Below are positions 1 to 64,000 of a stretch of DNA of 64,000 bases, piece after piece; position 1 is the stretch's first letter, and each line of letters begins with the position of its first letter. This stretch comes from Thauera sp. GDN1 (GTDB lineage Bacteria > Pseudomonadota > Gammaproteobacteria > Burkholderiales > Rhodocyclaceae). The translations under genes were made by a program, and so were the position numbers. The stretch is from contig NZ_CP097870.1 in assembly GCF_029223545.1 (NCBI RefSeq), positions 2,480,001 to 2,544,000 on the forward strand, given 5' to 3'. The notes under the pieces are model-generated. The model searched no databases. It saw only the letters and a list, made by a program, of their open reading frames with translations, and was not told the origin of the DNA.

Positions 1-25
1 CGACACCCGCGACGGCACGGACGTG

Positions 26-59
26 AAAAAGCCCGCCGGGCGTAATGACCGGCGGGCTT
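26..59 (-). terminator. Rho-independent terminator of the DUF1329-DUF1302 operon
   Basis: Read on the minus strand, a GC-rich 9-bp stem (positions 49-57 pairing with 31-39, extended by two A-T pairs) with a loop of about 9 nt is followed directly by a run of five T (30-26). It lies about 20 nt after the DUF1302 stop codon, which fits a standard intrinsic terminator. Confidence 0.85.
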
Positions 60-81
60 CGGGGACTGCTTCAGGACGGGC

Positions 82-1743
82 TCAGAAGGTGTACTTCACC
101 ACCAGGGAGAGCTGGTCGCGGTCGGTCAGCTGGCGGTTCTTGACCGGATCCAGGCTGGCATCGCCGAAGTAGCCCAGGTAGGTCAGGCCGACCTGCAGGT
201 TGCGGCGATAGGTCATCGTCGCGCCCACGCTCAGGCGATGGTCACCCTCGCCCATGCCGAGGTTGCCCTGCAGCGTGCGCCCCTTGAGCTGGCGCGAATA
301 GCTGATCGGCACGCCCAGTTCCCAGTTCTCGATGATGCCCGGGTAGGTCAGGCTGAGCGTCGACGCGAAGGCCAGGCCGTAGCTGCCGAAGTTCAGCGAG
401 TCGGACTCAAGTGAGGGCACCGAGACAAAACCGGGCGGCGGCGCCAGCGGGCTATACGTTGCGGAGGTATTCCCCGTGGCACCGGGAACGCGTCGCGCCT
501 CTGGGTTGCGGACATCCACATATGCCAGCTCGGCCAGGAAGTTGGCCTGCGGAGCCAGGAAGGTGCGGCCCAGGTTGATGAATGTGTTGATGTTCGTCTG
601 CAACACGTCAGCCGTGGTCGCCGTCGGGATAGGCTTGGCGCTCGCCGGGCCAAGCCTCGTGTTTACCAGAGCCGGCGCGTCCTTACGGTAGGAGATCTCG
701 CCACCGAGCGTCGCAATGCCAAAACTGGTGCTGAATGTGGCGCCCAGCATCTTGATGTCTTCGAAGTAGCGATGGTTGAAGCCAAAGCCGCTGCCATCCG
801 AGACCACCGAGTCGACATCCACCATCGGAGCTCGATCGTGGTAGTTGAGGTAGATCAGGCCCACCTCGGTCTCGTCCGTTACGCGGTACTTTGCGCCGAC
901 ACCCCACTGCCCCGTGTTCCCCGGTTTCTCGTCAGCCCTTCGCAGAGCGCTGCAGGTCGGCCCAGGGGTGAGGCAGATGGAACCCGGCCCAACAACGTCG
1001 GACGTACTCATGAACGAACCGGGGGCATTTACAAGCGTCTTATGCCAACCGTACTGCACATGCGCCATTAGCGATAACTTGTCATTGACCTCGTACAAGG
1101 CCGAGATCTGGTCTTCCGGCAGCAGTTGGTCCTTCACCTCGGTGCCCGGAATGCCCGCCTTGGTGCCGTCCGCAGGGCCCTGCGCACCCGAGATGCCGGG
1201 GATGAACAGGGTCTCACCCCAGGAGACGACATGCTTGCCGAGACGGACCGTCGCGCGCCCCTCCTGACCGACATCGAACGAGGTGTAGCCGTAAGCGTCG
1301 AGCAGACGGCTGTAGCCGCCGTGGTAACGCTTGGCGCCGCTGGTGAAACGATTAGCCGGCCCGCCGATCTTGTTCGGGAACGACGTGCCGTCGTTGTCGT
1401 TCGAGCTGTGATAGACGTCGTCGTAGAAGGTGCTGGCCGACAGGATGAAGCCCGAGCTCCCCTTCTTGAAATGGGTGTCGAGCAGCAGGCTCACGCGGTT
1501 CGACGTCAGTGCCCCCTTGTCGAAGTTGTTGTCGCCGTCGTTGCCCGACGAGTTCGTTAGGTTCGATGAAAGCACCGGATCCCGCTCCTCGAGCCGGGTC
1601 GAGAGCGTATAGGTCGTGGTGATGCGCGACTCCAGCACCGCCCCGTTGTCGAACTCGACCGCATCGAAGGCCATTGCCGGCGCGGCGATCCCCATCCCGA
1701 TCACGGCCAGTGCGATCGCCTTCATTTTCTTGTGCAGTTTCAT
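82..1743 (-). CDS. DUF1302 family outer-membrane protein (copy 1)
   Basis: This 553-residue protein has a clear Sec signal peptide (residues 1-25, ending AMA). The remainder is rich in alternating hydrophobic and aromatic strands and ends in a C-terminal Phe (KYTF), as outer-membrane beta-barrels do. DUF1302 proteins are commonly encoded beside DUF1329 proteins in gene sets for hydrophobic substrates such as steroids, so a porin-like or envelope transport role is inferred. It follows the DUF1329 gene by about 30 nt, and a GGGAG ribosome site sits upstream of the ATG. A second copy of the same pair lies near 18.5-21.5 kb and shares conserved stretches such as STFYDDVYH and RYHGGYSR. No enzymatic motif is seen. 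Confidence 0.85.
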   Translation of the reverse strand: MKLHKKMKAIALAVIGMGIAAPAMAFDAVEFDNGAVLESRITTTYTLSTRLEERDPVLSSNLTNSSGNDGDNNFDKGALTSNRVSLLLDTHFKKGSSGFILSASTFYDDVYHSSNDNDGTSFPNKIGGPANRFTSGAKRYHGGYSRLLDAYGYTSFDVGQEGRATVRLGKHVVSWGETLFIPGISGAQGPADGTKAGIPGTEVKDQLLPEDQISALYEVNDKLSLMAHVQYGWHKTLVNAPGSFMSTSDVVGPGSICLTPGPTCSALRRADEKPGNTGQWGVGAKYRVTDETEVGLIYLNYHDRAPMVDVDSVVSDGSGFGFNHRYFEDIKMLGATFSTSFGIATLGGEISYRKDAPALVNTRLGPASAKPIPTATTADVLQTNINTFINLGRTFLAPQANFLAELAYVDVRNPEARRVPGATGNTSATYSPLAPPPGFVSVPSLESDSLNFGSYGLAFASTLSLTYPGIIENWELGVPISYSRQLKGRTLQGNLGMGEGDHRLSVGATMTYRRNLQVGLTYLGYFGDASLDPVKNRQLTDRDQLSLVVKYTF

Positions 1744-1772
1744 GCTGCGTTACTCCCTGAATGACGAGTCGA

Positions 1773-3155
1773 TCACTGGCCCATGGCGCGCAGTGCGGCC
1801 GGGGTATACATGTCCGAAGTCAGGTCGCCCTTGTTGAGGACGAAGGCCTTGTCGCGTTCCTGGATCAGGTTGAAGCCGACGTAGGAGCCCGAGTTCAGGT
1901 CATGGAAGAAAGAGGTGCCCGCCTGCCACGCGTTGAGGTCGAAGGCGTAGTAGTGGTTGATGAAGGCGTGCTGCCACAGCTGCCCGCGCGTGTCGTAGTA
2001 ATCACCCACCGAGGCTTGCCAGTTGTCCTCGTCGATGTACATCACGCGCTTGCCGAAGGCGTGGCGATAGCCTTCCTTAAGCGAGCCCTCCAGCACCCAG
2101 ACGCGGCGCAGCTCGTAGCGGATGTAGTTCGGGTTGGCGTGGCCCTTTTGCAGCAGGTCGGCGTACTTGACGTCCTTCGAATGGATCCGGTACGAGTTGG
2201 CCGGGATGTACAGTTCCTTCTTGCCGTGCAGCTTCCACTCGTAACGGCTGGGGTCGCCGTTCATCAGGCGATCCTGGTCGATCGTCAGCTTGCCGCTCGT
2301 CCCACCCATCGGCGAATCGAAGCCATAGGTCGGCAGCTGACGCACACGACGGGTCCCCGGGTCGTACTGCCAGGCCAGGCGCTTGGCCTTGGCGAAGTTG
2401 ACCGGCTCCTGCGACGCGGTGAAGCTGCCACGGTCGCGCTCGGGCAGCAGCGTGCCGGACAGGGAATAGGCCATCAGGCCTTCCATCGGCTTGCCGATCT
2501 CGGACGGCGAGGTGACGACGTTGAGGTTCTTGTTGATCTGCCGTCCCCAGGTGATGGAGCCGTCCGAGCCGACGTCGGCGATATCACGCACGATGCTTTC
2601 GCTGAAGGCGCGGTAAGGGAAGTTCATGTTGGCGAGCACTTCCATCGGCTCCTTGGGGATCGGAAAGCCGATCGGCCCCTTGTAGCCGGTGTAACCCAGC
2701 CCGCCATCGGTCAGCTCCGCCTCGAGCGCGTTCTTCTTCGCGACCTCGCAGATGATGTCCGGGTAACGGAAATCGCGCCGGCTCTGATAGACCGGCATGC
2801 GGAAGGTCTCGGGGAAGCGCTTGAACATGGCCCTCTGACCTTCGCTCAGCTTGTCCGCGTACTTGTCCACGTTCGCCGCGGTGATCTCGAACAGCGGCTT
2901 GTCTTCCGGATACACGTCGACCGGATGCTGGCCGGCATGGAGCGTGTATTCGACGTGCGGCGGCTTCCCCAGCCACTTTCCGGAGAAGGCCGGGATGCTG
3001 CCGTCCGCGTTCGGGCCGGCCTCGGCACCGACACAAGTAAGTTCCTTGCCAAGCTTCGCGGCTTCGGCTTCGGTCACCTTGGCCATCGCATTACCGGCAG
3101 CCATCGACAACGCGATCGTGGTCATGACCGGCACCCAAACACGGGTTTTAATCAT
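1773..3155 (-). CDS. DUF1329 family periplasmic/outer-membrane associated protein (copy 1)
   Basis: This 460-residue protein has a Sec signal peptide (residues 1-25, GNAMA). The mature part shows DUF1329 hallmarks, including a conserved GKELTC segment just after the signal, and IDQDRLMNGDP, RYELRRVWVLEG and YIDEDNW later on. DUF1329 proteins are thought to be exported, with a LolB-like fold, and to partner DUF1302 proteins in handling hydrophobic compounds; the substrate is not known. A strong AGGAAGGAGA ribosome site precedes the ATG. The gene heads a two-gene operon with DUF1302, and one copy of the steroid-block motif lies 132 nt upstream, so co-regulation with the steroid genes is inferred. 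Confidence 0.85.
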   Translation of the reverse strand: MIKTRVWVPVMTTIALSMAAGNAMAKVTEAEAAKLGKELTCVGAEAGPNADGSIPAFSGKWLGKPPHVEYTLHAGQHPVDVYPEDKPLFEITAANVDKYADKLSEGQRAMFKRFPETFRMPVYQSRRDFRYPDIICEVAKKNALEAELTDGGLGYTGYKGPIGFPIPKEPMEVLANMNFPYRAFSESIVRDIADVGSDGSITWGRQINKNLNVVTSPSEIGKPMEGLMAYSLSGTLLPERDRGSFTASQEPVNFAKAKRLAWQYDPGTRRVRQLPTYGFDSPMGGTSGKLTIDQDRLMNGDPSRYEWKLHGKKELYIPANSYRIHSKDVKYADLLQKGHANPNYIRYELRRVWVLEGSLKEGYRHAFGKRVMYIDEDNWQASVGDYYDTRGQLWQHAFINHYYAFDLNAWQAGTSFFHDLNSGSYVGFNLIQERDKAFVLNKGDLTSDMYTPAALRAMGQ

Positions 3156-3287
3156 TTAAGTCTCCTTCCTGGTGGGCGTATCAAGTATCCCGATTGATCC
3201 AGCGAACCGGATGCGGGGGGCTTGGTCTCTTCCTCGGGCCGTTCCTGCATCCGTGATGGCATTGTTTTGCCATCAGCTCACTGCCTA

Positions 3288-3305
3288 CATCGTCCGATGA
3301 GACTA
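3288..3305 (-). promoter_or_regulatory. Steroid-block motif, copy a (upstream of DUF1329 copy 1)
   Basis: The coding strand reads TAGTCT-CATC-GGACGATG, a perfect match to the consensus of the nine copies. It lies between the acyl-CoA synthetase stop and the DUF1329 start. A hexamer AACAAT follows 21 nt downstream and could be a -10 box. An unrelated 7-bp hairpin (3254-3260 with 3269-3275) lies just downstream of the motif. Confidence 0.6.
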
Positions 3306-3329
3306 AGTCGCAGGCAGCGGCCGAAATAC

Positions 3330-5030
3330 TCAGCCCTGAGCCGCATCGACGAATGCCTTGCGCAGTTGTCCCTTGAGCAGCTTGCCGGCCGGATTGCGCG
3401 GCAAGGCATCGGTCAGCACCTGCACGACGGCTGGCACCTTGTACGCCGCCAGATGCGCCCCGACGTGGGCGCGCAGGGCGTGCGCGTCCAGGCCACTGCC
3501 CTCGCGCACCGATACCACCGCCACCACCGCCTCGCCCGTTTCCTCGTCGGGCACGGCGAACACCGCCGCCTCCAGGACGTCCGGCTGGTGCAGCAGGCAG
3601 GACTCGACCTCGGCCGCCGCGATCTTCTCGCCGCAGCGGTTGATGACGTCCTTGATCCGGTCGACGACGAACAGGAAGCCCTCCTCGTCCAGATAGCCGA
3701 CGTCGCCCGTGCGGAACCAGCCGTCGCTCATCGCGGCCGCGGTGGCCTCCGGATTGCGCCAGTAGCCCTGCATCACGGTCACGCCGCGCAGCCAGATCTC
3801 GCCCTGCTCGCAGGGCGGCAGGGGCTGCCCGTCGGCGTCGGCGATGCGGACATCGACGATCGGCGAGGTGAGGCCCGAACTGCGCGGCTGGTAGGCGAAC
3901 AGCGCGCCCGATGCGGCGGCGCCGACGCCGTTGGTCTCGGTCAGGCCGAAGCCGATGCCCGACAGCGAATTCGGCCGCCGCTGCATCACCTCGTCGATCA
4001 GCCGCTGCGGCAGGCCCGCGCCGCCGAAGCCCAGGCCCGCCAGCGTCCCGGTCTGCGTCGGATCGTCGAAGCCCGGCTGCGCCAGCAACTGCATCACCAT
4101 CGATGGCGCGCCGTTGAACTGGGTGATCCGCTCCTCGCGGATGACCTCGAGCGCCTGCGCCGGATCCCATCGGCTCACGAACACCAGTTGGCGGCCGTTG
4201 CGCAGCGCGCTGAGCAGTTGCGCATGCAGGCCGCTGACGTGGAACAGCGGCACGGCCGTCAGGGTGGTGGGCGGCAGGCCCTTCGCCATCAGCGCCGCGA
4301 CCGCCTCGGGCGAGGTCATGCCCGACAGCGCGCCGATATAGTCGATGTTGAACAAGGCCTGGCACACCGCGCGCTGGGACGACAGCACGCCCTTCGCCCG
4401 GCTGGTCGCCCCCGAGGTGAACAGGATCAGCGCCGGGTCATCGGGACCGAGCGCCGGCGAGCTCACCGGCTCCGCCGCCCGGGTGGCGGCGATTCGGTAG
4501 TCGGTGATGCCCGCGGGCATCTCGGCCTCGCCCACGCACAGGATGCGGCAGTCCGCGACCCGGGTGTCGCCGCCGATGCGCGCCAGGCGCTCGGCGTCGC
4601 AGGCGAAGACGCGCGGCTCGACGTCGTCCAGCGCGGCATGCAACTCCTCGCCGAGGCCGAAGCTGTTCAGCGGCGCCGGCACGGCACCGATCAGCGCCGC
4701 AGCGGCGAACACCACGGCCCACTCCGGCCGGTTGCGCATGGCGATGGCGACGCGCTCGCCCGGCTGCACGCCCCAGGCCCGCAGTTGCGCGGCGACCGCG
4801 TCGGCCTCGGCGAAGAAGCGGTCGAAGGTCCAGGCCTCGCCCTGGTAACGGATGAAGGGCTTGGCGCCATGCGCCCGCCCGCTCGCAATCAGGGCGGGCA
4901 GCGTGGGGAAGGCGTTGCGGTAGGCGCGCACGCTGCGGCCATCGACATTCACCTCCACCATCTCGAAGGGGGCGCCGGGCGCGGTCAGTTGGGCTCGAAC
5001 CTTGTGGGCCAGTTCGGAAAGCGGGGACAT
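3330..5030 (-). CDS. Acyl-CoA synthetase (ANL superfamily), probably for a steroid-derived acid
   Basis: This 566-residue class I adenylate-forming enzyme has the AMP-binding P-loop at about residues 205-214 (TSGATSRAKG), the GFGLTETNG motif, the GWFRTGDVG hinge region and a C-terminal catalytic-Lys segment (PRNPAGKLLKG). It would turn a carboxylic acid into its CoA thioester with ATP. The ATG at 5030 was chosen because AGGAG lies 8 nt upstream; a longer in-frame start at 5111 would overlap the preceding gene. The gene follows the MBL-fold gene by 16 nt. A FadD3-like role (activation of the C/D-ring propionate HIP) is plausible from the surrounding ipd genes, but the substrate cannot be read from the sequence. 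The P-loop has Ala where Thr is usual (TSGAT for TSGTT). Confidence 0.85.
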   Translation of the reverse strand: MSPLSELAHKVRAQLTAPGAPFEMVEVNVDGRSVRAYRNAFPTLPALIASGRAHGAKPFIRYQGEAWTFDRFFAEADAVAAQLRAWGVQPGERVAIAMRNRPEWAVVFAAAALIGAVPAPLNSFGLGEELHAALDDVEPRVFACDAERLARIGGDTRVADCRILCVGEAEMPAGITDYRIAATRAAEPVSSPALGPDDPALILFTSGATSRAKGVLSSQRAVCQALFNIDYIGALSGMTSPEAVAALMAKGLPPTTLTAVPLFHVSGLHAQLLSALRNGRQLVFVSRWDPAQALEVIREERITQFNGAPSMVMQLLAQPGFDDPTQTGTLAGLGFGGAGLPQRLIDEVMQRRPNSLSGIGFGLTETNGVGAAASGALFAYQPRSSGLTSPIVDVRIADADGQPLPPCEQGEIWLRGVTVMQGYWRNPEATAAAMSDGWFRTGDVGYLDEEGFLFVVDRIKDVINRCGEKIAAAEVESCLLHQPDVLEAAVFAVPDEETGEAVVAVVSVREGSGLDAHALRAHVGAHLAAYKVPAVVQVLTDALPRNPAGKLLKGQLRKAFVDAAQG

Positions 5031-5046
5031 CGGTGACTCCTGAAGA

Positions 5047-6120
5047 TCAGTTTGCAAGGCTGAAGCGATAAAGGCCGTCGTCGTCAAGCACGCGCCGGAC
5101 CTCGCCCGCATAGCGCAGCCAGGACAGGTGGGCGATGGTTTCCCCCAGCGCCATCATGTCCTCGACCGCGCTGAGGGTACGCGGGAACAGCCTCGCCTTG
5201 GTCTCGAAAGCGGTGGACGCACCGGATTCACGCAGATGGGTGCGCACGATATCGAACTGCAGCCGGTGATGGGCGTGCAGTTCCGCGACCCGCGGCAACA
5301 GCCCGCTGAACACGCGCTCGTGCGAGGGCAGCACCAGCGTTTCCGGCGCCAGCAAGGCGAGGCGGTCGAGCGAGTCGAGCCAGAGCTTGAGCGGATTGGC
5401 CTCGGGTTCGATGTCGGAGACCAGCACGTTGGAGGTGATGCGCGGCAACAGCTGGTCGCCCGCGATCAGCAGGTGGTCGCCCGCGCAGTACAGGCAGGCA
5501 TGTTCGGGCGAATGCCCCTCGCCGATCACCACCCGCCAGTCGCGCCCGCCGATCGTCAGCACCTGGCCTTCGCGCAGGCGGTTGAACGCGCGCGGATGGG
5601 GCGGCATGAAGGGGTCGCGGCGCAGCTTGGCGAACATCTCCTCCACGCGCTCGCGCGGCATGCCGGCGCGCAGATAGAACCGGAGCAGCGAATCGGGAAG
5701 CGGCTCGGGCGGCGGCCCGGCCAGCGTGCGCATGGTGAAGTACTCGCCATGCGTCATGTACAGCGGCGCCTCGAAGCGCTCGGTCAGCCACGCCGACAGG
5801 CCGGCGTGGTCGTAATGGAAGTGCGTGCAGATCACGCCCTTGAGCGGCAGGCCGTCGAAATGGCGCTCGACGATCGTCTCCCACAGCGCACGCGAGGTCG
5901 GCAGGTTCAGGCCGGTATCGACGATGAACCAGCCATCGCTGTCGCGCAGCAGGTAGACGTTGATGTGGTCGAGCTGCATCGGCATCGGCATGCGCGCCCA
6001 GAATACGCCCGGCGCGAGCGTGACCAGTTCGCCGTCGGGCTGGGGCGGGGCGAACGGGAATGCGATCCGGTCCAGGGTGCCGGACGCCACCTCTGCAGGG
6101 GGATGCGCGGTTTCGACCAT
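5047..6120 (-). CDS. Metallo-beta-lactamase-fold hydrolase
   Basis: The 357-residue protein carries the HxHxDH zinc motif (THFHYDH, His100-His102-Asp104-His105). Further metal-ligand segments are GHSPEH near residue 205, AGDQLL, and PSHERVF near residue 270. The fold covers thioesterases, lactonases and glyoxalase II-like enzymes. A thioester or lactone hydrolase acting on a steroid intermediate is inferred only from context, namely its operon with an acyl-CoA synthetase. GGAGA precedes the start. The promoter region is shared with the divergent kshA gene and holds two copies of the steroid-block motif. Confidence 0.8.
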   Translation of the reverse strand: MVETAHPPAEVASGTLDRIAFPFAPPQPDGELVTLAPGVFWARMPMPMQLDHINVYLLRDSDGWFIVDTGLNLPTSRALWETIVERHFDGLPLKGVICTHFHYDHAGLSAWLTERFEAPLYMTHGEYFTMRTLAGPPPEPLPDSLLRFYLRAGMPRERVEEMFAKLRRDPFMPPHPRAFNRLREGQVLTIGGRDWRVVIGEGHSPEHACLYCAGDHLLIAGDQLLPRITSNVLVSDIEPEANPLKLWLDSLDRLALLAPETLVLPSHERVFSGLLPRVAELHAHHRLQFDIVRTHLRESGASTAFETKARLFPRTLSAVEDMMALGETIAHLSWLRYAGEVRRVLDDDGLYRFSLAN

Positions 6121-6183
6121 GGTGTCTCCGTCCTTGTCGTTGTTGTCCGAGCCTCACATTAGGCGGGGCCATCGGTCACGGAC

Positions 6184-6201
6184 ACGTCCAAAAGGACGAT
6201 G
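6184..6201 (+). promoter_or_regulatory. Steroid-block motif, copy b (upstream of kshA)
   Basis: The coding strand reads ACGTCC-AAAA-GGACGATG. Its core CGTCC-N4-GGACG is a perfect inverted repeat, which suggests a dimeric DNA-binding protein. GACCAT follows exactly 20 nt downstream, and the kshA start is 161 nt downstream. Confidence 0.55.
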
Positions 6202-6235
6202 CCCCACCCCGGCGGCGAACCGACCATGATTTAGC

Positions 6236-6253
6236 CATCGTCCAAACAGGGGA
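6236..6253 (-). promoter_or_regulatory. Steroid-block motif, copy c (half-conserved, upstream of the MBL hydrolase)
   Basis: The coding strand reads TCCCCT-GTTT-GGACGATG. Only the GGACGATG half is intact. It is oriented toward the MBL-fold gene and lies 115 nt from its start, back to back with copy b in the divergent region. Confidence 0.4.
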
Positions 6254-6362
6254 TGTGAGCGCCATCCCCGGCCACCAGAATCGATCACGTTCGGGCTTTC
6301 AGGCCGGCACTTGGCGCCAACCCGATGGATTGACATTGGATCACTACGAAGAGGAGGCCCGC

Positions 6363-7469
6363 ATGGCCACAACGAAAGACTATCGCCTAGGCGAATACAC
6401 CTTCCCGCGCGGCTGGTTCATGATCGCCGAAGCGTCGGAACTGGATACCCACAAGCCGCACGCGGTGCGCTTCTTCGGCCAGGACTTCGCGCTCTACCGC
6501 GGCCGCGAGAGCGGCAAGGTGGTGCTGCTCGACGCCTACTGCCCGCACATGAAGACCCACCTCGCCGCGCCCAACAAGACCTCGTACGTGGTGCTCGACG
6601 GCGGCGGCACCAACGTCGAAGGTGACGGCATCCGCTGCCCCTACCACGGCTGGCGCTTCGGTGCCGACGGCAAGTGCGACCACATCCCCTACCACGAAGG
6701 CCAGATCCCGGCCGCAGCCAAGGTGAAGTCGTGGCCGGTGGTCGAGAGCCTGGGGGCGATCTGGGTGTGGCACGACCCGGAAGGCGGCGAACCGGAATGG
6801 GATCACCCCATGCTCGCTGAATGGAACGACCCGGCCTGGGTGCACTGGAAGTTCGACCACCTCGGCATGCTCAACCAGCACCCGCAGGAAGTCATCGACA
6901 ACATCTGCGACTACGGCCACCTGAGCCCGATCCACGGCTCGACCGTGCTCAAGTACGAGAACGAGTTCCAGGGCCACAAAGCGATCCAGCGCCAGTGCGG
7001 CCCGCACCGCACCCTGGTCGGTGAGGACGGCGTCAGCCCGATCCTGCACACCATCACCATGTACCACGGCCCTGGCGTGCTGATCTCGCACCTCACCGGC
7101 CTGTACGACGCCGTGATGATGATCTGCAACACCCCGGTCGAGGATGGTTCGATCAAGGTCTGGCACGCCCTGCTGGTGAAGTCGCCGAGTGGCAGCAAGG
7201 TGGCGACCCACACCGACATGGTGGCAGCGCGCCACTATCAGGAGATGGCACTCACCGCCTTCGCCCAGGACTTCGAGGTGTGGTCGCACAAGGCGGCCTG
7301 CCTGAACGGGCTCTTCATCCCGAGCGACGGCCCGTTCATGAAGGCGCGCATCTGGTACAAGCAGTTCTACAACCCGCGTGCGAAGAAGAACGAATACCTC
7401 GAGCAGTGCGAGGGCTACTACGTGCCGAAGGGGATTGCGCCTTACACCGACGAGCCTGTCGCCGCCTGA
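6363..7469 (+). CDS. kshA: Rieske non-haem iron oxygenase, KshA-like 3-ketosteroid 9-alpha-hydroxylase
   Basis: This 368-residue oxygenase has a Rieske [2Fe-2S] site with Cys60-x-His62 and Cys92-x2-His95. The mononuclear iron site is predicted as His186 and His191 (DYGHLSPIH) plus Asp303. Length and layout fit KshA, the oxygenase of 3-ketosteroid 9-alpha-hydroxylase, which with KstD triggers opening of steroid ring B. The ATG follows AGGAGG by 5 nt; the frame is open further upstream but without a ribosome site. The gene is monocistronic: a strong terminator follows and the divergent neighbours belong to another unit. No KshB-type reductase is encoded in the window, so the electron donor must come from elsewhere. 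A related steroid or bile-acid Rieske oxygenase cannot be excluded. Confidence 0.75.
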   Translation: MATTKDYRLGEYTFPRGWFMIAEASELDTHKPHAVRFFGQDFALYRGRESGKVVLLDAYCPHMKTHLAAPNKTSYVVLDGGGTNVEGDGIRCPYHGWRFGADGKCDHIPYHEGQIPAAAKVKSWPVVESLGAIWVWHDPEGGEPEWDHPMLAEWNDPAWVHWKFDHLGMLNQHPQEVIDNICDYGHLSPIHGSTVLKYENEFQGHKAIQRQCGPHRTLVGEDGVSPILHTITMYHGPGVLISHLTGLYDAVMMICNTPVEDGSIKVWHALLVKSPSGSKVATHTDMVAARHYQEMALTAFAQDFEVWSHKAACLNGLFIPSDGPFMKARIWYKQFYNPRAKKNEYLEQCEGYYVPKGIAPYTDEPVAA

Positions 7470-7495
7470 GGCCAGCGGACGTTTGCAGCGCAGAC

Positions 7496-7532
7496 ACGGC
7501 TCGTCATCCAGACGGGCCGTTTTTTCTTTTTC
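7496..7532 (+). terminator. Rho-independent terminator after kshA
   Basis: A 10-bp stem (7496-7505 with 7511-7520, one G-T wobble) with the 5-nt loop ATCCA is followed by TTTTTCTTTTTC. It starts 27 nt after the kshA stop codon. Confidence 0.85.
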
Positions 7533-7552
7533 TGACGACAAGGAAGGCTGAC

Positions 7553-7846
7553 ATGGCCCTTGCACACATCGCACCCTGGGCGGGACTCATCGGACTCATC
7601 GGTCTGGCCGGGCTCGCGGGCATTCGCTGCCCGGTTACGTCAACGCAGCCTGGCGCAGCCATCCGCCTGCTGGGGCTGCTGGGTCTGGCGGGACTGGCCG
7701 GTTTCTGGATCGACGGCGCCGGCGCCATGGGCGCCTTTGGTGCGCTTGGCCTATGGAACCACCAGTCCCCGAAGCTCGCGATCTGGGGGCGCCTGGGCTG
7801 GGCCGGGCTGGCCGGCTTGCCCTTCGCACTCGGCGCAATGACCTGA
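7553..7846 (+). CDS. Small hydrophobic Gly-Leu repeat protein
   Basis: A 97-residue product is predicted, with AGGAAGG 5 nt before the ATG. It contains two short Gly-Leu/Ala repeats, GLIGLIGLAGLAG near residue 11 and LLGLLGLAGLAG near residue 39, and a third GWAGLAGL near residue 83; each could form a small-residue transmembrane helix. The first repeat is visible in the DNA as 9-nt near-repeats. The gene starts only 20 nt after the kshA terminator, so it would depend on readthrough or its own promoter. I do not recognise the family. A membrane peptide is likely if it is expressed. Confidence 0.5.
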   Translation: MALAHIAPWAGLIGLIGLAGLAGIRCPVTSTQPGAAIRLLGLLGLAGLAGFWIDGAGAMGAFGALGLWNHQSPKLAIWGRLGWAGLAGLPFALGAMT

Positions 7847-8087
7847 AAGATTCTCGGCGCCGCGCGGCGCGTGCGAACTCGGCCGCGCGCAATGCGGTGG
7901 TCTACTACAACGAGAGGGAACTGACTGCGATGCGCATGGGCGTGACCTGGGGCGGGCAGGTCTACGACCTGATCGGTGTCCACATGCGTTCGATGCAGGC
8001 GTGTCCGCCATGCCAGAAAGGCGGCACGCCGTGCATTCGCACCCAGTAAGACGATCCCCCCGCCGCAAGGCACGTCACCGCCAGCCC

Positions 8088-8765
8088 TCAGGGGCGGCGG
8101 TGGGTCACATGGGTCAACAGACACACCGAGCGCGCGACGTCGACCCGCACCGCCAGACCCGCGGGCAGGCATGCCCACACCGAATCGTCGCCGAAGGCGG
8201 CCGCCACGGCCTCGACCGAGGCAAACCAGGCCTCGACGATTGCGTCGTACTCATAGCCGGGCGGCCGCTCGCCCGCCACCCCGTTCCATACGAGACGCGC
8301 CGCGGCAGCCCAGGGCGTGCCGGACACGGCGCCGAAATCGCCCGCCCCGCATGACTGACCCGGGCCCGCGCGCAGGAACAGCACGACGCACACACCGGTT
8401 TCCCCACCATCGCGCAGCACCTGCTCCTGCGCGACCAACGTGAAGTCGCGCACATAGGTGGAGAACACCCGCGGCTCGTCGGGGCGCATGATGCGCAGCG
8501 TCTCCTCGTCGCTCCAGATGTCGTCGGCCGCCTGGCGGTCGCGCAGCGACAGCAGGTTGACACCGTCGTAGCCAGTGCATGCGCCGCGCGGCAGATCCGG
8601 CCGGTCGAGCACGCGCGAGCATTGGCGCACCGCCTTGACCTTGTCCTGAACGTTTCGGCATTCGCGACCGAGTGCGGAATGCTCGCGCCAGGCCTGGGGG
8701 AAATCCTCGGGCGCCAGCGCAGGGTTGCGCCGGGCAAGGTAGATCATCTTCCATTGCGCGTTCAT
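8088..8765 (-). CDS. EthD-domain protein
   Basis: The 225-residue protein begins with a segment typical of EthD/dimeric alpha-beta barrel proteins (MIYLARRNPxLxxEDFPQAWREH), and its C-terminal half could be a second, more diverged barrel. EthD proteins accompany ring-oxidation systems but mostly lack a defined reaction. Its ATG overlaps the stop of the upstream nitronate-monooxygenase-like gene (ATGA), so it is translationally coupled and is the last gene of the ipdF operon. Its role in steroid breakdown is unknown. Confidence 0.7.
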   Translation of the reverse strand: MNAQWKMIYLARRNPALAPEDFPQAWREHSALGRECRNVQDKVKAVRQCSRVLDRPDLPRGACTGYDGVNLLSLRDRQAADDIWSDEETLRIMRPDEPRVFSTYVRDFTLVAQEQVLRDGGETGVCVVLFLRAGPGQSCGAGDFGAVSGTPWAAAARLVWNGVAGERPPGYEYDAIVEAWFASVEAVAAAFGDDSVWACLPAGLAVRVDVARSVCLLTHVTHRRP

Positions 8766-9766
8766 GCCAACGCTCCTGCCGATATCCGGGCGGCTGTGGC
8801 AAAGGCGGCAGGTTGCACGGCCGCATCGGTGTATTCACGCTTCATGCGCGCCACCAGTTCGGCCACGGAGGGCACGTCGTGGATGCTGCCGATCCCCTGC
8901 CCGGCCGACCACACGTCCTTCCACGCCTTGGGCCTGCTGTCGAGGCCGGCAAAAAGCTCTTCCTTGCCGCCGTCCTGGCGGCCCTCGAGCGCATCCGGGT
9001 CGATGCCCGCCGCGCGCACGCTGTTCTTCAGGTAGTTGGCCCAGATGCCGCTGAACATCGGGGTGTAGACGATGTCTGCCGCGCCGTCGCGCACGATCAT
9101 GTCCTTGTGGCCGACATCGGCCGCTGCCTCGCGGGTGGCGATGAAGCGCGTGCCCATGTAGCCCAGGTCGGCCCCCATGACCTCGGCCGCGCGCAGCGCG
9201 CGCCCGCTGGACAAGGCGCCGGCGAGCACCAGCGGGCCGTCCCAGAACGCGCGCACCTCGGCGACCAGGGCGAAGGGCGACAGCGTACCGCCGTGGCCAC
9301 CCGCCCCTGCACACACCAGGATCAGCCCATCGACGCCACAGGCCGCCGCCTTGCGTGCGTGATCGACGTTGATCACGTCATGGAACACCAGCCCGCCATA
9401 GTCGTGCACACGCTCGACCACCCCATCCGGCCGACCCACCGAGGTGACGACGAAGGGCACGCGGTGCCTGACCACGCACTCGAGGTCCGCCTCGCGCCGC
9501 GGGTTGGACTTGTGCAGGATCAGGTTGGCGCCGAACGGCGCCGACCGACGATCCGGGTGTTCGATGTCCCATTGAGAAAGCTCGGTCGCGATGCGCGCCA
9601 GCCATTGGTCGAGCAGCTCGGGCGTGCGCGCGTTCAGCGTCGGAAAGCTCCCGGCGACACCCGCCTTGCACTGCGCCAGCACCAGCTCCTGCCCGCTGGC
9701 AAGAAACATCGGCGAACCGATCAGCGGCAACGCCAGCCGGCCACGAAACATCTCGGGAATGGGCAT
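8762..9766 (-). CDS. Nitronate monooxygenase/2-nitropropane dioxygenase-family flavoprotein
   Basis: The 334-residue protein has an FMN-binding TIM-barrel pattern with the glycine-rich AGAGGHGG segment after ILVC and the later LVLAGALSSGRAL and GADLGYMGTRF segments. The start at 9766 has GGAGG 7 nt upstream. The frame stays open far upstream across the next gene, but that is coding shadow. Members of this family include IpdC in steroid C/D-ring degradation; the IpdC-like gene of this window is the other copy at about 48.4-49.6 kb. This one may act on a different unsaturated CoA intermediate, which is inference from the operon. It overlaps the EthD gene by 4 nt. Confidence 0.75.
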   Translation of the reverse strand: MPIPEMFRGRLALPLIGSPMFLASGQELVLAQCKAGVAGSFPTLNARTPELLDQWLARIATELSQWDIEHPDRRSAPFGANLILHKSNPRREADLECVVRHRVPFVVTSVGRPDGVVERVHDYGGLVFHDVINVDHARKAAACGVDGLILVCAGAGGHGGTLSPFALVAEVRAFWDGPLVLAGALSSGRALRAAEVMGADLGYMGTRFIATREAAADVGHKDMIVRDGAADIVYTPMFSGIWANYLKNSVRAAGIDPDALEGRQDGGKEELFAGLDSRPKAWKDVWSAGQGIGSIHDVPSVAELVARMKREYTDAAVQPAAFATAARISAGALA

Positions 9767-9822
9767 CCCGTCACCTCCATGTAGTACCCGCTCGCTGGCG
9801 AATGGCTGCCGGGCGCCGCCGC

Positions 9823-10986
9823 TCAGCCGCGCGGCATGCCCAGCCCGCGTTCGGCGATGATGTTGAGCTGGATCTCGTTGGTGCCGGCGTAGATCGTGTC
9901 GGCGCGCGAGAAGAAGAACACCTGCTGCAGGCGGCGCACCGCGTCGTCGTCCGAGCGCACGTCGCCCGCCACGCCGATCACGTCCATCGCCAGCTGGCCG
10001 AGCTCGCGATGCCAGTTCGACCAGGCGTACTTGTAGATCAGCGCCTCGGGCCGCACCTTGGTCGAGCTGGTGTCTTCTTCCAGCATGCGCAGGCCGTTGT
10101 AGCGCAGGCCCTGCAGGCCCACCCAGGCATCGGCGATGCGCTGGCGGATCGCCGGGTCGCGCGCCGCGCCGTTGGCGCGTGCCACGTCGATCACCAGCTG
10201 CAGTTCGTGGATGAAGTGCATCTGCTGCCCGAGCGTGGACACGCCGCGTTCGAAGCCGAGCAGCGCCATCGCCACCTTCCAGCCCTCGCCCGGCTTGCCG
10301 ACGATGCAGTCGGCCTCGGTCGCCGCGCCGTCGAAGAACACCGAGTTGAACTCGGCCTCGCCGGTCATCTGGCGGATCGGGTGGATCTCGATGCCCGGCT
10401 GGTCGAGCGGCACCAGCAGGAAGGAAAGGCCCTCGCGCCCCACCGAGCCCGGCGTGCTGCGCGCGACGACGAAGATCCACTCCGACTCGTGCGCGAGCGA
10501 GGTCCACACCTTCTGCCCCTGCAGCCGCCAGCGGCCGTCCTCGTCCTGCCAGCAGCGCGTGGTGATGGCGGCGAGGTCGGAACCGGCACCCGGCTCGGAG
10601 TAGCCCTGCGCCCAGTATTCGCGCCCTTCGCGGATGCCCGGCAGGAAGCGCCGCTGCTGCTCGGGCGTGCCGAGCGCGATCAGCGTCGGCGCCATCAGCG
10701 TCTCGCCGATGTGGCCGATGCGGCCAGGACCGCCGGCGCGCACGTATTCCTCGTGGAAGGCGAGCTGCAGCGCCAGCGGCAGGTCGCGCCCGCCGTGTTC
10801 CCTGGGCCAGCCCAGGCCGACCCAGCCGCCCGCGGCCAGCTCCTGCTCCCATTCCTTGCGCAGCGCCGGGAAGGCTTCCTCGTCGCCGGGGCCGCCCCGG
10901 TGCTTCAGGCAGGCGAAGCGGCCGGCCAGATGGGTCGCCATCCAGTCGGCGACTTCCTGGCGAAATTCCTGTTCGTTCATGCTCAT
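9823..10986 (-). CDS. fadE30: Acyl-CoA dehydrogenase, FadE30-like
   Basis: This 387-residue acyl-CoA dehydrogenase has the conserved YSEPGAGSDLA flavin/substrate segment, GQKVWTSLAH, FERGVSTLGQQ and a C-terminal YAGTNEIQLNIIAER motif. It resembles, from memory, mycobacterial FadE30, which introduces the double bond into 5-hydroxy-HIP-CoA early in C/D-ring breakdown. Its place in an operon starting with ipdF supports this, as fadE30 and ipdF are also neighbours in Mycobacterium. It starts 18 nt after the stop of a smaller acyl-CoA dehydrogenase gene, with which it could form a heteromer as many steroid ACADs do. Confidence 0.75.
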   Translation of the reverse strand: MSMNEQEFRQEVADWMATHLAGRFACLKHRGGPGDEEAFPALRKEWEQELAAGGWVGLGWPREHGGRDLPLALQLAFHEEYVRAGGPGRIGHIGETLMAPTLIALGTPEQQRRFLPGIREGREYWAQGYSEPGAGSDLAAITTRCWQDEDGRWRLQGQKVWTSLAHESEWIFVVARSTPGSVGREGLSFLLVPLDQPGIEIHPIRQMTGEAEFNSVFFDGAATEADCIVGKPGEGWKVAMALLGFERGVSTLGQQMHFIHELQLVIDVARANGAARDPAIRQRIADAWVGLQGLRYNGLRMLEEDTSSTKVRPEALIYKYAWSNWHRELGQLAMDVIGVAGDVRSDDDAVRRLQQVFFFSRADTIYAGTNEIQLNIIAERGLGMPRG

Positions 10987-11004
10987 CGGTCCTTGTCGAT
11001 CCTG

Positions 11005-12135
11005 TCAGGCGGCGTCGAGCAGATGGGCGGCGAGCGCCTCGCGCCAGCCGCTGGTGGCGCCGCACCATTGGCTGGCCCACTGCGCGCGCTTGAAATGCAT
11101 CTGCGGATCGTATTCCCAGGTGAAACCCACCCCGCCGTGGAGCTGGATGGCTTCCTGCGCGCAGTAGCGGTAGGCCTCGGTCGCCTGCACGCGCGCTGCG
11201 GCGACCTCTGCCGCGAGCGCCGCGTCGTCGAGTCCGTTCCCCTGCGCGCCCTGCGCCACCCGCGCCGCCACGCCGCGCACGGTGGAACGCGCGGTTTCCA
11301 TGCGCACCATCATCTCGGCCACGCGGTGCTTGACCGCCTGAAAGGTGGCCACCGGCTTGCCGAACTGCACCCGCTCCTTGGTGTAATCGACGGCCAACTG
11401 CAGGCACTGCGCCGCACCGCCGACCTGCTCGGCCGCCACCTGCAGCGCCGCCAGCACGCGGGTGCGCGCAAGGCCGGCCAGCACCCGCGTCGGGTCATCG
11501 ACGCGCGCATCGGCCGTCAGCCGGACTTCATCGAAGCGCCAGCACGCCTGCGGACGGGTCAGGTCCCAGACCTCGAGCGGCGTGCGCGACAGGCCGGCGG
11601 CGTCCACCGCCAGCTCGAACAGCGCCACGCCCGGCGCCTCCTCGATGCGTGCCGCCACATAGGCATGGGTCAGCAGGCCGTCGTCGAGCACTTGCGCCGC
11701 CTCGCCGGCCAGCACCCAGCCCTCGCCGTCGCGACGCGCCTTCACGGTCAGCGATGCCGGCGCCGCGTCCAGGCCCGGGCCGAGGATCAAGGTGGCGGTG
11801 CGCTCGCCGTAGGCCAGCGCCGCAAGCGCGCCCTGCTGCGCCTCGGCGCTGCCCGCCTGCAGCAGCGCGGTCTGCGCCAGCACCACGTTGGCCAGGAAGG
11901 GCGTGCGCGCCAGGCGCCGGCCCATCTCCTCCATCAGCAGCACGAGCTCGACCGGCCCCAGGCCGAGACCGTCGAGCTCTTCCGGCACCTGCACCGCGGC
12001 CCAGCCGAGTTCGACGATACGCGACCACAGTTCGGCATCGACGTCGACTTCCTTGCGTGCGTTGGTATGGGCGGCAAGGAAGTCGGCCGCCGTCTCCTGC
12101 AGCGCGCGTTGCTCGTCGGACAGCGTCAGGTTCAT
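11005..12135 (-). CDS. Acyl-CoA dehydrogenase, partner-type subunit
   Basis: The 376-residue protein has an ACAD fold with N-terminal helices ([13 protein letters not shown]), a weakly conserved middle domain and a well conserved C-terminal flavin region (RVQFGKPVATFQAVKHRVAEM, IQLHGGVGFTWEYDPQMHFKRA). This pattern fits the smaller or less conserved subunits of the alpha2beta2 ACADs of steroid degradation (FadE27/29/32/33 type). Its ATG overlaps the last base of the thiolase stop codon (TGATG). Pairing with the adjacent FadE30-like protein is inferred and the substrate is not assigned. Confidence 0.75.
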   Translation of the reverse strand: MNLTLSDEQRALQETAADFLAAHTNARKEVDVDAELWSRIVELGWAAVQVPEELDGLGLGPVELVLLMEEMGRRLARTPFLANVVLAQTALLQAGSAEAQQGALAALAYGERTATLILGPGLDAAPASLTVKARRDGEGWVLAGEAAQVLDDGLLTHAYVAARIEEAPGVALFELAVDAAGLSRTPLEVWDLTRPQACWRFDEVRLTADARVDDPTRVLAGLARTRVLAALQVAAEQVGGAAQCLQLAVDYTKERVQFGKPVATFQAVKHRVAEMMVRMETARSTVRGVAARVAQGAQGNGLDDAALAAEVAAARVQATEAYRYCAQEAIQLHGGVGFTWEYDPQMHFKRAQWASQWCGATSGWREALAAHLLDAA

Positions 12136-13337
12136 CACAGCACCTCGAAAAGGCCTGCCGCGCCCATGCCACCGCCGATGCACATCGACACCACCACGTA
12201 ACGCACGCCACGGCGACGGCCCTCGAGCAGCGCGTGACCGACCATGCGCGCGCCCGACATGCCGAAGGGGTGGCCGATGGAGATGGCGCCGCCGTTCACG
12301 TTCAGGCGGTCGTTGGGGATGCCGAGCTTGTCGCGACTGTAGAGCACCTGGCAGGCGAAGGCCTCGTTGATCTCCCACAGGCCGATGTCGCTCACCTTGA
12401 GGTTGAAGCGCTCGAGCAGCTTGGGGATGGCGAACACCGGGCCGATGCCCATCTCGTCCGGCGCGCAGCCGGCGACGGCGATCCCCCGATAGGCGCCCAG
12501 CGGTGCGATGCCGCGGCGCTCGGCCTCGTCGCGGCTCATCACCAGCGCGGCCGAGGCGCCGTCCGAGAACTGCGAGGCGTTGCCGGCGGTGATGAACTCG
12601 CCCTGCTTCACCCACTGGCCGTCCTTGAAAACCGGCTGCAGCTTGGCGAGATCGGCCAGCGTGGTCGAGGCGCGGTTGCACTCGTCGCGGGTGGCGATCA
12701 CGTCCTCGTGGCCCACCGGCTTGCCTTCCTTGTCGAACACCAGTTTGCGCGCCGCCAGCGGCACGATCTCGGCGTCGAACAGGCCGGCGGCCTGCGCGGC
12801 GGCGGTGCGCTGCTGGCTCTGCAGCGAGAACTCGTCCTGCGCGGCGCGCGAGATGCCGTAGCGCGCCGACACGATCTCGGCCGTCTCCAGCATCGGGATA
12901 TAGGCCGCGGGCACGATCGCCTTCACCGCCTCGGACTGCGCGCGGTAGGTGTTCTTGTGCTTGGTCTGGGTCAGCGACAGCGACTCGACGCCGCCGGCCA
13001 CCGCGATCTTCATCTCCCCGGCCAGGATGTTCTTGGCGGCGACGCCGATCGTCATCAGGCCCGAGGCACACATGCGGTCGAGCGCCATGCCCGGCACGGT
13101 GTCCGGCAGGCCGCCGGTGTAGGCGCAGAGCCGGCCGATGTTGTAGGCCTGGGTGCCCTGCTGCACGGCGGCGCCCATGATCACGTCCTCGACCGCCGCC
13201 GGCTCGATGCCGGCACGCTCGACGACGGCGCGCACCACGTGGCCGCCCAGCACCGGCGCCTCGGTGTCGTTGAAGGAACCGCGGAAGGACTTCGTGAGCG
13301 CGGTGCGCGCAGTGGAAACGATGACGGCTTCGGTCAT
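12135..13337 (-). CDS. Thiolase (acetyl-CoA C-acyltransferase)
   Basis: The 400-residue thiolase has nucleophile Cys90 (DRMCASG), the NEAFA motif, the [10 protein letters not shown] histidine segment and the second catalytic Cys386 (SMCIGGGMG). It would cleave a 3-ketoacyl-CoA in beta-oxidation of a steroid side chain or ring-derived acid. The start at 13337 was preferred over one further upstream because GAGAGAAC lies in front and the longer form would run into the MaoC gene. It differs clearly from the FadA6-like thiolase near 44-45 kb, so the two presumably serve different cycles. Confidence 0.8.
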
Positions 13338-13359
13338 GGCGATGTTCTCTCTCGGGAAT

Positions 13360-13821
13360 TCAATCGTTGAAGGTGTAGCGGCTGATGGTGTCAACCACGC
13401 AGCCCGGGCGCTCGCTGCCCTCGATCTCGATGGTCACGCGGACGGTGGATTGCACCGCGTCCTTGATGCGCTCGACCTTGAGGATCTCGCCGCGGCCGCG
13501 AATGCGCGAGCCGACCTTGACCGGCGCCGGAAAGCGCACGCGGTCGCAGCCGACGTTCACGCCCATCTTCAGGTTGTCGGCGCAGATCAGCTGCGGCAGG
13601 AACAGGTTGGCGAGCGCCAGCGTCAGGTAGCCGTGCGCGATGCAGGCGCCGAAGGGGCCGTCCTTGGCGCGCACAGGGTCGACGTGGATCCACTGGTGGT
13701 CGTCGGTGGCATCGGCAAACTGGTTGATGCGGTCCTGGCGAATCTCGATCCAGTCGGTCGCGCCCAGGTCCTGGCCTTCGGCTGCAACCAGCTGCTCGGC
13801 GCTGGAGAAAACCATGGTCAT
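13360..13821 (-). CDS. MaoC-like (R)-enoyl-CoA hydratase
   Basis: The 153-residue single hot-dog domain carries the hydratase-2 signature [14 protein letters not shown] with the catalytic Asp/His pair, followed by [16 protein letters not shown] and [17 protein letters not shown]. It would hydrate an enoyl-CoA or act as a dehydratase. The ATG at 13821 is preferred because GAGGGG lies 8 nt upstream; a start at 13836 would overlap ipdF. It lies between ipdF and the thiolase in the operon, which suggests one round of beta-oxidation with the neighbouring ACAD and thiolase. Confidence 0.8.
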
Positions 13822-13832
13822 GGCCACGCCCC

Positions 13833-14618
13833 TCAAGCGTGCTGCGAACTGACCGACAGCACTTCGCCGGTCATGTACGACGCATAGTCGCTGGCGAGGA
13901 AGACCATCACGTTAGCCACCTCCCACACCTCAGCGGCACGGCCGAAGGCCTCGCGGCTGGCGAGCTGGGCGAGCAGCTCCTCGCTCGACGCCTTCTTCAG
14001 GAACTCGTGCAGCGCGATCGACGGCGACACCGCGTTGATGCGCACGCCGTGCTCGGCCGCCTCCACCGCAGAGCAGCGCGTCAGCGCCATCACGCCGGCC
14101 TTGGCCGCGGCGTAGTGGGCCTGGCCCTTCTGTGCACGCCAGCCCAGCACCGAGGCGTTGTTCACAATCGCGCCGCGACCACGCTTCTCCATGTGCGGCA
14201 GCATCGCGCGCGTCATGCGGAAGGTGCCGGTCAGCGTGATGTCGAGCACCCGGCTCCACTCGTCGTCAGTCATCTCGGTGACGCGCTTCTCGCCGCCCAG
14301 ACCGGCGTTGTTGATCAGCACGTCGACGCCGCCAAGCTTGTCCTCGGCCGCGGCGACCAGGGCCTGCACTTCCTCTTCATTGGTGACGTTGCACAGCTGA
14401 CCCCAGACGTTCTGCAGCCCGGTGTCGGCCTTGAGCTTGGCGACCGCCTCTTCCAGGCGGCGCGGATGGATGTCGGAGATCATCAGCGCGCGGCAGCCCT
14501 CCTCCGCGCACTTGCGCGCGGCGGCAAAGCCGATGCCGGCGCCGGCCGCGGCGGTGATCAGGACGGACTTGCCAGCGAGCAACTGGTGACCGGGAACGTA
14601 GGAAGGCGCTTCTTTCAC
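13833..14618 (-). CDS. ipdF: IpdF-like short-chain dehydrogenase
   Basis: This SDR has the cofactor motif TAAAGAGIG, NNAG, and the Ser-Tyr-Lys active site within NNASVLGWRAQ and HYAAAKAGVMALTRCSA, ending TGEVLSVSSQH. These segments closely resemble, from memory, IpdF of actinobacteria, which acts on the 5-hydroxyl/5-oxo group of HIP-CoA derivatives. I place the start at a GTG (14618) with GAGG 8 nt upstream, giving 261 residues, close to the roughly 262 of mycobacterial IpdF. The ATG at 14651 is less likely because it overlaps a TATAAA -10-like box. It is the first gene of a seven-gene operon. Confidence 0.8.
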   Translation of the reverse strand: MKEAPSYVPGHQLLAGKSVLITAAAGAGIGFAAARKCAEEGCRALMISDIHPRRLEEAVAKLKADTGLQNVWGQLCNVTNEEEVQALVAAAEDKLGGVDVLINNAGLGGEKRVTEMTDDEWSRVLDITLTGTFRMTRAMLPHMEKRGRGAIVNNASVLGWRAQKGQAHYAAAKAGVMALTRCSAVEAAEHGVRINAVSPSIALHEFLKKASSEELLAQLASREAFGRAAEVWEVANVMVFLASDYASYMTGEVLSVSSQHA

Positions 14619-14650
14619 GGCGTGAACCTCGAAGGGTGGAGATGCCGTCA

Positions 14651-14694
14651 TTTATAGGGGGGGCGCCGGCGGGCAGCATCGTCAAAACGGACGG
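14651..14694 (-). promoter_or_regulatory. Steroid-block motif, copy i, and -10 box of the ipdF operon
   Basis: The coding strand reads CCGTCC-GTTT-TGACGATG (14694-14677), then exactly 20 nt, then TATAAA (14656-14651). This is the clearest promoter among the nine copies: the motif would abut or overlap the -35 position, as expected for an activator site. Transcription would start near 14645, upstream of the GTG start of ipdF. Confidence 0.6.
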
Positions 14695-14745
14695 TGCCCG
14701 ACGGGATTTCGCGGCGCGCCTGATGGCAAGCGCGCCGAGGACACA

Positions 14746-15153
14746 TCAGGCATCGACCACTGCGACCGCCGAGATCTCCACCAGAATGTCCGGACTGGCG
14801 AGGGATTGCACACCGACCATCGAGAAGGCATGGGGCGGAAACGGCACGCCATCGAGCGCGACGCCCAGCGCCCGCATGAATTGCTCCCCCACGGCCGGGG
14901 TCAGGTTCTTCAGATAGACGGTGCTGCTGACCACCCGATCGACCGATGAACCCGCCGCCTCGACCGCGGTGCGGAGGTTGCGGAGCGCCTGGACAGATTG
15001 GGCAAAGCAGTCGTCGCCACCGACGAGCTCGAACCGCTCGTTCATCGCTGACTGGCCAGCGATGAACGCCATGCGCGAAGCTTCGGTCACGACCACTTGC
15101 GTCAGTTGATCGAACTTGAGCAGCCCTTCTGGATTGATATGTCGAATGGACAT
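14746..15153 (-). CDS. RidA/YjgF-family protein
   Basis: The 135-residue protein has the Rid fold pattern, including QSVQALRNLRTAVEAAG, SSTVYLKNL and VLVEISAVAVV-like segments near the end. RidA proteins hydrolyse reactive enamine/imine intermediates; related family members act as deaminases in catabolic operons. The start at 15153 follows GAGGAAAG. It lies downstream of a GMC oxidoreductase and an amine-oxidase-like gene, so removing an imine produced by the latter is a reasonable inference. A perfect 8-bp hairpin (15229-15246) lies between it and the GMC gene. Confidence 0.8.
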   Translation of the reverse strand: MSIRHINPEGLLKFDQLTQVVVTEASRMAFIAGQSAMNERFELVGGDDCFAQSVQALRNLRTAVEAAGSSVDRVVSSTVYLKNLTPAVGEQFMRALGVALDGVPFPPHAFSMVGVQSLASPDILVEISAVAVVDA

Positions 15154-15293
15154 CTTCTTTCCTCTTTCTGGATTGAAATGCAGGGTGGAATGCGCGGCAG
15201 GATTCGCCCGCGAGGGAATGCTCGGCGCGGGCAAGCACGCTTGCCCCGTCGCCTGCCTGTTACCGGAACGTCACGAACGGGTGGGCGATGGCA

Positions 15294-16913
15294 TCAGACC
15301 GCAGGTCCACCTTGGGCGCTGCCGAGGATCAGGTCTGCCGCCTTCTCGGCGATCATGATGATCGTCGCACTCGGGTCACCCGTCGTGATCCTGGGCATGA
15401 CCGACCCGTCGACGACCCGGAGCCCATCGACACCGCGAACGCGCAGCGTGTCATCGACGACCGCAAGTGCGTCGTTGCCCATCCTGCAGGTACCAACCGC
15501 TTCGTAATTGACATTGCAGGTGTTGCGGAAGAATTCGTCGAGATCCGCATCGCTCTTGCAGTGCGCTCCGGGGAGATACTCGCGCCCGCGATATTGCGCA
15601 TAGGCAGACTGCGCGAAGATGTCGCGGGCAATCCTGACGCCACGCCTGAGCACCTCGCGATCGCGCGGATCAGCAAGGTAATTGGCGTCGATGATGGGCT
15701 TGTCCATCGGATCCGCTGACCTCAAACGCAGCTGCCCGCGACTCTCCGGCCGGGTCAGGATGACCAGGTTGGTCACGCCGTGCTCCCTGGGCAACCTTCC
15801 ATCGATGCCGGTGAGGAGCGGCAACAGATAGAACTTGAGATCGAGCTCGTCATGGCCCGCAGCCCCCGAACGCAGATAGGCCACGGCATCGGTGCTGTTA
15901 CCCGCCAGCGGACCTCGGCGGGTGAAGAGATACTGCAAGCCTGCCCTGGCTTTTGCGACGTTGCTGGTGACGAGCTTGTAATCGGTCACCGGCAAGGGAC
16001 AGGTCACCTGCACCGAACTGCCGACGTGATCATGAAGATTCTGTCCGACCCCCTTCAGATCAGCGACAGGCGCTATTCCCAACGAGCGCAGATGGTCCGC
16101 ATCGCCGATGCCCGACAGCATCAGCAACTGCGCGGACTGGAAAGTGCCCGCACTGGAAATCACCTCCCTGGCTGCATATGCCTTCCTGACGCCGGACGAC
16201 TGGCGATACTCGGCGCCGACAACCCGCGAGCCGTCAAACAACAGCCTGGTGACGTGCGCATGCGTCTCGATGCGCAGATTGGGCCGTCGCCGGATGGGCT
16301 TCAGATAAGCCACGGCTGTGCTGATGCGGCGCCCCCCCTTGATGGTTCGGTCGGACGGCCCGAAGCCCTCTGGCTTGGCGCCATTGTGGTCGTCGCTGTA
16401 GGGATGCCCTGCCTGCAGCGCCGCAGCTATCCAGGCTCGCTGAGCCGGGTTCTTGATACGCGCCTGCGTCACCGGCAGCGGACCGTCACCACCATGAAAA
16501 GGAGTTTCACCGTGCTCGTTGCCCTCCGCGCGCTTGAAATAGGGCAGCACCTCGGCGTAAGACCAGCCCGCATTGCCCTGGCTCGCCCACAGATCGAAGA
16601 TCTCCGGAGCCCCGCGGCTGTAACACATCCCATTGATCGAGCTGCTGCCGCCCAGCACCTTGCCGCGCGCATCGGCCAGCACGCGATCATTCAGATGCTT
16701 CTGCGGCGCCGTTTCATAGTGCCAGCTGAACATTCCGCCCTTCAGCATCGGAAAGAAGCCTGCGGGCATGTGAATCAGCGGGCTCTTGTCGGGACCACCG
16801 GCCTCCAGCAGAAGGACCTTGTTCTCCGGGTTCGCAGAAAGCCGATTGGCGAGCACGCAGCCCGCGGAACCCGCTCCGATAACGATGAAGTCGTACTCGT
16901 CACGAATGGACAT
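15294..16913 (-). CDS. GMC-family FAD-dependent oxidoreductase (choline dehydrogenase-like)
   Basis: The 539-residue protein begins with the Rossmann FAD motif (IVIGAGSAG, residues 10-18) and has the GMC signatures [13 protein letters not shown] near residue 85 and [18 protein letters not shown] near residue 255. The C-terminal part has [13 protein letters not shown] and the catalytic-region segment [26 protein letters not shown]. The family oxidises primary or secondary alcohols to aldehydes or ketones. There is no signal peptide, so it is probably cytoplasmic or peripheral. Its neighbours suggest breakdown of an amino alcohol or a hydrophobic hydroxylated amine; the true substrate is unknown. 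Confidence 0.85.
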
Positions 16914-16996
16914 GGTTGGATATGCCTGCCTTGTTCAAATGAGTGAAAGCGCGCCGTCAGCCCCATGCTGGACGCCACGCGATGGAGCCCTGGGCG

Positions 16997-18352
16997 TCAA
17001 ACGAGTCCGAACCGATCGGCGAGTCTTGCCGACGGAATCAGGAAACGCCTGAGCTTGGTGCTGAACAGCCCCGGGAAGCGCACCTGCTGCGGTCGCTCGC
17101 AACCCAGCACCGCGGCGTCGGGCCGATCGGCGGCAAGGGCGCGGGCGACATCCATGCCCATCATCGGCCCGAGGTGGTTGCCCCAGGAGCCGAAGTTCAT
17201 CAGCGCGAACACGCCGTCTTCCACACGGTAAAACCTGGGATAGGCCTTCTCGTAGATCGCCGATGAGTTGTGCGTCATGCCGGTCCAGTAGGTCTCGAGC
17301 TCGATGCGAACGTCCCTGGCCTCGGGATAGACGCGACGCAGGTGGCGAAGGAAATACTGGAAATGCAGGTCGCTGCGGTGCGCCCGCCCAAGGCCGGGGA
17401 TGGTGGCGGTGATGAGACGCCCCTTGCGATCGACGACCATGGGATACAGCCCCGCGGGATGCTGGCTAATTGCCGTCCGCGTGGGATTGACCACATCGAG
17501 CAAGCTTTTCGGCAGCGGACGTGTCGCGAGGCCGCAGGCGAGCAAGGGAAACTGGGTGCGCTCGAGATCCGCATGGAAGTCCGCGCCGACATGGCCATTG
17601 GTGCACAGCACGACACGGTCTGCCAGCACGCTGCCCGATGGGGTGCGCAGCCTCCAGCGCCCCCCCTGACGCTCACAGGCGCGTGCCGGCGAGTTGCCAT
17701 ACACCCTGGCGCCGAACCCGGCCGCGGCACGGACCATGCCGTTGGTAAACAGGAAGGGGTTGACGCTCCCGCCGTTACGCCAGATCGTGCCGAACGAATA
17801 GCGATCCGTTCCGACCAGCGGACGCAGCCGGTCAGCGCCGAGCATCTCGACGTCGAGCCCCAGCCCGGCCCACTCCTTCGCCTTGTTCTCGAGCGCTGCG
17901 CTCTTCTGGCGTGCGACCTCCAGCAGCCCGGATTGCACGTGGTCGGCATCGATCCCATGACGCGCACAAAGCTCGAACACGATGTTGCGGTGCTCGATGA
18001 GACAGTCGAGGAATGGACGCCCCTGGCCGGGCAAGGCGCCGAGCGGCTCCAGCGACAGCAGATAGGGTTGCACATGGCCGGCGTTGCGCCCGGAGGCCGC
18101 GTCAGCCGGCTGGGCGGCGTCGATGAGCACGGTGTCGATCCCGCGCTCGGCCAGGTGCAGGCACAGCGAGGCCCCCACGACGCCGGCGCCGACCACGACG
18201 ATGTCGGTCACCAGGTCGCCGGATAGTGGCGGATGGGCGGGCGGCGTGTGATCGAGCGTCCAGACACTGCGCTCGACGGGAACCGAGCCTGTTTCATACA
18301 AGTCGGGATGCAAATGTTGTTTTTCCATGGCTTCAGCGTGCCCGTGCGTCAT
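16997..18352 (-). CDS. FAD-dependent oxidoreductase of the DAO family (gamma-glutamylputrescine oxidase-like)
   Basis: The 451-residue protein has an N-terminal FAD motif (DIVVVGAGVVGASLCLHLAERG, about residues 50-71), the ASGRNAGHV segment and a C-terminal GxWGNHLGPMMG flavin segment. This layout is that of PuuB-type amine oxidases and other D-amino acid oxidase-fold enzymes, which oxidise an amine to an imine. GGAG lies 5 nt before the chosen ATG; a second ATG at 18328 is possible. It lies upstream of the GMC and RidA genes and is inferred to generate the imine that RidA would clear. Confidence 0.8.
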   Translation of the reverse strand: MTHGHAEAMEKQHLHPDLYETGSVPVERSVWTLDHTPPAHPPLSGDLVTDIVVVGAGVVGASLCLHLAERGIDTVLIDAAQPADAASGRNAGHVQPYLLSLEPLGALPGQGRPFLDCLIEHRNIVFELCARHGIDADHVQSGLLEVARQKSAALENKAKEWAGLGLDVEMLGADRLRPLVGTDRYSFGTIWRNGGSVNPFLFTNGMVRAAAGFGARVYGNSPARACERQGGRWRLRTPSGSVLADRVVLCTNGHVGADFHADLERTQFPLLACGLATRPLPKSLLDVVNPTRTAISQHPAGLYPMVVDRKGRLITATIPGLGRAHRSDLHFQYFLRHLRRVYPEARDVRIELETYWTGMTHNSSAIYEKAYPRFYRVEDGVFALMNFGSWGNHLGPMMGMDVARALAADRPDAAVLGCERPQQVRFPGLFSTKLRRFLIPSARLADRFGLV

Positions 18353-18462
18353 CGCCGCTCCGGTTCAAGGGGCCTATTCGGGACAGGGTCTGGCGTCACG
18401 GCTCGCGCACGGCCTCCAGCAGTCAGGCCTGTAGGGCGCGATCCGTCGCGAACGATGTGCGG

Positions 18463-18486
18463 GGAAGGCGCCGAAAGGCGCCTTCC
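18463..18486 (-). terminator. Perfect 10-bp hairpin after DUF1302 copy 2
   Basis: GGAAGGCGCC (18463-18472) pairs perfectly with GGCGCCTTCC (18477-18486) around a 4-nt loop. It begins 8 nt after the DUF1302 stop on the minus strand. No T-run follows, so it may be an intrinsic terminator without a U-tract or an mRNA-stabilising hairpin. Confidence 0.45.
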
Positions 18487-18494
18487 GACGCCTG

Positions 18495-20120
18495 TCAGAA
18501 GTTGTACTTCACGACCAGGGACAACTGATCGCGGTCGGTGAGCGCTCTCTCGGTCTTCATGTCGGTGCTGGCCTTGCCCAGAAAGTCGAGATAAGTGAGC
18601 TCGAAGCTGAGGTTCTGGTTGTAGGTCAGCGCTGCCCCGACACTCAGGCGGCGATCACCCTCGCCGCCCACCGGCCCCATCAGCGTGCGCCCGCTCAACT
18701 GGTGGGAGTAGCTGATCGGAACTTCGAGATCCCAGCCGCTGAAGACCCCGTCATAAGTCAGGATGAGCGACGTGGAGATGCCCAGTCCGTGACCGGACAT
18801 GCTCAGACGGTTCGACGCAGGGAAATACTCCGCCATCGGCCCCAAGGCCTCGACGCCTCTCGCCTTGAGCTTCTTCACGCTGCGGACATCGATGTAGGAA
18901 ACCTCGGCGAGCAGCAGCGCCCCGTCGGCGAAATCCGAACGCCCCAGGTTGATGAAGGAGTTGAGGCTGGTCTGCAGCACGTTCGCCCGGCTCGGGGTCG
19001 GCAAGGCGGTGCCCGATCCCGGATCGACGACGGTATCGACCAGTTCCGGTGCGCCCCGCTTGTAGGCCACCTCGCCGGCGAGCGTCGCCACGCCCAGGGT
19101 CGTGCTGAACGATGCGCCGATCAGCTTCACGTTGTCGAAGTAGCGGTTCCGATACGCGCCACCCTCCAGCGCATCACTCGCCGCAAAGACGTCGATCTCG
19201 GGCAGTGCGATACGGTCGTGGTAGTTCAGGTAGTACAGGCCCAGTTCGGTCTCTTCGGTGACACGGTAACGGGTGCCGATGCCCCACTGCCCGGTGTCGC
19301 CCGGCCTGTCATCGCCTTGCCGGGCGCCGAATGAGCACGTGTACCCTCCCCGCCCGTTGGGGATGAAGGGGCCAAGGCATTCGTTGCCGGGACCGGACGA
19401 GTCACTGGTATTGAGGAAGGACCCGGGCGCCGCGCTCACCGTCGGATGCCAGCCGTATTGCGCGTGGGCCATCAGGGTCCATTCCGGTGTCGGCCTGTAG
19501 ATCAGCGAAACCTGGTCCTCAGGCAGCAGCAGGTCCTTGGTCTCGGTGCCGGGAATATCGCTCTTCGAACCGTCCACCGGTCCCTGCGCGAGGGAGATCG
19601 CCGGGAAGAACAGGGACTCGCCCCAGGACACGACGTGCCGGCCCACGCGAAGCGTCGCGTCGCCATCGCCCACGCCGAAGCTGGTGTAGGCATACGCGTC
19701 CAGAATGCGGCTGTAGCCGCCGTGGTAGCGGCGCGCGTCCGAACTGAAGGAGCCCGGCGTATCCGACGTATTCAGATACGGGCGGTCGCTGTCGGTACCG
19801 CGATGATAGACGTCGTCGTAGAAGGTGCTGGCGGAGAGCACGAAGCCGCTCCTGTCCTTGGACAGCTTGCCCTCGAACAGCAGACCCAGACGATTCGCGG
19901 TGAGCGAGCCTTTGTCGAAGTTGTTGTTTCCATCCACGTCCAGCAGCACCGGATCGGGGGATCGGAGCCGGGTCGCAAGCGTATAGGTTGCGGTTCCCTT
20001 CCAGTCGAGCTTTGTGCCGTTGTCAAAGACGATGCTTTCTCCGCCCAAAGCAGGCGATGCAAGAAGAGCGCCGAGGACTGCGGTCGCGACCGGAGACAGT
20101 TTGAACGTCAGCGAGGTCAT
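18495..20120 (-). CDS. DUF1302 family outer-membrane protein (copy 2)
   Basis: This 541-residue paralogue of the protein at the left end of the window has a signal peptide (ending near SPALG), the same STFYDDVYH and RYHGGYSR segments and a C-terminal Phe. The ATG at 20120 is preferred to one 6 nt upstream because AAAGGA then stands at a normal 7-nt distance. It follows DUF1329 copy 2 by 13 nt. No copy of the steroid-block motif precedes this pair, so it probably handles a different compound under a different regulator, perhaps the nearby LuxR protein. Confidence 0.85.
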   Translation of the reverse strand: MTSLTFKLSPVATAVLGALLASPALGGESIVFDNGTKLDWKGTATYTLATRLRSPDPVLLDVDGNNNFDKGSLTANRLGLLFEGKLSKDRSGFVLSASTFYDDVYHRGTDSDRPYLNTSDTPGSFSSDARRYHGGYSRILDAYAYTSFGVGDGDATLRVGRHVVSWGESLFFPAISLAQGPVDGSKSDIPGTETKDLLLPEDQVSLIYRPTPEWTLMAHAQYGWHPTVSAAPGSFLNTSDSSGPGNECLGPFIPNGRGGYTCSFGARQGDDRPGDTGQWGIGTRYRVTEETELGLYYLNYHDRIALPEIDVFAASDALEGGAYRNRYFDNVKLIGASFSTTLGVATLAGEVAYKRGAPELVDTVVDPGSGTALPTPSRANVLQTSLNSFINLGRSDFADGALLLAEVSYIDVRSVKKLKARGVEALGPMAEYFPASNRLSMSGHGLGISTSLILTYDGVFSGWDLEVPISYSHQLSGRTLMGPVGGEGDRRLSVGAALTYNQNLSFELTYLDFLGKASTDMKTERALTDRDQLSLVVKYNF

Positions 20121-20133
20121 TTCCATATCCTTT

Positions 20134-21513
20134 TCAGTTACCGATCTGTCGCAAGGCTTCCGGACCGAACATCGTCGGGCTCATCTTTCCGGCATTCAGG
20201 ATCGGGCCGACCGGGCGCTCCTGGAAAAGGTTGTAGGCGACGTACCCCCCTGTATTGAAGTCGTGGTAGAAGCTGTTTCCGGCTTGCCAGCCCTTGAGGT
20301 CGAACGCGTAGTAGTGGGCAATGAACGCGTGCTGCCACAGCGCGCCTCGGCTGTCGTAGTAATCGGATACCGATGCCTGCCAGTTATCCTCGTCGATGAA
20401 CAGAACGCGTCTCCCGAAGACGTGACGAAAGCCTTCCTTCAGCGTTCCCTCGAGCACCCAGACGCGACGCAGCTCATAACGTATGTAGTTCGGATTCGCG
20501 TGATTGCGCTGCAACAGATCGGCGTACTTGACGTCCTTGGCATGGAGTCGATACGTGTTGGCGGGCAGGTATATCTCGCGCTTGCCGAGCATCTTCCAGT
20601 CGTAGCGCCCAGGATCTCCATTCATGAGCCGGTCCTGGTCGATCGTCATCAGGCCAGAGGTGCCAGACATCGGCGTGTCATAGCCATACATAGGCAACTG
20701 CCTCACGCGACGCGTGCCCGGGTCATAGTTCCAGGCCAGGCGTTTGTCCTTCGCAAGGTTGACCGGCTCCACGGCGGAGGACACCGATCCGCGGTCACGA
20801 ATTGGAAGCGTCGTGTGCGTCATCGAGTACGCCATGATCTTCCCCATCGGCTTGCCGACCTCGCTCGGCTCGGTGACGACGTTCAGGTTGAGGTTGCGCT
20901 GCTGGCCCCAGAAGATTTCCCCTGTCGGACGCACATTCGCAATGTCGCGCAGGATGTCCTCGGTAAAGGCGATGGCCGGGAAGGTCGTATTCAGGAGCAG
21001 CTCCATCGCCTGCGAAGGAACAGGAAAGGGCGGCGTGCCCTGATAGCCACTGAACTCCGGGCCGCCGTCGATCAACTCCGCTTCAAGCGCGTTCTTGCGC
21101 GCCACTTCACAGACCTTGTCGTCGAATCTGAAGTCACGCCGTCCCGGGAAGACCTGGATCCGGAATGTGGCATAGCGGCGGAACATCTCCTGCTGACCTT
21201 CGGTCAGCTTGTCGGCGTACTTCTCGAAGTTCTTCGAGGTGATCTCGAAGATTGGCTTGTCTTCAGGATAAGGATCGACCGGATGCTGCCCGACGTTGTT
21301 TTCGTATTTGAGATGGGGAGGAGCACCCAGCCATTTTCCGGAGAAAGCAGGAATCGTGTTATCGGCATTCGCGGCCACTTCAGCGCCCATGCAGGTCAGT
21401 TCCTTGCCGAGCTTTGAAGCCTCTTCCGCGCTCACCTTGGAGAGCGCGCCGGTACTCGTACAAACCAGTCCGAGCGTGACCGACAGCAACAGTATGTTCT
21501 TATTCCTTACCAC
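20134..21513 (-). CDS. DUF1329 family protein (copy 2), GTG start
   Basis: The 459-residue product is nearly the same length as copy 1 and shares its conserved segments (IDQDRLMNGDP, RYELRRVWVLEG, FIDEDNW). The signal peptide is followed by KVSAEEASKLGKELTC. No ATG gives a sensible length; a GTG at 21513 has AGGAG 6-7 nt upstream and is taken as the start. A 9-codon upstream reading frame with a strong ribosome site ends across this GTG, which suggests translational coupling. Confidence 0.85.
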   Translation of the reverse strand: MVRNKNILLLSVTLGLVCTSTGALSKVSAEEASKLGKELTCMGAEVAANADNTIPAFSGKWLGAPPHLKYENNVGQHPVDPYPEDKPIFEITSKNFEKYADKLTEGQQEMFRRYATFRIQVFPGRRDFRFDDKVCEVARKNALEAELIDGGPEFSGYQGTPPFPVPSQAMELLLNTTFPAIAFTEDILRDIANVRPTGEIFWGQQRNLNLNVVTEPSEVGKPMGKIMAYSMTHTTLPIRDRGSVSSAVEPVNLAKDKRLAWNYDPGTRRVRQLPMYGYDTPMSGTSGLMTIDQDRLMNGDPGRYDWKMLGKREIYLPANTYRLHAKDVKYADLLQRNHANPNYIRYELRRVWVLEGTLKEGFRHVFGRRVLFIDEDNWQASVSDYYDSRGALWQHAFIAHYYAFDLKGWQAGNSFYHDFNTGGYVAYNLFQERPVGPILNAGKMSPTMFGPEALRQIGN

Positions 21514-21536
21514 GTCTTTCTCCTTTGGTTTTTCAT
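21507..21536 (-). CDS. Putative 9-residue leader peptide overlapping the DUF1329 copy 2 start
   Basis: The frame encodes MKNQRRKTW and stops at a TAA inside the sequence GTGGTAA that also carries the DUF1329 GTG start. AGGAGAAGGA precedes its ATG. Its own codons contain the AAAGGAG that serves as the DUF1329 ribosome site. Terminating ribosomes would end directly at the downstream start, as in coupled or regulatory leader peptides. This is inference from layout only. Confidence 0.35.
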   Translation of the reverse strand: MKNQRRKTW

Positions 21537-21709
21537 TTTGTTTCCTTCTCCTGGTTGCCCAACCTTTAATGAAACGACTATCCCTCCGACATTTCTCCTC
21601 CTGATTTTTCGATGCGCGCCGAACAGCAGCCGATACCCTTGAATGGAAAGGCGCCTCGATCCGAGCACTGAGGACGAGCATTGAGAGCGGGAGAAAAGGC
21701 AACCGGGCC

Positions 21710-22969
21710 TCAACGCTCCAGGTCTTGCCGAGCAATCGCGTCGCGTGTCTGCCGCTGCGCCCCAAGCAACATGGCCAGGGGAAGCAAGGCGAACACCATC
21801 AGCACGGCGCAAAGCGTCACGGGCAAGACATAGTTGCCGGTACGATCGACCAGATGGCCGAAGAGCATTGGACCGAGCGCAGCGCCCAGCCCGGACACCA
21901 GATTGCCGATGCCAAGCAAGCTGCCGAAACCTCGCCGGCCGGCGAACTCAGCCAGCAACGTCGGCGACAACTGGTTGACCAAGTTGAATGTCGTCCCCCA
22001 GGCCAGGACGAACAGCACGACCGCGGCGAATCCAAACGTCTGATGCGAGGCCTGCAAGAGGCAGACCAGTCCGATACCGCCAACGAGAATGCCGAGCGCG
22101 AGCGTGCGCCCCGCGCCCTGGCGCGTACTGAGCGCACCGAACGACAGGCTGCCGACAATGGTCGCCGCCGCGATCGCACCATAGGCGGCAGCCCCTTCGC
22201 TGGCCGAATAGCCGACGGAAACCAGATACGGCACCAGGCCCATCAGAATGCTGAGTCCGCTCAACGTCACCAGCAGGAACATGGCGATCCACAGCCAGTA
22301 GTGCGGCATGCGCAAGACCTCGCCCAGACCGCGCTCCACGGCTGCATCCATCGGCCACGGGCTCGCCGTCGAGGCCTGCGCGGGCATGCGCACGAGCCAG
22401 AGCAACAAGGGGACACAGATCACGAGGATGAGGAAGGCCCCCACCTCCATGGTGGCGAACAGCCCCAGGACTTCGACCATGCGGTTGAGCCACATGGGCA
22501 GGAAGGTGCCGCCCGCGGCAACGATCGCAAGGAGGATGCCGAATGCGAGCCCCTGCCGTCTCGGCGGAAACCAGTTCGACAGGAGAACAAAGGCGGGCAC
22601 GTAGGTCGACGCGCCTGCGCCGAGTCCGCAAAGCGCGATGGCGAGGGTGAATGCGTCGAGATCACTGACATGCGCGGCGGCCAGATACGCAAGGCCGGTG
22701 AGCAGGCCACCTGTTACCATCACCAGCCTGGGCGCGACATGATCGAGCAGCCATCCCGCGGCCGGCATGGCCAGGGTCATGGAAATCATGAACACGGTGG
22801 CAATGCGCGCCGCCTGTTCATGGCTGCATCCGAATGCGTCGATGATGGGCAAGGTGAGAATACTGAATGCATTGATCGTGAATCCGAAGATCACGCTCAT
22901 GACAATGCCAAGACCCCCAACAAGCATCCAGGCTGCTCTCGAATCCGAATTGACGATGCGCGTGATCAT
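21710..22969 (-). CDS. MFS transporter
   Basis: The 419-residue protein has about 12 hydrophobic segments and the MFS pattern between helices 2 and 3 (GWLLDHVAPRLVMVTGG). The layout is that of oxalate/formate-antiporter-like or monocarboxylate-type transporters with a proton or solute gradient. No good ribosome site precedes the ATG at 22969, and the start could be residue 15. It is the first gene of the minus-strand block that runs into DUF1329/DUF1302 copy 2 and is divergent from the LuxR regulator; uptake of the substrate of that module is inferred. Confidence 0.8.
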   Translation of the reverse strand: MITRIVNSDSRAAWMLVGGLGIVMSVIFGFTINAFSILTLPIIDAFGCSHEQAARIATVFMISMTLAMPAAGWLLDHVAPRLVMVTGGLLTGLAYLAAAHVSDLDAFTLAIALCGLGAGASTYVPAFVLLSNWFPPRRQGLAFGILLAIVAAGGTFLPMWLNRMVEVLGLFATMEVGAFLILVICVPLLLWLVRMPAQASTASPWPMDAAVERGLGEVLRMPHYWLWIAMFLLVTLSGLSILMGLVPYLVSVGYSASEGAAAYGAIAAATIVGSLSFGALSTRQGAGRTLALGILVGGIGLVCLLQASHQTFGFAAVVLFVLAWGTTFNLVNQLSPTLLAEFAGRRGFGSLLGIGNLVSGLGAALGPMLFGHLVDRTGNYVLPVTLCAVLMVFALLPLAMLLGAQRQTRDAIARQDLER

Positions 22970-23307
22970 TTAACGGTATTGATTGAAACCCAGGTAATAA
23001 ACCGATGACTCATTCATCGATATCTGCAGCGAAATCGATGCGTATGGGCGGGCCCGAGGATTCCTATCCGGAAACTTGATTCGCAGCCAAGCGCGACGTC
23101 GCGCTCTCGCATTTCGGAATGTATGATTACCGCTCATTCCGATGAGTCCATGCTATCCAATACGATTCCGGCCGAACAAGTACCACCTGGTACCGCTGGC
23201 AATCGCCGCTGAGAAACTGCCTGGGGTTATCTGAAAGCGAACGGGCAATGTGAAGACAGAGGGCCACGCGAATCGGGCAGATCGCGCATGTCCTCGATGG
23301 AGCCAGC
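22970..23307. promoter_or_regulatory. Divergent intergenic region between MFS transporter and LuxR regulator
   Basis: This 338-bp stretch holds no convincing gene. It is less GC-rich than its surroundings and must carry both promoters. A palindrome GTACCA-CC-TGGTAC lies at 23180-23193 and is a candidate operator for the LuxR protein or another regulator. No copy of the steroid-block motif was seen here. Confidence 0.5.
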
Positions 23308-24453
23308 ATGCAATATGATTTTTCCAGTCTGCTCGACCAGATTTACGAGGGAATCTCAGCCGCCGTGCCCTGGCAGCGCTTTGCCGAGGGCTTGCGCGCC
23401 GCACTGGAGGCCCGCAACGTCTTCATCACCCTGCATCATGATCACGATGGCGGGCAGGATGTCTTCGTCAGCGCGAGCGAGCCGGAGGACGATATCGACT
23501 GGGTTGCGGTCGAAGTAACCTACCGCGCCGAGTTCATGAAGGACGACCCCTTCCGGCCCGCCAGCATGGAACCCGGCCAGCTGATTCTCATGGAGCCCGC
23601 CAAGGGCGATGCAAAGAAGCTTGCGTTCTTCGCACATCTCAAGATTGCCCGGACATTGAGAGTCTGCATTGCCGAACAGGGTGGCCTCCGGTGCTGGATC
23701 GACGTGATCCGGGACTTCACTCGCCCCGATCCCTCATTCACCCCAGCCGATCTCGCATTGATCCGGGCATTGCAGCCCCATCTGACGCGCGCACTTGGCC
23801 TTTATGCCCAGTTGAAGCGACAGGAAGCGGAGAAGGCCATCTACGAAAGTATCGTCGATCATTTCGCGCTGGGCTGCATCCTGCTCAATGACAAGGGAGA
23901 AGTGATTCACGTCAACCGCGTGGCATCCTCGGTCATCGAGCACTGCCCGGACATGACGATCACCCAGAAACGCCTGGCACTCGCCGACCGGTCGGCCCAG
24001 TTGCAGCTGAACGATGCGATTGCGAGCGTAATTGCAGCTCGATCGCGAGCCGACACCAGCCTCGGTGGAGAATTGGTGCGTCTGGGCGGATTCCATAGCA
24101 GGCTGATCGGCATGCTCGTCTATCCAACACCCCTGCAGCCCTATTATCGGAGTGGACAGGCGCCCTGCGCGGTCATCTACCTTTCAGATCTGACGGCCAA
24201 TCTCGAGGCATTGCGCCCAACCCACACCCAGTCCCTCACGCGCATTGGTCAACTGTTCGGCCTGACACGGCAGGAGGCCACGCTGGCCTTGTTCCTTGCC
24301 TACGGCAACACCATCACCGAAGCGGCCCAGCAGATGGACATTGCCGAAACGGCAGCACGCAATTATTCGAAGAAGATCTACGCCAAGATGGAGATTGCCA
24401 GCCAGGCCGACCTGATCCGCCTGGTGCTGCGCAGCGTCTCCTTCCTGCGCTAG
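23308..24453 (+). CDS. LuxR-family transcriptional regulator
   Basis: The 381-residue protein has a C-terminal helix-turn-helix of the LuxR/GerE type (about residues 312-378, with LTRQEATLALFLAYGNTITEAAQQM and KKIYAKMEIASQADLIRL). The N-terminal part is a sensor-like region without a recognised receiver domain; the aspartates needed for phosphorelay are not apparent. Large one-component LuxR regulators occur in steroid utilisation (TeiR of Comamonas is an example known to me). It is divergent from the MFS-DUF1329-DUF1302 genes and most likely controls them; control of the steroid-block motif is a further possibility. GGAG lies 6 nt before the ATG. Confidence 0.8.
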   Translation: MQYDFSSLLDQIYEGISAAVPWQRFAEGLRAALEARNVFITLHHDHDGGQDVFVSASEPEDDIDWVAVEVTYRAEFMKDDPFRPASMEPGQLILMEPAKGDAKKLAFFAHLKIARTLRVCIAEQGGLRCWIDVIRDFTRPDPSFTPADLALIRALQPHLTRALGLYAQLKRQEAEKAIYESIVDHFALGCILLNDKGEVIHVNRVASSVIEHCPDMTITQKRLALADRSAQLQLNDAIASVIAARSRADTSLGGELVRLGGFHSRLIGMLVYPTPLQPYYRSGQAPCAVIYLSDLTANLEALRPTHTQSLTRIGQLFGLTRQEATLALFLAYGNTITEAAQQMDIAETAARNYSKKIYAKMEIASQADLIRLVLRSVSFLR

Positions 24454-24598
24454 AAAGCGAGCACCCCCGTAGCGGGCGCTGCCGCAGGCAAGGCCGGCGC
24501 CGGCATCGCCACCCCGGGCCGGCCTGGGCGAGTCGATTGCCAGCCATGAGGCAGGCGCTTATGCTCGGCCTCGACGCCTCCCCCGACCTGCAAGATCG

Positions 24599-25108
24599 AT
24601 GAAACTCACGGTTTATACCGATTACACCCTGCGCGTGCTGATGTACCTGAGCCTGCGCCATGAGAGCGGCGCGCTCACCACGATCGACGAGATCGCGGCC
24701 GCGTACGACATCTCGCGCAGCCACCTGATGAAGATCGTGCATCAGATGGGCGCGGCCGGCCTGCTCGAGACGGTGCGCGGGCGCAGTGGCGGCGTGCGCC
24801 TGGCGCGCGACCCCGCGGCGATCTCGATCGGCATGGTGGTGCGGATCGCCGAAGGCGATTTCGCGCTGGTCGAGTGCTTCGAGGCCGGCAAGGAGGATTG
24901 CTGCGCAATCGCGCCGGCCTGCAACCTCACCCGCGGGCTGCGCCGTGCGCTCGACGCCTTCATGCTCGAACTCGACAAGATGACGCTGCGCGACGCGGTC
25001 GCGGCGCCGAGCGTGGCGGCGTCGCTGCTCGGGATCGACGGCGATCAGCGCCGGATCATCCCGCTCGTGCGTTCGCCCGCGTCGGGCGTCAAGCGCTCAC
25101 CAGGCTGA
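24599..25108 (+). CDS. nsrR: NsrR, Rrf2-family nitric-oxide-sensing repressor
   Basis: The 169-residue protein has the N-terminal winged helix of Rrf2 proteins (LTVYTDYTLRVLMYL, then SRSHLMKIVHQM, then RGRSGGVRLA). Three cysteines fit the iron-sulfur ligands of NsrR (Cys93 in VECF, Cys102 and Cys108 in CAIAPACNL); Cys101 is extra. NsrR releases DNA when its cluster reacts with nitric oxide. Its 3' end overlaps the 3' end of the convergent membrane-protein gene by 64 bp. The facing operon encodes a truncated globin and a haem-copper oxidase, fitting targets of an NO-sensing repressor. Confidence 0.85.
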   Translation: MKLTVYTDYTLRVLMYLSLRHESGALTTIDEIAAAYDISRSHLMKIVHQMGAAGLLETVRGRSGGVRLARDPAAISIGMVVRIAEGDFALVECFEAGKEDCCAIAPACNLTRGLRRALDAFMLELDKMTLRDAVAAPSVAASLLGIDGDQRRIIPLVRSPASGVKRSPG

Positions 25109-25695
25109 ATCGCCGCCGCCGCCGCCGGGCGCGGCGCGGCGGCGACGCGGTGCAGCGCGAGGCCGGCGAGCAGGAGCGCCAGCACGATCAGCCCCTTCCC
25201 GGTGATGGCCTGTTCATCGACGAGGTAGCTCACGCACAGGCGCTGTCCTTCGTCCTGGTACAACAGCCCGGCGGTGGCCAGCATCCAGGCCATGTTGCCG
25301 ATGAAGAAGGCGGCGATCTCGGGTTCGCTTCGTCGCCAGCTCGCGCGCAGCAGCACACCGGAGAGCCACCAGGCGCCGTACTTTGCCCACTGCACACCGG
25401 TGTCGAGAAGACTGAGATCGAGCATCGCGGGGATCATCCACAGCGCGCCCACGCAGCTCGCGAACGCGAGCCCCAGCACGCCGCTGGCGTCGATGAGGCG
25501 TGGCAGCCCTGCGGGCAGGCGGTGGTGGGCGAGCACGGCGCCGGCGGCCCAGCCGCTGGCCAGAAGCAGCGGCAGCTCCACCAGCATGTGCAGCGCCATG
25601 CTGCCTTCGAGCAGCTGGCGAAGGGGCGCCAGCAGCAGCAGGAGCGGCAGCGCCGCCAGCAGCCGTGTCAGTGCCCGTCGGCCCCTGGTATTCAT
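25045..25695 (-). CDS. Multi-pass membrane protein of the oxidase operon
   Basis: The 216-residue protein is very hydrophobic with about six membrane segments and a conserved-looking HMLVELPLLLASGW segment near residue 36. It is reminiscent of CtaG (caa3-type) oxidase assembly proteins, but I am not certain of the family. The ATG overlaps the SCO stop codon by 4 nt, so it is coupled to the SCO gene, which supports a role in copper delivery or oxidase assembly. It is the last gene of the operon. Confidence 0.65.
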   Translation of the reverse strand: MNTRGRRALTRLLAALPLLLLLAPLRQLLEGSMALHMLVELPLLLASGWAAGAVLAHHRLPAGLPRLIDASGVLGLAFASCVGALWMIPAMLDLSLLDTGVQWAKYGAWWLSGVLLRASWRRSEPEIAAFFIGNMAWMLATAGLLYQDEGQRLCVSYLVDEQAITGKGLIVLALLLAGLALHRVAAAPRPAAAAAIQPGERLTPDAGERTSGMIRR

Positions 25696-26363
25696 GGGTG
25701 TGCTGCGCCAGCGAGCGCCATCGCCCGCTCGAGCGCCTGCGGCCACCGCTCGAGATCGTAGATGCCCCTCACGGTGCCGCTCGCGTCGATCAGGTGGATC
25801 GCCCCGTTATGCACGAAGCCCCCCATCCCGTCCGGCACCGCGACCACGCCGAGGGAGCGCAGCAGCGCCTCCTGCGCCGCCGCATCGATCGGGGTGCCGA
25901 TCTGCCACAGGTCGGGTTCCTGCCGGTGGGTGATGCCGTAGTCCCGCAAGGCGGCGGGCGAGTCGTGCGCACGGTCGAAGGCGATCGATACGAGACGGAT
26001 CGGGCTTTCGGCGCCGAAACGCTCGCGCAGTGCGCGCTGCATGCGGGTGTATTCGGCGCCGAGTGCGCTGCATACGGTCGGGCAGCGGGTATAGATGAAG
26101 TCGACCAGGAAGACCTCGCCCACTTGTCCCGGCCAGGGCGTCGGCGCCGGTCCATGTGGACCTGAAAGCCGGACCGGGCGGGCAAGCAGACGGGCGCCCG
26201 CCGCGTCGTCGCGACGCAGCGCCTCGAAGGTCCAGTATTCGAAGCCGCGGGTGAGCTGGCCAACCAGGGCGACGAAGCCCACCAGCAGCCCCAGGGCGGC
26301 GAGCAGGGTTGCCACCAGCGCGCGGGCGCGCGCTCCGCCAGCGCTGCCGCGGACGCCCGGCAC
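25692..26363 (-). CDS. SCO1/SenC-family copper chaperone
   Basis: The 223-residue protein has an N-terminal membrane anchor (about residues 16-36) and a thioredoxin-like domain with the copper ligands Cys94-x3-Cys98 (TRCPTVC) and His185 (GGFVHNG). SCO proteins deliver copper or redox equivalents to haem-copper oxidases on the periplasmic side. The start is a GTG that overlaps the globin stop codon by 1 nt. It sits in an operon with oxidase subunits, its expected clients. Confidence 0.85.
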   Translation of the reverse strand: MPGVRGSAGGARARALVATLLAALGLLVGFVALVGQLTRGFEYWTFEALRRDDAAGARLLARPVRLSGPHGPAPTPWPGQVGEVFLVDFIYTRCPTVCSALGAEYTRMQRALRERFGAESPIRLVSIAFDRAHDSPAALRDYGITHRQEPDLWQIGTPIDAAAQEALLRSLGVVAVPDGMGGFVHNGAIHLIDASGTVRGIYDLERWPQALERAMALAGAAHP

Positions 26364-26815
26364 TATCCCCGCTCCACGATGACGCGTCCCTCTTCATCGG
26401 CGACGAACTTCGCCGGGCGGCTGAAGAAGCCGAGGAACAGGCTGCGCCCGATCATCCCGGCGATCTCGCGCAGCCGCGCGCGCGCGGTGGTCTCGAACCC
26501 GGCCGCAGTGTGGCGGTACCACAGCGTCATCCAGCGTGCGAAGTGCTCCGGTTCGACGCCCTTGAGCTGCATGTGGGTCGTGTACACGCTGCCGGAGAAG
26601 GTGCGCGTGTCGAGCATCATCGTCGACCAGAACTCGACCATGCGTCCGAGATGGGTGTCCCAGTGCTCGCCGATGGCCGCATCGAACACCGGGGCCAGCA
26701 AGGGGTCGCGGCGCACGTCGGCGTAGAAGGCATGCACCAGGCGGTGGAGATCGTCACGCGTCAAGGCGGCCGATGTGCGCGTGACGGAGGGGGTGGGCGG
26801 GCTGTTGGCGGTCAT
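26363..26815 (-). CDS. Group III truncated haemoglobin
   Basis: The 150-residue protein has a compact globin pattern: LVHAFYADVRRDPLLAPVF (helix A/B region), FWSTMMLDT, HMQLKGVEPEHFARWMTLW and FFSRPAKFVADEE. These are typical of group III truncated globins, whose known roles concern oxygen and nitric oxide chemistry. It lies between a cytochrome c and SCO in the operon facing nsrR, which supports a function in NO detoxification or delivery to the oxidase. Confidence 0.8.
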   Translation of the reverse strand: MTANSPPTPSVTRTSAALTRDDLHRLVHAFYADVRRDPLLAPVFDAAIGEHWDTHLGRMVEFWSTMMLDTRTFSGSVYTTHMQLKGVEPEHFARWMTLWYRHTAAGFETTARARLREIAGMIGRSLFLGFFSRPAKFVADEEGRVIVERG

Positions 26816-26821
26816 GTCAGT

Positions 26822-27415
26822 TCAGGGAAGCGTGGCGAGTTCCTCGCCACCGGAGAAGGGTTGCTTGCGGTCCGCGAGGCGGGCCCGCGCCGCGGCCACG
26901 ACCTCGGCGTCGATCGCCGCAGCAGCGTTGCCCCAGGTGCTACGGATGTGGGTGAGCACCGCGGCGATCTCGGCATCTCCCAGCGAGCTGCCGAACCCGG
27001 GCATCGCGCCCTGGTAGACCGTGCCCTTGACCTCGATCGGGCCACTGACGCCGTGCAGCAGGATGGCGGCGAGCGTGTCGGGTTTGCCGAGCACCCATTC
27101 CGAACCGGCCAGGGGCGGGAACACGCCCGGCAGCCCCAGCCCGGTGGCCTGGTGGCAGGCGGCGCACATCGAGTTGTAGATGGCGCCGCCATCCACCTTG
27201 GCGCCGGCTGCCGGCTTGTCGCCCGCGAGCTCGGCCGCGCTGCGGCCGTCGCCCCAGGTCGCCGGCGTGTTGAGGTTCGAATGGGCGATGTAATCGACAC
27301 CGAACGCGGCAAGCGCCACCGCGAGCGCGAGGACGAGCCAGGGGATGGGCGTGCGGCCCTCTTCCGGGTCGGGGTTCTCGCGGCGCTGCTGCGACAGGAT
27401 TTCGGGCTTGTTCAT
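26822..27415 (-). CDS. Membrane-anchored monohaem cytochrome c
   Basis: The 197-residue protein has one N-terminal transmembrane helix (about residues 24-41) and a class I cytochrome c domain with haem motif Cys84-Ala-Ala-Cys87-His88 and a probable Met ligand in GAMPGFG. It resembles one half of a CcoP subunit, which has two haems in ordinary cbb3 oxidases. It probably feeds electrons to the adjacent CcoO/CcoN-like subunits from the periplasmic side. Confidence 0.85.
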   Translation of the reverse strand: MNKPEILSQQRRENPDPEEGRTPIPWLVLALAVALAAFGVDYIAHSNLNTPATWGDGRSAAELAGDKPAAGAKVDGGAIYNSMCAACHQATGLGLPGVFPPLAGSEWVLGKPDTLAAILLHGVSGPIEVKGTVYQGAMPGFGSSLGDAEIAAVLTHIRSTWGNAAAAIDAEVVAAARARLADRKQPFSGGEELATLP

Positions 27416-27431
27416 TGGCGTCCTCGGCCGC

Positions 27432-28022
27432 TCAGTTCACGCTTGCCGCATCGGCGACCGGATAACTGCGGTCGAGCGACTTCAGGTAGCTCACCAGATC
27501 GAGCGCCTCCGGGCGCGCGACGACGACCTTGCCCACCGGGGCGAAGTCGGGCGGCAGGGTGACCACGGTCTCGCCCGCCTCGGCCTGGTCGCGAAGCTCG
27601 AACAGGAAGGGATAGGCCGGCATGGTGCTGCCCGGCGCGTAGGCGCGCGGCTGGTAGAGATGCCCCAGGTGCCACTGGTCGCTCGGCTGGCGAACGCCGA
27701 TGTTCATCAGGTCCGGGCCGGTGCGCATGGTGCCGAGCAAGGGCGGGTCGTCATAGGCGTAGTCGCCAGCCACCGTGGCCCGCCCCCAGGCGCGCTTGGC
27801 ATCGGGCGCGAACGCCCTCGCGCGCGGCTGCTGCGAGTGGCAATACATGCATCCATGTTGAATGTATTGCGTACGCCCACGCCGTTCGGCCGAGGTGTAG
27901 GGCTTGAGGCCTTCGACCGGCGGCGTGTCGCGGACCGTCACGTAGGGCAGCACGACCAGGGCGGCGGTGGCGACCGCCAGCGTGGTCAGGCCGCCGAGGA
28001 TCAAGCGCGTTTCGCTGTGCAT
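27432..28022 (-). CDS. CcoO-like monohaem cytochrome c subunit of a cbb3-like oxidase
   Basis: The 196-residue protein has an N-terminal anchor (residues 8-30) and the haem motif Cys58-x2-Cys61-His62 within GCMYCHSQQ, which matches the GCxxCHSQ of CcoO/FixO. A Met-containing segment (GSTMPAYPFLF) gives the second ligand. Its ATG overlaps the stop of the CcoN-like gene (TGATG), the usual coupling of ccoN and ccoO. It would pass electrons to the catalytic subunit. Confidence 0.85.
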   Translation of the reverse strand: MHSETRLILGGLTTLAVATAALVVLPYVTVRDTPPVEGLKPYTSAERRGRTQYIQHGCMYCHSQQPRARAFAPDAKRAWGRATVAGDYAYDDPPLLGTMRTGPDLMNIGVRQPSDQWHLGHLYQPRAYAPGSTMPAYPFLFELRDQAEAGETVVTLPPDFAPVGKVVVARPEALDLVSYLKSLDRSYPVADAASVN

Positions 28023-29623
28023 CAGATCGCTCCCGGTGCCGAAAGGTAGGCGGACGATTGCTCCGTGCGGCGCTCGCCGCCGATCAGCAGGCGGACGAAG
28101 TGCGCGGCGAACACCACATGGCTGAGCGCCATCAGGGCGCCGCCCACGCTGCGGCCCTGCAGGTAGGGCAGCGTGATCTGCACCGACTCCATGAACCCGC
28201 GGCTCTCGTCGAGCATCGCACTGCCCTGAAGCCAGCCGCCGATGGTCAGGGACACGAAATAGATCGCGATGCCGATCGCGGCCAGCCAGAAATGCAGGCT
28301 GATGAGCCGCGGCCAGGGCCAGTCGCGGCCGGTGACGCGTGGCACGACGAAATAGATGGCGCCGAAGAAGACCATCGTGACGAAGCCGTAGAGGCCGAGA
28401 TGGGCGTGGGCCACCGTGTAGTGGGTGAAGTGGGTGATGACGTTGACGCTTCGCAGCGCCTCGAAGGAGCCCTGCACCGAGCTCGCCACGTACATCAGTC
28501 CGCCCAGGCAGATGAACTGCAGGGTTGGCGAATGGCGCAGCGCGGAGACGTGGCCCTTGAGCGTCAGATGCTGGTTCACCGTGAAGGCGACGACCGGCAG
28601 GATCATCATCATGCTCTGCACGATCGACAGGGTGACCAGCCAGGCGGGAACCGGGCCGCCGACGAGATGGTGCCCGCCGACCTGGCCGTAGAAGAAGGCG
28701 AGCCCCCAGAAGCCCACCAGCGACAGGTTGTAGGACTGGATCGGCCGGCCGATCAGCTTGGGCAGGAAGTAGTAGATCGAGGCCAGCGCGAGCGGCGTGT
28801 AGAACAGGCCGAGCACGTTGTGGCCGAACCACCAGTTCATCGTTGCCGCTTCCACGCCGCGGTGGAGACCGGGGAAGTTGGCGACGAAGAACAGCACCGG
28901 AAACCAGAACAGCGCGCACCCCATGTACCAGACCGATACGTAGAGATGGGCAACCTTGCGCCTGAGCAGGGTGAGGATCAGCGGCAGGCCCACGAGGGCG
29001 CCGCCGGCAACGAACAGGATGTCGATCTGCCACGGGATCTCGAGCCATTCCATGCCGTCGCTCACGCCATAGGCGAGGCTCCCCAGCCCGGCGACCAGCG
29101 CCGCGTTCCACAGCGCCCCGCCGAGCACCGCGTAGCGGCCGCCGACGAGCTCGGTCTTGAGCAGGCGCGGAATGATGAACAGCGCCGTGCCGAGGCCGGC
29201 CATCGGCGCCCAGCCATAGGCCACCGCGTTGAGATGCACGGTGCGGATGCGGCCGAAGCTGAGCCAGGCCTCCGACACCAGCCAGTCGGGCGCATGGAGC
29301 TTGATCGAGGCGGTGAGTCCCGCCGCCGAGGCCACGAGCAGCCAGACGAAGGCACAACAGTAGAAGAAGAACACCACCGGTGCGGTCGAGGCATCCGCCG
29401 CGGCGCGATCGAGCAATTCCTGGCTGTCCACCGCGCTGGCGCCGGTATCCAAAGCACGATCCGGCATCAATGTTTCCGGATGGCCAATCTCGCCGCGGGC
29501 GAAGATCACCTCGCTGCCATCGGCGCTTCGGCTGAGCAGGCGGCTGCGCTGCGACCAGATGAAGAAACCGAGGCCGACGAGCGAGAGCACGAAGGCCGAC
29601 ATCAGGATCGATAGGATGTTCAT
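28022..29623 (-). CDS. CcoN-like catalytic subunit of a haem-copper oxidase
   Basis: The 533-residue protein has about 12 membrane helices with a CcoN-type active site: low-spin haem ligand His130, copper ligand His268 (FGHN), His318-His319 (HH pair), the cross-link Tyr312 six residues before the HH pair, and haem ligands His406/His408 (VAHAHLG). The tyrosine argues for oxygen rather than nitric oxide reduction, as NorB-type reductases lack it. The first 80 or so residues form an extra N-terminal part with a short membrane segment that looks like a CcoS-type peptide fused in front. No CcoP or CcoQ gene is present, so the enzyme is a reduced cbb3 variant. It heads a six-gene operon. Confidence 0.8.
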   Translation of the reverse strand: MNILSILMSAFVLSLVGLGFFIWSQRSRLLSRSADGSEVIFARGEIGHPETLMPDRALDTGASAVDSQELLDRAAADASTAPVVFFFYCCAFVWLLVASAAGLTASIKLHAPDWLVSEAWLSFGRIRTVHLNAVAYGWAPMAGLGTALFIIPRLLKTELVGGRYAVLGGALWNAALVAGLGSLAYGVSDGMEWLEIPWQIDILFVAGGALVGLPLILTLLRRKVAHLYVSVWYMGCALFWFPVLFFVANFPGLHRGVEAATMNWWFGHNVLGLFYTPLALASIYYFLPKLIGRPIQSYNLSLVGFWGLAFFYGQVGGHHLVGGPVPAWLVTLSIVQSMMMILPVVAFTVNQHLTLKGHVSALRHSPTLQFICLGGLMYVASSVQGSFEALRSVNVITHFTHYTVAHAHLGLYGFVTMVFFGAIYFVVPRVTGRDWPWPRLISLHFWLAAIGIAIYFVSLTIGGWLQGSAMLDESRGFMESVQITLPYLQGRSVGGALMALSHVVFAAHFVRLLIGGERRTEQSSAYLSAPGAI

Positions 29624-29851
29624 GGAGGTTTTACCTGTAAAGCGTGGCCCCGGGGCGCTCGAGGCCTGGCATCGGTTCAGAGGACCATCCTCCGCACGCC
29701 CTACCCCATGCCTGCCAGCGAGGCAGCTACCGAACCAGAGAAGGGTTGCCCGTACAACCCGGACACCATCTCAAAGATATATCAACGGTAAAGATTTTAG
29801 CTCGTGTCTGCAAGGCCTGCCGGCAAAGCGAACCACCCCTGACCCTGGTGC
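29624..29851. promoter_or_regulatory. Promoter region of the oxidase operon
   Basis: This non-coding stretch lies between the oxidase operon and the hipBA operators. An A/T-rich segment at 29774-29800 (AAAGATATATC followed by TAAAGATTTT) resembles the AAGAT-rich half-sites of NsrR operators but is not a clean inverted repeat. No small gene is convincing. Confidence 0.35.
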
Positions 29852-29968
29852 ATTCCCGGTCGGGAAATTCCTGCCCTCTGGGCATCGCCTCCCCATACAC
29901 ATTTCCCGATCGGGAAACATCACTGGCGCCACGCAGAACCCTGGTCCATAATTTCCCGAACGGGAAAT
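29852..29968. promoter_or_regulatory. Three HipB-type palindromic operators spaced exactly 50 bp apart
   Basis: Three inverted repeats with the core TTCCCG-N2-CGGGAA lie at 29853-29866 (centre GT), 29902-29917 (TTTCCCGATCGGGAAA, perfect) and 29951-29968 (ATTTCCCG-AA-CGGGAAAT, perfect arms). Their centres are at 29859.5, 29909.5 and 29959.5. The third overlaps a CATAAT -10-like box (29947-29952) and ends 10 nt before the hipB start, as expected for autorepression by HipB with HipA as co-repressor. Confidence 0.8.
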
Positions 29969-29978
29969 GAGGAAAACC

Positions 29979-30239
29979 ATGACATCCATTAGCTCCGCCC
30001 AACAACTCGGCGACGCCCTGCGTGCTGCCCGCAAGCAGCTCGGCCTGACCCAGCCTCAACTGGCGCTGGCCGCGGGCGTGGGCGTGCGTTTCATCGTCGA
30101 CCTCGAAGCGGGCAAGCCGACCGTGCGGCTTGAGAACGTCCTGCGGGTGATCGATGCATTGGGGGGAGAGCTCCAGCTGAGCGGTCTGCCCACAGCGGAA
30201 GCCGATCACGCCACCGAGGGCAGCGGCCATGACGCATGA
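29979..30239 (+). CDS. hipB: HipB-like antitoxin, Xre-family repressor
   Basis: The 86-residue protein is a single helix-turn-helix domain (LGDALRAARKQLGLTQPQLALAAGVGVRFIVDLEAGK) of the Xre/Cro type with the HipB pattern. The ATG at 29979 follows GAGGAAAACC; an ATG 12 nt upstream lies inside the third operator and lacks a ribosome site. It overlaps hipA by 11 nt, so antitoxin and toxin are coupled. It is expected to neutralise HipA and repress the operon through the upstream palindromes. Confidence 0.85.
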   Translation: MTSISSAQQLGDALRAARKQLGLTQPQLALAAGVGVRFIVDLEAGKPTVRLENVLRVIDALGGELQLSGLPTAEADHATEGSGHDA

Positions 30240-31524
30240 GCTGGAGGTCTGGCTCTTCTCCGAGCACGTCGGCACCCTGGCGCTGGTCGATGGGCGCCTC
30301 GGCTTTTGCTACGCCCCCGGCTGGCTGTCGCGGCCGAACGCAGTGGCCCTGTCGCACTCGCTGCCCTTGCGGGCCCAGCCGTTCGACGATCGCGCGACGC
30401 GCCCCTTCTTTGCCGGCCTGCTGCCGGAAGGACAGATGCGTCGCCTGATTGCGCGGCAATTCCAGGTCTCGGGCCAGAACGACTTCGCCCTGCTCGACCA
30501 CATCGGCGGCGAATGCGCCGGAGCGGTTACATTCCTCGCGCCCGGGCAGAGTCTGCCGACGCCTGCGCAGACCGGCGCGGTTAGATGGCTGAGTGACGAC
30601 GAAGTCGTTGCCGTACTGGACGAACTGCCTCGTCGCCCCATGCTGGCAGGCAAGGACGGTTTGCGGCTCTCTCTCGCGGGTGCCCAAGACAAGCTGCCGG
30701 TCGTGTTCGATGGCACACGCCTCGGCTTGCCACTCAACGGCACGCCGAGCTCCCACATCCTCAAGCCGCCGGTCCACGGCGTCGAGGACAGCGTGATCAA
30801 CGAAGGATTCTGCATGGCATTGGCAGAGGCGCTGCAGCTCGAGCCGGCGAAGGCGAGCATCTATGCCGTATTGAATCGCCCCTTCCTGCTGGTCGACCGC
30901 TACGACCGTGTGCTGGATGCAAAGGGGTGCCGCCAGCGCCTCCACCAGGAAGACTTCTGCCAGGCACTCGGTGTGGTGCCCGAGATGAAGTATCAGAACG
31001 AGGGCGGGCCGGATCTTGCGCAATGCTTCGATCTGGTGCGCCGTGCGACGCGCCCGAGCGCGCCCCAGGTGCTGCGTCTGTTCGATTACGTAATTTTCAA
31101 CGCGCTCATCGGCAATCACGATGCGCACGCCAAGAACTTTTCCCTGCTCTACGCCGGCAGGACGCCGATTCTCGCCCCGCTCTACGACACGCTCTCGACC
31201 GCCGTCTATCCGACCCTGACGCCGAAGATGGCGATGAAGATCGGCAGCAAGTACAAGTTCAGCGAAGTCGAGGCCCGGCACTGGGAGCAATTGGCCGAGG
31301 GCGCGGGTCTTGCCAAGGCGCCGGCGCGGCGGCGCATCCTGGAACTGGCGAACTCACTGCCCCGCGCCGCACGCGCGCTCCAGTCCGACCGCGCGCGTGG
31401 TTTTGCCGGGAACGGCGTCGTTGAAAGCATCGTCGCCTTGATCGAACAACGCTGCGCGCTGACGCTTCGCAGGCTGAGCGCTCCCGCCTCCCGCGATGAA
31501 GAAGGCTTCGCCTCGCCGCAGTAG
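30229..31524 (+). CDS. hipA: HipA-family serine/threonine kinase toxin
   Basis: The 431-residue protein has the HipA kinase layout: an N-terminal HipA_N domain, the loop SLAGAQDKLPV (about residues 148-158), an ATP-binding lysine in HILKP (Lys179), the catalytic NHDAHAKN segment (Asp298) and the metal-binding PLYD (Asp320). E. coli HipA phosphorylates glutamyl-tRNA synthetase and induces dormancy; a similar role here is inferred. All expected kinase residues are present, so the toxin looks active. Confidence 0.85.
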   Translation: MTHELEVWLFSEHVGTLALVDGRLGFCYAPGWLSRPNAVALSHSLPLRAQPFDDRATRPFFAGLLPEGQMRRLIARQFQVSGQNDFALLDHIGGECAGAVTFLAPGQSLPTPAQTGAVRWLSDDEVVAVLDELPRRPMLAGKDGLRLSLAGAQDKLPVVFDGTRLGLPLNGTPSSHILKPPVHGVEDSVINEGFCMALAEALQLEPAKASIYAVLNRPFLLVDRYDRVLDAKGCRQRLHQEDFCQALGVVPEMKYQNEGGPDLAQCFDLVRRATRPSAPQVLRLFDYVIFNALIGNHDAHAKNFSLLYAGRTPILAPLYDTLSTAVYPTLTPKMAMKIGSKYKFSEVEARHWEQLAEGAGLAKAPARRRILELANSLPRAARALQSDRARGFAGNGVVESIVALIEQRCALTLRRLSAPASRDEEGFASPQ

Positions 31525-31643
31525 GCGAATGAACCAGGGCGCATTCGAACCGCAATGCCTGCCAAGCCTCCATCGTCTTTGCATCCGCGCGCTTGTTGCT
31601 GTCATCATCCGCGCAAGGCCGAACGCCAGATCCAAACGGGCTC

Positions 31644-33989
31644 ATGAACAAGAAGACGCTGTCCGAACGCGACATCTGCACCCAGTACATCACCCCGGCG
31701 ATCGCCGCGGCGCAGTGGAACACCGAGCTGCAGATGCGCGAGGAAGTCCGCCTCACCGACGGCCGCGTCGTGGTGCGCGGGCAGACCGGCCGGCGCGACA
31801 AGAGCAGCATCCGCCGCGCGGACTACGTCCTCTACTACAAGCCCGGCCTGCCGCTCGCCGTCGTCGAGGCCAAGGACAACAACCACTCGATGCGCGACGG
31901 CATCCAGCAGGCGCTCGACTACGCCGCGATGCTCGACGTGCCCTTCGCCTTCTCCAGCAACGGCGACGGCTTCGTCTTCCACGACAGGACGCGCACGGAC
32001 GGCGCGCTCGAAACCGAGATCGCGCTGAGCGCATTCCCGTCTCCCGAAGAACTCTGGCAGCGCTATCTGGCCTGGAAAGGCATCGGCGCCGACATCGCGC
32101 CGGTCTACGCGCAGGACTACCACAACACCGGCAAACAGCCGCGCTACTACCAGGCCACCGCGGTCAATCGCGCCATCGAGGCCATCGCCAAGGGGCAGGA
32201 CCGCGTCCTGCTGGTCATGGCGACCGGTACCGGCAAGACCTACACCGCCTTCCAGATCATCTGGCGCTTCTGGAAGTCGCACCCCAACAGCCGCATCCTC
32301 TTCCTCGCCGATCGCAACATCCTCGTCGACCAGACCAAGAGCAACGACTTCAAGCCCTTCGGCGGCGCGATGACCAAGATCGAGAACCGCTCGATCGACA
32401 AGTCCTACGAGATCTACCTCTCGCTCTACCAGGCCGTCACCGGCACCGAGGAAGAGAAGAACATCTACCGCCAGTTCAGCCCTGATTTCTTCGACCTCGT
32501 CGTCATCGACGAATGCCACCGCGGCAGCGCGGCCGAGGATTCCGCCTGGCGGGCGGTGCTCGACTACTTCAGCGGTGCCGTGCATCTCGGGCTCACCGCC
32601 ACGCCGAAGGAAACCGAAGCGGTCTCGAACATCAGCTACTTCGGCGATCCGGTCTACACCTATTCGCTCAAGCAGGGCATCGAGGACGGCTTTCTCGCCC
32701 CGTACAAGGTCATCCGCGTCGATCTCGACAAGGACCTCGGCTGGCGCCCGCAGGCCGGCAAGCTCGATTCAAAAGGCCAGCTCGTCGAGGACCGCATCTA
32801 CAACCAGCGCGACATGAACCGCACGCTGGTGCTCACCCAGCGCGACGAGGCCGTCGCCCGCCGCATCAGCGAATTCCTGCGCGGCACCGACCGCATGGCC
32901 AAGACCATCGTGTTCTGCGAAGACATCGACCACGCCGCGCGCATGCGCCAGGCGCTGATCAACGCCAACGCCGACCTCGCCAGCCGCAACCCCAAGTACG
33001 TGATGCAGATCACCGGCGACAACCTCGAAGGCAAGCTCGAGCTCGACAACTTCATCGACCCCGAGAAGGCATATCCGGTCATCGCCACCACCAGCCGGCT
33101 CATGACCACCGGCGTCGACGCCAAGACCTGCAAGCTCGTCGTGCTCGATCGCACCATCAACTCGATGACCGAGTTCAAGCAGATCATCGGCCGCGGCACC
33201 CGCATCGACGAGGAGTACGGCAAGCTCTGGTTCTCCATCCTCGACTTCAAACGCGCCACCGAACTCTTTGCCGACCCGGCCTTCGACGGCGAGCCGGTCG
33301 TCATCTACAACCCGGGTGGCGATGAGCCCGTCGTACCGCCCGAGGAACCACCGCCACCAGGCCAGGAGTCACGCGGTCAGCCCGGCGAGCTTCCCGAACC
33401 GCCCGCAACTGGCGGCGAACGCATCAAGTACGTCATCGAGGACGTGCCGGTCTACGTGGTGAACGAACGCGTGCAGTACTACGGCCCGGACGGCCGGCTC
33501 ATCACCGAATCGCTGCGCGACTACACCCGCATCCAGATCGGCAAGCGCTTCGCCTCGCTCGACGATTTCCTCAAGACCTGGAACGACGCCGACCGCAAGG
33601 CCACGGTCATCGCCGAACTCGAGAACCAGGGCATCCTCTTCGAGGAGCTCGCCAAGGAGACCGGCAAGGCGCTCGACCCCTTCGACCTCGTCTGCCACAT
33701 CGCCTTTGGCCGCAAGCCGCTCACCCGCCGCGAGCGCGCCGAGAACGTCCGCAAGCGCGACTACTTCACCCGCTACGAAGGCACCGCGCGCAAGGTGCTG
33801 GAGCTGCTGCTCGACAAGTACGCCGACGCCGGCATCACCGAGGTCGAGAGCATGGAAGTGCTCCAGCTCCAGCCCTTCGATGCGATCGGCTCGGTCTCCC
33901 AGATCATCAAGGCCTTCGGCGGCAAGCCCGCTTACCTCGGCGCCATCCGCGAACTCGAACGCGGGCTGTACCAGCAGACGGCAAACTAA
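31644..33989 (+). CDS. hsdR: Type I restriction enzyme R subunit (EcoEI-like)
   Basis: The 781-residue protein has an N-terminal nuclease motif of the PD-(D/E)xK type (Asp60, then Glu75-Ala-Lys77 in VVEAKDN), followed by superfamily 2 helicase motifs: Walker A MATGTGKT (192-199), DECH (289-292), TATP, and QIIGRGTR. A proline-rich linker (near residues 560-590) leads to an EcoEI-type C-terminal domain. It translocates DNA and cleaves unmodified targets with HsdM and HsdS. The start at 31644 lacks a strong ribosome site; a start 51 nt upstream is also open. The gene appears intact. Confidence 0.9.
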
Positions 33990-34115
33990 CCGGCAGAACA
34001 ACCGGCAAAAAGTCGTGAGGCTCAGACGTCAGATCGTGCCGGTATCCCAATAGGGGCAAGGCTTCCAGAAGTGACGTAGCCGGCAAGAAAACCGGCAAAA
34101 TCGCCGGCAAGTAAA
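33990..34115 (+). repeat. 12-nt spaced CCGGCAA repeats between hsdR and hsdM
   Basis: CCGGCA(A) occurs at 33990, 34002, 34080, 34092 and 34104, giving two groups with an exact 12-nt period (two copies, then three copies 78 nt later). The unit is roughly CCGGCAA-N5. The first copy abuts the hsdR stop codon. The group could be a degenerate tandem repeat or a structured leader for hsdM; its function is unknown. Confidence 0.6.
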
Positions 34116-34156
34116 TCGGACGACCCGCCGCAGCACCTCAAGTTACGAAAGGCACC

Positions 34157-35626
34157 ATGGCAATCAGCACCACCCTCATCAAATCCATCCAGGACATCAT
34201 GCGCCAGGACGCTGGCGTCGATGGCGACGCGCAGCGCCTGTCGCAGCTCAGCTGGCTGCTCTTCCTCAAGATCTTCGACGACCAGGAATCCGAGCTCGAG
34301 CTGATGCAGGACCGCTACCGCTCGCCCATCCCCGAGCCGCTGCGCTGGCGCAACTGGGCGGCGGACGCCGAAGGCATCACCGGCGACGAGCTGCAGGACT
34401 TCATCAACACCGAGCTATTCCCCGGCATGAAAGGCCTCGCCGCCGACCCCGGGCGCAACCCGCGCGGCTACGTCGTGCAGTCCGTGTTCGAGGACGCCTA
34501 CAACTACATGAAGTCCGGCCAGCTGCTGCGCCAGGTCATCAACAAGATCAACGAGATCGACTTCAACGACCAGGCCGAGCGCCACCTCTTCAACGACCTC
34601 TACGAAAAGATCCTCAAGGACCTGCAAAGCGCCGGCAACGCGGGCGAGTTCTACACCCCGCGCGCGGTCACCCAGTTCATGGTCGACCGGGTCAATCCCC
34701 GACTCGGCGAACGCATGCTCGACCCCGCCTGCGGCACCGGCGGCTTCCTCGCCTGCACGCTGGAGCACCTGCGCGGCCAGATCAAAACGGTTGAGGATCG
34801 CCACACCTGGCAACGCGCGGTGTCGGGCGTCGAGAAGAAGCAGCTCCCGCATCTGCTGTGCGTCACCAACATGCTGCTGCACGGCATCGAGGTGCCCAGC
34901 CAGATCCGCCACGACAACACCCTGTCGCGCCCGCTGCGCGACTACCGCCCGGCCGACCGCGTCGACGTCATCCTCACCAACCCGCCCTTCGGCGGCACCG
35001 AGGAACCCGGCATCGAGGCCAACTTCCCCGCCGACATCCGCACCAAGGAAACCGCCGACCTGTTCCTGGTGCTGATCATGCATCTGCTCAAGGACGGCGG
35101 CCGCGCCGCGGTGGTGCTGCCCGACGGCACCCTATTCGGCGAAGGCGTGAAGACCCGCATCAAGGAGCGCCTGCTCACCGAGTGCAAGCTGCACACCATC
35201 GTGCGCCTGCCCAACGGCGTGTTCGCGCCCTACACCGGCATCAAGACCAACCTGCTGTTCTTCACCAAGGGCCGGCCCACCGAGCACGTCTGGTACTACG
35301 AGCACCCCTACCCCGCCGGCTACAAGAGCTACTCCAAGACCAAGCCGATCCGCATCGAGGAATTCGCCGCCGAGAAGGCCTGGTGGGGCACGGAGGAAGA
35401 CGGCTTCGCCGCCCGCGTCGAGACCGAGTTCGCCTGGAAGGTCAGCATCGACGAGCTCCGCGCGCGCAACTTCAACCTCGACATCAAGAACCCGCACCAC
35501 CCCGAGGAAGACAGCCACGACCCGCAGGAACTGCTCGCGCAATACACCGCGCTGCAAGCGCAGATTCAGGCCACGCGCGACGAACTCAAGGCCATCCTCG
35601 CCGCGGCGCTCGAGGAGCAGGCATGA
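34157..35626 (+). CDS. hsdM: Type I DNA methyltransferase M subunit
   Basis: The 489-residue N6-adenine methyltransferase has the AdoMet motif DPACGTGG (189-196) and catalytic motif NPPF (275-278), preceded by the helical N-terminal HsdM_N domain and GEFYTPRAV. It methylates host DNA with HsdS and forms the core of the restriction complex with HsdR. Its stop overlaps the hsdS start (ATGA), the usual coupling. The gene looks complete. Confidence 0.9.
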   Translation: MAISTTLIKSIQDIMRQDAGVDGDAQRLSQLSWLLFLKIFDDQESELELMQDRYRSPIPEPLRWRNWAADAEGITGDELQDFINTELFPGMKGLAADPGRNPRGYVVQSVFEDAYNYMKSGQLLRQVINKINEIDFNDQAERHLFNDLYEKILKDLQSAGNAGEFYTPRAVTQFMVDRVNPRLGERMLDPACGTGGFLACTLEHLRGQIKTVEDRHTWQRAVSGVEKKQLPHLLCVTNMLLHGIEVPSQIRHDNTLSRPLRDYRPADRVDVILTNPPFGGTEEPGIEANFPADIRTKETADLFLVLIMHLLKDGGRAAVVLPDGTLFGEGVKTRIKERLLTECKLHTIVRLPNGVFAPYTGIKTNLLFFTKGRPTEHVWYYEHPYPAGYKSYSKTKPIRIEEFAAEKAWWGTEEDGFAARVETEFAWKVSIDELRARNFNLDIKNPHHPEEDSHDPQELLAQYTALQAQIQATRDELKAILAAALEEQA

Positions 35627-37281
35627 CGGCAGCGCTGCTCGAGAACTTCGACCTCCTCGCCGCCAGCGTCGGCGGCATCGCGAGGCTGCGCGAACTGATC
35701 CTGAGCCTCGCCGTGCGCGGCAGACTGGTGCCGCAAGACGCGAACGATGAGCCGGCGAGCGAGTTGCTGAAGCGGATTCGTGCTGAGAAGGACCGGCTGA
35801 TCAAGGAAGGGAAGATCAAGCGGGACAAGCCGTTCGATGAGATAACGACAGACGAGACGCCATTCGAGATCCCGAAAAGTTGGACTTGGGCTCGGTTCGG
35901 TCAAGCGTCCATTAACCGAGATGGTGAGCGCATTCCGGTGTCGGCGGCGGATAGGGAGAAGCGAGCCAAGATTTACGACTATTACGGGGCATCGGGCGTT
36001 ATCGACAAGATTGATGGATATATTTTCGACCAGTCGCTGCTCTTAATTGGCGAGGATGGAGCAAATCTCCTGAATCGATCGACGCCGATCGCATTCCTAG
36101 CGCACGGAAAGTACTGGGTTAATAACCACGCACACGTTATCGACGTCACACACGCTGAACTGATGTCGTACCTCTGTCTGTTCATCAACGCCATATCGCT
36201 TGAGCCGTATATCACTGGAACGGCACAGCCAAAGATGAACCAAGCGAAGCTAAACAGCATCGTCGTCGCACTGCCCCCGCTCGCCGAACAATCCCGCATC
36301 GTCGCCAAGGTCGAGGAACTCATGGCGCTGTGCGACCGGCTCGAAGCCGAGCAAGGCCACGCCGCGCGGGTGCAGGGGCATTGGGTCGACGCCGCACTCG
36401 ACCAGTTCGCCGAATCCGCCGACGCCGACCAATTCCGCCGCCACTGGCAGCACCTCGCCGCGCATTTCGACACCCTCTTCACCACGCCCGAATCCATCGA
36501 CCGCCTCGACGCCACCCTGCTCCAGCTCGCCGTGCGCGGCAAACTCGTCCCGCAAGACCCGAACGACGAGCCCGCCAGCGAACTGCTCAAGCACATACGC
36601 GCCGAGAAGAACCGGCTGATCAAGGAAGGCAAGATCAAGCGGGATAAGCCGCTTGCGCCGATCACCGACGGCGAAAAGCCATATGAGCTGCCGAAGGGGT
36701 GGGAGTGGGTCCGGCTTGAGGTAATTGCAGATATTGGCACGGGTACAACGCCATCTCGTTCCACTCCTGAATACTGGAACCCGGCCGAGATACCCTGGGT
36801 CGCAAGTGGCGAAACGGGAAATTCGCTCATCTCCAAGACGGCTGAGTCAGTCTCATCGCTTGCGGTTCAGCAGACAAGCCTTCGGCTCTATCCAGTTAAC
36901 ACGCTGGTCATCGCTCTCTATGGGCAGGGAAAGACGCGAGGACAAATTTCGGAACTGCTTATCGAAGCAGCAACGAATCAGGCTTGTGCTGCAATCGTTC
37001 CGATTCTCTCGAACGCCGACCACAAGGAATACATCAAGCAGTACTTCAGGAGGATTTACGACGAAATTCGCGAAGAGGCGGCCGGCGGGGCACAGCCGAA
37101 CCTGAACGTCGGGAAAATCAAATCGACACTGATTCCGCTCCCTCCGCTCGCCGAACAATCCCGCATCGTCGCCCAGGTCGAAAAGCTGCTCGCCCTGACC
37201 GCCAGCCTCAAGACCCGCCTCACCGCCGCCCAGACCAAGCAGGCGCACCTGGCCGAAGCGCTGATCGACGAGGTCGTCTGA
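35623..37281 (+). CDS. hsdS: Type I specificity subunit S
   Basis: The 552-residue protein has the two-target-recognition-domain layout: conserved helix/linker (about residues 20-75), TRD1 (about 85-205), linker with LAEQSRIVAKVEELMALCDRL, a second copy of the conserved helix (about 300-345), TRD2 (about 360-505) and a terminal LAEQSRIV coiled coil. The TRD-coding segments (about 35880-36245 and 36720-37130) are visibly richer in A/T than the flanks, as expected for exchanged recognition domains. It sets the bipartite DNA target, which cannot be deduced here. Confidence 0.9.
   Translation: MTAALLENFDLLAASVGGIARLRELILSLAVRGRLVPQDANDEPASELLKRIRAEKDRLIKEGKIKRDKPFDEITTDETPFEIPKSWTWARFGQASINRDGERIPVSAADREKRAKIYDYYGASGVIDKIDGYIFDQSLLLIGEDGANLLNRSTPIAFLAHGKYWVNNHAHVIDVTHAELMSYLCLFINAISLEPYITGTAQPKMNQAKLNSIVVALPPLAEQSRIVAKVEELMALCDRLEAEQGHAARVQGHWVDAALDQFAESADADQFRRHWQHLAAHFDTLFTTPESIDRLDATLLQLAVRGKLVPQDPNDEPASELLKHIRAEKNRLIKEGKIKRDKPLAPITDGEKPYELPKGWEWVRLEVIADIGTGTTPSRSTPEYWNPAEIPWVASGETGNSLISKTAESVSSLAVQQTSLRLYPVNTLVIALYGQGKTRGQISELLIEAATNQACAAIVPILSNADHKEYIKQYFRRIYDEIREEAAGGAQPNLNVGKIKSTLIPLPPLAEQSRIVAQVEKLLALTASLKTRLTAAQTKQAHLAEALIDEVV
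35707..36651 (+). repeat. Internal duplication in hsdS (two 126-nt copies)
   Basis: The segment 35707-35832 is repeated at 36526-36651 with most bases conserved; it encodes the LAVRGxLVPQD-NDEPASELL and IKEGKIKRDKP helix in both halves. A second repeated piece encodes LPPLAEQSRIVA near 36274 and 37138. Such repeats permit recombination between TRDs. Confidence 0.8.
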
Positions 37282-37345
37282 TGAACAACCGCTCCGCCCT
37301 GATACCATCGCGAACCAGCAGCACCGCTGGATGAGAGGTTCAACC

Positions 37346-38605
37346 ATGTTCGACAAGGTTGCAGATCTGATCGAGAAGATTCGCCTGGGTGAGGACTCCT
37401 TTCTCGAGCTGAAGGAAGTGCGCTTTGCGGGCAGCAAGCTGGCCGCGCCGCATCGCGACGCCCTGGCAGACGAGTTGGCCGCCTTTGCCAACAGCCAGGG
37501 CGGCGTCTGCGTGCTCGGCGTCAATGACGCGCGCGAGGTACTGGGCATTCCCGTGGAAAATCTGGACCGGGTGGAGGATTTCGTGCGCCAGCTCTGTCTG
37601 GACAGCGTCACCCCTCCGCTTGCCCCAATCCTTCAACGCATGACGCTGCCGGGCGCCGACCAGGTGCCACAGCCGGTCCTGAAGGTGGAGGTATCCCGCA
37701 GCCTGTTCGTGCACAGAAGCCCGGGCGGCTACCTGCATCGCATAGGCAGCGCAAAACGGGAAATGGCTCCGGACTATCTCGCGCGCCTTTTTCAGCAACG
37801 CAGCCAGGCCCGCATCATCCGCTTCGACGAGCAAACCGTCCCCGGCGCCAGCCTCGACGACTTGTCACCACCACTGTGGCAGCGTTTTGCCAGCCCCCGC
37901 ATCCAGGACACGCGGGAGGTGCTGCTCGACAAGCTGGCGATGGCGCGCACCGACAGCGACGGACAACTGCGGCCGACCGTCGCCGGCATCCTGATGGCGA
38001 CGACCGACCCGCGCCGCTGGCTGCCCAACGCGTTCATCCAGGCGGTGGCGTATCGCGGCACCGAGATCCTGCCGCAGGCCGGCTCGCTGTATCAGATCGA
38101 CGCCCGCGACATCACCGGCCCGCTCGACGCACAGGTGCTGGCCGCGTGCCACTTCGTGCAGAAGAACATGCGCGTGTTCGCCATCAAGGATCGGGGCCGG
38201 CGCGATATCCCGCAGTACGAGCTGACTGCCGTGTTCGAGGCGCTGGTCAATGCGGTCGCGCACCGCGACTACTCCATCCACGGCGCCAAGATCCGCCTGC
38301 GCATGTTTGCCGACCGGCTCGAGCTGTATTCGCCGGGCGCGATTCCCAACACGATGACGGTGGAAAGCCTCCCCTACCGCCAGTCTGCGCGCAACGAGGC
38401 CATCACCAGCCTGCTGGCAAAGTGCCCGATTCCCGACGACGACCAGGCGTTTACCAGCCGCAGCGCGATGATGGACAAGCGCGGCGAAGGCGTGCAGATC
38501 ATTCTCGACGGCAGCGAGCGGCTCGGCGGCAAGCGCCCCTTCTACCGTCTGATCGACGAGTCCGAGCTTTTGCTGGTGATTCCTGCGGCGCGGACTGCCG
38601 AATAA
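37346..38605 (+). CDS. AlbA_2/Schlafen-domain ATP-binding protein
   Basis: The 419-residue protein has an N-terminal AlbA_2 (Schlafen-like) domain (EDSFLELKEVRF, ADELAAFANSQGGVCVLGVND) and a C-terminal GHKL-type ATPase region (ALVNAVAHRDYSIHGAKIRLRMFADRLELYSPG). Such proteins occur near restriction-modification and other defence loci and are described as putative transcriptional regulators or helicase-related. AGAGG lies 7 nt before the ATG, and hsdS ends 64 nt upstream. Its activity is unknown; a defence-associated role is inferred from its position. Confidence 0.75.
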   Translation: MFDKVADLIEKIRLGEDSFLELKEVRFAGSKLAAPHRDALADELAAFANSQGGVCVLGVNDAREVLGIPVENLDRVEDFVRQLCLDSVTPPLAPILQRMTLPGADQVPQPVLKVEVSRSLFVHRSPGGYLHRIGSAKREMAPDYLARLFQQRSQARIIRFDEQTVPGASLDDLSPPLWQRFASPRIQDTREVLLDKLAMARTDSDGQLRPTVAGILMATTDPRRWLPNAFIQAVAYRGTEILPQAGSLYQIDARDITGPLDAQVLAACHFVQKNMRVFAIKDRGRRDIPQYELTAVFEALVNAVAHRDYSIHGAKIRLRMFADRLELYSPGAIPNTMTVESLPYRQSARNEAITSLLAKCPIPDDDQAFTSRSAMMDKRGEGVQIILDGSERLGGKRPFYRLIDESELLLVIPAARTAE

Positions 38606-38653
38606 TCTTCTGCACAGCCGCGCAGTTCAGCGCGTCGTGAAGCGATATCAGCC

Positions 38654-39148
38654 TCAAGCACGCGCGGCAGCGTACTCGCGCACCGTCGGCAAGGTCCGCG
38701 GCAGTGTCTTCGTCGTCGGTCGAGTGACTTCCCAACCGAGGCAGGCCAGCCAGATGGAACGCGGAATGGCTTTGTGCGCGGTGCGGTAGTAGCTCACCAT
38801 GCGGCGGCTGATGCCGAGCGCCTCGGCCGCCGTGGTCAGCGACAGATCGTTACGGTGCATCCAGTCGCCGAACATTTCATGACTGACTTCACCGGCCTGC
38901 TCCTTGGCCCACGCATAGACGTTGTCCTCGCCAAACTCGGTATCGAACCACTCGATGCCGCCTCCCCAGTCGGCGATATGCGCACGCGCAAACACCTCGG
39001 GTTCGAGGATGGGTGCGAGCGCTGGGACCTTGCGCAGGATTTCGCCCACATCGACCTCCAGCACTTCACCCGTGCTCCAGGTGGTGCGCAGGCGGTAGGG
39101 TGCCAGCGCCACAACGGCTGTCAGCTTCGGGAAAAAGTAATCACTCAC
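38654..39148 (-). CDS. DUF2442 protein with C-terminal helix-turn-helix
   Basis: The 164-residue product has an N-terminal DUF2442-like domain (KLTAVVALAPYRLRTTWSTGEVLEVDV) and a C-terminal HTH segment (LSLTTAAEALGISRRMVSYYRTAHK). The GTG at 39148 is chosen because GGAGG lies 8 nt upstream and because it overlaps the stop of the repaired DUF4160 frame (GTGA). DUF4160 and DUF2442 proteins are often paired and are suspected toxin-antitoxin-like modules. An ATG at 39166 is possible but lacks a ribosome site. Confidence 0.75.
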   Translation of the reverse strand: MSDYFFPKLTAVVALAPYRLRTTWSTGEVLEVDVGEILRKVPALAPILEPEVFARAHIADWGGGIEWFDTEFGEDNVYAWAKEQAGEVSHEMFGDWMHRNDLSLTTAAEALGISRRMVSYYRTAHKAIPRSIWLACLGWEVTRPTTKTLPRTLPTVREYAAARA

Positions 39149-39379
39149 GGGTTGTTCCTCCGCCATTGGTCGAACAGGAAATCCCGGTTCGTTTCGATCC
39201 AGGCCAGCGCTTCACGTATTTCGCGTTCGGACACCCGGCCCTTGATTACGCCGTCGTCGATATCCGATATCAACGGTGCACTCCCTGCCGTCACGCAGCT
39301 TCACGTGCACATGGGGCGGTGGATGGTCGCTCAGGTACATCAGAACACGCGCGTCGTTGAAGCGTTGCAGGATCGGCAT
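39145..39379 (-). pseudogene. DUF4160 gene broken by a 7-bp tandem duplication
   Basis: The frame begins MPILQRFNDARVLMYLSDH, PPPHVHVKLRDGRECTVDI, typical of DUF4160, then is thrown out of frame. Removing one copy of the directly repeated 7-mer at 39258-39271 restores a continuous frame ending DFLFDQWRRNNP and a TGA that overlaps the GTG of the DUF2442 gene by 4 nt. As it stands the product would be a 55-residue peptide with an unrelated tail. The mutation is recent in appearance because the rest of the gene is intact. Confidence 0.8.
39258..39271. repeat. 7-bp tandem duplication CGATATC x2 in DUF4160
   Basis: Two adjacent perfect copies of CGATATC (39258-39264 and 39265-39271) cause a +1 frameshift. 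Loss of one copy by slippage would restore the gene, so the switch could be reversible. Confidence 0.85.
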
Positions 39380-39445
39380 GCATCGGAGTGTAGTGCAATG
39401 ATTGCTCCGCCTCAACGCTCCTGCTTCGGTTGATCATCCGCGGAG

Positions 39446-39493
39446 ATGCCCAGCCAAGCCCGGATGATCCGCTTCGATGAACAGACTGCCGAG
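39446..39493 (+). pseudogene. Relic resembling part of the AlbA_2 ATP-binding gene
   Basis: The 40 nt at 39451-39490 match 37801-37840 of the upstream AlbA_2 gene at 32 positions and encode SQARMIRFDEQT, against SQARIIRFDEQT in the intact protein. Most differences are at third codon positions, as expected for a related coding sequence. The surrounding sequence is not similar, so this seems to be a decayed fragment of a related gene. Confidence 0.45.
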
Positions 39494-39522
39494 CAGAAAT
39501 CAGCAGGAAGCCGGCCACGAAA

Positions 39523-39954
39523 TCAGCCTGCGACCGCCACCAGTATCCGCGACCGCGTCGCCACGATCTTCCACGCCCCGTCGATGCGGCGGTACTCGTC
39601 GTCGTACATCACGCCCAGTCGACGGGTGGTACCGGTTTCGGCGTCGAGGTTGAAGTAGGACAAGGCCCAGCGCCCGCGCGCGTGGTCGTCGCCGAGCAGT
39701 TCGATCTCGGGGTTGGCGCCGTGGTGGCTGTCGCGCACGTTGGGGTGGCAGGCGAGCGACTGGTAGAGGGCGACGAAGCTGTCGCGGTCCTCGAAGCGGC
39801 CGACGGCTTCAAAATCGACCACGATCGGGCCGCTGGCGAAGCAGTCGCGGATGGTCTCGACCTCCTTGAGGTCGCAGGCGTTCAGGTAGCGGTGCTTGAG
39901 CTGGCGGATCGCCTCCAGCGCCTCGAGCCGCGCGATGCGTTGTTCGAGCGTCAT
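39523..39954 (-). CDS. SnoaL/NTF2-like protein
   Basis: The 143-residue protein has the NTF2-like/SnoaL pattern (IARLEALEAIRQLKHRYLNACD at the start, a cone-like fold with GRWALSYFNLDAETG later). Members act as small isomerases, hydratases or accessory folds, and several occur in steroid gene clusters (ketosteroid isomerase has the same fold). It is the last gene of the long minus-strand operon. The catalytic residues and reaction are not assigned. Confidence 0.7.
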   Translation of the reverse strand: MTLEQRIARLEALEAIRQLKHRYLNACDLKEVETIRDCFASGPIVVDFEAVGRFEDRDSFVALYQSLACHPNVRDSHHGANPEIELLGDDHARGRWALSYFNLDAETGTTRRLGVMYDDEYRRIDGAWKIVATRSRILVAVAG

Positions 39955-39966
39955 CGCCCCGCTCCC

Positions 39967-40848
39967 TCAGCTCACCCGCGCCGGATGGAAGGCGCACGGA
40001 GCGCCGAGGATGTTGCGCCAGGTCGGCGGCTCGCGGCCGTCCTCGTCGCGCACGCCGTAGCGCTGCGCGAGTTCGGCGACGATCTGGGTACGCCCGGACA
40101 GCGCGGCCCGTTCCGGATCGCGCCACAGCGCGTGGATGACGCGGCCGACGAACTGCGGGCTCTCGCTGCGCGCCATGAAGTCGCCGTAGGCGTCGCCGCG
40201 CAGGCGGGCGGCGATCTCGGTGCGTTCGGTGCGCTGCACGCCCAGCCAGAGCGAGACCGCCGCCACGCCGGTGCCCTCGAAATCCACCGCCATGTCGGCG
40301 GCCATCTTGTCGCAGCCGGCCTTCTGCGCGCCGTAGGCGGGGCCGTGCATGTAGCATCCGGCGCCGTACGAGGAGGTGAACGCGACCAGCCCTCGCCCGG
40401 CCTTGAGCAGCAGCGGCGCGGCGTACCAGGCGGCGACATAGTTCGAGCGCAGGCCGACGCCGAACATGCCGGCCTGGGCGAGCGGCTTGGTCCAGAACGG
40501 GCCGGGCTCGATCAGGCTGTCGTCGATGCAGAGGGCGTTGTTCACCAGGATGTCGAGGCGGCCCTGCTCGCGCTCGATGCGCTCGAACAGCGCCTTCACC
40601 TGCGCGTCGTCGCCATGGTCGCAATGCACCGCGATGCCCTGCCCGCCCGCGGCGGTGACCGCGGCGGCGGCGTCGTGGATGGTGCCGTGCAGCGGCGTGT
40701 CGCCGATGCGCGATGCGCCGTCGGTGGTGCTGCGCCCGGTGACGTAGACCGTCATGCCGGCCGCGCCGAGCGCTTCGGCCACGCCGCGGCCAACGCCACG
40801 GCTGGCGCCGGTGACGACCGCGACGCCCTGTGAGGCGGATGTATTCAT
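39967..40848 (-). CDS. Short-chain dehydrogenase/reductase
   Basis: The 293-residue SDR has the NAD(P) motif TGASRGVGRG and NNA. The active site has Ser and Tyr-x3-Lys in AFTSSYGAG and AYGAQKAG, but the region is shifted compared with classical SDRs and resembles the atypical DHRS1-like type. Substrate unknown; a steroid hydroxyl group or a CoA intermediate is inferred from operon context. AAGGAAA precedes the ATG at 40848. Confidence 0.75.
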   Translation of the reverse strand: MNTSASQGVAVVTGASRGVGRGVAEALGAAGMTVYVTGRSTTDGASRIGDTPLHGTIHDAAAAVTAAGGQGIAVHCDHGDDAQVKALFERIEREQGRLDILVNNALCIDDSLIEPGPFWTKPLAQAGMFGVGLRSNYVAAWYAAPLLLKAGRGLVAFTSSYGAGCYMHGPAYGAQKAGCDKMAADMAVDFEGTGVAAVSLWLGVQRTERTEIAARLRGDAYGDFMARSESPQFVGRVIHALWRDPERAALSGRTQIVAELAQRYGVRDEDGREPPTWRNILGAPCAFHPARVS

Positions 40849-40900
40849 CGGTTTTCCTTGGGAATGAGGTCCGGACATGCGCGAGGCGGGTGCGGATCGC

Positions 40901-41725
40901 CTATCGCCCGGCCACTTGCCCGCCATCGACGCTGTAGAGCTGGCCGCTGATCCACGCGCCCTGGGTGCTGCACAGATACACCACCATGCTGGCGATCTCC
41001 GCCGGCGCGCCGGCGCGCTTCAGGGGCACGTAGGTGTCGATGATGGCGTCCCATTGCGCGGGCGACAGGTCGTCCAGGCGGGACGTGGTGACGATGCCCG
41101 GGCAGATCGCATTGACGCGAATGCCGTAGCGCCCCACCTCGCCCGCCATCGCTGCGGTCAGGGCATGCACCCCGGCCTTGCTGGCGGCGTAGGCGGCGGT
41201 GTTGGGCGCCATCAGCTTGCCGCCCACGGACGAGATGTTGATGATGGCGCCGCCCTCGCCCTGCTCGATCAGCCTGCGACCGAACACCTGGCTCATGTAG
41301 AAGCTGCCGTTCAGGTTCACGTCGATGACCTTGCGCCAGGCGGCAGGATCGACATCGACCACCGGGACCCGGTCGCCCGCGCGCGCGGCGCCGGCGTTGT
41401 TGATGACGAAATCCACCCGGCCGAACTCGCGCATCACCGTGTCGGCCAGGGCCGCGACGGCATCCGGGTCGGCGACGTTGCTGACCACCGGCAGCGCGCG
41501 TCTGCCCAGCGCGCGGATCTCCTCGGCGACCGAGTCGATGTCGCGCCAGCCAGCCCGCTTCTCGTCATCCGGGAAGGCGTCCGCCGGGCGGCCGCTGCCG
41601 GTGACGACGACGTCGCAGCCCGCGCGGGCGAGCTCGACTGCAATCGAACGGCCGATGCTGCGCATCCGTCCGGCGCCGGTGACGACGGCGAGCTTGCCTT
41701 CCAGGCCTGTCAGTGTGTAAGCCAA
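40901..41725 (-). CDS. Short-chain dehydrogenase/reductase, TTG start
   Basis: This 274-residue classical SDR has TGAGRMRSIGRSIA near the N-terminus, NNAG, and the Ser-Tyr-Lys triad (NISSVGG, AYAASKAG). The only sensible start is a TTG with GGAG 7 nt upstream. It would interconvert a hydroxyl and keto group with NAD(P). It lies between the amidase and another SDR in the operon. Confidence 0.8.
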   Translation of the reverse strand: MAYTLTGLEGKLAVVTGAGRMRSIGRSIAVELARAGCDVVVTGSGRPADAFPDDEKRAGWRDIDSVAEEIRALGRRALPVVSNVADPDAVAALADTVMREFGRVDFVINNAGAARAGDRVPVVDVDPAAWRKVIDVNLNGSFYMSQVFGRRLIEQGEGGAIINISSVGGKLMAPNTAAYAASKAGVHALTAAMAGEVGRYGIRVNAICPGIVTTSRLDDLSPAQWDAIIDTYVPLKRAGAPAEIASMVVYLCSTQGAWISGQLYSVDGGQVAGR

Positions 41726-41743
41726 GGGTGCTCTCCCCGTCGT

Positions 41744-43309
41744 TCAGCCCAGCCGCGGCGGGCGGCGATCCACCCACGGCGCGGCCTGCTCGAGCTGCGC
41801 GGCGAGCGCGATCAGCCGCGCCTCGCCGCCATAGGGCGCCGCGAACTGCACGCCGATCGGCAGCCCTTCGGCGCTCCAGTGCAGCGGTACCGACATCGCC
41901 GGCAGGCCGGTCATGTTGAACATCGAGGTGAAGGCCGAGGCCTGCACCGCGTTGCGCGCATAGCTCTCGAAAGGCTGGTCGAGCGAGAGCTCGCCCAGCT
42001 TGGGCGGCAGCGCGGCGGTGGTCGGCGACAGGATCAGGTCGTAGCGCGCGAACAGTTCGTCCAGCACGCGGCCGCCGCGGTCGAAGACGTTGCGCGCCTT
42101 GAGGATCTGCTCGGCGGTGTAGGACTTGGCCTTCTGCAGGCTCTGCCAGTCGATCGGCTCGAACTCGTCCTCGCGTGCCTCGCGGCCGATGGCCTTCTCG
42201 CGCTCGCGCACGGTGTACAGCATGCCGCTGGCGGTGACCACGCCCATGCTGCCCGCCATCTCGAGGAAGGGCAGCGCCGACAGGTCGATCGGCTCGACGT
42301 GGTGGCCCAGGCCGGCACACAGCGTGGCCGCCTTGTTTGACGCTTCCAGGCATTCCGGATGCACGCCGGCGCCGAACAGGTTGGTCTGGAACAGGCCGAT
42401 CTTCAGTCCGCGCGGAGCCTGCTCGAGCGCCGCAATCAGGTCTGCGGTCGGCGGTGCGGTACGCGAGCCCGCCTCCGGCCCCTGGCTGAGCTGCATCAGC
42501 AGCGCGGTGTCGCGCACGCTGCGGCTGATCACGTTGTGCACCGACAGACCGAGCCAGCCTTCGAGCGACTTCGGCCCCATCGGAATCAGCCCGCGGCTGG
42601 GCTTGAGGCCGAACAGGCCGCAGTGCGAAGCGGGAATGCGGATCGAGCCGCCGCCGTCGCTCGCATGCGCCACCGGCAGCACGCCGGCGGCCACCGCCGC
42701 CGAGGCGCCGCCCGAGGAGCCGCCGGAGCTGCGCTCCAGATCCCAGGGATTGCGGGTGGCGCCGAACAGGCGCGACTCGGTGGTGCCGGTCTGCCCGAAT
42801 TCGGGCGACGCGAGCTTGGCGAAGATGTTGAGGCCCGCCGCCTGGTAGCGCTGCACCAGGGTGGAATCGTGGTCGGCGACGGCGTCCTTGAAGAAGGCGC
42901 AGCCGTTGGTGGTCACCGTGCCCTTGAGCGCGACGCCGAGATCCTTGAGCGCGAACGGTACGCCCGCAAGCGCCGGACGTGCCGCGCGTTCGGCCTGGCC
43001 GGCAGCGTCGAGCGTGCGTGCGGCCTCGCGTGCGAGATCGAAGTGCGGCACGGTGACGGCGTTGATCGCCGCGTAGGCCTCGGCCCGCGCGATCGCCGCC
43101 TCGAGCACCTCGCTCGGCTTGACGTCGCCGCGGCCGATGCGCAGCGCGATCTCGGTCGCATCCCAGCGCTCGTACTCGGGCAGCGGCAGTGCCGACGCCG
43201 CGGCCCAGGCGGGCGCCGCGGCGCCCAGGCCTACTGTCGCGGCGCCGCCCAGGGCCGCGCCGGCCTTCAGGAAATCACGACGCCCCTGCTCCACCGCCCG
43301 TTCGCTCAT
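41744..43309 (-). CDS. Tat-exported amidase-signature hydrolase
   Basis: The 521-residue protein has a twin-arginine signal (RRDFLKAG, residues 10-17) and the amidase signature with Lys122 (ALKDLG), the cis-serine in SSGGSSGG (194-201) and the nucleophile Ser222 in GGSIRIPAS. It hydrolyses an amide bond, presumably in the periplasm. In a steroid cluster an obvious candidate substrate is a glycine- or taurine-conjugated bile salt, because amidase-signature bile-salt hydrolases have been described in steroid-degrading Sphingobium. That link is inference. The gene starts 1 nt before the stop of the upstream SDR, so they are closely coupled. Confidence 0.8.
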   Translation of the reverse strand: MSERAVEQGRRDFLKAGAALGGAATVGLGAAAPAWAAASALPLPEYERWDATEIALRIGRGDVKPSEVLEAAIARAEAYAAINAVTVPHFDLAREAARTLDAAGQAERAARPALAGVPFALKDLGVALKGTVTTNGCAFFKDAVADHDSTLVQRYQAAGLNIFAKLASPEFGQTGTTESRLFGATRNPWDLERSSGGSSGGASAAVAAGVLPVAHASDGGGSIRIPASHCGLFGLKPSRGLIPMGPKSLEGWLGLSVHNVISRSVRDTALLMQLSQGPEAGSRTAPPTADLIAALEQAPRGLKIGLFQTNLFGAGVHPECLEASNKAATLCAGLGHHVEPIDLSALPFLEMAGSMGVVTASGMLYTVREREKAIGREAREDEFEPIDWQSLQKAKSYTAEQILKARNVFDRGGRVLDELFARYDLILSPTTAALPPKLGELSLDQPFESYARNAVQASAFTSMFNMTGLPAMSVPLHWSAEGLPIGVQFAAPYGGEARLIALAAQLEQAAPWVDRRPPRLG

Positions 43310-43310
43310 C

Positions 43311-44186
43311 TCAAGACCCCCACACCTTCTGCGCAGGCACGGCCTGCTTCATCAGTTCATCCACGGTGGCACCCGCTTCGAGGGCGGTGAGGCGCGCGCC
43401 CTTGTCCTTCTGCGGCCCGGTGCGCCAGCCGTCGCACACCGAGATACGCCCGCCCTGGCTCTCGAACACCTGGCCGGTGACGTGGGAGGACAGTTCGCTG
43501 CCCAGCCAGACGACCAGCGGCGCGACGTTCTCCGCCGCCCAGGCATCGAAACCGCTCTCAGGCGCCTTCACCACGTCGGGCATCGCGCTCTCGGTCATCG
43601 AGGTGCGCGCGGCCGGCGCCAGCGCGTTGGCGGTGACGCCGTAGCGTGCCAGCTCGGAGGCCTGCACCAGCGTGAGCGCGGCGATTCCGCCCTTGGCGGC
43701 GGAATAGTTCGACTGCCCGACCGAGCCCTGCAGGCCGGCGCCGGAGCTGGTGTTGATGATGCGCGCGGCGATCCTGTTGCCGGCCTTGGCCTGGTCGCGC
43801 CAGCGCTTGCCGAGGATGTTGGCGAGGCAGAAGTGGCCCTTGAGGTGCACCCGCATGACCTGGTCCCAGTCGTCCTCGGACAGGCTGATGAACATGCGGT
43901 CGCGCAGGATGCCGGCGTTGTTGACCAGCACATGCACCTCGCCGAACGCCGCCACGGCGGCATCGACGATCTGCTGCGCGGTGTCGATGCGCGTGATGTC
44001 GTCGGCGTTGGCGATCGCCTTGCCGCCTGCCGCGGTGATCTCGGCGACGACGGCGTCGGCGGCTTCCTTGCGGATGTCGTTGACGACCACGTTGGCGCCC
44101 TCGGCCGCGAAGGCCAGCGCATAGGCGCGACCCAGGCCGCCGCCGGCGCCGGTGATGATGACGGTGCGTCTTTCACAAATTCCCAT
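43311..44186 (-). CDS. Short-chain dehydrogenase, 17-beta-HSD4/MFE-like
   Basis: The 291-residue SDR has the NAD motif TGAGGGLGRAYALAFA followed by VVVNDI, which is characteristic of the 3-hydroxyacyl-CoA dehydrogenase domain of multifunctional beta-oxidation enzymes. The active site has NTSSGAG and NYSAAKGGI. It could oxidise a 3-hydroxyacyl-CoA in steroid ring or side-chain beta-oxidation, delivering the substrate of the adjacent FadA6-like thiolase. AGGAAAGG precedes the ATG. Confidence 0.8.
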   Translation of the reverse strand: MGICERRTVIITGAGGGLGRAYALAFAAEGANVVVNDIRKEAADAVVAEITAAGGKAIANADDITRIDTAQQIVDAAVAAFGEVHVLVNNAGILRDRMFISLSEDDWDQVMRVHLKGHFCLANILGKRWRDQAKAGNRIAARIINTSSGAGLQGSVGQSNYSAAKGGIAALTLVQASELARYGVTANALAPAARTSMTESAMPDVVKAPESGFDAWAAENVAPLVVWLGSELSSHVTGQVFESQGGRISVCDGWRTGPQKDKGARLTALEAGATVDELMKQAVPAQKVWGS

Positions 44187-44200
44187 GTCGATCCCTTTCC

Positions 44201-45364
<1,164 letters not shown>

Positions 45365-45366
45365 CT

Positions 45367-46425
45367 TCATTCCTCGAAAGTGTGGCCGGGGCCGAGCGCG
45401 GCGCCCTCGACCAGGATCGCGTCGGCGACGCGGGACTTGTGAAAACCGCGGTCGCCCCAGGACGCATCCAGTGCCCAGGCGCGCTTCATGAACATCTGCA
45501 GATCGACTTCCCAGGTGTAGCCCATCGCGCCGTGCACCTGGATGCCATGGCGCGCGGCCAGCCAGGCGGCTTCGCCGCAGGCGAGCTTGGCGTGGGACAC
45601 CCGCGCGTCGGCCCCGGCCTCGCCGTGGGCGAGCGCGTAGGCGGCGCGGTACAGCACCGGCTTGGCGAACTCGATCTTGGTGGCGACGTCGGCCAGATGG
45701 TGCTTGACCGCCTGGAAGCTGCCGATCGGCTTGCCGAACTGCTTGCGCTGGGCGACGTAGTCGACCGACAGGTCGAGCATGCGCTGGGCGAGGCCCAGCA
45801 GCTGGCCGGCGGTGGACAGCGCGCCGCGGTTCAGCGTCTGCGCCCACAGCGCGCGGCCGGCCTCGCCGTCGGCGATCAGGCTCGCGGTGGCGGGCGTCCA
45901 GCGCACGCGTGCCAGGCGGCGCGACAGGTCGATGCTGGCATTGGCCTCGATCTCGACCTGGGCGCGCGGTACGGCATGCACCTCGTCGCCGTGGGCGAGC
46001 AGGAGCAGATCGGCCGGGTTGGCATCTGCCACCAGCGGATTCACCGGGTGTCCGACGGCGATGCGGATGCTACCCTCGGCGATGCGGACCAGCCAGGCCT
46101 CGCGCTCGGCGGTGCCGGCCGGGAGCGCCGTGATCAGCCCGGCTGCCACATAGGCGACGTCGGCCAGCGAATCGGGAATGGCGTAGTAGCCCAGCTCCTG
46201 CGTCATCAGCGCCCAGGCGACGTCGTCCATGCCCAGGCCGCAGCAGTTCTCGGGCACCGACAGCGCGGTCAGGCCCTGCTCGGCGAGGCTCTTGCGCAAC
46301 TCGGGCGAGCGCCCGATGTCGGTGTCCCAGATCTCGCGCAGCATCTCGGGCGCGGCTTCGGTCATCAGGAAGCGGCTCACCGCCTCGCGGAAGGCTAGCT
46401 GGTCGTCGGTGAAAGTGAAGTCCAT
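45367..46425 (-). CDS. fadE32: Acyl-CoA dehydrogenase, FadE32-like subunit
   Basis: The 352-residue ACAD has a conserved flavin-binding C-terminal half (RKQFGKPIGSFQAVKHHLADVATK, IQVHGAMGYTWEVDLQMFMKRA) but a short, poorly conserved middle domain. This is typical of one subunit of heteromeric steroid ACADs. It lies 13 nt after the FadE31-like gene, and the FadE31-FadE32 complex is known to act in C/D-ring breakdown. The exact FadE number is inferred from the neighbour. Confidence 0.65.
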   Translation of the reverse strand: MDFTFTDDQLAFREAVSRFLMTEAAPEMLREIWDTDIGRSPELRKSLAEQGLTALSVPENCCGLGMDDVAWALMTQELGYYAIPDSLADVAYVAAGLITALPAGTAEREAWLVRIAEGSIRIAVGHPVNPLVADANPADLLLLAHGDEVHAVPRAQVEIEANASIDLSRRLARVRWTPATASLIADGEAGRALWAQTLNRGALSTAGQLLGLAQRMLDLSVDYVAQRKQFGKPIGSFQAVKHHLADVATKIEFAKPVLYRAAYALAHGEAGADARVSHAKLACGEAAWLAARHGIQVHGAMGYTWEVDLQMFMKRAWALDASWGDRGFHKSRVADAILVEGAALGPGHTFEE

Positions 46426-46438
46426 GGCGGCCCCTTCC

Positions 46439-47608
46439 TTATTTCGGCAGGCCGAGCATGCGCTCGGCGATGATGTTGCGCTGGATCTCGTTGGTGCCGG
46501 CATAGATCGGCCCGGCCTGGGCGAACAGGAAGCCGTCCAGCCAGCGCGCGGCCTCGACCGCCTCCGGCGCGTCGCCGGTGAGCTCGGCGAAGGGGCCGAG
46601 GATGCGCATCGCGGTCTCGTGCATCTTCAGGTCGAGCTCGGACCAGTAGATCTTGTTGGTGCTCGCCTCGGCACCGATGCGCGCGCCCTTCGCCAGGCGG
46701 CCGACGGTGTGGTAGGCGGACAGTGCATAGGCCTCGGTGCCCGTCCAGGCCTCGATGACCGCGTCGCGGATGCTCGGGTCGCGGTCGGCGACTTCGCGGT
46801 GCGCCTTGTACAGCTCGACCAGCTTGCGCGCGGTGTACTGGAACCGTGCCGGCGAGCGCAGCAGGAGGCCGCGCTCGAAGCCGGCGGTGGCCATCGCCAC
46901 GTGCCAGCCCTGGCCTTCGTCACCGATGCGGTTCTCCACCGGCACCTTGACGTCGTCGAAGAAGATCTCGGCGAAGGCCTGCTTGCCGTTGAGGGCCTGG
47001 ATCGGGCGGATGGTCACGCCCGGCGCGTCCAGCGGCACCGCCAGGTAGGACAGGCCGTGGTGGCGGCTCGAGCCCGGATCGCTGCGGAACAGGCCGAACA
47101 GCCAGTCGGCAAAGCTCGCCCGCGTCGACCAGGTCTTCTGGCCATTGACGACGTAATGGCTGCCGTCGGCGGACAGGATGGCCTTGCTGGTGATCGCCGC
47201 CATGTCCGATCCGGCGTTGGGCTCGGACCAGCCCTGCGCCCACATGTCCTCGCTCGAGGCCATGCGCGGCAGGAAGCGCGCCTTCTGCGCCTCGGTGCCG
47301 AACTCGATCAGCGTCGGGCCGAGCAGCAACTGGCCGTTCTGGTTCACCCGCATCGGTGCGCCGGCGCCGTAATACTCCTCCTCGAAGATCAGCCATTCGA
47401 TGAGGTCGCAACCGCGGCCGCCGAGGGCCTCGGGCCAGATCACCATCGACAGGCGCGCGTCGAACAGCTTGCGCTCCCATTCGCGGTGCTGCTCGAAGCC
47501 CTCGCGGGTGTCGTAGCTGGCCAGCGACTCGCGCGGCAGGTTGGCCGCGAGCCAGGCGCGCACTTCCTCGCGGAAGGCTTTCTGCCGGGGGGTGTAGGCG
47601 AGATCCAT
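46439..47608 (-). CDS. fadE31: Acyl-CoA dehydrogenase, FadE31-like
   Basis: The 389-residue ACAD has WSEPNAGSDMAAI, NGQKTWSTRA, FERGLLLRSPARF and the C-terminal GPIYAGTNEIQRNIIAERMLGLP. Several segments match, from memory, mycobacterial FadE31. It would dehydrogenate an opened-ring CoA thioester late in HIP breakdown, together with the adjacent FadE32-like subunit. GAGGACACC precedes the ATG at 47608; the EchA20-like gene ends 8 nt upstream. Confidence 0.7.
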   Translation of the reverse strand: MDLAYTPRQKAFREEVRAWLAANLPRESLASYDTREGFEQHREWERKLFDARLSMVIWPEALGGRGCDLIEWLIFEEEYYGAGAPMRVNQNGQLLLGPTLIEFGTEAQKARFLPRMASSEDMWAQGWSEPNAGSDMAAITSKAILSADGSHYVVNGQKTWSTRASFADWLFGLFRSDPGSSRHHGLSYLAVPLDAPGVTIRPIQALNGKQAFAEIFFDDVKVPVENRIGDEGQGWHVAMATAGFERGLLLRSPARFQYTARKLVELYKAHREVADRDPSIRDAVIEAWTGTEAYALSAYHTVGRLAKGARIGAEASTNKIYWSELDLKMHETAMRILGPFAELTGDAPEAVEAARWLDGFLFAQAGPIYAGTNEIQRNIIAERMLGLPK

Positions 47609-47615
47609 GGTGTCC

Positions 47616-48368
47616 TCAGAACTTGGCTTCGCGTTTCTCGACAAAGGCGCGGCGGGTCTCCGCCGAGTCGGGGCTGGTGTAGGCCTGCAGCGTGAAGCCC
47701 TGCTCCCAGCGGTACTTGTCTTCCAGGTTGCCGTCCTCGATGCCGTTCAACGCCTCCTTGGCGATGCGGATCATGGCCGGGCTCTTGGCGGCGATCTTGC
47801 GGGCGATCTCGAGCGCGGCCTCGCGCAGTTCGGCCTTGGGCACGACGCGCTCGATGAAGCCGTAGCGCTCGGCCTCGCGCGCGCCGATCTTCTCGCCGGT
47901 GAAGAACAGGTAGCGCACCTTCTGCACCGGGAACAGGCGCTGCAGGTGGGCGCCGCCGCCCATCGCGCCGCGGTCGACCTCGGGCAGCGCGAAGGTGGCG
48001 CACTCCGACGCGACCACGATGTCGGCTGCGCCGGTGATGCCGATGCCGCCGCCGAGCACGAAGCCGTGCACCGCGACGACGACCGGCACCGGGTTGCGGT
48101 GCACCGCCTTGAAGGTGGCGTAGTTGCCGCCGTTGACCGCGACGATGCGCTCGGGGTGGGCGTCGAGCTCCTTGATGTCGACGCCGGCGCAGAAGCCGCG
48201 GCCCTCGGCGCGGATCACGATCACGCGCACCTCGGGGTCGTGGCCGAGTTCGTCGATGCGGTGCGCCAGCGCGAACCACTCGCTGCTGTCGAGGGCGTTG
48301 ACCGGGGGTTTGTTGATGACGAGTTCGGCGATGCCGTTGTCGATCGTTGTCTGGAAGGCCTGGCTCAC
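47616..48368 (-). CDS. echA20: EchA20-like crotonase-fold hydrolase
   Basis: The 250-residue crotonase-family protein has GRGFCAGVDIKELDAHPE, the oxyanion segment HGFVLGGGIGITGAADIV and a C-terminus (RRAFVEKREAKF) resembling EchA20, which opens ring D of the steroid-derived CoA by hydrolysis. The start is a GTG with GGAG upstream. It stands between ipdC and fadE31, an order consistent with the pathway. A simple enoyl-CoA hydratase activity cannot be excluded from sequence alone. Confidence 0.75.
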   Translation of the reverse strand: MSQAFQTTIDNGIAELVINKPPVNALDSSEWFALAHRIDELGHDPEVRVIVIRAEGRGFCAGVDIKELDAHPERIVAVNGGNYATFKAVHRNPVPVVVAVHGFVLGGGIGITGAADIVVASECATFALPEVDRGAMGGGAHLQRLFPVQKVRYLFFTGEKIGAREAERYGFIERVVPKAELREAALEIARKIAAKSPAMIRIAKEALNGIEDGNLEDKYRWEQGFTLQAYTSPDSAETRRAFVEKREAKF

Positions 48369-48414
48369 GTTATCGGGCTCCGTGGGGTTTCGTGTCGGGT
48401 GGCGGGCTGCGCGC

Positions 48415-49557
48415 TCAGGCAGCAGCCGCGGTCTCTTTGCAGGGGTCGGTGCAGGGCGCGCTGTCCAGGCGGGCGTACAAGGCGGCGAGGCAGGACTCGG
48501 CTTCGGCGGCGATGCCGTGGATGACGTCCTCGCAGCTCTCGAGCTTGCCGATCGCCGCCGCCACCTGGCCGCTGGGCAGGATGCCCTCGTCAGGATGACC
48601 CTCGACCATAGAACGCTGCAGCAGCACCGGCTGGTTGGCCGACATCACGGTCTGCGACACCGCGCCCGGGTCTTCCTTCAGCGCCTGGCGGAACACGCCG
48701 AGCATGTGGCCCAGGCTCATGCCGGTCTGCTGCTTCCACTGCCAGGCGCTCTTCAGCGCGATCATCAGCCGGCCCATCGGACTGGCGGCCTCGAGCTTGT
48801 TGATGAAGGGGTTCTCGATCATGCGGTGGCGCATGCCATCGACCGCGAGCGTCACCCGCACCTTCTGTGGGTCGTCGACCTTGACGTAGCGCTCGAGCGT
48901 GGCCGGCGGCGTGGGCGAATCGGTGGTCATCAGGAAGCGCGTGCCCATGGCGATGCCGGCGGCACCGGCAGCCAGCGCCGCGGCCAGGCCGCGCCCGGTG
49001 GAGTAGCCGCCGGCGGCGATCACCGGCACCTTCACCGCCGCCAGCACCTGCGGCAGCAGGATGGTGGTGGGCACGCCGCCGGTGTGGCCGCCGCCCTCGC
49101 CGCCCTGGATGGTGATCATGTCGGCACCCAGCTCGACCGCCTTGATCGCGTGCTTCAAGGCGCCCACGGTGGGGATGCACAGCACGCCGGCTTCCTTGAA
49201 GCGCGCGATGGTCTTCTTGTCCGGGCCGCGCCCGTAGCTCACGGCGCGCAGCTTGTACTGGATCGCCAGATCCACGCACTGCCCGGCGTTCTCCTGGAAC
49301 ATGTGGAAGTTGAGGCCGAAGTTGCTGCCGCCGGTGGCGGCGATGACCTTCTGGATCTCGCCTTCGATCTTGTCGGCATCGATGGTGGCACCGGCCAGGA
49401 AGCCGAAGCCGCCGGCCTTGGTGGTGGCGATCACCAGGTTGGCGTCCGCCACCCAGCCCATCGCGGTCTGGATGACCGGAAAGCGGCAGCCGAGGCGTTC
49501 GGTGAGCGGCGTGCGCAGCAGCGCGGAGAAATCGGGGTTCATGGCGGAGTGACTCAT
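48415..49557 (-). CDS. ipdC: IpdC-like flavoprotein (nitronate monooxygenase family)
   Basis: The 380-residue FMN-binding TIM-barrel protein has PVIQTAMGWVADANLV at the N-terminus, the conserved QGGEGGGHTGGVPTTILLPQV segment and AAGGYSTGRGLAAALAAGAAGIAMGTRFL. These match the IpdC family, which performs a flavin-dependent redox step on the 5-hydroxy ring of the C/D-ring CoA. The ATG overlaps the upstream hydratase stop (ATGA). The C-terminus has a short Cys-rich tail (DSAPCTDPC). It is flanked by echA20- and ipdAB-like genes, supporting the assignment. Confidence 0.8.
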   Translation of the reverse strand: MSHSAMNPDFSALLRTPLTERLGCRFPVIQTAMGWVADANLVIATTKAGGFGFLAGATIDADKIEGEIQKVIAATGGSNFGLNFHMFQENAGQCVDLAIQYKLRAVSYGRGPDKKTIARFKEAGVLCIPTVGALKHAIKAVELGADMITIQGGEGGGHTGGVPTTILLPQVLAAVKVPVIAAGGYSTGRGLAAALAAGAAGIAMGTRFLMTTDSPTPPATLERYVKVDDPQKVRVTLAVDGMRHRMIENPFINKLEAASPMGRLMIALKSAWQWKQQTGMSLGHMLGVFRQALKEDPGAVSQTVMSANQPVLLQRSMVEGHPDEGILPSGQVAAAIGKLESCEDVIHGIAAEAESCLAALYARLDSAPCTDPCKETAAAA

Positions 49558-50465
49558 GCCTTGTGCTCGCCGGCGGCCTGCTTGTTGGCGCTCGCCATGG
49601 CCTTGGCGTCGTAGCCGCCGAGCTTGTCGCCCGACAGCAGTTCGTTGTGGGTGTGGGCGAAGTGGTGCCAGGCGAACACCGCGTCCATCGCGGTGCGCTT
49701 GCCCTGCAGATCCTCGACGTGATTGACCGCCTGCTTGGTCAGCGCCAGGCCCATGCGCGGCTGCTTGGCGATGCGGGCAGCGAGTGCGTAGGTCTCGGCC
49801 TCGAGCTGGTCGCGGGCCACGACGCGGTTGACCATGCCCATCTGGTACGCGCGCTCGGCGCCCATGCGATCGCCGGTCATCAGGAATTCCTTGGCGATGC
49901 GCGGGTTGAGCTCGTAGGGATGGGCGAAATACTCCACCCCCGGGATGCCCATGCGCACGACCGGGTCCTGGAAGAAGGCGTCGTCGCTGGCGACGATGAG
50001 GTCGCACACCCAGGCCAGCATCAGCCCGCCCGCCACGCAGGCGCCCTGCACCATGGCGATGGTGGGCTTGGGCAGCTCCCGCCAGCGCCGGCACATGTTG
50101 AGGTACACCTCCTGCTCGCGCACGTAGAGGTACTCACCGCCGGGCTTGTTGGTGTGGTCCCACCACAGGTTCACACGATCGAAGGGCTTGTTGATGTCTC
50201 GCCCCGGCGTACCGATGTCATGGCCGGCGGAAAAATGCTTGCCGTCGCCGCGCAGCACGATGACCTTGACCGCGTCGTCATCCACCGCACGGCGGAAGGC
50301 GGCGTCCAGCGCATAGGTCATCTGCGAGTTCTGCGCGTTGTTGAACTCGGTACGGCTCATCGTCACCGTGGCGATGCCGTCGGCCACGGCGTACTTCACC
50401 GGCGTGTCGGTCTCGTACACCGCGTTGTCCGCGCGGCTCACGAAGTTCTGGTCTGGGGCGCTCAT
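49554..50465 (-). CDS. Enoyl-CoA hydratase/isomerase family protein
   Basis: The 303-residue crotonase-family protein has GDGKHFSAGHDI and a long EVYLNMCRRWRELPKPTIAMVQGACVAGGLMLAWVCD segment, with DPVVRMGIPGVEYFAHP later. It is longer than typical hydratases and resembles EchA13-type proteins and hydratases of steroid clusters such as ScdD of Comamonas (recalled, not computed). It would hydrate a CoA-bound enoyl intermediate. AAGGAAGAAG precedes the ATG at 50465. Confidence 0.75.
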   Translation of the reverse strand: MSAPDQNFVSRADNAVYETDTPVKYAVADGIATVTMSRTEFNNAQNSQMTYALDAAFRRAVDDDAVKVIVLRGDGKHFSAGHDIGTPGRDINKPFDRVNLWWDHTNKPGGEYLYVREQEVYLNMCRRWRELPKPTIAMVQGACVAGGLMLAWVCDLIVASDDAFFQDPVVRMGIPGVEYFAHPYELNPRIAKEFLMTGDRMGAERAYQMGMVNRVVARDQLEAETYALAARIAKQPRMGLALTKQAVNHVEDLQGKRTAMDAVFAWHHFAHTHNELLSGDKLGGYDAKAMASANKQAAGEHKA

Positions 50466-50487
50466 GTCTGCTTCTTCCTTGCCCGGA

Positions 50488-51288
50488 TCAGGCGGTGGCG
50501 CGGATGCCCGGCGGGTTGCCCTTGATCTGCGCGCCACGCAGGTCGTGCGGATCGAGGCGGCGGATGATCTCCAGCTGCGCCGCCGTCGGATGCGGGGTTT
50601 CGCCCAGCTCCGGCGCCTGCAGCAGCGGGAAGCCGGTCTTCTCCTGCACCTCGTCGAAGCTGACGCCCGGGTGCAGCGAGCGCACGCGGATGGCGTGCTC
50701 CGGACCTTCGAAGTCGAGCACGCAGAGGTCGGTGACGATGCGGCGGATGTCCATGAAGTCCTGCTTCATGCCGGGTTCCCAGCGCGCCGGGTTGAAGCCG
50801 ACGCCCGACACCATGTCCACCTCGCCTTCGACGAACACGCGCTTGCTGTGGTTGGGCACGAAGAAGGAGTTGATGTGGTTGATGCTGTTGCCGGGCAGGC
50901 CACGCACGCCGAGGATGGCGGCCTTGGGCTTCTTGTAGTCGCCCACCACGGACAGGTTGGTCTGACCGAAGCGATCGATCTGGGTCGGGCCGATCATGGC
51001 GTGGCGGCGACCGCCCCACACGCACTCGAACACGCGCTCGAAGGACATGTAGCCCGAATACTTCGGCACGAAGTCCCCGCGCGGGCCGAGCGGGATCGGC
51101 TCCTCGACCAGAAAGCACTCGCTGTCGGTCATCAGCAGCTCGGGGGCGTAAGTGAGCTTGGCCAGGCTGGCGCCCAGGCGCGGGATCACGCCGATGCCCG
51201 AGGCCAGCACCTCGCCGTCGCCGCGCCAGGCTTCCGAAGCCGCGACGATCATCAGCTCGGCCAGGGTGAAATCAGTGTTGTTGCTCAT
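50488..51288 (-). CDS. ipdB: IpdB, beta subunit of the CoA-transferase-fold ring C hydrolase
   Basis: The 266-residue protein has the class I CoA-transferase beta fold (LAELMIVAASEAWRGDGEVLASGIGVIPRLGASLAKL, GRRHAMIGPTQIDRFGQTNLSVVGD). With IpdA it forms a hydrolase that opens ring C of the steroid-derived CoA. It follows ipdA by 14 nt and precedes the hydratase and ipdC. Length and paired layout fit IpdB. Confidence 0.85.
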   Translation of the reverse strand: MSNNTDFTLAELMIVAASEAWRGDGEVLASGIGVIPRLGASLAKLTYAPELLMTDSECFLVEEPIPLGPRGDFVPKYSGYMSFERVFECVWGGRRHAMIGPTQIDRFGQTNLSVVGDYKKPKAAILGVRGLPGNSINHINSFFVPNHSKRVFVEGEVDMVSGVGFNPARWEPGMKQDFMDIRRIVTDLCVLDFEGPEHAIRVRSLHPGVSFDEVQEKTGFPLLQAPELGETPHPTAAQLEIIRRLDPHDLRGAQIKGNPPGIRATA

Positions 51289-51302
51289 GCCGCTCGCGCT
51301 CC

Positions 51303-52178
51303 TCAAAACACCGGCAGGGGCAGCTTGCCCATGCGCTCGATGCCGCCGTTCTTGTCCTGGTAGGCAGCCTCGCCCGGGGTGACGAACTCGTCCATGTAGG
51401 CCTGCCAGCCCCCCTCTTCCGCCGCGCTGGCGACGTAGCGCTTGAAGTGGCCCATGTCCCAGCCGTACTCGGGCGCGCAGGTGGTCGGGTGCGCACCGCA
51501 GGGCGCGTGCACCACGCCCTTCACCAGATAGCGCTCGAAGGTGTTGAAGCGGGCCTGCTCGGGGGTGAGCGCCAGGCGCTCCTCGACACGCTCGGCCGAC
51601 ACGTAGCAGGCGTCCGCCGCACGCGCGACCAGATGGTCGAAATACGGGTCGCCGCCCTGGATCAGGGTGTTGCCGAGCCGGTCGGCAACGTTGACGTGCA
51701 CCAGCGCGACGTCGAGCTTGAGCGCCGGCATCGCCAGCAACACCTCGCCGTCGGCATAGGGCGACTGGATGGTCTTGAGCTCGGGGTTGAGCTTGGTGAC
51801 ATCGGTGGCCAGGCCGCAACGCGTGGGCAGGAAGGGCACGCGCATGCCGGCGGCGCGCAGGCCCCACTGCCACATGCCTTCATCGAGCTCCATCAGCTCG
51901 AGCGCGCCGGATTCACGCACCTTGCGATACCAGGGCTCGAGCGGGATGGCATCGAGCGTGGCGAAGCCGAAGATCAGCTTCTTCACCTTGCCGGCGGCGC
52001 ACAGCATGCCCACGTCCGGACCGCCGTACGACACCACGGTGAGGTCCTTGACGTCCGAGCGCAGGATCTCGCGCACGATCGCCATCGGCTTGCGCCGCGG
52101 CCCCCAGCCACCGAAACCGATGGTCATGCCATCGCGCAATTGGGCGACGACATCGGCCGTCGTCATCAGCTTGTTCAT
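51303..52178 (-). CDS. ipdA: IpdA, alpha subunit of the CoA-transferase-fold ring C hydrolase
   Basis: The 291-residue protein has GGWGPRRKPMAIVREILRS near residue 23 and later GGPDVGMLCAAGKVKKLIFGF, typical of IpdA-type CoA-transferase alpha subunits. With IpdB it hydrolyses a ring C C-C bond rather than transferring CoA. It is the second gene of the operon after hsaC. Confidence 0.85.
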   Translation of the reverse strand: MNKLMTTADVVAQLRDGMTIGFGGWGPRRKPMAIVREILRSDVKDLTVVSYGGPDVGMLCAAGKVKKLIFGFATLDAIPLEPWYRKVRESGALELMELDEGMWQWGLRAAGMRVPFLPTRCGLATDVTKLNPELKTIQSPYADGEVLLAMPALKLDVALVHVNVADRLGNTLIQGGDPYFDHLVARAADACYVSAERVEERLALTPEQARFNTFERYLVKGVVHAPCGAHPTTCAPEYGWDMGHFKRYVASAAEEGGWQAYMDEFVTPGEAAYQDKNGGIERMGKLPLPVF

Positions 52179-52204
52179 GGATACTTTCCCGTTACCGGCC
52201 GCGC

Positions 52205-53107
52205 TCAGGCGGCCTGTTCCTTCTGACCCACGCCGAAGTCGTGGCCCCAGATGCTGACGCGGGTGAACTCGAAGGCATTGTGGCGCTCCCAGTCGCACTG
52301 CAGCCCGCCGTAGCCGTACTCGAGATCGAAGCCCGAGGGCGTCTTCATGTAGAAGGAGATCATGCGGTCGTTGAGGTGCTGGCCCAGGGTGGCCGACAGC
52401 GGCACCTTGTGCGCGATGCGGCGGTCGTGGGCGCGGCCGACCTCGGTCATCGAATCGACCTCGACCATCACGTGCACGCAACCGCTCGGCACCGGGTACT
52501 CGGCGATTGCCAGGCTGTGATGGCGGGCGTTGTTGCAGTGCAGGAAATGGATGCGCACCGGCGGCGCCGACGGGTCGGGGCGGAAGTTGAAGATGTCCGA
52601 CAGACCGAAACCGAGCACGTCGCGGAAGAAGGCCGCAGTGGCGTCGAAGTTGGGCGCCGGCATCACGGTGTGGCCCAGGCCCATGTCACCGGTGAGGAAG
52701 CTCGGCACGCCCTGCGGCGAGACGAAGGGCTGGCAGTCGGACAGATGACCCCAGCACAGCTCGTGGCGATTGCCCGAGGGGTCGCTCACCACCGCGACGG
52801 CCTGCATGCCGCGCTGGGCGACGGTGGCGGCATCGGCCAGTTCGTAGCCCACACCCTTGGCGTCGAGCTCGGCCAGCGCCGCCTTGAAGGCGCCCTCGCC
52901 CGGAAGCTCCCAGCCCGAAGCCACGTAGCGGCGCTCGGCGCCCCGCACCACCAGGATGCGGAAGGGACGCTCGTCCATCTTGATGTAGAGACCGCCGCCA
53001 GGCGCAGCCGAGGTCATCATGCCGAGCACGTCCTCGGCGTAATGCTTCCACTCGGCGAGGTCGTCGATCTGGGCCACGAAGTAGGCCAAACCGCGGATGT
53101 CGATCAT
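52205..53107 (-). CDS. hsaC: HsaC, extradiol dioxygenase for the secosteroid catechol
   Basis: The 300-residue type I extradiol dioxygenase has two vicinal-oxygen-chelate domains. Iron ligands are His146 (GLGHTV), His212 (CVHVMVE) and Glu263 (DLEYGYG); the second-sphere residues His197, His244 and Tyr253 are also present. HsaC cleaves ring A of the 3,4-dihydroxy-9,10-secosteroid. The start at 53107 matches the usual 300-residue length; a longer upstream frame is non-coding. It opens a long operon and has one steroid-block motif 62 nt upstream. Confidence 0.9.
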   Translation of the reverse strand: MIDIRGLAYFVAQIDDLAEWKHYAEDVLGMMTSAAPGGGLYIKMDERPFRILVVRGAERRYVASGWELPGEGAFKAALAELDAKGVGYELADAATVAQRGMQAVAVVSDPSGNRHELCWGHLSDCQPFVSPQGVPSFLTGDMGLGHTVMPAPNFDATAAFFRDVLGFGLSDIFNFRPDPSAPPVRIHFLHCNNARHHSLAIAEYPVPSGCVHVMVEVDSMTEVGRAHDRRIAHKVPLSATLGQHLNDRMISFYMKTPSGFDLEYGYGGLQCDWERHNAFEFTRVSIWGHDFGVGQKEQAA

Positions 53108-53169
53108 TGCTGCCCCCAAAAGATTGCTCGGATACGTGGGGGCATTGTGCGAACAGGCGGCCGCGCCAT

Positions 53170-53187
53170 CATCGTCCGTTGAGACTA
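53170..53187 (-). promoter_or_regulatory. Steroid-block motif, copy d (upstream of hsaC)
   Basis: The coding strand reads TAGTCT-CAAC-GGACGATG. CACAAT, a -10-like hexamer, follows exactly 20 nt downstream, and the hsaC ATG is 62 nt downstream. Confidence 0.65.
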
Positions 53188-53220
53188 CGCAAATCGTGCG
53201 ACCGAACCCCGCGGCAAGCC

Positions 53221-53256
53221 AAAAAAAGGGCCGCCAACCCTTGCGGGGAGGCGGCC
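53221..53256 (-). terminator. Rho-independent terminator after the DUF35-MaoC gene
   Basis: On the minus strand GGCCGCC (53256-53250) pairs with GGCGGCC (53235-53229) and is followed by a C and seven T. It lies about 100 nt after the DUF35-MaoC stop and separates that unit from the hsaC operon. Confidence 0.85.
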
Positions 53257-53277
53257 TCGAAGAGAGGAGGGTAAACC

Positions 53278-53370
53278 ATGCAACGAAACTGCAGGTACTA
53301 CGACAACGCACTACACGAACACAAACTCGATTCGGACGCGGCGACGCCGGCGGTCACATGTACAGGATGA
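53278..53370 (+). CDS. Possible 30-residue peptide with a strong ribosome site
   Basis: AGGAGG (53265-53270) stands 7 nt before an ATG opening a 30-codon frame that is polar, contains two Cys and ends within the 3' end of the convergent DUF35-MaoC gene. No homologue is recognised. The ribosome site is the main argument; chance is quite possible. Confidence 0.2.
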   Translation: MQRNCRYYDNALHEHKLDSDAATPAVTCTG

Positions 53371-54322
53371 CCAGATCGTTGATGACCGACGGCCGCTCGC
53401 TGCCGACGACATGGGTGACGATCTCCATCGTCAGCTGCATGCCCTTGGGCAGTTTTTCGACCGACTTCACCCGCGACCGGGCGTGGATGCGCGAACCCGC
53501 CGGCACCGGCGCCGGGAAGCGCAGGCGGTCGGAACCGTAATTGACCATGTTGTTGAAGCCGACGACCTCGAAATCGAGCGGGATACGCAGCCGCGATTGC
53601 AGCACCTGCACCAGCGCGCCATGGGCGATGGTGCCGCCGAAGGGGCTCTGCTTGCGCGCGCGCTCGGGGTCGGTGTGGATCCAGTAGTCGTCACCCGACA
53701 GCTTCGCGAATTCGTCGATCAGCGCCTGATCGACCACGATCTGGTTGCTCCAGGCCGAGAAGGTGTCGCTCACCAGCGCCTTCATCGCCGCCTCGTCGTC
53801 GCAGCGCACCTGGCGCTTCGCGGCCGCCGGCTCGGCGCTGGCCTGGGCTCCGGCCGCCGCGGCGAGCGCGGCGGGCGTGCTGTCGATGCGGGCCGGGAAA
53901 TCCTTGTCCGCCGCGGTGAAGCGCAGCAGCGCGGTGCCGTCGGACTTCACCTTGTCGAACACCGGCTTGACCCGCATGCCGACCTCGATCTCGGACTCGT
54001 CGAGGCCGATCAGCGTGGTGTTGATGCGCACGCCCTCGTCGAGCTCGACCACCGCCATCTTCTGCGGCATCTCGTCGGCGAAGTCGGGCAGCGTGGGGAT
54101 GCGGGTCAGGGTGTAGGTGTAGAGCGTGCCGGCGCCCTCGACCTGCTTCCACTCCAGGTCCTGCGACCAGCACTTGTCGCAGTGGCGGCGCGGAAAGAAG
54201 ATCCAGTGGCCGCAGGAATTGCATTGCGGGATCGTGAGGCGGCCTTCCTTGAGGCCGTTCCAGTACGGTGCCGAGATCGCGGTCGGTGTCGGCAGCGGTT
54301 TGTTGGTCGACATGCTCGTCAT
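53354..54322 (-). CDS. DUF35 (zinc ribbon + OB fold) - MaoC fusion protein
   Basis: The 322-residue protein has an N-terminal rubredoxin-like zinc ribbon (Cys-x2-Cys in CNSCGHW, Cys-x2-Cys in CDKCW), then an OB-fold DUF35 domain to about residue 140, an Ala-rich linker, and a C-terminal MaoC domain (AKLSGDDYWIHTDPERA, FGGTIAHGALVQVL). In mycobacteria the ChsH2 protein joins the same two domains in the opposite order and binds the aldolase Ltp2 through DUF35. The adjacent Ltp2-like gene makes the same partnership likely. Its ATG overlaps the Ltp2-like stop by 4 nt (ATGA). Confidence 0.8.
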   Translation of the reverse strand: MTSMSTNKPLPTPTAISAPYWNGLKEGRLTIPQCNSCGHWIFFPRRHCDKCWSQDLEWKQVEGAGTLYTYTLTRIPTLPDFADEMPQKMAVVELDEGVRINTTLIGLDESEIEVGMRVKPVFDKVKSDGTALLRFTAADKDFPARIDSTPAALAAAAGAQASAEPAAAKRQVRCDDEAAMKALVSDTFSAWSNQIVVDQALIDEFAKLSGDDYWIHTDPERARKQSPFGGTIAHGALVQVLQSRLRIPLDFEVVGFNNMVNYGSDRLRFPAPVPAGSRIHARSRVKSVEKLPKGMQLTMEIVTHVVGSERPSVINDLVILYM

Positions 54323-55530
54323 GCTCCCTGGAGAATCAGTGCGCCCTGCTCGCTCATCACGCCACCGGTGCCCGAGACGAACACGGTGTCGCAGCGCTTG
54401 AGCTGGCGCTCGCCGGCGCGGCCGGAAATCTGGTGGAAGGCCTCGATGACCTGCGACATGCCGCCCGCGGTGCCGCTCTGGCCGAAGCTGAGCTGGCCCC
54501 CGTGGGTGTTCATCGGGAAGTTGCCCTTGTAGGTCAGGTCGTGCTCGCGCACCCAGCGCATGCCCTCGCCCTTGGGCGCGAAGCCGGCGTCCTCGAGCGT
54601 CAGCAGCACGGTGATGGTGTAGCAGTCGTAAATCTGCGCGGCGTGGATGTCGCTGCGCTTGACGCCCGCCATCGCGAAGGCACGCTCGGCCGCGGGGCCG
54701 ATGGGCGTGTCGGTCATTTCGGCCGCGTAGGTCGGCGACTTGAAGTACAGGTGCTCGCCGAAGCCGGTGATGCAGGCGCCGCGGTTCTTCGCCCGCGCTG
54801 CCACTTCCTTCGAGGCGACGATCACGGCGGCGCCGCCGGCGACCGGCATCACGATCTCGAGCACGCGCAGCGGCTCGGCCACCATCTTGCTGGCGAGCAC
54901 GTCCTCGATGGAAAGCGGCTTGCCGAAGAAGCTGGCGTCCGGGTTGGCGAGCGCATTGGTGCGCTGATCGACCGCGATCTTGGCCATCGCCACCGGGTCA
55001 TAGCCGTACTTCGCCGCGTAGCGCTGGGCGATCATCGCGTAGCCGGTGTTCTGCCCCATGTGGCCGTAAGGCAGGTCGAATTCCGCCTCGGGGGCGCCGA
55101 AGGCGGTGCTGTGGCCACCGAAACGCATCGCACGAGCCATCCAGCTCGGATCCTCGTCCGGCCCGAAGGGCGCCATGCGCGCGGGAATCACGCACAGCAC
55201 GGCCTGGCAAAGACCCATCTCGACCGCCATCGCCGCGCGCCACACCGCCGCCACCGACGAGCATCCACCCAGGTCGACGACCTCGGCGAAGTTGAGCGAC
55301 AGGCCGAGGTATTCGGCCGCCATCGCCGGCACGAAGACCTGCGCCTCGTGGAACTGCGGACCATGGATCACCAGGCCGTCGATGTCGGCGGCCTTCAGCC
55401 CCGCATCGGCCAGCGCCTGGCCCGCCAGATCGGCCACCTGCTCCAGATGGAACATCCGCGGCGCGGTCGCGTATTTCTCCGGCTTGTACTGCGCGGCGCC
55501 GACGATTGCTGCGTTTCCTTTGAGACCCAT
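54319..55530 (-). CDS. Ltp2-like thiolase-fold steroid side-chain aldolase
   Basis: The 403-residue protein has the SCP-x/lipid-transfer thiolase fold with GGCSSVAAVWRAAMAVEMG and later HGGQLSFGQSGTAGGMSQVIEA. Such proteins, together with DUF35 proteins, perform retro-aldol cleavage of the steroid side chain at C17. The gene is coupled to the DUF35-MaoC gene, the expected partner. A simple acetyl-CoA thiolase is less likely given the context. Confidence 0.8.
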   Translation of the reverse strand: MGLKGNAAIVGAAQYKPEKYATAPRMFHLEQVADLAGQALADAGLKAADIDGLVIHGPQFHEAQVFVPAMAAEYLGLSLNFAEVVDLGGCSSVAAVWRAAMAVEMGLCQAVLCVIPARMAPFGPDEDPSWMARAMRFGGHSTAFGAPEAEFDLPYGHMGQNTGYAMIAQRYAAKYGYDPVAMAKIAVDQRTNALANPDASFFGKPLSIEDVLASKMVAEPLRVLEIVMPVAGGAAVIVASKEVAARAKNRGACITGFGEHLYFKSPTYAAEMTDTPIGPAAERAFAMAGVKRSDIHAAQIYDCYTITVLLTLEDAGFAPKGEGMRWVREHDLTYKGNFPMNTHGGQLSFGQSGTAGGMSQVIEAFHQISGRAGERQLKRCDTVFVSGTGGVMSEQGALILQGA

Positions 55531-55605
55531 GCTCCCTCACCTCGCTGATGCGGGCATTACCCGCCTTGTGTTGGGAGCAACGATGCCACAGGCGAGCGGG
55601 CGGGC

Positions 55606-55623
55606 AATCGTTCAAATCGACTA
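55606..55623 (-). promoter_or_regulatory. Steroid-block motif, copy e (upstream of the Ltp2-like gene)
   Basis: The coding strand reads TAGTCG-ATTT-GAACGATT, a slightly diverged copy. It lies in the divergent region between the Ltp2-like gene (75 nt away) and the PQQ dehydrogenase (110 nt away), oriented toward the former. Confidence 0.45.
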
Positions 55624-55732
55624 GGCGAAGCGGAGGAGCCCCTCCGGACGGACGATTCGGCGCGCGCCCGCGCGCCCGATGATGCGCAGGTCATCCCCAC
55701 CACGCGGGCGGTCGCGCCCGAAGGAGTCCCCC

Positions 55733-57829
55733 ATGCGCCGCTTCCGGCAAAGAACGATGCTCATCGCGCTCGCTGCCGCCGGCACCCTCGCCGCGCAGGC
55801 CGTGGCGATCGCTGCCGCGCCACCCTCCCCGTCCACCGCCGTCGCCAGCGAATGGCCACGGCATGGCCTCGACGCCGCCGAGACCCGCTTCAGCCCGCTG
55901 TCGGCGATCGACACCGACAACGTCGGGCGCCTGGGCCTGGCCTGGCACTTCCGCTTCGACCGCCCGCGCGGGGTCGAGGCGACGCCGATCATGGTCGACG
56001 GCACGCTCTTCGTCACCGGGCCGTGGGGCGTGGTGTATGCGCTCGACGCGCGCAGCGGCCGGCTCAAGTGGCAGCACGACCCCGAGGTGCCGGCCGGCAA
56101 GGGCATGCACGCCTGCTGCGACGTGGTCAATCGCGGCGTGGCGGTGGAGGACGGGCGCGTCTTCGTCGCCACCACCGACGGTCGCCTGCAGGCCCTGGAC
56201 GCCCAGGACGGCCGCCTGCTGTGGTCGACGCGGACCTTCGACATCGAGACGCCCTACACCATCACCGGCGCACCGCGGGTCGCGCGCGGCCTGGTGGTGA
56301 TCGGCAACGGCGGCGCCGAGTACGGCGTGCGCGGCTTCGTCTCGGCCTATGACGCGCAGACCGGCGCGCTGCGCTGGCGTTTCTACACCGTGCCGGCCAA
56401 CCCGGCAGACGGCCAGGACGGGGCAATCTCCGACCACCCCCTCGAGGAGCTCGCCCTGCCGACCTGGACGGGGGAATGGTGGCGCCACGGCGGTGGGGGC
56501 ACGGTGTGGGATTCGATGGCCTGGGACCCGGAGCTCGACCTGCTCTACTTCGGCGTCGGCAACGGCTCGCCCCACGACCGCGACGTCCGCAGCCCCGGCG
56601 GCGGCGACAACCTGTTCCTGTCCTCGATCGTCGCGGTCCGCGCCAGCACCGGCGAATACGTCTGGCACTACCAGACGACGCCCGGCGACAGCTGGGACTA
56701 CACCGCCACCCAGCACATGATCCTGACCGAGCTGGAGATCGGGGGCCGCCCGCGCAAGGTGCTGATGCAGGCGCCCAAGAACGGCTTCTTCTACGTCCTC
56801 GACCGCAGCACCGGCGAACTGCTGTCCGCCGACAAGTACGTCACGGTGAATTGGGCGAGCCACGTCGACCCCGCCAGCGGCCGTCCGGTGGAGACCGAAG
56901 GCGCGCGCTACCCCGCCGGCCAGCCCTTTCTGGTCCAGCCCTCGCAGCTCGGCGGACACAACTGGCAGCCGATGGCGTGGAGCCCGGCCACCGGTCTGGT
57001 CTATATCCCGGCCCAGGAAAACACCGGCTTCATGATGAAGGAGCCCGGCTTCCGCCATGAGCCCGGGCGCTGGAACACCGGCGTGCTCAATCCGCCGATG
57101 CCGCCCGACCCCGCCGTACTCGAACAGGCCAAAGCCTCGATGCACGGCCATCTGCTGGCCTGGAACCCGGTGCGCCGAACGGCGGCCTGGCGTGTCGCCC
57201 ATCCAGGCTCCTGGAACGGCGGCGTGCTCGCCACCGCCGGCGGGCTGGTGTTCCAGGGCATAGGCGGCGAGGGGCTGACCGCATTCGACGCGCGTGACGG
57301 CCGCCGCCTGTGGCAGTCCGACACCTGGCTCGACATTCTCGGCGGCCCGATCAGCTACACGCTCGATGGCGAACAGTACATCGCCGCAGCGGCCGGCTTC
57401 GGCAGCTCCATGCACATCACCTCCAGCGCCCTGCTGCCGCGCACGGGCGCTCCGGTGCCGGGCGGCCTGTTCGTGTGGAAGCTGGACGGCAAGGCCGCCA
57501 TGCCGCAGCCGACGCAGCGGCCGCGCGCGGCGCCTCCGCCCGACACCGGCACCGAAGCCGAGATCGCGCACGGCGCGGCGCGTTACGCGCGCTACTGCAT
57601 GCAGTGCCATGGGGCCGGGGCAGTGGCCGGCGGAGGGATGCCCGACCTGCGCCAGTCACCGTACCTGGGCGAGGCCGCGCTGTTCCGCCGCCCGCTGCTC
57701 GACGGCCTGCTCGCCGCGCGCGGCATGCCCGGCTTCGCGGAGACCCTGACGACGGCGGACGCCGACGCGATCCGTCACTACATCATTCGCATGGCGCACA
57801 TCTTCGCCCGGCTGCCGGCGAAGGACTGA
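55733..57829 (+). CDS. PQQ-dependent quinohaemoprotein alcohol dehydrogenase
   Basis: The 698-residue exported enzyme has a signal peptide (about residues 1-28), an eight-bladed propeller domain with the vicinal disulfide Cys128-Cys129 (HACCD) and repeated tryptophan-docking segments, and a C-terminal cytochrome c domain with Cys622-x2-Cys625-His626. It oxidises an alcohol in the periplasm and passes electrons to a haem. Within a steroid cluster, oxidation of a side-chain alcohol is a plausible role, but the substrate is unknown. AAGGAG precedes the ATG; an earlier in-frame ATG at 55679 lacks a ribosome site. PQQ synthesis genes are not in the window. Confidence 0.85.
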   Translation: MRRFRQRTMLIALAAAGTLAAQAVAIAAAPPSPSTAVASEWPRHGLDAAETRFSPLSAIDTDNVGRLGLAWHFRFDRPRGVEATPIMVDGTLFVTGPWGVVYALDARSGRLKWQHDPEVPAGKGMHACCDVVNRGVAVEDGRVFVATTDGRLQALDAQDGRLLWSTRTFDIETPYTITGAPRVARGLVVIGNGGAEYGVRGFVSAYDAQTGALRWRFYTVPANPADGQDGAISDHPLEELALPTWTGEWWRHGGGGTVWDSMAWDPELDLLYFGVGNGSPHDRDVRSPGGGDNLFLSSIVAVRASTGEYVWHYQTTPGDSWDYTATQHMILTELEIGGRPRKVLMQAPKNGFFYVLDRSTGELLSADKYVTVNWASHVDPASGRPVETEGARYPAGQPFLVQPSQLGGHNWQPMAWSPATGLVYIPAQENTGFMMKEPGFRHEPGRWNTGVLNPPMPPDPAVLEQAKASMHGHLLAWNPVRRTAAWRVAHPGSWNGGVLATAGGLVFQGIGGEGLTAFDARDGRRLWQSDTWLDILGGPISYTLDGEQYIAAAAGFGSSMHITSSALLPRTGAPVPGGLFVWKLDGKAAMPQPTQRPRAAPPPDTGTEAEIAHGAARYARYCMQCHGAGAVAGGGMPDLRQSPYLGEAALFRRPLLDGLLAARGMPGFAETLTTADADAIRHYIIRMAHIFARLPAKD

Positions 57830-57843
57830 GCGCCACAAGGCAA

Positions 57844-57880
57844 CATGGCCCAGCCCTCGGAGTCCGGAGGCAGGGCCATG
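57844..57880. terminator. Hairpin between convergent PQQ dehydrogenase and small-peptide genes
   Basis: CATGGCCC (57844-57851) pairs perfectly with GGGCCATG (57873-57880) with further inner pairing. There is no T-run, so it may act as a weak bidirectional terminator. Confidence 0.35.
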
Positions 57881-57919
57881 TCGTTCGTTGCGACCACCGA
57901 GGCGGTCGCGGAGTATCGT

Positions 57920-58123
57920 TCAGTGCGTCGCCAGCATCGCGAAGAAGCGGCCGGTCGAGGCGTTTGCGGGCGAACCCGTGTTGTGACACTGAGTCTCGCT
58001 GGCGCCGCAGGCCGGGATCTGGACCAGGGAGTCGAGCACCCGGGAATGGCCGCGGTCGAGCATGGCGGCAAAGGCTGCGAGGCATCCGAACACGCATCCG
58101 CACAACAGGGCCTTGGTAATCAT
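57920..58123 (-). CDS. 67-residue exported or membrane peptide controlled by a steroid-block motif
   Basis: The peptide begins with a hydrophobic segment (MITKALLCGCVFGCLAAFAA) that could be a signal peptide or a membrane anchor, then a short polar tail with two more Cys. GGAGGAGAAG lies just before the ATG, an excellent ribosome site. A copy of the steroid-block motif lies 143 nt upstream in the correct orientation, which argues strongly that the gene is real. It is convergent with the PQQ dehydrogenase gene. I do not recognise the family. Confidence 0.55.
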   Translation of the reverse strand: MITKALLCGCVFGCLAAFAAMLDRGHSRVLDSLVQIPACGASETQCHNTGSPANASTGRFFAMLATH

Positions 58124-58266
58124 GTACTTCTCCTCCGTGATCTACAGTCTCGCGTGCGCACTGCACGCCGCCTGCAGGAACCGGGTACGACGCCGCTTCT
58201 TTGCGACTGCCATCCAGGTGTCTCCTCCTGCACGGTGTCGACATTGACGAAGGAAGGCAAGGGCGA

Positions 58267-58284
58267 CATCGTCCAAACGGACTA
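58267..58284 (-). promoter_or_regulatory. Steroid-block motif, copy f (upstream of the 67-residue peptide gene)
   Basis: The coding strand reads TAGTCC-GTTT-GGACGATG; its core GTCC-N4-GGAC is a perfect inverted repeat. It lies just beyond the terminator of the steroid-CoA ligase gene, where the only downstream gene on that strand is the small peptide. Confidence 0.6.
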
Positions 58285-58289
58285 AGGCG

Positions 58290-58313
58290 AAAAAAAAGCG
58301 CCCCGAAGGGCGC
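58290..58313 (-). terminator. Rho-independent terminator after the steroid-CoA ligase
   Basis: On the minus strand GCGCCC and GGGCGC close a TTCG tetraloop (58313-58298) followed by eight T. It lies 25 nt after the ligase stop. Confidence 0.9.
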
Positions 58314-58337
58314 CGATCGGCCGTCTGCCGGCGGGCG

Positions 58338-60185
58338 TCAAGCGAAGGGCGGCAGGCCCGCGTTCTTCAGCGCCTCGTCCGAGTAGGGGCGATAGGTCCC
58401 GGTGCGCTCGTCGCGCACGTAGAGCGGATCGTCGAAGGCGCGCGGGTCATAGCCGTGGCGCTGGAGATCGACCTTGCGCAGCTTGTACGTGGTCGTGAGG
58501 TCGGCGGCGCTGGACACGCGCACGAACTGCGGCGCCGCGTAACGCGGCACGCGGGCCTCGGTCAGGTCGTAGAAGGTCTTCGGATCGAAGCTGTGGCCCG
58601 GCTGCATCACCACCGCTGCCATGCCCGCGCGCCCCTCGTGCTCGGGAACCTTCACCCCGTAGATGTTGATGAGCTCGAGGCCCGGATAGTCCGACAGGGC
58701 CTCCGCGACTTCAGCGGTCGACACGTTCTCGCTCTTCCAGCGGAAGGTGTCGCCGATGCGGTCGACGAAGTAGAAATACCCGTTCTCGTCGTAGCGCAGC
58801 AGGTCGCCCGAACTCCAGAACGCATCGCCGTCGGTGAAGACGTTGCGCAGGATCTTCTTCTCTGTGGCTTCCTGGGACGTATAGCCCTCGAAACGCCCGC
58901 CGCCGATCTCGGGGTGATTAACGATGAAGGCGATGCCCTCGCCCACCTCGCCCGGCTGGCACAGGATGTAGCGGCCGTTCTCGTCGCGCGGATGCGATTC
59001 GGTCTCGACGTCGTAGCGCACCAGACGGAAGTTCGTCTTGTTCCAGTCGGGCACGCGGCCGCAGGAGCCGATGTAGTTGTCGACGTTGATCAGGGCGGTG
59101 TTCGCCTCGGTTGAACCCCAGCCCTCATACACCTCGATCGGACCGAAGCGCTCGAGCCAGCGCGTCCAGCTCTCAGCGGTGAGTCCGGCGCCGAGCATGC
59201 TGCGCAGGCTGTGTTCACGGTCGTTGGGCTGCGGAGGCGCATTAAGCAGGTAGCGGCAGATCTCGCCGATGTACTGGAAGACGGTGATGCCGTTGCTGCG
59301 GACGTCGGTCCAGAACTCGCGGGTGCTGAACTTGCGCCGCACCACGATGCTGCTCCCGGAGCGGAGGGCGGTGGACGTCACCGAGGTGGCCGCCGCGCCG
59401 TGGTAAAGGGGCAGGCAGCAATAGAAGACATCGTCGGGCGTCACGTTCAGGGTCACCTGCATGACGTCGCCGGACGACATCCAGCGCATGTGGCTGTAGC
59501 GTGCCGCCTTGGGCAGGCCGGTGGTGCCCGAGGTGAAGATCAGCAGCATCGTCTCCTCGGCGCGCACCGCCGCGCGGCCTTCGCGCGGGAATGCGCCAAG
59601 CGGCGCAGCCGCGACCTCGGCCGTGATGTCGGCACTGACGATCGACCGATGCGCGGCGCCGGCGGGCTTTTCGGAGTCGGCAACCAGATAGAGCGGTTGC
59701 GCCGGACGCTCGGGGGTGAGCGCGAAGTTCTCGATGCACTCCTCGCCGACGACCACCGCACGGGCCCGGGTCGATTCGAGCGCATGGGCGAGCGGGCGCC
59801 CGGTCACCTGCGTGTTGATGACCGCAATGACCACGCCCAGCTTGGCCAGACCGAACCAGTAGAAGAAGAACTCGGGCCGGTTCTCGAGCGCCAGCGCACA
59901 GACGTCGCCGCAGCGCAGGCCGCGGGCGTGGAGCGCATGGGCCACCTGGTTGGCGCGTGCATCGACCTCGGCGTAGGTGAAGCGCTGTCCGCCGTAGATC
60001 AGGAAGACGCGATCGCCGAAACGCGCGGCCTGCTCTTCGAGGCGATCGGCGACGGTGTAATGGTCGGCCGGCTTGATGAGGTTCGCGGCGCGCGAGCGCG
60101 CGTCGAGCTTGGACTGGGTTTCTTCGCGCGGGACCACCTTGCCGCGGGTCGCGAGCGGATTCAGAACGACGGCAGAATCGGACAT
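58338..60185 (-). CDS. Steroid-acid CoA ligase, FATP/very-long-chain acyl-CoA synthetase type
   Basis: The 615-residue enzyme has the P-loop FTSGTTGLPKAA (217-228), LPLYHGAA, YEGWGSTEAN and the C-terminal FYFVDRIGDTFRWKSENVSTAEV typical of the FATP/VLACS branch. This branch includes FadD17/FadD19 and proteobacterial bile-acid CoA ligases, which activate C24-C26 steroid side chains. The ATG follows GGAGAAGG. It is the third gene after an SDR and a SnoaL-like protein, all probably expressed from the motif-bearing promoter near 61.7 kb. Confidence 0.85.
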   Translation of the reverse strand: MSDSAVVLNPLATRGKVVPREETQSKLDARSRAANLIKPADHYTVADRLEEQAARFGDRVFLIYGGQRFTYAEVDARANQVAHALHARGLRCGDVCALALENRPEFFFYWFGLAKLGVVIAVINTQVTGRPLAHALESTRARAVVVGEECIENFALTPERPAQPLYLVADSEKPAGAAHRSIVSADITAEVAAAPLGAFPREGRAAVRAEETMLLIFTSGTTGLPKAARYSHMRWMSSGDVMQVTLNVTPDDVFYCCLPLYHGAAATSVTSTALRSGSSIVVRRKFSTREFWTDVRSNGITVFQYIGEICRYLLNAPPQPNDREHSLRSMLGAGLTAESWTRWLERFGPIEVYEGWGSTEANTALINVDNYIGSCGRVPDWNKTNFRLVRYDVETESHPRDENGRYILCQPGEVGEGIAFIVNHPEIGGGRFEGYTSQEATEKKILRNVFTDGDAFWSSGDLLRYDENGYFYFVDRIGDTFRWKSENVSTAEVAEALSDYPGLELINIYGVKVPEHEGRAGMAAVVMQPGHSFDPKTFYDLTEARVPRYAAPQFVRVSSAADLTTTYKLRKVDLQRHGYDPRAFDDPLYVRDERTGTYRPYSDEALKNAGLPPFA

Positions 60186-60241
60186 GCGCCCTTCTCCATG
60201 TGTGTTCGAGCTTTGCTGTTCGAAGATCGACCGCGGACGCG

Positions 60242-60883
60242 TCAGCGCACGCGGATCCGGGGGTCGGGAGCGCCACGCCGCAGCGTGACGAGGAAACGGT
60301 CGATCGCGGCCGGCGCGGCGACCTCCGGCAGTTCGTTCTTTTCCGGACGCTCGGACCAGAACTCCTTCCACGACGGGAAAAGGTCGTGGAAGGTCCCCTG
60401 GTAGGGCTCGCGTCCCGGCCAGCGCATCTTGCGGTCGCCGATCGGCGGCTTGTTCAGGTCGGTCGCATACCAGTAGCACGGCAGGCGACGGCGGAAATAC
60501 CAGCGCCCGTCGATGCGCTCGTAATCGTCCCAGTACAACATCTGCATGATGACCCACTCCGGACCGGTCTCGTGCTCGTTCTTCGAATACACCACGCCGA
60601 AGGCATGGTCCGGGTCGGAAAACTCGATGATGTGCTGACCGAGGTGGTGGGATGTTCCCGAGAACTGGTTGCGCAGGGTGTCGTCGACCCAGGCCTTCAG
60701 GTGCGCACGGCCGATCTTCTCGCGACCGACGCGGATGTCGGGCGCAAAGAGGTTTACATGGGCATCGAGGTCGCGCATGTCGAGCGACAGCGAATACTTG
60801 GCGGCCAGCTGGCGGATGGCGTCGATCGACTCGAGGCGGTCGATGCGGGCGAGCAGGTCGGCCTGCGGTGCGGGGATCGTCAT
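60242..60883 (-). CDS. SnoaL/NTF2-like protein (large)
   Basis: The 213-residue protein has a SnoaL_4/NTF2-like domain (LARIDRLESIDAIRQLAAKYSLSLDMRDLDAHVNLFAPD, HHLGQHIIEF, GRWYFRRRLPCYWY) followed by a C-terminal extension. Proteins of this type appear in steroid gene clusters as possible dehydratases. The N-terminal pattern resembles that of the other SnoaL-like protein near 39.5 kb. Its reaction is unknown. Confidence 0.7.
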   Translation of the reverse strand: MTIPAPQADLLARIDRLESIDAIRQLAAKYSLSLDMRDLDAHVNLFAPDIRVGREKIGRAHLKAWVDDTLRNQFSGTSHHLGQHIIEFSDPDHAFGVVYSKNEHETGPEWVIMQMLYWDDYERIDGRWYFRRRLPCYWYATDLNKPPIGDRKMRWPGREPYQGTFHDLFPSWKEFWSERPEKNELPEVAAPAAIDRFLVTLRRGAPDPRIRVR

Positions 60884-60894
60884 GCCGGCCCCCC

Positions 60895-61629
60895 TCAGAT
60901 GAACGCCATGCCGCCGTTGACGGCGAGGTTCTGCCCGGTGATGAAACCCGCATCGTCGCTGGCCAGGAAGGCGGCGACGCGCGCGATCTCCTCCGGCTCG
61001 CACATGCGGCCGAGCGGGATGGCCTTGATCATCGACTGCATCCACTCGTCGGGGATGCCGGCCATCATCGGGGTGTTGGTCGGTCCGGGGACGATGGTGT
61101 TGACGCGGATGCCGCTGGTGGCCAGCTCGCGCGCGATGCTGCGCGTCAGACCCATGACGCCGGCCTTGGAGGCGCAATAGTGGCTGGGGCCCTCGCCCGA
61201 CATCGCGGCGGTGCTCGAAACGTTGATGATCGCGCCCTTGGCGCCGCACTGCTGCATCAGGCGCGCGCCCTCGCGGCAGCACAGGAAGGTGCCGGTGAGA
61301 TTGACGGCGACCACGCGCATCCAGTTTTCGTCGGGGGTATCCAGGAAGGCGTCGACCGAACCGATACCGGCGCTGTTGACGACGACATCGAGACGACCGA
61401 AACGCTCGGCGACGGCGGCGAAGGCGGACCTCACCGAGGCCGGATCAGCCACGTTGCAGGCCAGCGCGAAGCCGTTCGCGCCAAAGTCGGCCACCGCCGC
61501 CGCAGCCGCATCCGCGTTGATGTCCGCAGCGACCACCTTCGCGCCACCGGCACCGAAATGCCGGACGATCGCCCGACCCATGCCCTGACCGGCGCCGGTC
61601 ACGAAAACAACCTTGTCCGCAAAACCCAT
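60895..61629 (-). CDS. Short-chain dehydrogenase, possible steroid hydroxyl oxidase
   Basis: This 244-residue classical SDR has TGAGQGMGRAIV, NSAG, and the triad in NVSSTAAMSG and HYCASKAGV. GGAGG precedes the ATG. SDRs of this type include 3-alpha-, 7-alpha- and 12-alpha-hydroxysteroid dehydrogenases; which hydroxyl is oxidised cannot be told here. It is the first gene of the minus-strand unit with the SnoaL-like protein and CoA ligase, 94 nt downstream of a motif copy. Confidence 0.8.
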   Translation of the reverse strand: MGFADKVVFVTGAGQGMGRAIVRHFGAGGAKVVAADINADAAAAAVADFGANGFALACNVADPASVRSAFAAVAERFGRLDVVVNSAGIGSVDAFLDTPDENWMRVVAVNLTGTFLCCREGARLMQQCGAKGAIINVSSTAAMSGEGPSHYCASKAGVMGLTRSIARELATSGIRVNTIVPGPTNTPMMAGIPDEWMQSMIKAIPLGRMCEPEEIARVAAFLASDDAGFITGQNLAVNGGMAFI

Positions 61630-61723
61630 CTGTCGCCTCCTTGTGCTTGTCCGTTCGGGCACCGCATCCAGTGCGGACACCCGACCATATGGCGCACAGT
61701 CTTCTAGGCTTGCGACGACTGGA

Positions 61724-61741
61724 CATCGTCCACTAAGACTA
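61724..61741 (-). promoter_or_regulatory. Steroid-block motif, copy g (upstream of the SDR/CoA ligase unit)
   Basis: The coding strand reads TAGTCT-TAGT-GGACGATG, identical to the consensus outside the spacer. It is oriented toward the minus-strand SDR, 94 nt away. Confidence 0.65.
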
Positions 61742-61777
61742 ATGGCGGGTACCTTGCGCTGCGACCGATGACGCCCG

Positions 61778-61795
61778 TCGTCTGAATGGACGATG
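61778..61795 (+). promoter_or_regulatory. Steroid-block motif, copy h (upstream of the MFS transporter)
   Basis: The coding strand reads TCGTCT-GAAT-GGACGATG. GACGAT follows exactly 20 nt downstream. It forms a divergent pair with copy g, 36 nt away, and faces the plus-strand MFS gene. Confidence 0.6.
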
Positions 61796-61884
61796 CCCTG
61801 CTCGCCAGCCAAACCGACGATACGCAACACTCGCAGGTGGCGAAGCACTGCCTGCATCCAGGAATATCGCCCAGGAGACAGGTT

Positions 61885-63228
61885 GTGAACACAAGCCAAG
61901 GCCCGCAGCGCCGAATCACCTGGCATACGCACTATGCCCTCGCGATGCTGGCGATCATCTACGTCTTCAATTACATCGATCGCCTGGTGATCTCGATCCT
62001 GATCGAGCCGATCAAGCTCGAGTTCGGCATCTCCGACACCCAGATCGGCCTGCTCTCCGGCGTCGCGTTCGCGATCTTCTACACCTTGTTCGGCCTGCCC
62101 TTCGGCCGCCTCGCCGACCGCATCGGGCGCAAGCCGGTGATCGCCCTTGCCTGCATCGCATGGAGCGCGATGACCATGCTGTGCGGCGTGGCGACCAGCT
62201 TCGCGATGCTGCTGCTGTTCCGCATCGGGGTGGCGGTGGGCGAAGCCGGCGGCACGGCGCCGTCGGTCGCGATGGTGTCCGACCTCTACCCGCCCGAGAA
62301 GCGCTCGCGTGCGCTGTCGGTGTTCCTGATGGGGCCGAGCCTCGGCGCCGTCCTCGGCCTGGGCCTGGGTGGCTGGATCGCCCAGGAGTACGGCTGGCGC
62401 ACCGCCTTCATCGTGATCGGCGCCCCCGGGGTGCTGCTCGGCCTGCTGCTGTGGCTCACCGTGCGCAGCCCCGCCGTCCCGGTGCGCCCCCAGCCGAAGG
62501 CCGGCGCGCCGAAGGAGGACTGGCGGACGACGCTGCGCGAGATGCTCGCCACGCCGGCCTTCGGCCTCGTCGTGGCGGCCGGGACCCTGGCCGCGGTCAT
62601 GGGCTACGCGATCGGCACCTGGAACCCGAGCTTCCTGATCCACTCGCACGGGCTGACCATGCAGCAGGCCGGCCTGCTGGTCGGACTCGGCGGCGGAATC
62701 TGCTCGACGATCGGCACACTCGTCTGCGGCAGCGTCGCCGACCGCCTGGTCGCGCGCGACCCGGGCTGGCAGCTGCTGATCCCGGTCATCGGCTGCGCGG
62801 TGAGCGTCCCGCTCGGGCTCGCCTTCTACCTGTGGCCGGCCGACGTCGCCTTCCACATCGGCTCGCTGCCGGTTCCGGAAGCCTTCCTGTTCTACCTGGC
62901 GTTCAGCTTCACCGCGATCTGGTGGTCGGTCCCCTGCTTCGGCGCCATCAGCCACCTCTTCCCGCCCAACCGCCTGGCTCAGGCGACGGCGATCTTCGTG
63001 ATGTCGATGACGCTTCTCGGCGTCGGCCTGGGGCCGATCATCGTCGGCACGCTCTCCGACGTCTTCAACCCGGAACTGGGCCAGGAAGCGCTGCGCTACG
63101 CGCTGGCGGCTTCGGTCCTGCTGTACCTGGTGACCGCCGGCTGCCTGCTGGCGGCCGTCGGAAGCTATCGCCGCAAGCTGCGCGCCAACGCAGTGCCGCC
63201 GGCGGCCGCCGCAGCCGCAAGCGCCTGA
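61885..63228 (+). CDS. MFS transporter (spinster-like), GTG start
   Basis: The 447-residue protein has about 12 membrane helices, the motif GRLADRIGRKPVIALA between helices 2 and 3, and VGEAGGTAPSVAMVSDLYPPEKRSRALS, typical of spinster-type MFS transporters. The start is a GTG at 61885 with AGGAG 7 nt upstream; an earlier ATG at 61786 lies inside the motif copy and has no ribosome site. Uptake or efflux of a steroid or its breakdown product is inferred from co-regulation and from hsaD downstream. Confidence 0.8.
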   Translation: MNTSQGPQRRITWHTHYALAMLAIIYVFNYIDRLVISILIEPIKLEFGISDTQIGLLSGVAFAIFYTLFGLPFGRLADRIGRKPVIALACIAWSAMTMLCGVATSFAMLLLFRIGVAVGEAGGTAPSVAMVSDLYPPEKRSRALSVFLMGPSLGAVLGLGLGGWIAQEYGWRTAFIVIGAPGVLLGLLLWLTVRSPAVPVRPQPKAGAPKEDWRTTLREMLATPAFGLVVAAGTLAAVMGYAIGTWNPSFLIHSHGLTMQQAGLLVGLGGGICSTIGTLVCGSVADRLVARDPGWQLLIPVIGCAVSVPLGLAFYLWPADVAFHIGSLPVPEAFLFYLAFSFTAIWWSVPCFGAISHLFPPNRLAQATAIFVMSMTLLGVGLGPIIVGTLSDVFNPELGQEALRYALAASVLLYLVTAGCLLAAVGSYRRKLRANAVPPAAAAAASA

Positions 63229-63264
63229 ACAAACGACCCGAAACCCATGCCTGGAGATGACCCG

Positions 63265-64000
63265 ATGAACTCACCCGACCTGCCGATTCCCCTCGACCGC
63301 TTCGTCGAGCTCGACAGTGGCCTTCGCCTGCACTACCTCGACGTCGGCGAGGGGCCGGTGGTGGTGTGGCTGCACGGCAGCGGGCCGGGCGCGAGCGGCT
63401 ACAGCAACTTCAAGGGCAACTACCCGGCCTTCGCCGCGGCCGGTTTCCGCAACATCGTGCTCGACCTGCCCGGCTTCGGGCGCTCGGACAAGCCCGCCGA
63501 CGTGCAATACAACCTCGACTTCTTCGTCGCCTGCCTGAACGGCCTGCTGCAGAAGATCGGCGTCACCAAGTGCACCCTGCTCGGCAACTCGCTCGGCGGC
63601 GCGATCGCGCTCGGCCAGGCGCTCGCCCACCCGGACACGGTCGAGCGGCTGATCCTGATGGCACCGGGCGGCGTCGAGGAGCGCGAGACCTACTTCAGGA
63701 TGGAAGGCATCGTGCGCATGGTCGAGACCTTCGCCAAGGGCCCGATGGGACCGGTCGAGATGCGCCACGTGATGAGCCTGCAGGTGTTCGATCCCTCGAT
63801 GCTCGACGACACCATCATCAACGAGCGCTCCGCGATCGCCCCCTCGCAGCCGGCCAACCTGTTCTCGACCATGATGGTCCCGAACATGACCACCCGCCTG
63901 CACGAGATCAAGGCGCCGATCTTCGGCTTCTGGGGCACCGACGACAAGTTCAACCCCCATACCGGCGCGCTGAAGGTGATCGAGAACGCGCCCAACGCAC
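63265..64000 (+). CDS. hsaD: HsaD-like meta-cleavage product hydrolase (incomplete at window end)
   Basis: About 245 residues of an alpha/beta hydrolase are visible; the family is about 285 long. The oxyanion segment HGSGPGASGYSNFKGN and the nucleophile Ser109 (GNSLGG) mark it as a C-C bond hydrolase of the BphD/HsaD type, and the acidic residue lies in GTDDKFNP; the catalytic His is beyond the end. It would act on the HsaC product. GGAG precedes the ATG, and the MFS gene ends 36 nt upstream, so both are likely in one operon with genes further right. Confidence 0.85.
   Translation, partial: MNSPDLPIPLDRFVELDSGLRLHYLDVGEGPVVVWLHGSGPGASGYSNFKGNYPAFAAAGFRNIVLDLPGFGRSDKPADVQYNLDFFVACLNGLLQKIGVTKCTLLGNSLGGAIALGQALAHPDTVERLILMAPGGVEERETYFRMEGIVRMVETFAKGPMGPVEMRHVMSLQVFDPSMLDDTIINERSAIAPSQPANLFSTMMVPNMTTRLHEIKAPIFGFWGTDDKFNPHTGALKVIENAPNA

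Follow-up and report, generated by a model that had tools for sequence, protein, structure and literature searches.

A conserved 20-bp dyad in Thauera sp. GDN1 as the likely operator of a LuxR-family activator of steroid catabolism

The 64,000-nt stretch of Thauera sp. GDN1 DNA analysed here (the window; contig NZ_CP097870.1, positions 2,480,001 to 2,544,000) carries, in front of steroid genes, the element cnTMGTCY-N4-GGACGATG, a 20-bp dyad with a -10-like hexamer ~20 nt downstream (Table 1). We consider this element likely to be the operator of a LuxR(GerE)-family activator of the steroid-catabolic regulon, with the TeiR-like protein B as the likeliest regulator. A first-pass annotation of the window had linked a promoter element to the steroid genes and placed it over the -35 position, as expected of the site of a class II activator; our analysis supports both points.

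Table 1. Predicted operators in the window and associated proteins; positions count from the first letter of the window, except for protein B
Feature	Sequence	Position	Strand	Context
Predicted operator	TAGTCTCATCGGACGATG	3288..3305	-	132 nt before DUF1329 gene 1773-3155(-); AACAAT at 21 nt
Predicted operator	ACGTCCAAAAGGACGATG	6184..6201	+	161 nt before called start of KshA-like Rieske oxygenase, 6363-7469(+); GACCAT at 20 nt
Predicted operator	TCCCCTGTTTGGACGATG	6236..6253	-	115 nt before metallo-beta-lactamase-fold gene 5047-6120(-); lacks a clear -10 at 20 nt
Weak predicted operator	CCGTCCGTTTTGACGATG	14677..14694	-	58 nt before SDR gene 13833-14618(-); TATAAA at 20 nt
Predicted operator	TAGTCTCAACGGACGATG	53170..53187	-	62 nt before called start of tesB-like extradiol dioxygenase, 52205-53107(-); CACAAT at 20 nt
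Degenerate predicted operator	TAGTCGATTTGAACGATT	55606..55623	-	75 nt before thiolase-like gene 54319-55530(-)
Candidate tenth operator, right half only	CCCTCCGGACGGACGATT	55640..55657	+	75 nt before PQQ dehydrogenase 55733-57829(+); GATGAT at 20 nt
Predicted operator	TAGTCCGTTTGGACGATG	58267..58284	-	before small ORF 57920-58123(-); CAATGT at 20 nt
Conserved small protein, 67 aa, hydrophobic N-terminus		57920..58123	-	first conserved ORF behind the 58267 site
Predicted operator	TAGTCTTAGTGGACGATG	61724..61741	-	94 nt before SDR gene 60895-61629(-); AAGACT at 20 nt
Predicted operator	TCGTCTGAATGGACGATG	61778..61795	+	89 nt before called start of MFS transporter, 61885-63228(+); GACGAT at 20 nt
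Protein B (TeiR-like B), LuxR/GerE, 379 aa		genome 2458360-2459499	-	20.5 kb left of the window

All nine places previously reported exist in the orientation given, eight being recovered by the pattern with up to 3 mismatches and the ninth, 14677-14694(-), which has 4 mismatches to the pattern, by the matrix. The pattern scan (up to 3 mismatches) returned 13 matches in the window, whereas 100 shuffles averaged 3.25 and never exceeded 9. On its own, the core GTCY-N4-GGAC gave 12 matches versus a mean of 5.31 and was rejected as a marker, 3 of the 100 shuffles reaching the same count; the signal is carried by the right half, GGACGATG, together with the phase of the hexamer. Independent gene calls agree that all nine sites are intergenic with GGACGATG facing the gene that they precede, a placement that depends on the chosen start codons, because the longest ORFs of KshA (6060-7469), tesB (52205-53311) and the MFS gene (61786-63228) extend across or into their sites. 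The sites are of unequal strength: those at 3288, 53170, 58267, 61724 and 61778 are within one mismatch, the weaker ones at 6184, 6236 and 14677 score 17.0, 16.1 and 15.1 bits, and that at 55606 scores 12.5 bits. The TAGTCGATTTGAACGATT block of the 55606 site is identical in four of five relatives and differs at a single position in the remaining one, and counterparts of the 3288 and 6236 sites are present in four (G006, G017, G004 and G013). Missed by the first-pass annotation, 55640-55657(+) is a probable half-site before the PQQ dehydrogenase; its GGACGATT is preserved in the four of five relatives whose alignment extends there. The earlier statement that the motif is absent before accessory-block genes broadly stands, because just two poor intergenic matches precede same-strand genes there: 22941(+), with 15.8 bits, lies 349 nt before a LuxR gene and has no -10 at 20 nt, and 29686(-), with 10.5 bits, lies 62 nt before the gene 28022-29623.

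A whole-genome scan with the strict form, TMGTCYN4GGACGATG, gives 14 exact matches, versus 0 for the reversed pattern, and 12 of the 14 fall within one steroid region of ~150 kb. The phase of the hexamer was assessed at 24 own-genome sites, 16 of them outside the window and beyond those of the earlier annotation. NANNNT stands at exactly 20 nt in 14 of the 24 (maximum 7 in 2000 shuffles) and at 19-21 nt in 21, the shuffle comparison covering the 20-nt count only. In the window, the 6236 site is without such a hexamer. This site, 14677 and 2678391 make up the three with no NANNNT at 19-21 nt; the TATAAA of 14677 falls outside the pattern and hence went uncounted. Left out of the 24 are 2274792 (where 89 nt of the tesB promoter are duplicated and no steroid gene was seen to follow), the strict match 2025914 inside a gene, the degenerate 2535606 and the far 2502941. 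Reverse readings of dyads already included were likewise left out, as were further matches of at least 15 bits in or far from genes (2517813, 2198691, 1827843, 1757321 and 1075032). Site 2600851 was kept, though called just inside a gene, because its counterparts in relatives are intergenic. The non-steroid comparison stretches were picked at 2-mismatch matches and are therefore not a random sample. The atcABC-like genes, reported in PMC9980454 to be induced by testosterone in Thauera GDN1, have no such site in front in this genome.

The near-invariance of GGACGATG and the nearly fixed -10 phase would also fit the -35 part of a promoter for an alternative sigma factor, with no activator site at all. 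We regard this as very improbable, since the left half is conserved too (T1 0.98, G3 0.95, T4 0.93 and C5 1.00 in 98 thinned sites, collected by the pattern with one mismatch allowed) and the hexamer resembles an ordinary NANNNT -10. The symmetry is centred at 8.5, where 138 of 240 position pairs are complementary, with no more than 82 at each of the 21 other centres tried. Moreover, near-perfect dyads occur between divergent genes (e.g., 2593521/2593523) and may serve both directions, a placement that likewise speaks against a sigma-factor element.

In 784 kb from five same-genus genomes (87% coding; stretches chosen around strict matches), none of the 116 matrix matches of at least 15 bits lies inside a called gene, and a same-strand gene comes next in 106. 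The first-pass annotation would have been contradicted by a motif equally frequent in unrelated or coding sequence; the strict form and these matches in relatives go against such a contradiction, with two exceptions. One-mismatch forms occur equally often whether or not a genome has B (e.g., 29 in G001, without it, and 29 in G000, with it), and their whole-genome counts, among the matches listed, were rejected as a discriminator. In addition, some own-genome matches of at least 15 bits lie in genes, namely the strict 2025914 and four more, as well as 2600851 by gene call.

Of 29 same-genus genomes, 11 have at least three strict sites (hereafter motif-rich), and precisely these 11 carry orthologues of B (at least 86% identity); one genome that is 77% complete (G026) has two strict matches and no B. 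tesB is present in 10 of the 11, and B, tesB and the motif are gained and lost together within the genus. B lies inside the steroid cluster, and the two are thus confounded at this level, so that co-occurrence does not suffice to single out B among all the cluster genes. Two other regulators can be set against the same distribution. The window's own LuxR protein (23308-24453), which the earlier annotation had offered as a candidate, is of the same family and lies in the cluster behind the poor motif copy at 22941. However, its orthologue (at least 64% identity) occurs in just 3 of the 11 motif-rich genomes (G000, G012 and G018), on which ground it was rejected, and its recognition helix is unlike the B type; that it reads the motif is highly improbable, and the regulator is probably B instead. 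TetR proteins bind dyads, and the TetR-family protein encoded in the cluster at 2470021-2470686 could be imagined to repress through this one. The protein is present in 8 of the 11 motif-rich genomes, but has no match at E 1e-20 in G003, G007 and G021, which carry 11, 12 and 11 strict sites; it was rejected for this absence. The dyad also ends ~20 nt before the -10 at near-fixed spacing rather than covering it; we consider repression by this protein highly improbable.

The earlier annotation left room for a regulator encoded beyond the window, as holds for the best candidate, B, a second LuxR/GerE protein. B is encoded by the last gene of an apparent operon, which has an operator copy (2463734) at its start. 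Its C-terminus is a GerE helix-turn-helix (PF00196, scoring 28.1 bits where the cut-off is 23.5), which places it in the LuxR/GerE family and resembles that of ComA. GerE is the sole Pfam match at E 1e-5, with no autoinducer-binding domain, and B falls outside the homoserine-lactone quorum-sensing LuxR proteins. The predicted structure (pLDDT 72, pTM 0.48) has its best fold matches at query TM-scores of ~0.2-0.3, a weak comparison that serves just to suggest domain types and points, at low confidence, to GAF/PAS-like folds. The helix region RNTARAHLRxIFSKTGVRRQTELVRI does not vary among 16 aligned proteins, whose sources range from Thauera to Pseudomonas, Marinobacterium and Halomonas.

The association of motif and protein extends beyond the genus. 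Among the best 80 of 372 confirmed B-family loci (mostly Pseudomonas; up to 6 candidates per genome scored), 79 have the motif at no more than one mismatch near B, from Thauera to Pseudomonas and Marinobacterium, the sole exception (L131) being a 5-kb contig. These 79 loci contain 216 matches, with both dyad readings counted, against 0-14 for eight scrambled patterns and 3 for the reversed one. The hexamer stands at exactly 20 nt in 46 of 73 thinned gammaproteobacterial sites (maximum 12 in 1000 shuffles) and at 19-21 nt in 68; at the other, mainly betaproteobacterial, loci the counts are 11 of 21 (shuffle maximum 6) and 17 of 21. Thinning, which discarded downstream sequences that were nearly identical, reduced the sites from 162 to 73 and from 29 to 21, those left still being orthologous in part. 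Neither group includes L116 or the Thauera loci L061-L068, and L077 and L094, from an unclassified Proteobacteria MAG, were grouped with Betaproteobacteria. Homologues from the Thauera steroid region adjoin B-family genes in 15 listed loci of the 76 compared, an association with steroid-catabolic genes that the B family shares with TeiR/TesR. A Vibrio plasmid encoding a protein 56% identical to B has three sites before steroid-type genes, a Burkholderia locus (L151) has a one-mismatch site before a tesB homologue, and S. stutzeri K1 has a B-family gene with 74% identity to B. A Sphingobium plasmid (36% identity) has 5 matches when 2 mismatches are allowed, versus 0 for the control, and a single one, before KshA, when the limit is 1 mismatch; we rejected an extension to Alphaproteobacteria on this evidence as too little.

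B need not be the sole reader of the element. The operator may be common to B and a C-type paralogue (~40% identity), competing or acting in a cascade, which we consider rather unlikely. Eight of the 11 motif-rich genomes have C-type genes (37-41% identity to B), two sites (2678355 and 2678391) lie near C in this genome, and the C helix, ISRNTARCQLRAIFAKTGVTRQTELV, is similar to that of B. Burkholderia and Cupriavidus homologues (46% and 41% identity to B) also have similar helices and 5 and 8 motif-like sites nearby at up to 2 mismatches, versus 1 and 1 for the reversed control. Furthermore, P. stutzeri Chol1 is described in a review (PMC8399759) as having two TeiR-like genes, the deletion of one of which strongly delays growth on cholate. 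On the other hand, G016 and G021 have the motif and B with no C-type match, nor any other B relative, at E 1e-10, and the only other match in G007 is just 26% identical.

With B as the preferred regulator, we infer the following mechanism. B would bind as a dimer to the dyad (20 bp, CNTMGTCY-N4-GGACGATG), whose right half overlaps the position of the -35 hexamer, with the -10 hexamer following ~20 nt on; taking the last base of the hexamer as -7, the dyad centre would lie at -42.5, the classical class II position. B would switch on the steroid-catabolic regulon, its own operon standing behind the operator copy 2463734, and its N-terminal part may sense a steroid or steroid-CoA ligand. Lux-box class II operators of LuxR-family proteins are dyads of ~20 bp overlapping -35, and the present element matches them in dyad length, near-fixed -10 distance, overlap with the -35 position and inferred centre near -42.5. 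It differs from lux-box systems in its half-site, GGACGAT, and in a reader with no Pfam autoinducer-binding domain, for which GAF/PAS-like folds are tentatively suggested.

The closest described regulator is TeiR/TesR of Comamonas testosteroni, a LuxR-type positive regulator of steroid genes (PMC6678751, PMC8700777 and PMC8399759), with which B shares family type and a predicted role at steroid genes; no Comamonas sequence was among the matches listed in the B-family searches. The same sources describe TeiR as a polar membrane protein that acts as a kinase; B, by contrast, has no membrane-like segment in a simple test (maximum 19-residue hydropathy 1.06). B could also be imagined as a repressor that binds the dyad and is released by an inducer, as the steroid regulators KstR and EdcR are repressors in the available accounts. 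This is improbable: the dyad lies upstream of and overlaps -35 at near-fixed -10 distance with no conserved -35 hexamer, and the relative TeiR is named a positive regulator (PMC6678751 and PMC8399759).

The literature searched, partly as excerpts, yielded no TeiR operator and no published operator of the present form, and a search with the GGACGATG string gave no relevant title among the matches listed. The consensus of KstR/KstR2 differs from the present dyad. These actinobacterial proteins are described as TetR-type repressors and, like EdcR, use a palindromic operator for a steroid regulon. The operator proposed for EdcR of Caenibius tardaugens, TnnCnnTACnAnTnGTAnnGnnA, overlaps -10 (PMC8700777); compared by eye, our dyad is neither this sequence nor placed over -10. 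The element is unlike the KstR operator, as the earlier annotation remarked, and also unlike that proposed for EdcR.

Site and protein recur together in many steroid degraders, whose gene control has so far been largely uncharacterised, and a precise operator with a candidate activator and a predicted regulon makes this control directly testable. A broader proposition, which we regard as evenly balanced, is that one ancient steroid response element and one soluble GAF-PAS-GerE TeiR-like family span Beta- and Gammaproteobacteria and travel with the genes, the Vibrio plasmid included, the proteins being direct steroid-sensing transcription factors and not membrane kinases. Operator and activator are also possible parts for steroid biosensors. 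Finally, the promoter could assign uncharacterised steroid genes, such as the DUF1329/DUF1302/BNR/MMPL transport-like set and the 67-aa protein. Behind the 3288 site, the DUF1329 gene is followed by a DUF1302 gene (82-1743), and ORFs of 65-70 aa similar to the 67-aa protein occupy the same place in five relatives.

All nine places at which the first-pass annotation had set a promoter motif before the steroid genes do carry it, in the orientation claimed. With up to three mismatches, TAGTCTN4GGACGATG matched 13 times in the window, compared with a mean of 3.25 (maximum 9) in 100 shuffles; the core GTCY-N4-GGAC alone was nothing special against shuffles of the window. In the whole Thauera sp. 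GDN1 genome (3.87 Mb, one contig, of which the window spans 2480001-2544000), 35 matches with at most two mismatches were found versus 11 for the reversed pattern, and 11 of the 13 with no more than one mismatch fall within 2457319-2604149. This interval also holds 12 of the 14 exact matches to the strict form TMGTCYN4GGACGATG; of the remaining two, one (2025914) lies within a gene and the other (2274792) belongs to a second, 89-nt copy of the tesB promoter. This copy, operator included, is 94% identical to the original, its surroundings look rearranged (EAL-type ORF pieces, FAD oxidoreductase), and no steroid gene was seen behind it. In stretches from five same-genus genomes, which were picked around strict matches and are 87% coding, all 116 matrix matches of at least 15 bits (90 places) were outside called genes; 10 had no same-strand gene next, many being reverse readings of a dyad. 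We consider the motif almost certainly a conserved operator.

Alignment of 24 own-genome sites on the motif (8 in the window, 16 outside) revealed a dyad centred at 8.5, with 138 of 240 pairs complementary; none of the 21 other centres tried exceeded 82. The -10-like hexamer NANNNT lies 20 nt downstream in 14 of these sites and at 19-21 nt in 21, and in 2000 shuffles no single offset ever reached a count above 7. Assuming a 17-nt spacer, a -35 hexamer would begin at motif A16, and no further conserved hexamer occupies that expected position in the alignment. If the last hexamer base is taken as -7, the dyad centre would be at -42.5. The phase recurs in Gammaproteobacteria, where 46 of the thinned sites (73 in all) have the hexamer at 20 nt and 68 have it at 19-21 nt; the corresponding counts among 21 sites from other loci, mainly betaproteobacterial, are 11 and 17. 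Class II activation through the operator, overlapping -35, is the probable mode of action.

As for the regulator, the genome encodes 14 GerE matches, the three weakest, here named A, B and C, being in or near the steroid region. Strict-site counts across 29 same-genus genomes are bimodal (3-15 in 11, 0-2 in 18), and orthologues of the TeiR-like protein B (at least 86%) occur in exactly the 11 motif-rich genomes. The LuxR protein of the window (A), proposed earlier as a candidate, is an unlikely one, with orthologues in only 3 of the 11; the steroid-cluster TetR and C-type genes are each found in 8. A 77%-complete genome (G026) has two strict matches and no B. In the genome of the window the strict form gave 14 exact matches versus 0 for the control, whereas whole-genome one-mismatch counts did not distinguish B-positive from B-negative genomes. 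Within the genus, B and the steroid cluster are confounded, since tesB is present in 10 of the 11 motif-rich genomes and none of the 18 others.

Order-wide, B had a match at E 1e-40 in 4 of 300 genomes, including its own; exact strict matches numbered 6, 4 and 1 in G129, G281 and G321, genomes with B matches of 46-50% identity. The motif (up to one mismatch) was present in 79 of the 80 best loci with a B-family gene, totalling 216 matches with both dyad readings counted, versus 0-14 for eight scrambled patterns and 3 for the reversed one. Homologues of genes from the Thauera steroid region adjoin B in all 15 loci listed of the 76 compared. On a Vibrio alfacsensis plasmid encoding a 56% homologue, the sites precede an acyl-CoA dehydrogenase, an ETF gene and a divergent enoyl-CoA hydratase/SDR pair. 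At up to two mismatches, Burkholderia (46% identity to B) and Cupriavidus (41%) had 5 and 8 matches, respectively, against one each for the reversed control, and one of these sites precedes a tesB homologue. The helix region of B is invariant across 16 aligned proteins. Taken as a family, B is very likely the reader of the motif.

Protein B (379 aa) has a C-terminal GerE domain, and no membrane-like stretch was found in it. Its predicted structure, of modest quality (pLDDT 72, pTM 0.48), gave best Foldseek matches, with low TM-scores, to GAF/PAS sensors and the PAS-GerE proteins VqmA and EL222. In PMC6678751 and PMC8399759, TeiR/TesR of Comamonas testosteroni is a LuxR-type positive regulator; the latter also mentions two TeiR-like genes in P. 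stutzeri Chol1, deletion of one of which strongly delayed growth on cholate (unpublished data there). A report cited in PMC6895838 limits tesR-like genes to C. testosteroni, against which the distribution of the B family argues, if B is TeiR-like. Within one open-licence library, no operator for the TeiR-like family was found among the search results listed or in the passages covered from PMC8700777, PMC6895838, PMC12882949, PMC13101464, PMC6678751, PMC8399759, PMC12239570, PMC4810484 and PMC10637631.

Pfam content is consistent with a steroid region: a KshA-like Rieske oxygenase, a tesB-like extradiol dioxygenase, a ChsH2-type OB-fold/MaoC protein, thiolases, AMP-binding ligases, SDRs, MFS transporters and DUF1329/DUF1302. 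Beyond the window, sites are followed by SDRs, an acyl-CoA dehydrogenase, a BNR/MMPL pair, an MFS transporter, a flavoprotein, a flavin reductase, F420-type oxidoreductases and an enoyl-CoA hydratase. Operators before both the BNR/MMPL and DUF1329/DUF1302 genes hint that this transport-like set handles steroids. Two DUF1302/DUF1329 pairs exist, only the first with an operator. A 67-aa protein with a hydrophobic N-terminus is perhaps part of the steroid regulon; five relatives have similar ORFs (65-70 aa), and the leader that separates the operator from the ORF start contains a conserved stretch.

Positions of the features discussed (genome coordinates unless marked as window or locus)
Feature	Position	Strand	Remark
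BNR/MMPL genes		+	behind operator at G000:C1:2466404
DUF1329/DUF1302 genes		-	behind operator at window 3288
DUF1302/DUF1329 pairs	window 82-3155; window 18495-21513
67-aa small protein	window 57920-58123	-	behind operator at window 58267
A	within window		LuxR/GerE protein
B	2458360-2459499		LuxR/GerE protein
C	2675986-2677152		LuxR/GerE protein
tesB promoter and operator	window 53103-53191
Copy of tesB promoter	L010 10726-10813 (about 2274726-2274813)
atcABC-like trio	G000:C1:2640251-2643998 (L008 16251-19998)		FAD, 2Fe-2S and molybdopterin subunits
5.26-kb block copies	window 24503-29755; L009 11105-16341
HsdR-, HsdM- and HsdS-like genes	window 31644-37281	+	type I restriction-modification

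The genome contains both KshA and an atcABC-like trio, atcABC being responsible for anaerobic androgen hydroxylation. According to PMC9980454, testosterone induces atcA and kshA in Thauera GDN1. No intergenic site of at least 8 bits was found in 2629232-2643998, which covers the DNA ahead of the trio and its gene run, suggesting separate control. Two further features were observed: a 5.26-kb block with an Rrf2 regulator and neighbours is present in two copies (96% identical), the second near the LuxR paralogue C, and type I restriction-modification genes sit inside the steroid region.
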